Source: Treponema sp.
GTDB lineage: Bacteria; Spirochaetota; Spirochaetia; Treponematales; Breznakiellaceae
DNA length: 33,552 nucleotides
NCBI GenBank assembly: GCA_009787835.1
Contig: WQSN01000031.1
Coordinates: 1-33,552 of the forward strand
Reading direction: 5' to 3'
Part shown: in pieces, positions 1 through 33,552 of the stretch
Position numbering within the stretch: the first letter of the stretch is position 1
Layout of the letters: each line of letters opens with the position of its first letter
Program-made: the position numbers and the translations under genes
The notes under the pieces: model-generated
Databases searched by the model: none
The model's input: only the letters and a program-made list of their open reading frames with translations
Told to the model about the DNA's origin: nothing

Positions 1-197
1 TGTACTATCTTGCTTATAACTTGTGCAGGTGTTTGGCTGGTTGCTTCAGCTCTTGTTAAAATATAGTTGGCAGAAACTTTATCAAGGACATTAAGCAAAT
101 CTCGTTGTCTGGCAAAAACACCGGGGCGGGAAAAATTTACTTTTGGCGCTGTTTTTGTCCAGCGTTCATCAAGTTCATCATATTCTTCATCTGTCAT
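1..197 (-). CDS. Ribbon-helix-helix-type antitoxin, C-terminus cut by window edge
   Basis: Reading leftwards from the ATG at 197, 65 codons are visible before the window ends. The protein begins MTDEEYDELDERWTKTAPKV, continues with an SRPGVFARQRD stretch, and ends in the window near QTPAQVIS. A short acidic N-terminus followed by a helix rich in L, V and A fits small antitoxins that pair with BrnT-like toxins; this is family-level recognition only. Its ATG overlaps the TGA of the upstream toxin gene (ATGA, 4 bp), so the two are translationally coupled, with toxin first and antitoxin second. It would be expected to neutralise the toxin in the cytoplasm and repress the operon. The DNA-binding part may lie outside the window, so the RHH label is inference. 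Confidence 0.6.
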   Translation of the reverse strand, partial: MTDEEYDELDERWTKTAPKVNFSRPGVFARQRDLLNVLDKVSANYILTRAEATSQTPAQVISKIV

Positions 198-469
198 ATC
201 TGCCATAATAATCCCTGCTCTTTCAATTTTATATAATTATGTTTCTGGCATTTCATTGCGTGAAACACTTTAATTTTTTGTTCATCAATTAAATTATACA
301 TAACTTCCAGTAATTTTCCTGTCCTGTCAAATCCAATAGATAAATATTTTGTTTCATCGTCTTCTTCGATAATACCGTCAGCGAGATGATTTAATAAGAC
401 CCATCGAATGCTATCCTCAGAAATATTATGCTTAAACGCTGATGGAACAAATAACATTTCCAGTGCCAT
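194..469 (-). CDS. BrnT-like small toxin
   Basis: A protein of about 91 residues starting MALEMLFVPSAFKHNISED. Conserved-looking elements are FVPSAFKHNIS, the central IGFDRTGKLLEVMYN strand pair and the terminal IKVFHAMKC. This pattern (HxIS/E start, IGxDxxGxLLEVxYN, IxVFHAM at the end) resembles small RelE/BrnT-superfamily ribonuclease toxins; the enzymatic activity is inferred. The reading frame is open up to 559, but residues before 469 look non-coding and run into a remnant on the other strand. ATG 457 (MLFVPSAF) is an equally possible start, and neither has a strong ribosome site. It overlaps the downstream antitoxin by ATGA. A toxin-antitoxin module beside a transposase-like remnant suggests an accessory patch. 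Confidence 0.6.
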   Translation of the reverse strand: MALEMLFVPSAFKHNISEDSIRWVLLNHLADGIIEEDDETKYLSIGFDRTGKLLEVMYNLIDEQKIKVFHAMKCQKHNYIKLKEQGLLWQI

Positions 470-481
470 TAATAAATTTAA

Positions 482-724
482 CCTAAATCTTACAAAGATG
501 CAACAAATAAAATCAAAAAACAACCCCGCTTTATTCGTGCTGAGGGGTTTAATACCCAAGAACTCGCTACACGAGGGAGCTTTAGGGCGCTTAAAAAAGG
601 TATGGAAAAAGACATGGAAAAAAGTAAAATTGGAATTGCCAGTAATGTACTACACATGAATTTAACTATTGAGCAGATACAACAAGCTACCGGACTTTAT
701 ACAGAAACAATAAAATCGCTTTAA
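482..724 (+). pseudogene. Remnant of Rpn-family nuclease/transposase C-terminus
   Basis: The frame is open from 482 to the TAA at 724 with no convincing start; a stop lies just before it at 479. The conceptual protein contains ELATRGSFRALKKGMEKDME and ends TIEQIQQATGLYTETIKSL. The KG-MEKDMEK-S-KIGIA, then TIEQIxxxTGL, then ETIKSL tail is the recognisable end of PD-(D/E)XK Rpn 'recombination-promoting nuclease/putative transposase' proteins (basic linker plus a small C-terminal helix pair). The nuclease core, normally about 200 residues upstream, is missing, and the space is taken by the opposite-strand toxin gene. I read it as a decayed fragment left by a deletion or by insertion of the toxin-antitoxin pair. 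A short live ORF from ATG 602 (40 codons) cannot be excluded. Confidence 0.5.
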
Positions 725-1065
725 CAAAATAGGAAAAAGATTCTCCGCGAGAACCTCTTTCCTCTCTCTTCTCATCCCTCTTTTCTCATTTACAATTGGC
801 AGCTCATCTCAGTGGCACGCCAAATTACTGCGCGCGAAACATTGAGCGCGTCTTTGTTACCAACTATATGGCGTCGCGCGAAAAAAAAGAAATACAACAA
901 ATAAACCTAATTGCGCGCAACACGGAAACCGCGTCTGAAGTACTGGCTAGTCTGATAGCTGCCGCCCCGGCGTGCGGAACGGACGCCGGCTGAATCGCTC
1001 CAGCCCCCGCCGCGAACCACGCGATAAGACCCCGAAGAAACGCCAGTTGGATCTGTTTACGCTCC
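725..1065. other. 341-base stretch with no assured gene
   Basis: Between the Rpn remnant and the end of the LRR gene. Bases 735-790 are a pyrimidine-rich run (repeated CTC/CTT). Bases 828-1000 are rich in GCGC/CGCG, unlike the AT-rich flanks. The only candidate is the weak ORF listed at 796-993. No hairpin followed by a T-run that would end the LRR operon was found. Confidence 0.4.
796..993 (+). CDS. Small hypothetical protein, possibly frameshifted
   Basis: I do not recognise this gene. From a TTG at 796 it would encode 65 residues with a protein-like centre (VFVTNYMASREKKEIQQINL, then NTETASEVLASL) and an alanine-rich end. No Shine-Dalgarno sequence precedes the TTG. The frame closes with TGA at 993. 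A GTG at 972 in the -1 frame continues with a basic stretch (RREPRDKTPKKRQLDLF) until the sequence runs into the antisense of the LRR gene's 3' end. Protein-like character carrying over from one frame to the next suggests either two overlapping small genes or one gene broken by a one-base change. Its GC-rich composition differs from its neighbours and suggests separate ancestry. Confidence 0.25.
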   Translation: MAAHLSGTPNYCARNIERVFVTNYMASREKKEIQQINLIARNTETASEVLASLIAAAPACGTDAG

Positions 1066-4000
1066 CTATTCCCACACAGTCGCTACTCCGCCAACCCACC
1101 GCCAATGCGTATCCGCCGTCCCTGGATGCGTTACTGAATAGTAATAACGATTCGCAGATGTAAGATTTGTATTTAAGGAACCAATTGTTATCCCATTCCA
1201 GGCCGTACTATTAACCCCGCCATAAAAAACCTTGGTTAAGCCTGAACAGACATAGAACGCAGTATTGACAATACTCGTCACACTTGTGGGGATTGTTATG
1301 CTGGTCAAGCCAGTGCAGCCATAAAACGCAGAAGAGCCGATACTCGTCACGCCTGAGGGGATTGTTATACTGGTTAAACCTGAGCAGCCATAAAACGCAG
1401 AAGAGCCGATACTCGTCACGTTTGATGGGATTATACTGTTTTTACAACCGGCTATTAACTCGTTATTTGCAATACGAATAATACAGTTTCCTTCACTTCT
1501 ATATATGGTATTACCGCTTTCTACAGTTATGCTGGTCAAGCCTGAGCAGTCACGGAACGCATTAGAGCCGATATTCGTCACGCTTGAGGGAATTGATATA
1601 CTGGTTAAACCATAATAATTCTCAAAACATTGATTTGCTAATGTCGTTACAGGTAATCCTTCGTACAGGGACGGTATTATCACATCAGGAGCGGTAGCTG
1701 TGCCTTTTGAAACAGAATATGCATTTCCGTTTATCAATGTAAAAGATAGACCTGGTGTAGCTGACATTTGTGTATTCCATACCAGCGGTTTCCCGGCTAC
1801 AAAACGCCAATGAGTATATGATGTGCCGGGATCATTCTCACGATAATAATATATAGTTGATGACGTAAGAGCTGTATTTTCTGTACCTATTACCATATTA
1901 TTCCATTCTGAACTATCATCACCGGTGTAATATACTGAATTTAATTTACTGCAATTATTGAACGCTTCATTGCCTATACTTATAACGCTTGAGGGGATTA
2001 TTATACTGGCTAAACCTGAGCAGCTATAGAACGCAGAATTACCGATACTCGTCACACTTGATGGGATCGTTATACTGGTTAAGCCTGAGCAATAATAGAA
2101 CGCATAAGTACCGATACTCGTCACGCTTGAGGGGATTGTTATACTGGTTAAGCCTGAGCAACCCCAGAACGCAGAACCGCCGATACTCGTCACGCTTGAG
2201 GGAATTATACTGTTTTTACAACCGGCTATTAACTCGTTATTTGCAATACGAATAATACAGTTTCCTTCACTTCTATATATTGTATTACCGCTTTCTACAG
2301 TAATACTGGTCAAGCCTGAGCAACTAATGAACGCATTAGAGCCGATACTCGTCACACTTGAGGGGATTGTTATGCTGGTCAAACCTGAGCAAAAAGAGAA
2401 CGCATTAGAGCCGATACTTATAACGCTTGAGGGGATTATTATACTGGTTAAACCTGAGCATTCCCAGAACGCAGAAGAGCCGATACTCGTCACACTTGAT
2501 GGGATCGTTATACTGGTTAAACCTGAGCATTCCCAGAACGCAGAATTGCCGATACTCGTCACACTTGATGAGATCGTTATACTGGTTAAGCCTGAGCAAC
2601 CCCTGAACGCAGAACCGCCGATACTCGTCACGCTTGAGGGGATTGTTATACTGGTCAAACCTGAGCAGCCAGAGAACGCAGAAGAGCCGATACTCGTCAC
2701 GCTTGAGGGAATTATACTGTTTTTACAACCGGTTATTAACTCGTTATTTGTAATTCGAATAATACAGTTTCCTTCGCTTCTATATATAGTATTACCGCTT
2801 TCTACAGTGAGGCTGATTAAGCCTGAACAGCTAGAGAACGCAGAAGAGCCGATACTCGTCACACTTGAGGGGATTGTTATGTTGGTTAAGCCTGAGCAAT
2901 AACTGAACGCATAATCGCCGATACTCGTCACGCTTGAGGTGATTGTTATACTGGTTAATCCTGAGCAGCCATAGAACGCATTAGAGCCGATACTCGTCAC
3001 ACTTGAGGGGATTGCTAAGCTGGTCATTGATGTATAATTGGCAAATCCTCCTGTATAACCAGAATTATATGTAGCTGATGCTATCTGTGTTACCGGCAGC
3101 CCATTGTAAAAAGCGGGAATTATAACATCGGTGTCAGTTATGCTGCCTCCGGAAACTGAATATGCCGTATTGTTGTTTATAAGCGTAAACTCAAAACCTG
3201 TTGTTGGAGGCTTAAGGGAGGCGTTAAACGCAATATCTATTTCATAAATGCCCGATTGTACGGTTACTGTTTTATTGTCTGCTTCCCAGTTAAAAAGTAA
3301 AAATGTATTGTTTTGTACAAATGCTCTAATAGCCGTTTCCGCCTGTACCTGATTCGCGTAATTACCGGCGTTTTGAATATTTGTTTCTATTACCGCTGTT
3401 TTAACAAATGCAGCGTCTGTCAATGTTTTAAATTCTGTCAAATTACCCGGTATTGAATTTACTGCGCAAAGAGCGTTAAAGCTGATAATAATATTGTTAA
3501 AGTTGCTGTCATTAACTCCGTTAATACCCAACATGGAAAAATGATCTGCTGAAATTCCGGCTTCAGATAATTTCCATGTTTTTTCTGATGCATCCCATGT
3601 TCTTAAAATATATCTTAATAATGCGGCGGGAATGTGCCTGTCTGAAAATACCTCCTCAAAGAAACTATTCATGTTTTTATATATGTGAAGTATATGGCTT
3701 ATAACAGCTTCATCTTCTCCGTTGGATAAAATAAAATCCACGCGGTATTCGCCTGCGTCAAGAGTAACCTCGTTTTCAAGATTTAAGGTTTGTGTTATGT
3801 TATTCTCTATTAATTTAACAGTTTTGTCGTTTAACAATGTAAATGTGTTTGCGCCCGCGTTCCTGCGCCATATTTCCATAACCGCGTTTTTAAAACTGTA
3901 ATTAAAGCTGATATTCCATTTATACTTTCCGCTGCCGTTTTCAATCGGGAAAAGAACAATATCTGCGGGAACAACTGAACCTGAAGCCACAGCTATAGTT

Positions 4001-4407
4001 TCAGTTTTGCTTTTTGCCGCTTCAACTGACTGTTGATTTTCTCCGGCAAGAAAAGCGGTAATCACTAGTTCCCAAGTCCCCGCGGACAGTTCGACAGAGC
4101 CTGAACTGCCGGTCCATGTTATGGAAAAATTACTGTTTCCTGCAGTTTTGGCGGTAAAATCAAGCTTAAACTCAATATAATCATCCATGGAAATATCAGG
4201 CATAATGGTTCTGGCCGATTTCTCTCCGTTTATATAAAGCAATACAGCGCCGTTTCCGTTATCATTAATAATATCAGGCTGCCTGAAAATATCAGGACAA
4301 CCGGAAAAAATAAAAAATGATATTATTGAAATAAGAAAAGAATTTAAAATAAATATTTTTCCCTTCCCTGTTTTCTCATTTATTTTTATTACTGCTTCTC
4401 TTTTCAT
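1066..4407 (-). CDS. BspA-type leucine-rich-repeat surface lipoprotein
   Basis: 1113 residues. The signal peptide ends in a lipobox (FIFSGC, Cys37), so it is a lipoprotein probably carried to the surface. Residues about 40-260 form an N-terminal module (ARTIMPDIS, ELSAGTWELVITA, GSGKYKWNIS, ISHILHIYKNMNSFFE) shared with the lipoprotein at 18983-20464. From about 430 on there are roughly 20 LRR_5/TpLRR repeats of 23 residues, consensus CSGLTSITIPSSVTSIGSSAF. They are interrupted by three copies of an island (SGNTIYRSEGNCIIRI, then GCKNSIIPSS) and by one non-LRR spacer with a second xGxxYTHWRFVAG element; the protein ends with a similar DTHWRWVGG element. BspA-like proteins in Treponema and Tannerella mediate adhesion to host or bacterial surfaces. 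It is the last gene of locus A, 12 bp after the preceding lipoprotein gene, so probably co-transcribed. A small stop-proximal truncation cannot be judged. Confidence 0.92.
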   Translation of the reverse strand: MKREAVIKINEKTGKGKIFILNSFLISIISFFIFSGCPDIFRQPDIINDNGNGAVLLYINGEKSARTIMPDISMDDYIEFKLDFTAKTAGNSNFSITWTGSSGSVELSAGTWELVITAFLAGENQQSVEAAKSKTETIAVASGSVVPADIVLFPIENGSGKYKWNISFNYSFKNAVMEIWRRNAGANTFTLLNDKTVKLIENNITQTLNLENEVTLDAGEYRVDFILSNGEDEAVISHILHIYKNMNSFFEEVFSDRHIPAALLRYILRTWDASEKTWKLSEAGISADHFSMLGINGVNDSNFNNIIISFNALCAVNSIPGNLTEFKTLTDAAFVKTAVIETNIQNAGNYANQVQAETAIRAFVQNNTFLLFNWEADNKTVTVQSGIYEIDIAFNASLKPPTTGFEFTLINNNTAYSVSGGSITDTDVIIPAFYNGLPVTQIASATYNSGYTGGFANYTSMTSLAIPSSVTSIGSNAFYGCSGLTSITITSSVTSIGDYAFSYCSGLTNITIPSSVTSIGSSAFSSCSGLISLTVESGNTIYRSEGNCIIRITNNELITGCKNSIIPSSVTSIGSSAFSGCSGLTSITIPSSVTSIGGSAFRGCSGLTSITISSSVTSIGNSAFWECSGLTSITIPSSVTSIGSSAFWECSGLTSIIIPSSVISIGSNAFSFCSGLTSITIPSSVTSIGSNAFISCSGLTSITVESGNTIYRSEGNCIIRIANNELIAGCKNSIIPSSVTSIGGSAFWGCSGLTSITIPSSVTSIGTYAFYYCSGLTSITIPSSVTSIGNSAFYSCSGLASIIIPSSVISIGNEAFNNCSKLNSVYYTGDDSSEWNNMVIGTENTALTSSTIYYYRENDPGTSYTHWRFVAGKPLVWNTQMSATPGLSFTLINGNAYSVSKGTATAPDVIIPSLYEGLPVTTLANQCFENYYGLTSISIPSSVTNIGSNAFRDCSGLTSITVESGNTIYRSEGNCIIRIANNELIAGCKNSIIPSNVTSIGSSAFYGCSGLTSITIPSGVTSIGSSAFYGCTGLTSITIPTSVTSIVNTAFYVCSGLTKVFYGGVNSTAWNGITIGSLNTNLTSANRYYYSVTHPGTADTHWRWVGGVATVWE
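1284..3015 (-). repeat. 69-bp tandem repeats encoding the LRRs, with three ~100-bp islands
   Basis: On the plus strand the unit reads roughly CCGATACTCGTCACGCTTGA followed by GGGATTGTTATACTGGTTAA and GCCTGAGCA plus a variable stretch; it recurs every 69 bp. Three nearly identical islands (about 1430-1530, 2205-2305 and 2710-2810) share ATTATACTGTTTTTACAACC and TTCTATATAT. Identity at DNA level, including third codon positions, points to recent duplication or gene conversion. Confidence 0.9.
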
Positions 4408-4419
4408 TTAACGCGCTCC

Positions 4420-6828
4420 TTAAGGTTTAACTTCAAATATAACATTCTTGCTGTACATCCTGCCGTTTATTTTAACTTCAGCCATTAATGTGTATGTTCC
4501 TATTTTATTGTATACTGTAGAATTTACAGTCAGTGTTTGTCCGAAACTACCGGTAATACCGCTTGTTATTTGATTTCTGTTTAAATACCATTTAATGCTT
4601 CCGCTGTCATATTGCTGCGGATTGTCTACTGTAATTTGAGCCGATGCCGGTTTACCGGCGCCGCTGTTTAAATAAATTGTGTTTACGGTTATTGATGGAG
4701 TATTAATATCAGAAAAATCCGCAAAGGAAATGCTGAAATTTTCCTGGGCGGTAATATTTACTGTTAATCCTGCCGGTTGTATTAATGTATAGTTATCCTT
4801 GCTGTTTCCTGTAAGCTGTATGTTGGTTGTAACTGCCTTGCTGTTGCCTGCGGCGGCATTTGTGATTGTTCCGTTGCCAAGAGTGAAACCGACATCATCA
4901 CCTGTAATAACGCCTGTAAGATTTCCGCCTGATAGTTCTACTATTGTAGTGCCGTTGTAAAGACGGTTTAATGCGCTAACGCCTGTTATGTTGATTGTTT
5001 TGCGGTTAACTGTCAGCGTTCCGGCTTCAAGCCATGTAACAGCGTTCCAGCCTGTTGCTGCGGTAACATTAAAAGTAACCGCGTATGATCCTGGTGCTGT
5101 CGGATGATCTTTTAAGCCATTATATAAAATTGATATATCACCTGTAGTTTTCCCAAATTTGGGAGCAATCGAAACATTTGTAGTATTGCCGTAAGTTTGC
5201 ATCATATTGCCGATATTAAAATCAGTTGCCGCAGGAGTTTGATTATTTACAATCAACGTAACTGCGTTACTCCTTACAGCGGTGTTCTTGTTTCCTCCGT
5301 CTCCGTTATCTGCTATCGTATTTGTTATTTCAGCAAAATAGTAATATGTTCCCGCTATTCCTGCCGGCGGATTGAATGATGATGATGTTGCTCCTGGGAT
5401 AACAGTACCGCCTGTATTGGAAGCGTTTGTATTACTGTACCATTGATACGATAATGTCCCGCCGTCTATTACACTTGTCGTAACAGTCAAACTGTGTGAT
5501 GTACCAATGGTCACTGTTGCGTTCATGGGCTGGTTTGTTATATTAGGTTCGTGAGCGTCCACTTGTATGTTAACAATGAATGAAACAGCGTTACTCCTTA
5601 TATGTGCGCTCTTGTTTCCACCGTCTCCGTTATCTGTTATCGTGTTTATTATTTCAGCAAAATAGTAGTATGTCCCTGCTGTATTAGCAGGCGGGCTGTA
5701 CGATGATGATACGGCTCCCGTAATGATACTGCCTCCTGTATTTGACTCGCTTGTGTTACTGTACCATTGATACGATAATGTTCCGCCGTCTGTTACGTTT
5801 GCAGTTACGGACAGGCTGCTGCTTCCGCCGAATATCACATTACCGTCTGTTGGCTGGCTTGTAATATTTGGTGTCTGTGCGTTCTCTTTTGTGTTAACAT
5901 TCAGGGAAGCCGCGTTACTCCTTACAGTTGCGCTCTTGTTTCCTCCGTCTCCGTTATCTGTAATTGCATTTGTTATTTCAACAAAATAATGGTATGTTCC
6001 AGATGTTCCTGTCGGCGGATTGTATGATGAAGATGTTGCTCCTGTTATGACGCTGCCGCCTGTATTGGACGCGCTTGTATTGCTGTACCATTGATATGAA
6101 AGCATCCCGTTATCTGTCACGTTTACCGTTACAGACAGGCTATGCGCAGTGTTTATTGTAATTACCGCATCCATTGGCTGGCTTGTAATTATTGGTATTT
6201 GTACATTGATTTTATCGCTTATTATCAGGATACCTGCGATTAATCCGTTTACCGCGTTCCAGCCTGCTGCCTGAGCTACATCAAAGGTTACTATATAAGT
6301 TCCGATTGACGAAGGAAGCGCGGCAGATCCAGCGTAATAAACAGAGATCATACCTGCCGACTTTCCGGTTTTTGGCGTAATCGTTACAGGCACAATGTTT
6401 CCAACCGCCTGAGTCATATTGCTGATATTAAAATCAGTAGCGGCTGGATTTTGATTGTGCAAATTTATGGTTAATGTTCCGCCTGCCAAACCATTAACCG
6501 CCTGCCATTCCGCTGTCCCTGCTACGTTAAATGTTACAGTGTATGTTCCTGTTGCGGAGGGAATCGCGTTAAATCCGTTATACAGAACTGTTATGGCTCC
6601 TGTAGTTTTTCCTTCTCTTGGCGTAATCTCTACCGGTACAATGCTCCCAATTGTCTGTGTCAGATTAATAACATCAAAATCAGATGCTACAGGCGTTAGC
6701 TTCTGCGCTTCCGTGTTGCTTATAACTATATCCCGCAGCTCTTCAATGTCTCCGCCAAGGACACATGAAGCGGAAACAAGGATGGCGCATAACAATATAT
6801 TTCGTATAACTTTTGTAATAATTTTCAT
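4420..6828 (-). CDS. Multidomain Ig/MBG-like surface lipoprotein
   Basis: 802 residues. Lipobox VSASC (Cys22) is followed by VLGGDIEELRD, a motif repeated almost exactly in the lipoprotein at 23558-25501. Domain order: two MBG-like beta domains of about 80 residues (ASDFDVINLTQTIGSIVP; ATDFNISNMTQAVGNIVP), three Ig-like repeats of 108 residues (ITSQPMD, then LSYQWYSNTSASNTGG, then DNGDGGNKSATVRSNA), a third MBG-like domain (ATDFNIGNMMQTYGN), a YDG-like domain (ALNRLYNGTTIVELSGGNL), and a C-terminal beta domain (PASAQITVDNPQQY ending YSKNVIFEVKP) shared with the lipoprotein at 20478-22379. Such stacks of beta domains build stalks on the cell surface; no catalytic motif is seen. It follows the caspase gene by 2 bp, and its AGGGAG ribosome site lies inside that gene's last codons. 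This is the middle gene of the locus A operon. Confidence 0.88.
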   Translation of the reverse strand: MKIITKVIRNILLCAILVSASCVLGGDIEELRDIVISNTEAQKLTPVASDFDVINLTQTIGSIVPVEITPREGKTTGAITVLYNGFNAIPSATGTYTVTFNVAGTAEWQAVNGLAGGTLTINLHNQNPAATDFNISNMTQAVGNIVPVTITPKTGKSAGMISVYYAGSAALPSSIGTYIVTFDVAQAAGWNAVNGLIAGILIISDKINVQIPIITSQPMDAVITINTAHSLSVTVNVTDNGMLSYQWYSNTSASNTGGSVITGATSSSYNPPTGTSGTYHYFVEITNAITDNGDGGNKSATVRSNAASLNVNTKENAQTPNITSQPTDGNVIFGGSSSLSVTANVTDGGTLSYQWYSNTSESNTGGSIITGAVSSSYSPPANTAGTYYYFAEIINTITDNGDGGNKSAHIRSNAVSFIVNIQVDAHEPNITNQPMNATVTIGTSHSLTVTTSVIDGGTLSYQWYSNTNASNTGGTVIPGATSSSFNPPAGIAGTYYYFAEITNTIADNGDGGNKNTAVRSNAVTLIVNNQTPAATDFNIGNMMQTYGNTTNVSIAPKFGKTTGDISILYNGLKDHPTAPGSYAVTFNVTAATGWNAVTWLEAGTLTVNRKTINITGVSALNRLYNGTTIVELSGGNLTGVITGDDVGFTLGNGTITNAAAGNSKAVTTNIQLTGNSKDNYTLIQPAGLTVNITAQENFSISFADFSDINTPSITVNTIYLNSGAGKPASAQITVDNPQQYDSGSIKWYLNRNQITSGITGSFGQTLTVNSTVYNKIGTYTLMAEVKINGRMYSKNVIFEVKP
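5230..6200 (-). repeat. Three 324-bp direct repeats encoding Ig-like domains
   Basis: The string GCGTTACTCCTTA followed by TTGTTTCCTCCGTCTCCGTT recurs at about 5262, 5587 and 5911, a period of about 324 bp (108 codons). The copies differ at scattered positions, mostly silent or conservative, so they are older than the LRR islands. Confidence 0.85.
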
Positions 6829-6830
6829 GT

Positions 6831-8159
6831 TTACTCCCTGTTAAACTGGTATCTGTATCCTAAAGTCAGCGTATTACTGGCAGACGTAAAATCGGTGCGC
6901 AGGGTATAGGAAATCCCAATACCGATGTTAAAATAAAAACCGGCGGTTGCGTTTAAAGTGAAAATATTAAGGGGTAGTTTTCCTTCGGGGAATTCAAATT
7001 CGGAATAACTGTAACTTCCGCCCGCTCCCAAATACCATCTGCCCAGGTTTGCCAACGGCAATGAAAAGGCATAATGGACAAAGGGTGAAACTGAATAATA
7101 GCCCACATCATCAAAACCGCTTAGAAAACCAAAATCTACGCCCAATTCAATGAACGAATTCCTGAAAGGGGATAAAGTTCCGTTTATGTTCGCGACCAAT
7201 ACAGGAGCGGCAAATGCTGTGCCTAAAGACGCGCCTAAGCTCCAGAAGTGTTCAGCCATGTCATACTCCGGTTTTGGCTGCGGGATACGCACAGGCAAAG
7301 AAGGATGAGGATCAATCACTGATGGAGTTAATTGCAGAGCGGCATGCTCTGTTGTTACAGGAGGCGTTATAAAAGCTGCGGCTTCAGGAGAGTATCCAAG
7401 GTATGCGGTTTCAAAGTATCTCACCGAAATTTCCGGGTGCTGCTTTCCACCGCTTTCGCGAAGAACGGCAGATCCTGTCCTGTTAAATACTTCCTGGACA
7501 GTTAATCCGGGGGATTTAATGTTGTTCAGTAATTGTCCTGTAAATAAACCATTGCGTCCCGTACCGTCGTCGGCGATGGAATTGGCGCTTGTCGCGTAGA
7601 CTACAATGCTTCCCACAGGCGCGTTAATCACGGCAAGACCGCGGCTGCCCTGTCCGCTTCGGCCGCGGCCCCAGTTAAATGGATTGTCGCGGCAGGCGTC
7701 CAAAACCATTATATTCAACTCGTTTCCGGCGCTGTTTAAATCATCAAGAGTATTCTGAACCGAAACCGCCCTTGTCCGTAAACCATTTTCCGATGGTATG
7801 TTGGCGTTTACAGGAATTAAATAGTTATCTCCGCCAGCCTGTACACCGTGTCCGGCGTAAAAAAAGAAGCCGTATGTTTTCTCTTCCCTGCCAAGATTTT
7901 TTACAAAGCGTTGAATCGCGTCTTCCATGTCTTCAAGATTGCTGTCCAGCACTTTATCTACATTAAAACCCAAGGAAAGGAGAGCATCAGCCATGTCATT
8001 GGCGTCATTTACAGGGTTTGAAAGAACACTTAAACCGCCGGTATAAGCCCCATTACCGATTATAAGAGCGTATTTACCGGGGAAATCATCCTGCTGTGCA
8101 TTAATACAAAATACAATAATAATAAATAAAATTACAAATAAAGAGATTTTCCCGCTCAT
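6831..8159 (-). CDS. Caspase-like (C14) protease fused to outer-membrane beta-barrel
   Basis: 442 residues. A signal peptide (hydrophobic 7-19, likely cut after CINA21) exports it. Residues 28-255 are a caspase/metacaspase-like fold: KYALIIGNGAY start, catalytic His104 in FFYAGHG and catalytic Cys156 in MVLDACRDNPF. After a proline-rich linker (about 265-300), residues 304-442 are an amphipathic beta region ending in YRYQFNRE. It reads as an 8-strand-type barrel and matches the C-terminus of the protein at 22612-23547 (GASLGTAFAAP versus GASVGSTFYAP; GTLSPFRNSFIELGVDFGF versus GTFSPFDNFFIEAGMDVGF). Caspase-like enzymes cleave after Arg/Lys or Asp; here the domain would act in the periplasm or at the surface. 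It heads locus A, and its start lies 7 bases after a -10 box. The protease fold and active pair are seen; the target is unknown. Confidence 0.88.
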   Translation of the reverse strand: MSGKISLFVILFIIIVFCINAQQDDFPGKYALIIGNGAYTGGLSVLSNPVNDANDMADALLSLGFNVDKVLDSNLEDMEDAIQRFVKNLGREEKTYGFFFYAGHGVQAGGDNYLIPVNANIPSENGLRTRAVSVQNTLDDLNSAGNELNIMVLDACRDNPFNWGRGRSGQGSRGLAVINAPVGSIVVYATSANSIADDGTGRNGLFTGQLLNNIKSPGLTVQEVFNRTGSAVLRESGGKQHPEISVRYFETAYLGYSPEAAAFITPPVTTEHAALQLTPSVIDPHPSLPVRIPQPKPEYDMAEHFWSLGASLGTAFAAPVLVANINGTLSPFRNSFIELGVDFGFLSGFDDVGYYSVSPFVHYAFSLPLANLGRWYLGAGGSYSYSEFEFPEGKLPLNIFTLNATAGFYFNIGIGISYTLRTDFTSASNTLTLGYRYQFNRE

Positions 8160-8166
8160 AGTGTAT

Positions 8167-8196
8167 ATTATACTGCTATAAATGTAATACTGTCAA
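8167..8196 (-). promoter_or_regulatory. Promoter of locus A (predicts leaderless caspase mRNA)
   Basis: On the minus strand TTGACA (8196-8191), an 18-base spacer and TATAAT (8172-8167). Only 7 bases separate the -10 box from the ATG at 8159, so transcription should start at or next to the A of the start codon. No Shine-Dalgarno sequence is possible in that space. Confidence 0.8.
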
Positions 8197-8298
8197 CAAA
8201 AAAACTTCAGGATTTGATAATAAACAATAATTTCTATAGATTTTGAAGGACGGATTTTATTCAGTACGCTATACAATTAACAATAATCAGGGTAACAT

Positions 8299-9249
8299 TT
8301 GGTAAAATTCATGAAAAATAATGAAAAATATTTTTTTATTTCTAAAACACCGGCAATTTTTCTTGTAAATATTATTTTCCTGATATTTTTTATATCATGC
8401 GCTTCCCTTTCTCCCGTCAATTCCAGCAGGGAACATCCTGAACCATTTACGGACATCGAGTCTGTTGAACCGCAGTGGCAGGAATTTGCGGCAAACATCG
8501 GGTATTATCACGGAAAGACATCCAGCCCTCTTCTTGAATTCTGGGCGCTGCGGATAGATTTGGATTCACCCGATACAAATGTTGTAGTAAAGGGCGGAAC
8601 TCCAGCAAAGGACGGCAGCACGCGCAACACAAAGGTGACCAGTTTTGTCCGCAGAAACGGGCTTATTGCAGGTCTTAATGCCGTGCCTTTTGATGTAATT
8701 TCCATGTTTGAAGGACGGCCGGTAAAAAACGAAGGCGTCGTTATTTCAGACGGAGAATTAATTTCGCCTGTTCAGCCGAATTATGACGCGCTGGTTTTTT
8801 ATTCAGACGGCAGTGTACAGATTGTAAGCCAGGCGGAAATTGATGCCGCATCCATTGAAAACATCGAAAACGCCATAGGCGGATTTAACAGTATTTTAAA
8901 AAACGGACAACCGGAAAACAGAACATTAAATCTGCAGCCGCGACACCCCAGAAGCGCCGCGGGCATTTCAGCTAACGGAAAATATCTTTATTTTCTGGTA
9001 ATAGACGGCAGAAGGAAGGGCAGCATGGGAACGACAGAAAAAGAAACCGCCCTGCTACTGCGCGCTTTAGGTTCATGGGATGGAATTAACTTTGACGGCG
9101 GCGGTTCAAGCGCACTTGTTCTCCGCTACAGGAACGGCAGAATAAGGGCGGTTAACACTCCCATTCACGGCGGAATTCACAGACTGGAACGCGCTGTAGC
9201 AGGCTGCATAGGAATCAGACAGGATGCTAGTCCTTCCATGGAAAAATAA
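8299..9249 (+). CDS. Phosphodiester glycosidase (NAGPA/DUF2233) lipoprotein
   Basis: 316 residues from a TTG at 8299, chosen because AGGG lies 6 bases before it; ATG 8311 (312 residues) is the alternative. The signal segment ends in a lipobox FFISCA, so it is a lipoprotein. The body is the NAGPA-type fold: IAGLNAVPFDV, KNEGVVISDGELIS, YDALVFYSDGS, GGFNSILKNG, RHPRSAAGI, LYFLVIDGRR and the family signature INFDGGGSSALVLR near residue 265. Members release N-acetylglucosamine or related sugars from phosphodiester-linked glycoconjugates; bacterial ones are linked to cell-surface glycans. The substrate here is unknown. Its last 23 bases overlap the end of the convergent membrane-protein gene. The start lies near but outside the caspase promoter; no clear own promoter was found in 8197-8298. 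Confidence 0.85.
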   Translation: MVKFMKNNEKYFFISKTPAIFLVNIIFLIFFISCASLSPVNSSREHPEPFTDIESVEPQWQEFAANIGYYHGKTSSPLLEFWALRIDLDSPDTNVVVKGGTPAKDGSTRNTKVTSFVRRNGLIAGLNAVPFDVISMFEGRPVKNEGVVISDGELISPVQPNYDALVFYSDGSVQIVSQAEIDAASIENIENAIGGFNSILKNGQPENRTLNLQPRHPRSAAGISANGKYLYFLVIDGRRKGSMGTTEKETALLLRALGSWDGINFDGGGSSALVLRYRNGRIRAVNTPIHGGIHRLERAVAGCIGIRQDASPSMEK

Positions 9250-10060
9250 AATTTTTAAATGTGCGGGTTCCTGTTTTTTCCCGTTCTTCGATTAACAACG
9301 CATCCCATGGAATTTTGCGGCGGTCGGCGTCGGGATTGGCTTCCAGCCAGTCATATTTTAAAAGACGCAGGCGGAGAGCTTCGTCGGCGTATAACAAAAT
9401 CCCGGCAGGCCCCGGAAACAGAAAGGCAAGTACAACAGAAATTAATAAAACTACAATATTGTGCAGCATAAGAAAAAATGAAAAACCGGAATTGTCCAGC
9501 AGCACCAGCATACATTTTTTAAAGGCCTTTATCAGGTTCCGGCCTGAAAGGGTCTTGTCATTGATTGGCGTACCGTCAGAATCTGTCTGGTTAATCAGCC
9601 GGGCGCAGACAGAAAAATAGTACTGGCATGACAGAAGACCGAATACCATTGTCCAGAATACAACCGCTCCCAGAACCAGTCCCAAAATCGATTCAAAGCC
9701 CATATAAAAAGGCATCACTACAAACAAAATGATAAAAAGCAGAAATACAAAAAAACCCATAACAAGACCTGCGGACCACGCTTTTTTTATATTCCTGATA
9801 AAGTCGCTGAATCCGAAAGATCCGTAATCTGAAATTGATTTAATCGTATAGGATGCGGTTGAAAGATAAACTGAACAAAGAAGGATACCCAATGCTACAA
9901 AAATAATCTCAAGCGCCTGGGAATCAATAAACAGGGAAATCAGTCTTGGAACTAATATAGGTATCGCCGCGAGAGCTATAAAACCCAAATTCAATAATAC
10001 AATCCTGAACATATTATCCCAGAGATCATAAAAACTTTTTCTGATAAAAAAACCAATCAT
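9227..10060 (-). CDS. YesL/DUF624-like integral membrane protein
   Basis: 278 residues from ATG 10060 (MIGFFIRKSFYDLWDN). The frame is open to 10138, but I prefer 10060 because a promoter's -10 box ends 7 bases before it and the extra 26 residues look unlike a family N-terminus. Hydrophobic segments lie at about residues 18-40, 52-72, 100-125, 130-150 and 205-230. The plan of two N-terminal membrane helices, a soluble loop with an FxxFIRNIKKAW motif and then a long hydrophobic pair resembles the YesL/DUF624 family, often encoded near carbohydrate uptake genes. Function is unknown. The C-terminus is charged (EEREKTGTRTFKNF). It is convergent with, and overlaps by 23 bp, the glycosidase gene. 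The family call is by layout, not by a diagnostic motif. Confidence 0.65.
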   Translation of the reverse strand: MIGFFIRKSFYDLWDNMFRIVLLNLGFIALAAIPILVPRLISLFIDSQALEIIFVALGILLCSVYLSTASYTIKSISDYGSFGFSDFIRNIKKAWSAGLVMGFFVFLLFIILFVVMPFYMGFESILGLVLGAVVFWTMVFGLLSCQYYFSVCARLINQTDSDGTPINDKTLSGRNLIKAFKKCMLVLLDNSGFSFFLMLHNIVVLLISVVLAFLFPGPAGILLYADEALRLRLLKYDWLEANPDADRRKIPWDALLIEEREKTGTRTFKNFIFPWKD

Positions 10061-10067
10061 GAAAAAA

Positions 10068-10096
10068 ATTATAACATTTAAATTAATGTAAGTCGA
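10068..10096 (-). promoter_or_regulatory. Promoter of the YesL-like gene (predicts leaderless mRNA)
   Basis: On the minus strand TCGACT (10096-10091), a 17-base spacer and TATAAT (10073-10068). The ATG at 10060 follows after 7 bases. This geometry matches the caspase promoter and decides the start codon of the gene. Confidence 0.65.
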
Positions 10097-10159
10097 GGAG
10101 CCTGACTGTTGCGATTTTGGATATAACGGAAGTTTCATTTGAAAAATAAAAATATTCCA

Positions 10160-10189
10160 TTGCCCCGTTAAATAATTTTATGATATAAT
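10160..10189 (+). promoter_or_regulatory. Promoter of the DUF4062 operon (predicts leaderless mRNA)
   Basis: TTGCCC (10160-10165), an 18-base spacer and TATAAT (10184-10189). The ATG at 10196 lies 6 bases after the -10 box and no Shine-Dalgarno sequence fits between. It faces away from the promoter at 10068-10096. Confidence 0.7.
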
Positions 10190-10195
10190 GCGAAT

Positions 10196-11227
10196 ATGAA
10201 AAACCATATTTTTATTGGTTCTACATTAGACGACCTTAAAAATGAGCGCAGGGATATCCCCAGAATTATTATGGAACTGGGTCAAATTCCGGTATCAGCA
10301 GAATATCTGGATAGTTCCGAAAAAAATTATAATAAATTACTTGAAAAAACAATCGAAGACTGCGACTTTTTTATCGCCATCGCCGCTTTTAAATACGCCC
10401 AAAAAGGCGAAAAAACATCATCACTAGAACAGGAATACAATATCGCGTTAAAGAAAGATATACCTGTAATCTCGCTGATAATCGATAACAAAGCGCGCTG
10501 GAAAGCCTCCAAAAAAGAAAAAGAAAGCGCTCTTATAAGAAAAATGGATGAATTAAAAAAGAAATTGTGCCTTGGCCCCCATGAAACATGGCTTAGTTCC
10601 GCGGACCTTAACCAGAAAATGCGAAACCTGCTTATCATGCAGATGAATGTTACGCCAAAGAGCGGATGGGTCAGAGCGGATCGGGCAGTGTCACCGATGG
10701 TCGCCAACGAGCTTGCGCGGCTCTCGGCGGAAAATGAACAGCTAAAAAAGCAGATAAAAATCGAAGGGGGCGAAATAGCCGCGCAGTTACGTGAACAGAT
10801 GAAGAACGCCCTTAAAGTTTTGGCTCTTAATAATGTTACTTTAAGTTTTTATTATATGTCAGGTGAAAATTGGGAAAACAGCCGGAAATTCCGGTATTTG
10901 AAAATTTTTATACTGCTTACTCCCGAACTTTCAGTAGGAAAAACAACAGCGGAAGTCTCCCGTTTTATGGGAACTGTATTAAATCCGGACCTGGAAAAAA
11001 CGGTACGCAGGGATTATCCTGTTCCATCCAACTCTGTAAAAAAAATAATGGCCGATTTCTCAATGTTAAAAATTGTCAGATGTATTAATGAAATAAGCGC
11101 CGAAACCCCGGAAAATAAAATGACGGATGAAATTTGGGAAATTACTGAATATGGAAAAGAACTTTATTCGGCATATCGCATGAAACAGTTGGAAAACGCT
11201 GTAGAAAATCCGGAAGACGAAGAATGA
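10196..11227 (+). CDS. DUF4062-domain protein with coiled coil and C-terminal helical domain
   Basis: 343 residues. Residues 1-100 are a DUF4062 domain: KNHIFIGSTLDDLKNERRD, then a GxIPVSAEYLD turn, DCDFFIAIAAFKYA, SLEQEYNIALKK and IPVISLIID. The domain is a Rossmann-like fold related to TIR/nucleoside-processing modules and is common in STAND NTPases and suspected defence or signalling proteins. Residues 105-125 and 170-205 are charged helices (ELARLSAENEQLKKQ), probably coiled coil. The remaining part (205-343) looks like a winged-helix or small alpha/beta region ending in acidic residues. No NTPase motif is present, so this is a short form of the family. It starts 6 bases after a -10 box and its TGA overlaps the ATG of the TonB receptor gene (ATGA). 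The role is unknown; coupling to a receptor hints at signalling or turnover rather than phage defence. Confidence 0.75.
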   Translation: MKNHIFIGSTLDDLKNERRDIPRIIMELGQIPVSAEYLDSSEKNYNKLLEKTIEDCDFFIAIAAFKYAQKGEKTSSLEQEYNIALKKDIPVISLIIDNKARWKASKKEKESALIRKMDELKKKLCLGPHETWLSSADLNQKMRNLLIMQMNVTPKSGWVRADRAVSPMVANELARLSAENEQLKKQIKIEGGEIAAQLREQMKNALKVLALNNVTLSFYYMSGENWENSRKFRYLKIFILLTPELSVGKTTAEVSRFMGTVLNPDLEKTVRRDYPVPSNSVKKIMADFSMLKIVRCINEISAETPENKMTDEIWEITEYGKELYSAYRMKQLENAVENPEDEE

Positions 11228-13899
11228 ATCACTTCCGCCATGCCGCAATACTCATTATTTTAATTTTTCTCCCCGTTTTAATTTTCGCAAGAAATATAGA
11301 AATCTTTGTTGAAGACGAAGATCTTTTATTGCCCCTGGAAGGCGCGATGGTTTCCCTTCGCGGAGGAACGCAGTTCGTATGCGATGAAAAAGGAATCGCC
11401 CGCGTTACTTTACCGGATGGCAGGCAAACGGTTATTTCAGTCTCCTATCCCGGTTATGAGACATTCAGGCTGACAATACCTGCCGAGGGAAGCGATACAC
11501 CGACAAAATTTACGGTTTCAATGCGGTTAGGTGACATTATTATGAGCCAGGAACTGGTGCTTGAAGCGCCTCGGCCTGAAACCAGCGAAACAAGAAGCGG
11601 ACGCAGCGTAGCCATATCTGATCGTGAACTGACGCGTACCGCCGAGATTGGAATCATCGAAGATGTTATGCATTCTGTTAAACTGCTGCCGGGCGTAGGG
11701 TACGCTGGAATGTTCAGCGCAATGCCTTCCATCCGCGGCGGAGATCCCGGCGATCTTGTAGCGTCATTTGACGGTTTCTATCTTGAAAATCCGTATCACT
11801 GGATGGGCGGCATTTCAATCTTCGATCCAAAAATGATATCCGGCGCGCAGCTTTCTCACGGCGTATTTTCAGCGCGTTACGGCCACACAATTTCCGGCCT
11901 GCTGGAAGTAACAAGCAAGACTCCTTCGAGCACAGAGACAGAACTGGAAACCGCCATTGGCTCAAGCGCCGCGACACTGAACCTTTCAATTCCCCTGAAC
12001 AACAGGGGAGGCATTCTGTTCATGGGCAAGCTAACGTACTGGGACACCCTGGTATGGGCGGCGCAGCAATTAAGCAAAACAAATGACAATGAATATCTTG
12101 ATATGATAAATTATGTAACAACAGCTCCCTATATCAGAAGCGCCGCCCTATCAATGAATTATCGTCTAACGCCGGAGACGGACTTCCGGCTCAACTTTTT
12201 CTTCGGCAGCGACGGAGTCGGCGCGGATTTTGAAACAGACTACAGTGAATTTATAAATGACGATATTGAAGGCGCAATGACCCTTGAAGCCGATTACGCA
12301 AATTATCAGGGCTTTTTGATTTCCGGTATTACGATGAGTCCTGTTCCGGTACTAGCGCTTAAATTCACGGGCGGCGTTGGATTTAACAGAACCGCTACCG
12401 AAGACTTAATAAATAACAATATTACAGCCGCATACAAGGAAAATTTTTTAGCCGCGTATCCTGGGACATACTCCGTTCTCAATCAATTTCTGGATCCATC
12501 CGGTAGTTATTCCGCGCCGAACATCAACGCGGGCGTAGATATGGAAAGCACAATATTTAACGCGCAAATACGCGCAGACGCTGACATTGATCTGAGCCAT
12601 GGCTTTATCGCGGCTGTCGGCGTTCATGAATTATACTCGCTGTGGGCGCAGAGAGCCGATATAACGCTGTCATTTCTGGAAATACCGGCCACCAGCTTAC
12701 ATCCAGCGTACATTTCACAATTGTTCCCCGCAATTACAAATAGCGATATATTGGAATTAATAGCCATTCCGGGATTGGAGTTTATTATACCCAGAACATA
12801 TAATACCGACATGATCAATCATGGCTTAACCACTTCCGCTTACACGCTGCTGGAATTCACAACTCCCGATCAGCGTTTTGGAACGGAACTTGGACTGCGC
12901 CTTGATCACCTCTATTTTACCGGAAAGAATTTCGATATATCGACAAAACCGGCGTTGAATCCGCGCCTAAATATCGATCTGGTCATAATAAAAAATATGG
13001 GAGATATTGATTCTCTTACAGCTACAGCAGGTTCAGGTCTTTTTTCATCAATAAACTCTCTTATCAGTTTTTATGATCCGGATCAATTTGGAATCGGCGG
13101 CGATGTCACCTTTAACCGTTCATGGACTTCTGTTGTTGGGTTCAAACTTGATTTTCTGGAAAAATACAGTTTTATTATTGAAGGTTACTATAAATATGTT
13201 TACGACCGCGCATACATTACAGCCGATATAATTTCAAGCGGCGCGATAATACCGACATTTCAGTTTGACGGTATCGGACATGTCTGGGGATTTGATTTCC
13301 AACTTCAAAAATTGGAATCCCGCTACTGGGACGGCTGGCTTACATATACATTTACATGGGCAAAGTACAATAATCCGTTGGGCGGCAGCGAAGGCGTGGA
13401 CATGGGTTCAACTTACGCAAGTGAAGAATGGTTTTTCCCGTCATTTCACCGTTTCCATAACTTCAACCTTGTACTAAACATAAAACCATTAACATGGTTT
13501 AATATCGGCATCCGTTTTGGATTCGCTTCAGGGCAGCCCAGAGACAAGGTAAGCGATGAAATTGAACCGTACCCCGTTCTGGCATCTGATGAAAACGGAA
13601 ATATAACACTCATACAAAAATACCGGCGTAAGCAGCTGGCTCCAGAGGATCAGGGGATCGAAAGATCGGCCTGGGCGTTTCCTTTGGACATAAAGCTGAA
13701 TTTCTTCCTGACCAACAAGAGAGGAAGAGCCGCCGCGGAAATATATATCGCCGGAGAAAATCTTCTTTCTTTCATTTACAGTTATACCGGGCGCACCACA
13801 TTTAATGAATATACCGGTAATGAAGACAGGGGAAGCGGCACAAGCAGTTTCGATCTTCCAATACCCATGTTATCTTTTGGATTTAAATGGAGATATTAA
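11224..13899 (+). CDS. TonB-dependent outer-membrane receptor
   Basis: 891 residues. Signal peptide with cleavage near FA22-RN. Residues 24-105 are a carboxypeptidase-regulatory-like beta domain (LEGAMVSLRGGTQFVCDEKG, ISVSYPGYE). Residues about 110-235 are the plug: RSVAISDRELTRTAEIG, SVKLLPGVGYAG, SIRGGDPGDLVASFDGFYLE, GVFSARYGHTISGLLEVTSK. The rest is a long beta-barrel ending in LSFGFKWRY with a terminal aromatic. These proteins import siderophores, vitamins or oligosaccharides with TonB/ExbB energy; the ligand cannot be read from sequence. The gene is coupled to DUF4062 by ATGA and is followed after 4 bp by lysC. TonB receptors are not universal in spirochaetes, which supports a gut-type species. 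Confidence 0.85.
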   Translation: MNHFRHAAILIILIFLPVLIFARNIEIFVEDEDLLLPLEGAMVSLRGGTQFVCDEKGIARVTLPDGRQTVISVSYPGYETFRLTIPAEGSDTPTKFTVSMRLGDIIMSQELVLEAPRPETSETRSGRSVAISDRELTRTAEIGIIEDVMHSVKLLPGVGYAGMFSAMPSIRGGDPGDLVASFDGFYLENPYHWMGGISIFDPKMISGAQLSHGVFSARYGHTISGLLEVTSKTPSSTETELETAIGSSAATLNLSIPLNNRGGILFMGKLTYWDTLVWAAQQLSKTNDNEYLDMINYVTTAPYIRSAALSMNYRLTPETDFRLNFFFGSDGVGADFETDYSEFINDDIEGAMTLEADYANYQGFLISGITMSPVPVLALKFTGGVGFNRTATEDLINNNITAAYKENFLAAYPGTYSVLNQFLDPSGSYSAPNINAGVDMESTIFNAQIRADADIDLSHGFIAAVGVHELYSLWAQRADITLSFLEIPATSLHPAYISQLFPAITNSDILELIAIPGLEFIIPRTYNTDMINHGLTTSAYTLLEFTTPDQRFGTELGLRLDHLYFTGKNFDISTKPALNPRLNIDLVIIKNMGDIDSLTATAGSGLFSSINSLISFYDPDQFGIGGDVTFNRSWTSVVGFKLDFLEKYSFIIEGYYKYVYDRAYITADIISSGAIIPTFQFDGIGHVWGFDFQLQKLESRYWDGWLTYTFTWAKYNNPLGGSEGVDMGSTYASEEWFFPSFHRFHNFNLVLNIKPLTWFNIGIRFGFASGQPRDKVSDEIEPYPVLASDENGNITLIQKYRRKQLAPEDQGIERSAWAFPLDIKLNFFLTNKRGRAAAEIYIAGENLLSFIYSYTGRTTFNEYTGNEDRGSGTSSFDLPIPMLSFGFKWRY

Positions 13900-13903
13900 T
13901 TCT

Positions 13904-15286
13904 GTGATTGTAATGAAATTCGGAGGAAGCTCAGTTGCGGACGCGGCGCGGCTGCGCCATGTAGCTGACATCATAAATACCCAGGCGGATCGTAAACCGG
14001 TTCTGGTGTTATCTGCAATGGGAGACACAACCGATCACCTTCTCGAAGCTGGAGACGCCGCGCTGAAGCAGGGCAAGGTGGAAATAACCCAAATAGAGAA
14101 TTTGCACCAGGCAACGGTAAAGAACCTAAAACTTGTCCGCGAACAGCTCACAAATGAGCCTCTGGCGGACGGGATAAAGCCATCTCAAAAAGATTTCAAC
14201 GGCCTGTTGGATGAGCTAAAGCGCCTGTTATCCGGAATTGCGCTAATCAGGGAACTTACTCCCAGGACAAAAGATTACCTTGTATCCTTCGGAGAGCGGC
14301 TTTCCGTGCGTCTTGCGGCCGCGTTCTTCCGCTCTGTTAACATGAACGCGAGAGCTTTTGACGCTTTTGATACAGGTTTTATTTCAAACTCCGATTATAC
14401 AAAAGCGGAACTATTAAAGGAAAGCTGGGATCTAATTCCCCAAAAAATTTTACCGCTGATAAAAGAAAATATAATTCCTGTTATAACAGGTTTTATAGCG
14501 AAAGACGCGAAAGGCTGTATAACAACATTGGGAAGAGGCGGCTCCGATCTTTCCGCGACCATGATTGCCGCATCCTGCAAAGCGGAAGAGATTCAGGTGT
14601 GGAAAGATGTTGACGGCATATTAACCGCCGATCCCCGAATTGTAAAAAACGCGCGGCCGGTACAGAATGTCACCTATGATGAAGCCGCCGAACTTGCGTA
14701 TTTCGGCGCGCAGGTGCTGCACCCAAGGGCCATGCTGCCCTGTATGAAAACAGGAACACCAGTACTTGTAAAAAATTCATACAATACCGACGCTCCGGGC
14801 ACCAGAATAGAAAACGCCGCGGTTTCCGCAAAAAAAAGCCCTCCCGTGCGCGCCATTACTTCTAGGCGAAATGTAACATTGGTTGACATTGTTTCCACTA
14901 GAATGCTCGGACAATACGGTTTCCTCGCAGAAGTATTTTCGGTATTTGCCAGAAACAGCATATCAGTGGACATGGTCGCCACCAGCGAAGTATCGGTATC
15001 GCTGACTTTAGACGCGGCATTTGATCTCGGCGAAGTAAAAAAAGAACTGAGTAAAATCGCCCAGGTCGAAGTAAAAGGCGGAAAGGCGATTGTTTCAATT
15101 ATCGGAAACGTTAAACGCTCTTCGGAAATTCTGGCCAGAGCTTTCAGAATCTGTCAGTTTATCGGCGTGCCTGTGCAGATGATCTCCCAGGGCGCAAGCA
15201 AGGTAAACATCAGTTTTATCGTGAACGATACCGAAGCTGATGAAGTTGTCAAAGCCCTGCACATGGATTTTTTTGACGCTCAGTAA
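13904..15286 (+). CDS. lysC: Aspartate kinase
   Basis: 460 residues from GTG 13904, chosen because GGAG lies 11 bases upstream and it follows the TonB gene stop by 4 bp. The open frame reaches back to 13805, but that part is inside the TonB gene; ATG 13913 is the other option. It phosphorylates aspartate, the first step to lysine, threonine, methionine and diaminopimelate. Motifs: VMKFGGSSVADAARL at the N-terminus (Lys-Phe-Gly-Gly-Ser), SFGERLSVRLAA, GRGGSDLSATMIA, WKDVDGILTADPR, ELAYFGAQVLHPRAM. The C-terminal third holds two ACT regulatory domains (MLGQYGFLAEVFSVFARN; VSIIGNVKRSSEILARAF), so feedback inhibition by lysine or threonine is likely. Length is normal for monofunctional enzymes; no homoserine dehydrogenase fusion is present. 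Confidence 0.95.
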   Translation: MIVMKFGGSSVADAARLRHVADIINTQADRKPVLVLSAMGDTTDHLLEAGDAALKQGKVEITQIENLHQATVKNLKLVREQLTNEPLADGIKPSQKDFNGLLDELKRLLSGIALIRELTPRTKDYLVSFGERLSVRLAAAFFRSVNMNARAFDAFDTGFISNSDYTKAELLKESWDLIPQKILPLIKENIIPVITGFIAKDAKGCITTLGRGGSDLSATMIAASCKAEEIQVWKDVDGILTADPRIVKNARPVQNVTYDEAAELAYFGAQVLHPRAMLPCMKTGTPVLVKNSYNTDAPGTRIENAAVSAKKSPPVRAITSRRNVTLVDIVSTRMLGQYGFLAEVFSVFARNSISVDMVATSEVSVSLTLDAAFDLGEVKKELSKIAQVEVKGGKAIVSIIGNVKRSSEILARAFRICQFIGVPVQMISQGASKVNISFIVNDTEADEVVKALHMDFFDAQ

Positions 15287-15384
15287 AACACAGTTTAGCA
15301 GCGTTAAGAAATGGATTTAAATAATACGGCGCACTGTATTCAATAAAATTAACATAACGAAAAAAAACGCCGGAAGGAGAAATA

Positions 15385-16155
15385 ATGAAAATAGCAATTA
15401 TTGGTTACGGTAAAATGGGAAAGATGATAGAGCAAATCGCACTCGCTCAGGGACATACAATCGCCGCGATTGTAGATCCTTTTGTAAAAAAAACTTCCGC
15501 AGGAACGCAAATCAGCGAAACAATCGCGCAGGCTGCGCTGAACACCGCCGATGCCGCGATTGAATTTACTCAGCCCGCTACCGCCGCCGCAAATATCATG
15601 GATCTTGCGCGCAGAAAAATTCCGGCAGTAACAGGAACAACAGGCTGGTTTGATCGAATGGAAGAAGTAACCAGGGAAGTGCAAACCGCCGGAAGCTCTC
15701 TTCTTTGGGCATCCAATTTTTCTATCGGGGTGAATCTTTTTTACCGTATCGCGTGGTATGCGGCAGAACTTGCAAACAATTTCCCCGAATACGACATTGG
15801 CGGTTTTGAAGTCCATCACAATAAAAAACTGGACAGCCCTTCAGGAACAGCAAAAATTTTAGCCGAAGGCGCGCTTTCCAGAATTGACAGGAAAAATGAA
15901 ATAGTATGGGATACTCTTGACCGTAAGCCGGAAGCGGACGAGATTCACTTTCCAAGCCTGCGGATGGGCAGCATTCCGGGACAACACAGCTTGTTTTTTG
16001 ACTCGCCTGCGGATACAATAGAAATTACCCACACCGCCCGCAGCCGCGAAGGTTTTGCATTCGGAGCCATACAGGCTGCACAGTGGCTTGTGTCGCAGAA
16101 AAGACACGGTGTTTTCACTATTGATCAAATGTTAAAAGATATTTTAAAAATTTAA
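15385..16155 (+). CDS. dapB: 4-hydroxy-tetrahydrodipicolinate reductase
   Basis: 256 residues, slightly shorter than the E. coli enzyme (273). It reduces the product of DapA with NAD(P)H in the diaminopimelate/lysine pathway. Nucleotide motif IGYGKMGKM at residues 6-14; VTGTTGWFD at 82-90; catalytic/substrate motif EVHHNKKLDSPSGTA at 142-156 (His144-145, Lys148). The ATG has a strong ribosome site (GGAAGGAG about 5 bases before). A 98-base gap separates it from lysC; it is AT-rich, has no clear terminator and could contain an extra promoter. dapA follows 46 bases later. Together lysC, dapB and dapA give the committed steps, while asd and later steps are absent here. Confidence 0.95.
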   Translation: MKIAIIGYGKMGKMIEQIALAQGHTIAAIVDPFVKKTSAGTQISETIAQAALNTADAAIEFTQPATAAANIMDLARRKIPAVTGTTGWFDRMEEVTREVQTAGSSLLWASNFSIGVNLFYRIAWYAAELANNFPEYDIGGFEVHHNKKLDSPSGTAKILAEGALSRIDRKNEIVWDTLDRKPEADEIHFPSLRMGSIPGQHSLFFDSPADTIEITHTARSREGFAFGAIQAAQWLVSQKRHGVFTIDQMLKDILKI

Positions 16156-16157
16156 TC

Positions 16158-16189
16158 TATACCGGAAAGTTTATTTCTTATTCGGTATA
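16158..16189 (+). repeat. 7-bp perfect inverted repeat in the dapB-dapA gap
   Basis: TATACCG (16158-16164) and CGGTATA (16183-16189) are separated by 18 AT-rich bases. The right arm ends 12 bases before the dapA start, next to the AGGAG site, so folding could touch translation. It lacks a T-run and is not a terminator. Confidence 0.4.
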
Positions 16190-16201
16190 ACAGGAGTATA
16201 T

Positions 16202-17104
16202 ATGACCGGGTTTAAGGGCGCATATACGGCGCTTATAACGCCAATGACAGAATCTGGAGAAATTGACTATGACGGTTTCCGCAGACTGATCGAATTTCAG
16301 ATAACAGAAGGCATCGACGGTATTGTTCCTCTAGGAACAACAGGCGAAAATCCGACCCTCGATGAAGACGAAGAGGAAAAACTGATAGAAATAGCGGTTA
16401 AAACAGCTAACGGAAAAATACCTGTAATAGTTGGCGCGGGTTCCAATGACACAAGACACATGGTCATGTACACAGAACGCGCAAAAAAATTCGGCGCTGA
16501 CGCCGCTCTGGTTGTAACTCCATACTATAACAAACCAAATGACGACGGCCTTATACGCCACTTTGAAGCTGCCGCCAAAGCCGGCATTCCCATCATCGTT
16601 TACAATATCGCCTCACGCACGGGCAGAAATATCCCCACACCTCTCATGAAAGAAATCGCGAAAATCCCCGGCATCGTTGGCGTAAAGGAAGCATCAGGCG
16701 ATATTAATCAAATGGCGGATGTAATAAGGGAAATCGCAATACCGCGCATGAACACAGGTAATAAATTCTTCGTTCTTTCAGGCGATGACGCGCTTGCGTT
16801 TCCGCTGACAGCATTGGGCGGAGACGGAGTAATATCTGTAATTTCCAACCTGTTACCCGCCAAGGTTAAAGCGCTTACCCTGGCTGCGCTAACAGGAAAA
16901 TATGAACAGGCGCGCGCCTTTCATTACGAACTGCTTCCGTTTATCAAAGCGGCATTTGTGGAAACCAATCCTGTCCCCATCAAACAGGCTCTGTCCTGGG
17001 TAAAATTACCGGCAGGTCCCGCGCGGCTGCCAATGGGAAAACTATCACAGGCAAGCGAAGCAGTTCTAAAAAAAGCAATGATAGACCTGGGTTTTAAAAT
17101 TTAG
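16202..17104 (+). CDS. dapA: 4-hydroxy-tetrahydrodipicolinate synthase
   Basis: 300 residues, standard length. It condenses pyruvate with aspartate semialdehyde. Key residues: PLGTTGENPTL (Thr-Thr at 46-47), the VTPYYNKP segment (Tyr108-109), IIVYNIASRTG (Tyr134, Arg139) and the Schiff-base Lys162 in VGVKEASGD. AGGAG lies 6 bases before the ATG. It is the last gene of the plus-strand run; its stop is 18 bases from the stop of the convergent alpha-glucosidase and no hairpin is apparent between them, so read-through antisense is possible. Confidence 0.95.
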   Translation: MTGFKGAYTALITPMTESGEIDYDGFRRLIEFQITEGIDGIVPLGTTGENPTLDEDEEEKLIEIAVKTANGKIPVIVGAGSNDTRHMVMYTERAKKFGADAALVVTPYYNKPNDDGLIRHFEAAAKAGIPIIVYNIASRTGRNIPTPLMKEIAKIPGIVGVKEASGDINQMADVIREIAIPRMNTGNKFFVLSGDDALAFPLTALGGDGVISVISNLLPAKVKALTLAALTGKYEQARAFHYELLPFIKAAFVETNPVPIKQALSWVKLPAGPARLPMGKLSQASEAVLKKAMIDLGFKI

Positions 17105-17122
17105 AAGTAAGCTTGTACGCAA

Positions 17123-18814
17123 TCAATGTACCAGTACTCCTTCCCAGGGAAGTAAAGTGTCTTCGCACTCTGTCCTGCCCAGAGTGGAAACCACAAGCGG
17201 TCTTGTTAACAGATCAACATGTTTTAGCGGCACTTTAACAGTGCGGGATGAAAAATTTAATGCGACAGTATACGTTTTATTTTCATATTTACGCTGGTAG
17301 ATTATAAGGCGGGTATCAGCGTAAACCGGCAGGAACTTACCGTAAATAAGACAATCACTGTTCTTGCGCAATGCGATAAGTGTTTTATAGAAATTTAAAA
17401 TTGAATCCGGAGCGTTTTTTTGCGCGGCGTAATTAATATATTTATAATTACCGTTAACGCCAAGCCAGGGTTTAGCGTTACTGAAACCTGAGTATTCGCT
17501 GTCATCCCATTGCATGGGCGTGCGCGCGTTATCACGCGAACTTGTTTTGATCCACTTCCAGCGCAGAAAGCCGGGGATGCACATTTTTTTTAACAATTTG
17601 TTTAATCCGTGGCTGACAACATCGTCCAGTTCATCAAGGCTTTTAAAATCGAAATTGGTCATGCCGATTTCCTGTCCCTGGTAAATAAACGGAGTGCCGC
17701 GCAGAGTCAGTTCAAAAAGGGCAAGCACTTTCGCGCTCTGCTGCCAGTATTTACCGGGCTTGCTGTCAGCAGGCAGCTTATTGCCAAAGGAGCGATCTTT
17801 TTCCGCAGCGCCGAAATGAGAAACGATTCGAGCCTGGTCGTGATTTTCAAGGTACAGGGCGTTCCAGTCAAGGCCAATCTGCCATTTTGTTATTACTTCC
17901 ATTAATTTGTCAGCGCGGAATTTTTTAGGAATAAACTGGGCAATGCGGCGGTCAATCTCAAGATGATCAAAATAAAAGAGCATATCGAGTTCCCTACGGT
18001 TTTCATCGCAAAGAAGTTTCGCTTCTTTAAGATCGACCATGACAGTTTCACCTACCGTAAAACAATCATATCTGGCAAGCACGTCGCTGTGAATTTCACG
18101 CAATATTTCATGATTTCCTTCCTGCGATTTATAATGTTCAATTCCCCGGACAGCCAGACTGTTTTTGCCGTTTTCCAGGCTTGTCTTGTAAAGAACATTG
18201 ATCACATCGCAGCGAAAACCGGCGGCCCCCTTATCCAGCCAGAAGCGAAGAATATTTTTAACTTCTTCAATTACTTTTGGGTTTTTATAATTCAGATCGG
18301 GCTGTTTTTTGTCAAAAAGATGAAGATAATATTCACCGCTTTTTTCATCGTACTCCCATGCCTTATCCATAAAAAAACCAGTCCAGTTATTTGGAAGTTT
18401 GGCGCGGCCTTGCCTGCGTTTGTTTTTACCTGGTCTCCAGATATAGTAATCGCGGTAAGGACTTGATGGATCGCGGCTTTTCTGGAACCATTCATGCTCA
18501 TCCGATGTATGGTTTATTACCAAATCCATAATAATTTTTATGTCTCTTTTTGCCGCCTCCTTAAAAAGTCTGTCCATGTCGGCCATAGTCCCGAATTTTG
18601 GGTTTATGGAGTAATAATCGCTGATATCGTAACCATTATCCGCGTCAGGAGATTTATACACGGGTGAAAGCCAAATAATCTGCGCCCCAAGGTCCTTAAT
18701 TTCATCCAATCGTGAAATGATTCCCGGAATATCGCCTATTCCGTCACCATTTGAATCCTGAAAACTGCGGGGATATATTTGATAGACAATACTGTCTTTC
18801 CACCATGATTTCAT
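17123..18814 (-). CDS. GH13 alpha-glucosidase (oligo-1,6-glucosidase group)
   Basis: 563 residues, no signal peptide, so a cytoplasmic enzyme that hydrolyses short alpha-glucans or isomalto-oligosaccharides after uptake. It starts WWKDSIVYQIYPRSFQDSNG, with LVINHTSDEH at 98-107, the oligo-1,6-glucosidase hallmark QPDLN at 171-175, nucleophile Asp203 (AAGFRCDVI), acid/base Glu256 (FTVGETVMV) and Asp326 (LENHDQAR). Trehalose-6-phosphate hydrolase is a close relative and cannot be fully excluded, though no trehalose PTS gene is nearby. GAGG precedes the ATG by 5 bases. A plausible promoter sits upstream (TATACT -10 around 18833). A terminator for the gene before it is at 18915-18950, so it is transcribed on its own. 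The sugar-binding protein at the right end of the window may feed the same kind of substrate. Confidence 0.88.
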   Translation of the reverse strand: MKSWWKDSIVYQIYPRSFQDSNGDGIGDIPGIISRLDEIKDLGAQIIWLSPVYKSPDADNGYDISDYYSINPKFGTMADMDRLFKEAAKRDIKIIMDLVINHTSDEHEWFQKSRDPSSPYRDYYIWRPGKNKRRQGRAKLPNNWTGFFMDKAWEYDEKSGEYYLHLFDKKQPDLNYKNPKVIEEVKNILRFWLDKGAAGFRCDVINVLYKTSLENGKNSLAVRGIEHYKSQEGNHEILREIHSDVLARYDCFTVGETVMVDLKEAKLLCDENRRELDMLFYFDHLEIDRRIAQFIPKKFRADKLMEVITKWQIGLDWNALYLENHDQARIVSHFGAAEKDRSFGNKLPADSKPGKYWQQSAKVLALFELTLRGTPFIYQGQEIGMTNFDFKSLDELDDVVSHGLNKLLKKMCIPGFLRWKWIKTSSRDNARTPMQWDDSEYSGFSNAKPWLGVNGNYKYINYAAQKNAPDSILNFYKTLIALRKNSDCLIYGKFLPVYADTRLIIYQRKYENKTYTVALNFSSRTVKVPLKHVDLLTRPLVVSTLGRTECEDTLLPWEGVLVH

Positions 18815-18914
18815 TTTAACCTCAGAGTAAAGTATATAATGTATTTGTAATGAAAGGAAGAGTTTACACCATTAAAATGTTTTTATATTTAATATCAGCG
18901 ATTTTATTATGATA

Positions 18915-18950
18915 AAAAAAATCCATCCATAATTTACATTACAGACGGAC
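18915..18950 (-). terminator. Intrinsic terminator after the 18983-20464 lipoprotein gene
   Basis: Read on the minus strand: a 12-bp stem (arms 18950-18939 and 18934-18923, with three G-T wobble pairs), a 4-base loop and a run of 8 T (18922-18915). It ends the leftward operon of locus B. Confidence 0.8.
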
Positions 18951-18982
18951 TTTATTACTTCTTAATGCCTCTGCTTTAAGTC

Positions 18983-20464
18983 TTAATTATTTAACCTCAA
19001 TTCGATATTATCTACTGCAATTGGTTGAGAACCTACGGAACTATCGTTTCTCCATGTAAATACCAGCCGTTTTGTGGTTCCGGAATTTGACGCTGGAATG
19101 CTTATGGTTGCCTGAGTCCAGTTACTATTCCCTACATAATTAGTTCCAAATGAGCCGGAAGGAGTAGTGCCTGCGCTGATTGTTGTTGATGTATCAACAA
19201 GGTGTACAGTTAAGAAATCGTAACCGCTTTCAGCAGTTCCTCTCCAATAGAAAGTGAGCGTATATGGTGAGCTTGACTGCGGGAATTGCACATCCTTGTA
19301 CATGTGTACAGTACTTGATGATCCATTGTTGTATCCATAAGTTGAACTGTCGCTGGAAATATAAGCAGATCTACTGCCGCCGTAATAAGTACTTGTTCCA
19401 ACATACCATTTATTTGTTTGCGAGCCATTTACCAGGGTAAATGAATTTGTGCTTTCAAAATTTTCACTAAAAATGACGCCTTGAATCCATTTAGCATAAA
19501 GAGTTATACTACCTGTCGGGAAAAATGTCGAACTGGCGTTATAATTTGTTCCTGTACCGGCTGCATTGGTATTCCAGCCGCCAAAGGCATACTCAGTTCT
19601 TGATAATCCGCTTCCACTTGCAAGAGTTACACTGTTTCCCTCCCTCACTGTTTGCGAGGAAGGCTGTGTTCCTGAACCTCCATTCAAATTATAGGAAATA
19701 ATATAATTAGTGGGGCCGAATGTAAAATTATAACCGAAATAACTGTCCAGACTTGGATATATATGCAGATAATCTACCCTGCCTATATTATGTGATACAC
19801 TATTTTCATCAGAGCCGGTAATAAAAAATTCAACTTTATAATAACCTGATTGCAATTCTAAAGGACTATTATTGTTACTTTTACTAACTCGATTGACATC
19901 CCAATTATCATATCCCGTAAAACAATACGTCGATTGATTTTCAGAATCCAATTGAAATTCAGAATCCAATGGAGTAATAATCATATATGCGCCAGTCACA
20001 CCGCTTGGGTAATCAATATTCCAGGTAAAGGTTCCTGTTCCCTCCATATCAACAACTGGCTGCAGTAGTATGGTTTCAGTTGTTGTCTGACCCGGTGTAA
20101 TAACTATTAAATCTCTGCTTCCGCGTACTATAGTATCGTTATTATTATTTTTTCCGGTAATAACTAAACTCCAGGTCCCGGGAGACAATGATACCTGCTT
20201 TGAACCGCTTCCATTCCAGGTTTCTGTTCTTGAATCCTTGAAAGGCGCGGATAATACCAATGTATATGAACTCGCGCTAAGATTTGCATTTATTGGCAGT
20301 ATTGTTCTTCCGGCTCCATCAATACTTATTGTCAAATATCCGTTTTCACCTGTATCAGGCTGTGATTGTTCAACAGGATCTGTACACCCTATTGTTAATG
20401 CCAGAATAGCAAACGCTGCAATAAGAAATGTAATACCATTAAATCTTTTATATTTTTTATTCAT
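18983..20464 (-). CDS. Surface lipoprotein with InlB-type repeat and choice-of-anchor-J-like domain
   Basis: 493 residues from ATG 20464, preceded by AGGAG; the frame is open to 20488 but that part overlaps the upstream gene. Lipobox LTIGC (Cys27). Residues about 30-240 are the 'Y' module shared with the LRR lipoprotein (GRTILPINA, SLSPGTWSLVITG, GTGTFTWNIDY, GYYKVEFFI, DYLHIYPSLDSYFG). Next is one InlB B-repeat/Listeria-Bacteroides repeat (YNLNGGSGTQ to ITLYAKWI). The last 160 residues form a beta-sandwich with EN-FES, YGGSRSAYISS, LTFYWRG and IAVDNIEL, the pattern of choice-of-anchor-J/MAM-like carbohydrate- or peptide-binding domains. No enzyme motif is visible. It is the second gene of the leftward operon of locus B, 13 bp behind its partner, followed by the terminator at 18915-18950. 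Confidence 0.82.
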   Translation of the reverse strand: MNKKYKRFNGITFLIAAFAILALTIGCTDPVEQSQPDTGENGYLTISIDGAGRTILPINANLSASSYTLVLSAPFKDSRTETWNGSGSKQVSLSPGTWSLVITGKNNNNDTIVRGSRDLIVITPGQTTTETILLQPVVDMEGTGTFTWNIDYPSGVTGAYMIITPLDSEFQLDSENQSTYCFTGYDNWDVNRVSKSNNNSPLELQSGYYKVEFFITGSDENSVSHNIGRVDYLHIYPSLDSYFGYNFTFGPTNYIISYNLNGGSGTQPSSQTVREGNSVTLASGSGLSRTEYAFGGWNTNAAGTGTNYNASSTFFPTGSITLYAKWIQGVIFSENFESTNSFTLVNGSQTNKWYVGTSTYYGGSRSAYISSDSSTYGYNNGSSSTVHMYKDVQFPQSSSPYTLTFYWRGTAESGYDFLTVHLVDTSTTISAGTTPSGSFGTNYVGNSNWTQATISIPASNSGTTKRLVFTWRNDSSVGSQPIAVDNIELRLNN

Positions 20465-20477
20465 AATACGACTCCTG

Positions 20478-22379
20478 TTATTCAACATTGAAAATAATGG
20501 TTCTGCTGTATGGAATACCAGCCTTTACTACCATTAAAGTTAAAAAGTGGCTGCCAACTTGATTATAAGCGGTATTAGACGAATTCAGGGTAAATGAAGG
20601 TACAATATTGTTACCTGAACTATTGATAATGGTACTTGAAATATTATCTACCTGCCAGCTTACAGATGAATATTGGCTGGTGTCTTGTAGTGTAATTGTT
20701 GCCGAAGCCGGATTAGAACTGCTGCTAGTGCGATAAATTGTCGGTCCAATAAGATAATATTCATAATAAGAATTGCCTCTATTATCAGATTTTAGTTCAG
20801 AATACCCGGTAACTCCGTTAAAAGTTGCTTCCACATCTGAAATCTGGTTGAAATTTAATGTCAGGCTAACAGTACCATTTTGAACACCTGTAATAATTGG
20901 ATCATCTATTACATGAGTTGGAGGCGTATTTCCTAAATTAACCCGGTAGTAATCTATATCATTATCATGTAAATAACCCATAAATGTGTTGCTTGTTAAA
21001 TTCAATTCTGTAGCGGTGGATTCAACGTTATTACCCGGTTCATTAATAAACATATTTTCACCTAACAACGAATCCCAGTTAGTTGACGGAATTGCGTTAA
21101 TACCCAGTGAATATACAGCTTCCGTTCTGGCTTCTACAGACGCGCCAAGGAATGTAATAATGAAATTATCATTTGACCATGGTAAAGATACAGTATAGAA
21201 GTAATTGCCGTCGTTACCTGGCTCTGTTTTAAAATAGTGGGTTTTATTTCTTGGTGTGCGTATTACCCCCTGAACCTCCTTATCAGACCGGAAAACAAAT
21301 GGTACTGCGATATTGTAAAAACCTATGGATACTGTATCATCCCATGTTTTTGTCCTAAAGGTTTGTGTATCATAACTTACAATACGGATATTTATCAACT
21401 TATTTTTAAACCCTTCGCCATCAGCAAGACGTTTTGAGCGCAATGTCAGTTGAATCTGTCTCTTTTCTCCAGGTGTCATTGTGTCCAGCCTTGCCTGAGT
21501 TTGTCCGGAAACAAGGCTGAAATCGGCCTCATCCCAGGTTATAAAATAACTTGCACCCGTTACATAACCTGTACCAATATTTTCTACTTCTATTGTATAC
21601 GCTACAGGTGAATTATCCGCGATTAGATCATCAATACTTTTGGAGTTATTGCTGTTTGCGAGGCGGATTGATGTCTTAATATTAACTCCTGTAGTAAGCG
21701 GAATAATACCCATGTCCATACCGTTTCCCCATGACGAAGGTAAAGCGATTTTTACATTACTCCAGTTTGTAGCTGTAGGAACTACCTCCAGCGGGTCACC
21801 CGGGATTTGGTTCTCTACTTCAATTTCGCCATTTTCATTAATCTCAACCTCAACCGGCTGTGATAAAGGTTGTTTGGGATTCGTAACCCTTACGCGCATC
21901 GTTTCTTCACCGGCATTACGGCTGAAATTTGTACTGGGATTGGGATTGTCATTGTCAATATATACAACTCTCATATTAAACCCGGCATTGGCAGTCCTTG
22001 ACGCGAATAAAAAATAATCCGTAGGTAATGCCGGTTCCTGCGGTATATTATTTCCCCCTTGTTTAACCCTAATTACCTGATCCGATGTTTTATATAGTGT
22101 TACACTACTGTTGTTCAGTATTTGCGGATTGGGATTATTTTCAGACGTAACTTCTATTGAATTTCCATTTATATACCAGCGTTCTCCGGTGTCCATTCTA
22201 ATCCATTCACCCAGTAATTGAGAGCTATATATAGTATTTTGCGGTGGCGGTGGTGGTGGCGGTGGAAGAACAGTACCAGTACCATCATCATCATCATCAT
22301 CAGTACCTGAACCAGTAGGGCAAGCTGCAAAAATCATTGCAATAATAATGAGCCAAACAAATAACATCTTCTTAAACAT
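20478..22379 (-). CDS. Surface lipoprotein with Asp/Pro linker and shared C-terminal domain
   Basis: 633 residues. Lipobox IFAAC (Cys20), then an unusual linker of six Asp (27-32) and eight Pro (39-46). Residues about 50-130 hold a GEWIRMDTGERWYINGN region that looks like a small lipocalin-like/DUF-type barrel. The middle (about 215-390) is a beta-rich region with CARDB-like phrases (YTIEVENIGTGYVTGASYF, MTPGEKRQIQLTLRS). Residues about 390-500 contain NKTHYFKT and ESTATELN, then DNDIDYYRVN, as in pre-peptidase C-terminal domains. The last 75 residues (ASATITLQDTSQY to SRTIIFNVE) match the C-terminus of the Ig/MBG lipoprotein at 4420-6828. An AAGGAG site precedes the ATG. First gene of the leftward operon of locus B, with its own strong promoter. 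Function not recognised; probably a surface or cell-envelope binding protein. Confidence 0.78.
   Translation of the reverse strand: MFKKMLFVWLIIIAMIFAACPTGSGTDDDDDDGTGTVLPPPPPPPPQNTIYSSQLLGEWIRMDTGERWYINGNSIEVTSENNPNPQILNNSSVTLYKTSDQVIRVKQGGNNIPQEPALPTDYFLFASRTANAGFNMRVVYIDNDNPNPSTNFSRNAGEETMRVRVTNPKQPLSQPVEVEINENGEIEVENQIPGDPLEVVPTATNWSNVKIALPSSWGNGMDMGIIPLTTGVNIKTSIRLANSNNSKSIDDLIADNSPVAYTIEVENIGTGYVTGASYFITWDEADFSLVSGQTQARLDTMTPGEKRQIQLTLRSKRLADGEGFKNKLINIRIVSYDTQTFRTKTWDDTVSIGFYNIAVPFVFRSDKEVQGVIRTPRNKTHYFKTEPGNDGNYFYTVSLPWSNDNFIITFLGASVEARTEAVYSLGINAIPSTNWDSLLGENMFINEPGNNVESTATELNLTSNTFMGYLHDNDIDYYRVNLGNTPPTHVIDDPIITGVQNGTVSLTLNFNQISDVEATFNGVTGYSELKSDNRGNSYYEYYLIGPTIYRTSSSSNPASATITLQDTSQYSSVSWQVDNISSTIINSSGNNIVPSFTLNSSNTAYNQVGSHFLTLMVVKAGIPYSRTIIFNVE
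22242..22301 (-). repeat. Trinucleotide tracts encoding polyproline and polyaspartate
   Basis: Plus-strand GGTGGC/GGT units fill 22242-22265 (eight Pro codons on the minus strand) and six ATC units fill 22284-22301 (six Asp codons). They sit just after the lipid-anchor Cys. Slippage would lengthen or shorten the linker in whole codons. Confidence 0.85.
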
Positions 22380-22466
22380 AACAACTCCTTGATCTTATGT
22401 TAAAATAGTCACTCAATAAAGAGTACCCAAGTGATAAAATAAAGATCGGACAGATCCTTTAGAATC

Positions 22467-22496
22467 ATTATACAGCAAAAATTTAATTTTAGTCAA
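22467..22496 (-). promoter_or_regulatory. Leftward promoter of locus B
   Basis: On the minus strand TTGACT (22496-22491), an 18-base spacer and TATAAT (22472-22467). The leader to the ATG at 22379 is about 80 bases, with a small ACTC/GAGT hairpin and AAGGAG near the start. Confidence 0.75.
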
Positions 22497-22522
22497 GAAT
22501 ATTGTAGAAATTTTATTCAATA

Positions 22523-22551
22523 TTGACAAAATAAAAATTTTTTACTATGAT
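22523..22551 (+). promoter_or_regulatory. Rightward promoter of locus B
   Basis: TTGACA (22523-22528), a 17-base spacer and TATGAT (22546-22551). The -35 boxes of the two divergent promoters are only 26 bases apart, so one regulator could control both operons. The leader to ATG 22612 is about 55 bases and ends in GGAG. Confidence 0.78.
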
Positions 22552-22611
22552 ATTCATATATTTGCTGAATTTTTATTCTTTTTATGAGGTATTTTTTATG
22601 GAGATATTAAT

Positions 22612-23547
22612 ATGAAAAAAGCGCTAATTATTGTAATTTTGTCCATGGTTCCGGCGTACATTTTCTCTCAGACCTTTATTACCTTGAATAAAGCGCTAAG
22701 TGAATGTGCCGCAGAAATTAAAGAACATTTTATCAAGGATTCCAGAGCATTAATTTTTATAGAAAATGAGGCTGTAACGAGAGAACTTTCTTCATTACTG
22801 GTAAGCCAAAGACATCTTGCCATTGTGGAACGGGATGAGAAAGTTCTAAAAGCAATTGAAAGTGAGCAAAATTACCAAATGACCGGCAATGTGAGTGACG
22901 CGACAGCTACCTCCATAGGTAAGCAGCTTGGCGCGCAGTTAATCATTATTGGTTCTATTGAATCAAATGGCGAATTATTCAATATAAATATCAGGGTTGT
23001 CGATATAGAGAAAGCTCAAAGGGTAATGGACAAATGGTGGAATAATGTCAGAATAGAGCCATCCAAAACAGCCCGTTTACACACTGTAGGCGCTTCAGTT
23101 GGTTCTACGTTTTACGCTCCATTCTTAATAGGAACTGTACGCGGAACTTTCTCGCCATTTGACAATTTCTTTATAGAAGCCGGTATGGATGTCGGTTTTT
23201 TTCATGGCAGTAATAACAAGGAAGACAGCGATTATCTAAATTCCTATGGATTAAATATTGACAGTTATTTTTCACTATATCCTTTTATACATCTTAATTT
23301 CTTCCTGCCGTTTAAAAATTCAGGCGGCTTGTATATAGGAGCCGGCGCTGGTTATATGTACTCCAAATACGAGTTTAATGACGGAATCGCAGAAGCCAAT
23401 ATTTTCGCTTTGGATGTGATAGCAGGCGCCAATTTATTTGACTTTTTAGATGTTTCATACACAATGCGGACAGACTTTATGAACTTTTTTAAAGGCATAA
23501 ACCATAAAGTTTCTGTAGGTTATGTTTACAGGTTCAAACAAAAATAG
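22612..23547 (+). CDS. CsgG/FlgT-like domain fused to outer-membrane beta-barrel
   Basis: 311 residues. Signal peptide (hydrophobic 5-17, likely cut at IFS-QT). Residues about 25-150 resemble the CsgG/FlgT/TolB-N group of periplasmic domains: RALIFIENEAVTRELSSLLV, HLAIVERDEKVLKAIESEQN, SIGKQLGAQLIIIGSIESNG, VDIEKAQRV. In the family this domain assembles at the outer membrane for export of curli-like proteins or for flagellar/envelope control. Residues about 165-311 are a barrel matching the C-terminus of the caspase protein at 6831-8159 (GASVGSTFYAP, FIEAGMDVGF, LYIGAGAGYMYSKYEF, SYTMRTDF, YVYRFKQK). GGAG precedes the ATG. It is followed 10 bases later by a lipoprotein, so the pair likely works together at the outer membrane. 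Confidence 0.8.
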   Translation: MKKALIIVILSMVPAYIFSQTFITLNKALSECAAEIKEHFIKDSRALIFIENEAVTRELSSLLVSQRHLAIVERDEKVLKAIESEQNYQMTGNVSDATATSIGKQLGAQLIIIGSIESNGELFNINIRVVDIEKAQRVMDKWWNNVRIEPSKTARLHTVGASVGSTFYAPFLIGTVRGTFSPFDNFFIEAGMDVGFFHGSNNKEDSDYLNSYGLNIDSYFSLYPFIHLNFFLPFKNSGGLYIGAGAGYMYSKYEFNDGIAEANIFALDVIAGANLFDFLDVSYTMRTDFMNFFKGINHKVSVGYVYRFKQK

Positions 23548-23557
23548 GAGAATAAAA

Positions 23558-25501
23558 ATGAACAAAATAAAAAATAATTTATTAAAGACATTAATGATTT
23601 TTTCCGCGGTATTGATATTAACAACATGCGCGTTGGAAGGCAATATTGAAACATTTCGTGATAACGCGGGTTTTGGCAGTGACAGCGAATCCTATTATTA
23701 TAACAGATCCGACAATAAACTTCATCTGCGGGTTAACAGTTTAAAAACAAACTGGAATTCCGGTAATGGTTTAAAGTTATCCGATTTTCGTCCATTAGGT
23801 CTTGAAAATAATAAACGTTATAAGCTAACTGTTACAGGCAGCATAAGCGCGCCTGTAAGCAAACTGAGCGTTATGTTTTGGCGTTATGACAGCAATAACG
23901 CCAGAGAGAATTTAGCGGTATCCTGGCCTGTTAATGAGGAAATCGATTTCAATTCCGGTACATTAAACGCGGTTTTTTACCTGTTAACCAAAAAAGATAT
24001 TGACCTGACAAGCGGTCAGATTTTTATAGATCTTTTCAATAATGTTCCTGTAAATGACGCCGCTATTTTACCCGGAGCGATACGCGCGACAATCAGCAAC
24101 TTTTCATTGGAAGTCACAGAAGCCAGCGGAAATGTAATTAAAAATATGCGCAAAGATATATTACATTCCGATTATTTGTTCCCGGGAGAAGTACATACAT
24201 ATCGTTTTTACGCGCCGCCTGGATTCAATTATGATATTTACCTAATCGACAGTGATCATTATGATATTGCCAGCTCCAGGTTTACTGATTATCTGGCAAA
24301 CAACAGCAGTGAAACACCTGTTAATGCCAGAATAAGAGCAAAAAAATACGGTGAGACGCTCGATTTCATAGGTTCAAGTAATACCGATATAAAATTCAGA
24401 ACAGACGCTTCAAGCACTTCCGCTTCCGCTTATGTTAATACTACTTCCGGTAATGTGGATATTATTATTGAAGGTTTTGATGTTAACTCAACCGGCATTT
24501 ATGAAGTCAGATACTACAGATGGAGCGAAGGAGAATTAAAGCCTGATGCTCCCCTGGGTGTAACCGCGAATGCGACATCCAGCAATAGTATTACCATAAG
24601 CTGGTATGATGTTCCAAACGCCACTAGTTATATTATACAACGCAGAATGATCTCAGCAGATGGTACATCTGTAACGGCTGGCACAGCTACAGGCACATCA
24701 TTTATAGATTCATCATTATTGTCAGATACAACATATTATTATTCAATAGTGTCTCAGAATGACTATGGTACCAGCGATGAATCATTATTGGCCTGGGCAA
24801 AAACAAAAATGCCGGTTCCTGGAATACCGGTAGTATCCGTAGCATCAGAAGCATCAACCAGTATTACAATTAGCTGGTCCCCGATTGAAAAGGCCACTAA
24901 ATACGAAATATTTTACAGACCTATAAATGGTGATTATGGAAGTACTCCGTTACATACTATAACAGGTATTGTTTCCAATCCTATTACATATACTCACAAT
25001 GGGTTGCAGGAAGGTTATAGGTATTGTTATAGGGTAAGAGCCTGTAACGATGATTATAACGGCGCACTATCAAGTGAGGTTGAGGGGCAAACAACTACCG
25101 CAGATGGCTCTTTAAATAACCCTTTCCCGTTAATTGCAAATACATGGGCTAATGGAGCAATTACTCAAGCTATTTATGATAGCGAAGAACATATTTATGG
25201 CAGTGTTTTTTATTCATTTGATGCTGTGCCAGGATCCTTGTATTTTATCTGGTTAAATGATGAATACGAAGGGAATAGTACTAAAACATTGGATGTTCTC
25301 ATTAATGTTTTTTTAGATGAATATAGTTATGAGACTATTATAGGTGAAGGCGATGATTGCTGGGATACTCCAGTTCAAATCAGCGTACCAAGAAACGGGA
25401 AAGTCATTATTGAAGTTTTTGCTTATGATTGGGAAACTATCGAATCCAAAGGTACATTTGCAGTAGCGTATACCATTAATAATGCTATTTCCAGACCATA
25501 A
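23558..25501 (+). CDS. Surface lipoprotein with two fibronectin type III domains
   Basis: 647 residues from ATG 23558, which has AGGAG (overlapping the stop of the previous gene) 7 bases before; the open frame to 23522 is not used. Lipobox LTTC (Cys24), followed by ALEGNIETFRD, nearly the motif after the lipobox of the 4420-6828 protein. Residues about 30-205 are an unassigned beta-rich region. Residues 205-325 look like a pre-peptidase-type (PPC) domain (PGEVHTYRFYAPPGFNYDIY; VDIIIEGFD). Fibronectin III domains follow at about 328-415 (PDAPLGVTANATSSNSITIS) and 417-514 (ASTSITISWSPIEKATKYEI). A second PPC-like domain ends the protein. It is the end of the rightward operon, closed by the hairpin at 25518-25549. 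A binding or adhesive surface role is likely; the ligand is unknown. Confidence 0.85.
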   Translation: MNKIKNNLLKTLMIFSAVLILTTCALEGNIETFRDNAGFGSDSESYYYNRSDNKLHLRVNSLKTNWNSGNGLKLSDFRPLGLENNKRYKLTVTGSISAPVSKLSVMFWRYDSNNARENLAVSWPVNEEIDFNSGTLNAVFYLLTKKDIDLTSGQIFIDLFNNVPVNDAAILPGAIRATISNFSLEVTEASGNVIKNMRKDILHSDYLFPGEVHTYRFYAPPGFNYDIYLIDSDHYDIASSRFTDYLANNSSETPVNARIRAKKYGETLDFIGSSNTDIKFRTDASSTSASAYVNTTSGNVDIIIEGFDVNSTGIYEVRYYRWSEGELKPDAPLGVTANATSSNSITISWYDVPNATSYIIQRRMISADGTSVTAGTATGTSFIDSSLLSDTTYYYSIVSQNDYGTSDESLLAWAKTKMPVPGIPVVSVASEASTSITISWSPIEKATKYEIFYRPINGDYGSTPLHTITGIVSNPITYTHNGLQEGYRYCYRVRACNDDYNGALSSEVEGQTTTADGSLNNPFPLIANTWANGAITQAIYDSEEHIYGSVFYSFDAVPGSLYFIWLNDEYEGNSTKTLDVLINVFLDEYSYETIIGEGDDCWDTPVQISVPRNGKVIIEVFAYDWETIESKGTFAVAYTINNAISRP

Positions 25502-25517
25502 TTTCTTCAATTAAGAC

Positions 25518-25549
25518 AGTCTGTCCATAAAACAACTTATGGACAGACT
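25518..25549 (+). terminator. Perfect 13-bp hairpin ending locus B
   Basis: Arms AGTCTGTCCATAA (25518-25530) and TTATGGACAGACT (25537-25549) around a 6-base loop, starting 17 bases after the stop codon. The T-run after it is short (TTT), so it may be a weak terminator or a processing/stability hairpin. Confidence 0.7.
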
Positions 25550-25625
25550 TTATGTAATAAACTAATCACACAGTACAAGGGATTACAGGATATCCGGAAA
25601 AATTGAAAAATAACTTTTCGTTCTC

Positions 25626-25654
25626 TTGATGTGTAGTGCATAATGCACTACATT
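25626..25654 (+). promoter_or_regulatory. brnTA promoter with 21-bp palindromic operator
   Basis: TTGATG (25626-25631), a 17-base spacer and TACATT (25649-25654), with the ATG at 25661 only 6 bases on. A perfect palindrome, arms TGTAGTGCAT (25632-25641) and ATGCACTACA (25643-25652) around one A, fills the space between the boxes. This is where a BrnA-type repressor would bind. CATAAT (25639-25644) is an alternative -10 box. Confidence 0.7.
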
Positions 25655-25660
25655 TCTTAT

Positions 25661-25877
25661 ATGATGCTGATCGGTATTGAATGGGACGAGGAGAAAAACG
25701 AAAAAAACAAGCGGGATCATAACGGTTTAGGTTTTGAAGACGCCCAATATGTATTTACCGATCCGGAGCGGAGAAAATAAACGCATTATTACAGCGCGTC
25801 CGGCTAATAAATCAGAGAGGAGAAGTTATAATGGGTATTATAAAATCAACGGTAAAGGTTGGACAAAAACCGCCTGA
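25661..25877 (+). pseudogene. brnT: brnT toxin gene with internal deletion and frameshift
   Basis: Codons from ATG 25661 give the BrnT N-terminus (IGIEWDEEKNEKNKRDHNG, then FEDAQYVFTDPE) but stop at TAA 25778-25780. In the next frame from 25779 the BrnT C-terminus appears (KRIITARPANKSERRSYNG) and runs to a TGA at 25877, overlapping the start of brnA. The middle of a normal BrnT, about 40 residues with the core strands before the IRIISAR motif, is gone and the two halves are out of frame. BrnT is a ribonuclease toxin; this copy cannot work. ATG 25661 fits the leaderless promoter geometry. Fragments in correct order and orientation make a single deletion the simplest history. Confidence 0.8.
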
Positions 25878-26148
25878 AGAAGTTGTTAAACGATTGCAAA
25901 AAATCGCACGGCAGCCTATTAATTATACGGAGGATTGCCCTCCTTCTTCACCGGAAGCCTTACAGGAATTTGCGCAATTGGCCGCGGAACGCAACCGGCG
26001 GAAAAAAAAGCAATCCATAACGATCCGCGTAACCCCGGACGTTTTGGAAAGCTATAAAACAATGGGAAGCGGTTACACCAGCATTATGTCCGATGTGCTG
26101 CAGTACGCCGTTAATAATCCGTCTGTGATTTATGAGGCAACAAAATAA
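25831..26148 (+). CDS. brnA: BrnA-type ribbon-helix-helix antitoxin, partner toxin broken
   Basis: 105 residues from ATG 25831 (GAGAGGAGAAG just upstream, spacing about 6). The N-terminal half is toxin-binding-like (PPEEVVKRLQKIARQPINYT, then CPPSSPEALQEF). The C-terminal half is a ribbon-helix-helix domain with the BrnA pattern (KQSITIRVTPDVLESYKTMG, then GYTSIMSDVLQYAV): beta-strand, helix, G-x-GY, helix. BrnA neutralises BrnT and represses its own operon through a palindrome such as that at 25632-25652. Since brnT is broken, it can only be a repressor of its own promoter or an antidote to another BrnT-like toxin such as the relative at 194-469; that is conjecture. It is convergent with ftsK, 26 bases away. 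Confidence 0.8.
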   Translation: MGIIKSTVKVGQKPPEEVVKRLQKIARQPINYTEDCPPSSPEALQEFAQLAAERNRRKKKQSITIRVTPDVLESYKTMGSGYTSIMSDVLQYAVNNPSVIYEATK

Positions 26149-26174
26149 ATTAAGCGCAGTTTAGCGAACGAATT

Positions 26175-28463
26175 TTACACGCCAATCCCGCGCAGTAACT
26201 CACGCGGTTTGCTTCCCTGGGCGGGGCCGACTATTCCGTTATGCTCCATTTCGTCTACCAGCCTGGCGGCGCGGTTAAAACCTATTTTCAGTCTTCGCTG
26301 AATGTAACTCGCGCTGGCTTTGCCCTGCTGCATGACAATTTCAAGCGCTTTTTCGTATAAAGGATCATCGCCGTCTGTAAAAAGGGAAACGCTGGATTCA
26401 TCGTCTTCTTCCTCAATGAAGATTTCATCGTCAATGTATTCAGGCTCTCCGAAAGTTTTTACATGGGCGACAACGGCTTCAACTTCTTCCTCGGAAATAA
26501 AAGCGCCCTGCATTCGTATCGGGAAAGGATCCACAACGCCGGAATACAGCATATCGCCCTTGCCCAGCAGTTTTTCCGCGCCGACCATGTCGATAATGAT
26601 GCGGCTGTCTGTCTTGCTCGCTACCATAAACGCGATACGGCTTGGGATATTAGCTTTTATTAAACCTGTTATAACATCTATCGAAGGGCGCTGGGTCGCA
26701 AGCACAAGGTGGATACCTACTGCGCGGCTCATCGCGGCAAGACGGGCGACAGTTGATTCAAGTTCCTTGCCTGTTGTTGTCATAAGATCCGCGAATTCGT
26801 CAATTACAACAACAATGTACGGCAGATGTTCCTGCGCGATATTTTTTTCCTTTATGCGTTTATTGTAACTGCGGATGTCGCGTACACCCATGGAATCAAG
26901 ACAGGCATAACGCCTTTCCATTTCATAGATACAGTACTGAAGGGCCTGAAACGCTTTTTTTGGTTCTGTAATAACGGGCGTCAGCAGATGTGGAATGTCA
27001 TTGTACAGTTTTAATTCCACTATTTTAGGATCGATCAGGAGCAGCCTGCAGTCCGCCGGATGAAGCTGGTAAAGTATAGAGAGGATCATTGAATTAACGC
27101 ACACCGATTTCCCCGAACCTGTCGCGCCGGCTATTAAAAGATGAGGCATCTGGACAAGGTCGACAGTCTGCGCTTCCCCTGTTATATCTTTTCCCATTAC
27201 AACGGGAATCTCCATGTGTTTGCCTTCGCGGCGCAGTTCCCCTTCGATAATTTCCCTGAATGAGACAATGTTTCGCTTAACATTGGGAACTTCAATGCCT
27301 ACCGCGTGTTTTCCGGGTATGGGAGCTACAATGCGCACGGAAGAAGCCGCCAGGCGCAGGGCGATATTGTCCTGAAGGCTTGTTATTCTGGAAAGTTTTA
27401 CTCCTGGCGCGGGAAGAATCTCGAACATTGTAATAACCGGCCCTTTTTTAATGCCTGTTACTTCCGCCTGTATTTTGAATTCTTCCAGCGTTTCCTTTAA
27501 CGCCATCGCGGCGTCCCGCGTTGCCTGATCGATTATCCAGTATTCGCCGTCGGGATATTCGTTCAGTATATAAACGGGAACCATGTATTTTTTGGAGCGG
27601 GAACTTCCTGCATTAGAATGTTTTCTGCGCATCTGCTCGCCGTGAATTGCAGCTAACGCTTCGGCTTCCGCGAGCGCCCGCGAAATACCGGCTTCATCAT
27701 TATACAGGGTGTTATCAGGCTTTACCCTCTCTGAAACAGGCGGACTGTCTGTTTCAGCTAACGCGCTGTCATCTTTTGCGGGTTCAATTAAAATTATGTC
27801 ATTTTTCTCTGCGGCGGGCCGGGTTTCTGTCCGTTCCTGCTGCAATTCCATAGGAGGCGGAAGCAGCTTTACACCGGAAACGCCATTGTTCCGGAAACCG
27901 CGCGGCGAGTGCGGATAACTGCCGGTATTCTGATCTTCATTGCGGAAAAGCCTGTTCTTTAAAATCTGCAGAACAAGCGCTTCCATAACGGTAAGAGAAA
28001 TAATAATAAAACTAAAACCGGTTTTTCCCAGAAAATCCAGAAGCGCGTATTGCGCGGAACGGAACTCAAAATCGCGGGTAAAGGCGTAACCAATGGCAAG
28101 AGTCATGAACGGAAAAATACATAAGCTTAAAATAAAGATACGCTGCGGCCGCCACTTTGGATCCGCCAGAATGATTGCGGCGTAAAACAGATACGCCGGA
28201 ATCAAAAGCGAAAGTATCCCAAAAGAACGGGCGAAAAAATTACCTGCCGCGTCCGGAAAGGAACCTATCCCGAACAGGGCGGATAACATGGAAAATATCA
28301 GTAATATGCCGCAGACGCCGAGAAATACCGCAAGTCCAATGACAATGATACGGAATCTGAAACAATAATCATTTGAGAGTTTATGTTTATAATTATTTAT
28401 ATAACTATTTATTATCTGCAAAGCGCGTATTCCTCCCGGAGAAATCTCCGCATGGCGAACCAT
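26175..28463 (-). CDS. ftsK: DNA translocase FtsK/SpoIIIE
   Basis: 762 residues. Four N-terminal membrane helices (about 38-58, 80-101, 108-128, 150-170), a charged linker (175-290), then the motor: alpha domain from about 295 (PVYILNEYPDGEYWIIDQAT), Walker A GATGSGKS at 446-453, Walker B VVVIDEFADLM at 551-561, ATQRPSIDVITGLIKANIPS, and a C-terminal gamma winged helix (KASASYIQRRLKIGFNRAAR) that recognises polar guide sequences. It pumps chromosome ends across the closing septum and works with XerCD at dif. Length is shorter than E. coli FtsK (1329) and close to SpoIIIE. The start at 28463 has a GGA 4 bases away, weakly supported; the first 30 residues could be non-native. Upstream is a divergent small gene. 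Confidence 0.95.
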   Translation of the reverse strand: MVRHAEISPGGIRALQIINSYINNYKHKLSNDYCFRFRIIVIGLAVFLGVCGILLIFSMLSALFGIGSFPDAAGNFFARSFGILSLLIPAYLFYAAIILADPKWRPQRIFILSLCIFPFMTLAIGYAFTRDFEFRSAQYALLDFLGKTGFSFIIISLTVMEALVLQILKNRLFRNEDQNTGSYPHSPRGFRNNGVSGVKLLPPPMELQQERTETRPAAEKNDIILIEPAKDDSALAETDSPPVSERVKPDNTLYNDEAGISRALAEAEALAAIHGEQMRRKHSNAGSSRSKKYMVPVYILNEYPDGEYWIIDQATRDAAMALKETLEEFKIQAEVTGIKKGPVITMFEILPAPGVKLSRITSLQDNIALRLAASSVRIVAPIPGKHAVGIEVPNVKRNIVSFREIIEGELRREGKHMEIPVVMGKDITGEAQTVDLVQMPHLLIAGATGSGKSVCVNSMILSILYQLHPADCRLLLIDPKIVELKLYNDIPHLLTPVITEPKKAFQALQYCIYEMERRYACLDSMGVRDIRSYNKRIKEKNIAQEHLPYIVVVIDEFADLMTTTGKELESTVARLAAMSRAVGIHLVLATQRPSIDVITGLIKANIPSRIAFMVASKTDSRIIIDMVGAEKLLGKGDMLYSGVVDPFPIRMQGAFISEEEVEAVVAHVKTFGEPEYIDDEIFIEEEDDESSVSLFTDGDDPLYEKALEIVMQQGKASASYIQRRLKIGFNRAARLVDEMEHNGIVGPAQGSKPRELLRGIGV

Positions 28464-28554
28464 TGGTTCCGGCGGAGGTTCCGCTTCATTATCGGCAATT
28501 TTACGGGGATTATTGACAGATCAGGGAAGGCGTCAGGTAACCCTGAATCCAAGA

Positions 28555-28583
28555 CTGACAATTTTACATCAATGGAGTATATT
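28555..28583 (+). promoter_or_regulatory. Promoter of the small Cys-rich protein gene
   Basis: CTGACA (28555-28560), a 17-base spacer and TATATT (28578-28583). The ATG at 28595 is 11 bases on, so the leader would be about 5 bases and has no Shine-Dalgarno sequence. Confidence 0.6.
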
Positions 28584-28594
28584 TTTAATTAGTT

Positions 28595-28804
28595 ATGGGT
28601 GATGCGTTTTTTGACGGAGCAAATCCTCCTGTACGGCCGCCAAACTGTTTAAAATGCGCTTATTTCAGAGTTACCTGGGACTCAATGTATCCGCGCGCCT
28701 GCGACATCTTCTCGATAAAATGCACCAATCTGCCATCTCAGGAAGTATTCCGCGCCACAGGCGCAAACTGCCCTTCGTTCAGATTGAAGCAGGGATTAAA
28801 GTAA
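28595..28804 (+). CDS. Small conserved cysteine-rich protein (zinc-ribbon-like)
   Basis: 69 residues. Cysteines at 18 and 21 (NCLKC), 36 (RACDIFSIK), 43 and 59 (GANCPSF); the pattern NCxxCxYFRVTWDxxYPRxC, then P-S-x-x-V-x-x-x-x-G, then C-P-x-F is that of a widespread family of small proteins found in many Gram-negative bacteria and often left as hypothetical (sometimes mislabelled uracil-DNA glycosylase). The Cys set could hold a metal ion. It starts a few bases after a -10 box and has no ribosome site, like other genes here. It is divergent from ftsK and convergent with the DUF554 gene (13-base gap). Function unknown. Confidence 0.75.
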   Translation: MGDAFFDGANPPVRPPNCLKCAYFRVTWDSMYPRACDIFSIKCTNLPSQEVFRATGANCPSFRLKQGLK

Positions 28805-28817
28805 CAGCATCCCGGCG

Positions 28818-29531
28818 TTACATGAAACTCATTACTGAAAAATAAATTAATGGTATAAAAATGGCGGGGATAAAGTTTGCTACTTTTATTTCTTTAATGC
28901 CCAGGAAATTAAGGCCGATAGCAGCAATTAAAATACTGCCAACCGCTGACATTTCGCGGATAATTTCCGCTGTCAGGTAATCGCTGATTAACATTGAAGC
29001 GAGAACAATACCGCCTTCGAATAAAAAAACCGGGAGCGCGGAAAAAGCGACGCCAATACCCATTGAAGCGCTGAAAACAAGAGACATTATTCCGTCCAGA
29101 ACGGATTTAGCAAAAAGAATTTCATGGTTTCCCTGAAGACCGCTCTGCATGGATCCGACAATCGCCATTGAACCGATGCAGAAAAGAATGCTGGCTGTAA
29201 CAAAACCTTTGGAAAAACTCCGCTTGTTTTCACTGACGCCGTTCGCGGACGGGCTTTCCATTCCCAGTTTTTTTTCCACCCACATCCCAAGAGCGTTCAT
29301 CCATTTGTCAATGTTGATTAGTTCGCCGATAACGGCTCCAAAAACCAGGCTTAAAATTAACAGAAGTATATTTTCATTGTCAAAAGCTCCGCGAATTCCC
29401 AAATACAGAACAGCCAGCCCCGCAGCTTTTTTTACAATTTCCTCAAACCTATCGGGGATTCTCCTTACAAGAAATGTCCCGATTAATGAAAAGAAAATAA
29501 TGGCTAAAGCGTTTACAGCAGGACCAAGCAT
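28818..29531 (-). CDS. DUF554 (YqgA-type) membrane protein
   Basis: 237 residues with about seven hydrophobic helices. It starts MLGPAVNALAIIFFSLIGTF; other family elements are LVFGAVIGELINID, KGFVTASILFCIGSMAIVGS, QSGLQGNHEILFAKSVLDGI, FEGGIVLASMLI and AIGLNFLGI. DUF554 proteins are inner-membrane proteins likely to be transporters; no substrate is known. The gene follows pfkA after 13 bases with no clear ribosome site, so it probably depends on pfkA transcription and perhaps on coupled translation. Length matches the family. Confidence 0.9.
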   Translation of the reverse strand: MLGPAVNALAIIFFSLIGTFLVRRIPDRFEEIVKKAAGLAVLYLGIRGAFDNENILLLILSLVFGAVIGELINIDKWMNALGMWVEKKLGMESPSANGVSENKRSFSKGFVTASILFCIGSMAIVGSMQSGLQGNHEILFAKSVLDGIMSLVFSASMGIGVAFSALPVFLFEGGIVLASMLISDYLTAEIIREMSAVGSILIAAIGLNFLGIKEIKVANFIPAIFIPLIYFSVMSFM

Positions 29532-29544
29532 TATGTTTTATGTT

Positions 29545-30618
29545 TCAGACGCCCATACATGTTCCGACAGCTCTGGCGGTATCGATCATGTAGTGGTTTG
29601 CAGGCACATTTTTTACCTTGCCTTCGGGAACGGTTAGTTCAACGGAACCAATGTCATTGCCGATTAGGGCGACCATACGGCCGAATCTTCCGTTTGCGAG
29701 CAGATCCGCTGCGGCAGTGCCAAGGCTGGTAGCGAGAACACGGTCGGAAGCGCTTGGAATTCCGCCGCGCTGCATATACCCCAAAACAGTGGCGCGCGTT
29801 TCCATACCAGTTTTCGCGTTAATTTCAGCCGCTATACGGTAAGCGGCGGACGGACCGTTTTCGAGGCGGTATTTTTTCCGGTCTTTTTTATCCATCTGCA
29901 TTTCAGTTATTGACATGGCGCCTTCTGCGGCGACCACGATTGAAAAAGTCTTTCCCGATTTAGCGCGTTTTTCCAGGTGGCTGGCAATTACATTTATATC
30001 GTAAGGAATCTCCGGAATTAGAATAACATCTCCGCCGCCTGCAACTCCCGCATACAATGCAAGCCAGCCGGCTTTATGTCCCATTAACTCGATAACGATA
30101 ACACGGCTGTGGCTCTGCGCGGTGGAATGAAGCCTGTCAATGGCTTCCGTGGCTATAGATAAAGCTGAATGAAAACCAAATGTCCTGTCTGTGCCGACAA
30201 TATCATTATCAATTGTTTTTGGCAGACCGATTACATTAAGACCTTCGCGGGCAAGTTTGGAACATGTTGTATTTGTTCCGTTACCTCCCAGCGCTACAAG
30301 GCAATCAAGTTTTAAATTAGAATAAGTATCCATTATTGCGGAAACTTTTTCGCTTGCAACTTCGTCCTTATCGTCACTGCCAAAAGGTTTTTCTCTGCTT
30401 GAACCAAGTATGGTGCCGCCCCGCGTAAGGATACCGGAAAAGTCCTCAGGTTTAAGCACTTTTGCATCTTCAGAAATCAGACCCCTAAAACCATTTGCGA
30501 TACCGATTATTTTCATTCCATACCGGTCAGAAGCAGCCCGGCAAACCGCGCGAATTGCTGCATTCAAACCCGGACAATCGCCGCCTGCTGTTAAAATACC
30601 TATACGTTTAATCGCCAT
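29545..30618 (-). CDS. pfkA: 6-phosphofructokinase (GGNGT/PKTIDND subfamily)
   Basis: 357 residues from ATG 30618 (MAIKRIGILTAGGDCPGLNA); ATG 30627 and the upstream frame to 30660 are alternatives, and none has a ribosome site. It phosphorylates fructose-6-phosphate in glycolysis. Motifs: GGDCPGLNAAIR at 12-23, GGNGTNTTC at 111-119 in place of GGDGS, LPKTIDNDIVGTD at 132-144 with the catalytic Asp137, IELMGHKAGW at 176-185 and LIPEIPYD at 200-207. The glycine after Asn113 (E. coli position 104) points to ATP as donor, whereas Lys134 (position 124) is typical of PPi-dependent and mixed clades, so the donor is uncertain. The subfamily is common in Clostridia and spirochaetes. TTGATA with a weak -10 box just before the start is a possible promoter. 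Confidence 0.92.
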   Translation of the reverse strand: MAIKRIGILTAGGDCPGLNAAIRAVCRAASDRYGMKIIGIANGFRGLISEDAKVLKPEDFSGILTRGGTILGSSREKPFGSDDKDEVASEKVSAIMDTYSNLKLDCLVALGGNGTNTTCSKLAREGLNVIGLPKTIDNDIVGTDRTFGFHSALSIATEAIDRLHSTAQSHSRVIVIELMGHKAGWLALYAGVAGGGDVILIPEIPYDINVIASHLEKRAKSGKTFSIVVAAEGAMSITEMQMDKKDRKKYRLENGPSAAYRIAAEINAKTGMETRATVLGYMQRGGIPSASDRVLATSLGTAAADLLANGRFGRMVALIGNDIGSVELTVPEGKVKNVPANHYMIDTARAVGTCMGV

Positions 30619-30741
30619 TAATAACATATACAGGAAAGAAGGGGCTATATCAAGTGACACACCTGTTATTTGATTTAAACATAACCCACAGGATATTTAA
30701 TAATTTTCAAGTATCACTATTAAAAGAAAGATTTTTTCCTC

Positions 30742-30770
30742 TTGACAAAAAATAATTCGTATATTAATAT
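30742..30770 (+). promoter_or_regulatory. Promoter of the SPFH operon
   Basis: TTGACA (30742-30747), a 17-base spacer and TAATAT (30765-30770); TATGAT at 30768-30773 with a 20-base spacer is an alternative -10 box. The -10 region lies inside the palindrome at 30761-30786, the usual layout for repression. Confidence 0.6.
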
Positions 30771-30800
30771 GATATCATATTAATATCATGGAATATTAAT
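30761..30800 (+). promoter_or_regulatory. 26-bp perfect palindrome and three half-sites at 16-bp spacing
   Basis: 30761-30786 is a perfect palindrome with no spacer: ATATTAATAT (30761-30770), GATATC centre (30771-30776) and ATATTAATAT (30777-30786). ATATTAAT occurs a third time at 30793-30800, so the sites start at 30761, 30777 and 30793, exactly 16 bp apart. The array overlaps the -10 box and reads as a multi-dimer operator, most likely for the ribbon-helix-helix protein at 31824-32078. Confidence 0.75.
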
Positions 30801-30832
30801 GAAATCTTAGATAATGGAAGGAGATAATAAAA

Positions 30833-31822
30833 ATGGAAAACAATGACAGGAACCTGGTTTGGGAAGAAAAAAAAGCGCCGTCTTTCGCCGGGAACGGCCT
30901 TGGCGGTTTGATGTTTACCCTGTTTATTTTACTTGCGACTTTAGGGGTATGTTTATGGAGTATTTTTGCCGAGATATTATGGCTATCGATTGTATCATCT
31001 ATTGTACACGCTTTTTCGTATGTGCTGATTGCCGGTCTGAAGGTGCTAAAGCCAAATGAGGCGTATGTTTTCACGCTTTTCGGAAAATATTACGGAACAT
31101 TGAAAGGGCCGGGGTTTTTCCTGGTAAATCCGTTTGTATCTGCATTTAACCCGCCCGCAAAAAATTCAACATCGGGAGCGTTTGAGGCTGAAACGGCAGC
31201 GCAGCCCGGAGTAAATATCAGTATTAACACGCAATCGAAGAAAATTTCGCTCAAATCCATGACATTTAACAATGACAAACAAAAAATCAATGACCAGCTC
31301 GGCAATCCGATTATAATCGGGATAATTGTTATATGGAAAGTTGTGAATACCGCAAAGGCTGTATTTAATGTTGATAATTTCAAGGAATATTTGTCAATTC
31401 AGTGCGATTCGGCGTTACGCAACATCGTGCGAATGTATCCTTACGATGTTTCAGGCGACGATGAAAAGACCCTTCGCGGCAGCTCCCAGGAAATTTCAGC
31501 GAAACTGAGGGATGAGATTCAGTTAAAGACCAATATTGCCGGTCTTGAAATAATAGAAGCTACGATTACCAATCTTTCCTATGCCCCGGAAATCGCCTCT
31601 GCGATGCTGCAAAGACAGCAGGCTTCGGCGGTTATTGACGCAAGAAAAATGATAGTAGACGGAGCTGTCGGCATGGTAGAAATGGCCCTGTCAAAATTCA
31701 ACGATAACAATTTAATCAAACTTGATGAAGAAAGGAAAGCCGCGATGGTTAGCAATCTTCTTGTTGTATTATGCGGCAACAGGGACGCTCAGCCTGTAGT
31801 AAACAGCGGTTCATTATACTGA
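30833..31822 (+). CDS. SPFH (band 7/stomatin-type) membrane protein
   Basis: 329 residues. Two N-terminal hydrophobic segments (about 24-45 and 52-70) anchor it. The SPFH region follows: LKVLKPNEAYVFTLFGKYYG, TLKGPGFFLVNPF, then strands with ISINTQSKKISLKSMTFNN, NPIIIGIIVIWKVVNTAKA, a helical stretch (CDSALRNIVRMYPYD) and TNIAGLEIIEATITNLSYAP, EIASAMLQRQQASAVIDARK. SPFH proteins oligomerise on membranes and organise proteases or signalling partners. The ribosome site AAGGAG is about 10 bases before the ATG. The gene is followed after one base by a small ribbon-helix-helix protein, a pairing seen in many bacteria. It is divergent from pfkA. Confidence 0.9.
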   Translation: MENNDRNLVWEEKKAPSFAGNGLGGLMFTLFILLATLGVCLWSIFAEILWLSIVSSIVHAFSYVLIAGLKVLKPNEAYVFTLFGKYYGTLKGPGFFLVNPFVSAFNPPAKNSTSGAFEAETAAQPGVNISINTQSKKISLKSMTFNNDKQKINDQLGNPIIIGIIVIWKVVNTAKAVFNVDNFKEYLSIQCDSALRNIVRMYPYDVSGDDEKTLRGSSQEISAKLRDEIQLKTNIAGLEIIEATITNLSYAPEIASAMLQRQQASAVIDARKMIVDGAVGMVEMALSKFNDNNLIKLDEERKAAMVSNLLVVLCGNRDAQPVVNSGSLY

Positions 31823-31823
31823 A

Positions 31824-32078
31824 ATGCAGGAAAAAGACGGCGCCGGTATCAGTACTGAAAGCTTCGCTGCAAGCACCGGCGCAAAAAAACAGGTTTTACT
31901 GCGATTATCAAATTCGCTATGGATGGAACTCGCCGCCTGGGCTGAGAATGATTTCCGCTCAATTAACGGGCAGATAGAGTTCCTTCTTAGCGAATGCGTA
32001 AAGAAAAGAAAAAACATTAATGACGCAAACCAGCCTGGGATAAAACCTGAGGAATCACATTCTTTGGAAGGAATGTAA
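31824..32078 (+). CDS. Arc-type ribbon-helix-helix protein paired with SPFH gene
   Basis: 84 residues. The core QVLLRLSNSLWMELAAWAEN, then DFRSINGQIEFLLSECVK is the beta-strand, helix, helix order of Arc/MetJ-type repressors, with RSINGQIE in the second helix start. The N-terminal 20 residues are disordered and the C-terminus is acidic and disordered. It starts one base after the SPFH stop, with no own ribosome site (coupled translation). A dimer would contact the ATATTAAT sites before the SPFH gene; that binding is inferred from neighbourhood. Its stop is one base from the convergent stop of the sugar-binding protein. Confidence 0.8.
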   Translation: MQEKDGAGISTESFAASTGAKKQVLLRLSNSLWMELAAWAENDFRSINGQIEFLLSECVKKRKNINDANQPGIKPEESHSLEGM

Positions 32079-32079
32079 C

Positions 32080-33354
32080 TCAATTCCACAGCCTGTTGTA
32101 ATTCTGGTATACCCTGTCCAGTCTTTCTATCATCTGATCGATTGTCACACTTCCGACATATAATTCCTGCAGCAGTTTTCCCTGTTCATCGGTTACGGCA
32201 TTTGGCAGTACAAGGTCCTGATAAGCTCTGCCAGCTTCGACATACCTGTAGGCGTCTCTTACCCAGCTGGATACCTCATAATTATGGCAGGACGCTACAG
32301 GATTGAAACCGCACGCCTGAAACAGGGAAGATGATGCGCTGTCATCCATTACAAAATTGGCAAATTTTAAAGACAGATTCTTCTCTTTACTGCCAGGGTG
32401 TACACCCAAAATAGTGGAAGTGGCAAGATTAATAAGAGTACATTTGGAATTATTATTAACAGGCAGCGGCAGTACACCGAGCTGCATATTCGGATTCACA
32501 GTCATTATGGTATTCGCCGCCCATGTTCCCTGAACAAACATCGCTGCCGCGCCATTCGCAAATTCCGCTGCTCCCGTCTCAGAACCACGTTCCATTGCGC
32601 GCGAAGTACCGTTTTCCATTATCAGTCTAATAATGCTAAAAATATCACGCATTTCATTATATGAACCCTGATCTTTATACATACGATCAACCCAATCAGG
32701 AACATCACCTGTGACCTTACCGCCAAGTGAAAGCGCTGTCATCAGCTGCGGCACCCATTGTTCCTGAAATGCAAGCATGAACGGTACATAGCCTCTTTGC
32801 TTAAGTACGGAACAAACATTTCTCAGTTCATCCAGCGTATCAGGCGGGTTTATGCCCGCACTTGTGAAAATTGACTTATTGTACAGGACTCCCCATGCCA
32901 TACTTTCGATTGGTACAGCCATCAGTTTGCCGTTTACAGATACAGTGCTTTTTACATTGTCAAAAATCTTGGCGGCCAGGGGCTCGCCGGATAAATCAGT
33001 CAGATTCCCCGCGGCAGTATACGCGCCGATATTATTGCAATGCAAGGTATAAAGATCAGGCGCATCATCTCCTGTCAGCCTCGCCTGTAAGACGCTGTCG
33101 TACAGATCAGAGCTGGGCATCTCAAGATTGATTTTTAATGAAATGTTCTCCTCGGCAAGCATTTTCGCTTCAAACCGGCGGCAATACGCTTCCCACTGAT
33201 CCATATATTGCGGGAAACTCATCATGATATTCAATTCGACAACCCTCTGCCCTGACGGCTGAGCGGATCTTCCGGAACCAGAGTTTACCCGGGTGCAATT
33301 GGCAAGTATGAATACAATGCAAAGGCCAACAGCCAGTGATAAAAATCTTTTCAT
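32080..33354 (-). CDS. ABC-transporter sugar-binding lipoprotein (family 1)
   Basis: 424 residues from ATG 33354, which has GGAGG 9 bases upstream; the frame to 33390 is not used. Lipobox FILANC (Cys20). It has the family 1 extracellular solute-binding fold: LNIMMSFPQYMDQWEAYCRR, ARLTGDDAPDLYTLH, GNLTDLSGEP, MAVPIESMAWGVLYNKSIF, FANGAAAMFVQGTWAANTIM, PLPVNNNSKC and KNLSLKFANFVMDDSASSSL. It binds an oligosaccharide and hands it to membrane permeases, which must be encoded elsewhere or beyond the window. The upstream AraC-type gene fits control of this import locus. The sugar is unknown; the alpha-glucosidase at 17123-18814 may be functionally related. Confidence 0.9.
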   Translation of the reverse strand: MKRFLSLAVGLCIVFILANCTRVNSGSGRSAQPSGQRVVELNIMMSFPQYMDQWEAYCRRFEAKMLAEENISLKINLEMPSSDLYDSVLQARLTGDDAPDLYTLHCNNIGAYTAAGNLTDLSGEPLAAKIFDNVKSTVSVNGKLMAVPIESMAWGVLYNKSIFTSAGINPPDTLDELRNVCSVLKQRGYVPFMLAFQEQWVPQLMTALSLGGKVTGDVPDWVDRMYKDQGSYNEMRDIFSIIRLIMENGTSRAMERGSETGAAEFANGAAAMFVQGTWAANTIMTVNPNMQLGVLPLPVNNNSKCTLINLATSTILGVHPGSKEKNLSLKFANFVMDDSASSSLFQACGFNPVASCHNYEVSSWVRDAYRYVEAGRAYQDLVLPNAVTDEQGKLLQELYVGSVTIDQMIERLDRVYQNYNRLWN

Positions 33355-33443
33355 TTCAAAATACCTCCACAGTATTATTTTACCTGTCATAACAAATCAG
33401 GTAATTAACTGTGTTAAGAATAAACTCCGTTAGGATATAAAGC

Positions 33444-33474
33444 ATTATTATTTAATAGCCAGTTTTATTGTCAA
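33444..33474 (-). promoter_or_regulatory. Possible promoter of the sugar-binding protein gene
   Basis: On the minus strand TTGACA (33474-33469), then AATAAT-like bases (33449-33444) with a long 19-base spacer. The position just after the regulator gene's stop makes an independent promoter plausible. Confidence 0.4.
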
Positions 33475-33477
33475 ATA

Positions 33478-33552
33478 TTAATCTTCTTTTTGTAGACTGC
33501 CGGGTGTTTTCCTGTAAAATTTTTTAAATACTTTATAAAAATGAGCCGGATA
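33478..33552 (-). CDS. AraC-family regulator, C-terminal 24 residues only
   Basis: The window's right edge cuts this gene. The visible end, translated leftwards from 33552, is YPAHFYKVFKKFYRKTPGSL followed by QKED and a stop at 33478-33480. This is the end of the second helix-turn-helix of AraC/YesN-type proteins (consensus YFSRVFKKxxGxSPxxYR; here HFYKVFKKFYRKTPGSL). It would control carbohydrate uptake, such as the sugar-binding protein that follows about 120 bases later in the same direction. Nothing of the sensor or receiver part is visible. Confidence 0.8.
   Translation of the reverse strand, partial: YPAHFYKVFKKFYRKTPGSLQKED

Follow-up and report, generated by a model that had tools for sequence, protein, structure and literature searches.

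Repeated pairing of outer-membrane barrels with tagged lipoproteins in Treponema suggests a lock-and-key for surface display or sensing

The repeated pairing of an outer-membrane barrel with a lipoprotein that carries a short motif from its lipidated cysteine onward suggests an unrecognised lock-and-key arrangement for surface display or sensing in a lineage of Treponema. The stretch of DNA analysed here (the window, 33,552 nucleotides) is one entire contig of a 3.08-Mb genome that is assembled in 143 contigs, 96% complete and 8.4% contaminated, and it holds two such pairs, at loci A and B. A sequence-only reading of the window had proposed that the two loci share a set of modules, and pairwise comparison bears this out for the C-terminal barrel (38% identity, E 8e-31), for the N-terminal module of lipoprotein Y (27%, E 1e-16), for the C-terminal domain of lipoprotein X (37%, E 2e-8) and, as a short stretch around the lipobox, for the lipoprotein that follows the barrel (E 0.001). 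Outside these modules the parts are swapped, with Pfam matching Peptidase_C14 at one locus versus LpoB at the other and LRR_5 versus Flg_new, and the picture of exchangeable parts around conserved outer-membrane modules is well supported. The further claim of one duplicated surface system did not survive; a single duplicated cassette was rejected, since barrels and X-Y pairs can be separated, each being found without the other. The shared modules are real, and what the window contains is two separate units that meet there. Co-occurrence, which the same reading expected of all these genes, holds within each unit, where the genes adjoin and homologues are not scattered, but fails between barrel and X-Y, which mostly lie apart (5/7 X-Y pairs, as far as the fetched flanks reach).

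At locus A, on the reverse strand, the barrel gene (6831..8159) encodes a signal peptide, a caspase domain (about 7422-8075; Pfam Peptidase_C14, 2.1e-36) in which a residue check found both His104 and Cys156, and a C-terminal barrel (6834-7265) homologous to that of locus B. The post-barrel lipoprotein gene (4420..6828, reverse strand) starts 2 bp past the barrel gene; its product bears the motif CVLGGDIEELRD, the codons of which were located by a DNA pattern match at 6743..6765 (reverse strand), followed by YDG/Ig-type repeats (Pfam YDG, Ig_3) and the shared X C-terminal domain (4423-4704, reverse strand). Lipoprotein Y (1066..4407, reverse strand) has BspA-type LRR_5 repeats (Pfam LRR_5, 2.1e-133) after its shared N-terminal module (3622-4305, reverse strand). 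Divergent from the locus A barrel lies a gene (window positions 8299-9249) whose product resembles a lipoprotein and has a NAGPA phosphodiester glycosidase domain.

The post-barrel lipoprotein is X itself in locus A, but a separate protein, F, in locus B. There the barrel gene (22612..23547, forward strand) joins an LpoB-like domain (about 22678-23055), which lies just above the Pfam cut-off and has the LpoB fold, to an eight-stranded barrel of OmpA/OprF type (23062-23544). Lipoprotein F (23522..25501, forward strand), whose true start is likely the internal ATG at 23558, carries the motif CALEGNIETFRD (codons at 23627..23649, forward strand, by DNA pattern match) and fn3 in its body (Pfam). 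X and Y are transcribed divergently from the barrel gene: X (20478..22379, reverse strand) ends in the shared domain (20481-20765), and Y (18983..20488, reverse strand; start likely at 20464) combines the shared N-terminal module (19709-20392) with an InlB-type repeat (Pfam Flg_new, 2.1e-15). The divergent region between X and the barrel gene (22380..22611) contains promoter-like sites back to back, at 22496-22467 (reverse strand) and 22523-22551 (forward strand), each with 11/12 consensus matches, and a consensus scan of 22300-22700 gave 5 sites versus 2.8 (sd 1.5) expected, which is no evidence of function.

The X-Y unit consists of X, with its shared C-terminal domain, and then Y, with its shared N-terminal module. 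Y follows X at all seven X genes in the fetched loci, and five of the seven pairs lack a barrel within the flanks that were fetched, only those of A and B adjoining one; within the genome of the window, X-Y stands beside two of the four strong barrels. One locus of a relative (L063, genome G043) mirrors locus A, with a barrel, a motif lipoprotein that has the X domain at its C-terminus, and Y one gene beyond. Two X lipoproteins with no barrel in their fetched flanks (L009:8005-8589 and L010:6858-7955) have the tag-like starts CIMEPVNIEIFLEDE and CLMEPIDLETFLEDE. The Y module has an invariant R-T-x-x-P (R29, T30 and P33 constant in 14 rows), which places a conserved Arg in the loop after the first strand, as in type V pilins; the structure model has a strand at 18-25, then 27-31 and 33-36 at pLDDT<50. 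The module is weakly fimbrillin-like, and the Bacteroidales type V pilins or fimbrillins (Mfa1-3, FimA) are among the closest known kinds, although by sequence it matched no solved fimbrillin or Pfam family and had no credible match in the PDB. A gingipain-like action of the barrel-borne caspase on Y proteins was considered and found weak, the Y module occurring beside a caspase-barrel, within fetched flanks, at just one of the ten listed loci, locus A.

The barrel unit comprises an eight-stranded OmpA-type barrel with an exchangeable N-terminal domain (caspase, LpoB-like) and, directly after it, a lipoprotein gene whose encoded body is likewise exchangeable (LRR, fn3, InlB repeat, FGE, Lcl_C). 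A barrel profile search of the genome found four strong barrels (A, B and those on contigs C47 and C29) and two weak ones. All four strong barrels directly precede a lipoprotein, and these lipoproteins start CVLGGDIEELRD, CALEGNIETFRD, CTLGGNLETMQEE and CTLGGSVEEILEN; their bodies are mostly unlike each other, with some repeats in common between A and C47. Across the family, 40 barrels occur in 21 of 145 genomes (38 of them, without L082 and L076, form set A5), and a lipoprotein follows 37 of the 40 by script and one more, L074, by eye. The barrel was found in 18 of 39 genomes of the genus, including 10 of the 11 high-quality ones; many of the 21 where it was not found are incomplete. An even draw over the phylum gave 6 of 392 genomes with a barrel, one of them (G436) outside the family. 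Among 22 hold-out loci that were new by place, three end at a contig edge, hence 19 were assessable, and in 17 of these a lipoprotein comes next. Named relatives with the same barrel (19 loci) are Treponema sp. and Spirochaetaceae bacterium MAGs and a single contig assigned to Lentimicrobiaceae; going by isolate codes, we take their source to be termite guts. The barrel-lipoprotein pair on the Lentimicrobiaceae contig (L097) points to either transfer or misbinning.

Some loci depart from the simple pair. Barrels at L150, L170 and L091 have no lipoprotein follower, and that at L076 is partial. Genome G436 has two barrel loci, L092 and L091. At L092 (3-7691) one barrel is followed by four tandem lipoproteins, identical across 19 residues from the Cys, with FGE domains in three and the fourth running past the edge of the fetched sequence. 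Behind the L091 barrel lie tRNA-Gln and an integrase; a recombinase-driven lipoprotein switch was rejected here, because with tRNA-Gln between barrel and integrase a tRNA-inserted element is likelier. At L051 (570-2027) a motif lipoprotein (CELWDINELR) is inverted and converges on the barrel gene, a possible local inversion, and at L002 (8355-10520) a single protein has two barrel matches flanking an FGE-like stretch.

Barrel domains have eight strands and match OmpA/OprF in fold. At E<=0.001, nine Pfam families were matched by at least one of 36 of the 40 barrel proteins (set A7, without L055, L076, L082 and L085), none of them a barrel family, and none of 12 NCBIfam families is one by its name. 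Peptidase C14 is present in 10 of the 36, and a regular expression matched both caspase His and Cys in nine of the ten listed proteins, missing the His in L080. The genome also encodes seven more caspase proteins akin to that of locus A but lacking a strong barrel match (L014-L020), and the three that were read (L014, L015, L020) have at their C-terminus, in place of the barrel, an FGE-like domain (GG[SG]...GFRVVR). Upstream of the barrel, seven loci (L051, L063, L068, L091, L092, L094, L104) have a HAMP-cyclase gene, with both domains matched in all seven, and a second membrane-protein gene that overlaps the start of the barrel gene, all on the same strand. FecR was detected in the second gene at E<0.001 at L051, L063, L091 and L092 (above the Pfam cut-off at L063 only) and weakly, at 0.021, at L104; it was not matched in that gene at L068 or L094. 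At the remaining barrel loci the upstream genes vary, and five (L052, L061, L079, L096, L110) have there, in opposite orientation, a gene for a CI/XRE-type regulator.

The motif is loose, starts at the lipidated Cys and in its fullest form reads C-x-L-[EDG]-[GD]-[DN]-[IL]-[DE]-x-[LI]-R; it was first set down before genomes other than the window's own were searched. A DNA pattern built from the four motifs of that genome had one extra match there (C23:6105), without signal-peptide codons upstream, and the reversed pattern had none. An unsupervised alignment of 35 of the 37 mature lipoproteins (set A6, without L082, the same lipoprotein as L055, and L085, which has no clear signal sequence) gave a consensus that begins CxLxG. 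Simple motif patterns, drawn up once most sequences had been seen, fit 36 of 45 post-barrel starts (two of them, L085 and L074, with the Cys picked by eye as the second of CSC) and miss nine, versus 3 of 67 other lipoproteins fitted. Six of the 17 hold-out starts repeat ones among the 45; of the 11 left, nine fit the fixed patterns versus 6 of 67 controls, several of the fits being close kin and four starts alike (L151, L152, L153, L165). A stricter family-wide DNA pattern, which serves as a specificity check, matched just three post-barrel lipoproteins and showed no enrichment, with 27 matches and 27 for the reversed control.

Barrel similarity tracks the motif and not the body. In the 35 pairs of set A6, it correlates with similarity over mature residues 1 to 14 (rho 0.27, p 0.0005) and not with that of the body (rho -0.14, p 0.97) or the signal peptide (rho 0.07, p 0.15); for the 26 lipoproteins that exceed 160 aa the values are 0.49 for the mature start, 0.01 (p 0.45) for the body and a weak 0.16 (p 0.017) for the signal peptide. 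Because the intervening signal peptide tracks the barrel weakly or not at all, the comparison argues that it is the motif itself, more than proximity along the DNA, that goes with the barrel, although linkage may add to the correlation.

A docking-tag partnership, in which the motif would join each lipoprotein to its own barrel and so couple an outer body to a periplasmic effector or cyclase, is an explanation to which we give an even chance. The barrel would span the outer membrane, its N-terminal domain (caspase, LpoB-like or another) lying on the periplasmic side, and the first dozen or so mature residues of the lipoprotein would bind their own barrel within or at the lumen. Docking would keep the variable, ligand-binding body on the outer membrane, most probably on its outer face, and the body may be coupled through the barrel to the periplasmic domain, perhaps for signalling; at the seven cyclase loci, the HAMP-cyclase and the second membrane protein could relay a signal inward. 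The X-Y pair is a second unit that became linked to the first in A and B. A bolder version, in which these pairs would form a spirochaete surface-lipoprotein code with a dedicated small barrel as receptor or gate for each post-Cys tag, pluggable bodies (up to a tandem array of four for one barrel), and outside binding that switches a periplasmic caspase or a membrane cyclase relay, is tentative and rather unlikely.

The same motif could instead be a general surface-export or sorting signal, read by common machinery much as the lipoprotein export signal (LES) of Bacteroidota is, with the barrel a mere co-transcribed neighbour. Its position and acidic residues are LES-like, as that signal is described (PMC5080379), post-barrel lipoproteins have a slightly higher net acidity, 1.6 versus 1.0 in other lipoproteins (p 0.047), and two X lipoproteins (contigs C37 and C73) whose fetched flanks contain no barrel begin similarly, with CIMEPVNIEIF and CLMEPIDLETF; we nevertheless consider this unlikely, as the motif is nearly restricted to lipoproteins right behind these barrels and co-varies with the barrel. 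A recombination relic, in which the barrel gene and the beginning of the gene after it form a homology arm behind which bodies are swapped, the segment having no docking role, would account for a 5' end that is kept while bodies differ among loci and for the identical starts of the tandem copies at L092. Yet the four motifs of the window's genome are written in different codons, their barrels are 41-77% identical to that of A, and the signal peptide in between tracks the barrel less than the motif does, all of which makes a relic quite improbable. The side of the membrane is a further matter: many T. pallidum lipoproteins are described as periplasmic (PMC7521688), and the post-barrel bodies might be so too, but these bodies are of adhesin and lectin types, and the FGE-type variable proteins of T. 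denticola generated by diversity-generating retroelements (DGRs) are thought, in the account drawn on here, to be surface lipoproteins (PMC4891356), so a periplasmic location for the bodies is a very doubtful alternative.

The literature searched, which did not extend to subscription papers and preprints, yielded no description of the barrel-lipoprotein pair; its nearest known counterparts are Slam with its cargo, the RcsF complexes of E. coli and the Bacteroidota LES. Slam genes often adjoin the genes of their cargo. In Slam-dependent, or type XI, secretion an outer-membrane barrel protein serves surface lipoproteins, as the system is outlined (PMC9090332), and there as here a barrel protein is associated with lipoproteins; the barrel here, by contrast, is an eight-stranded OmpA-type one, recognition would use the N-terminal segment of the lipoprotein, and no Pfam match to DUF560/Slam was found in the 36 barrel proteins at E<=0.001. 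No Slam homologue has been found in Borrelia, and spirochaetes may have an undiscovered system, according to what one review states (PMC7857515); an LptD-type route for Borrelia surface lipoproteins is disputed, in a further account (PMC10353723). For the surface placement of spirochaete lipoproteins, a barrel genetically tied to a tag is a concrete candidate in one lineage.

The N-terminal part of E. coli RcsF is described in complex with the barrels OmpA, OmpC and OmpF, signalling inward (PMC9907809, PMC4942254), and the likeness lies in a lipoprotein N-terminal part set with an outer-membrane barrel, a contact that the tag would make here. The C-terminal domain of RcsF is periplasmic, whereas the bodies here look extracellular, and here both partners are encoded side by side, with an effector domain on the barrel protein itself; a caspase fused to an outer-membrane barrel would, if the reading is true, be an unusual coupling of outside binding to periplasmic proteolysis. 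The LES, given as K-(D/E)2 or Q-A-(D/E)2 and as a general signal (PMC5080379), is likewise short, acidic and near the lipidated Cys, and marks surface lipoproteins; the motif here is C-x-L-[EDG]-[GD].. and barrel-linked, and the LES pattern appeared neither in the CxLxG consensus of 35 lipoproteins nor, by eye, in the 45 starts. Variable lipoproteins of Treponema DGRs (TvpA type) carry an FGE domain, of C-type-lectin fold, and FGE-domain lipoproteins occur in both settings, although that account, in the parts that concern them, mentions no barrel partner for the TvpA type (PMC4891356). Reverse transcriptase (PF00078) was found in two of seven genomes checked (G043, G076) and not in the genome of the window, where a DGR is thus not supported. 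Barrel type, tag and fused effector domains separate the barrel unit from Slam and its cargo, from RcsF with its outer-membrane proteins, and from the LES.
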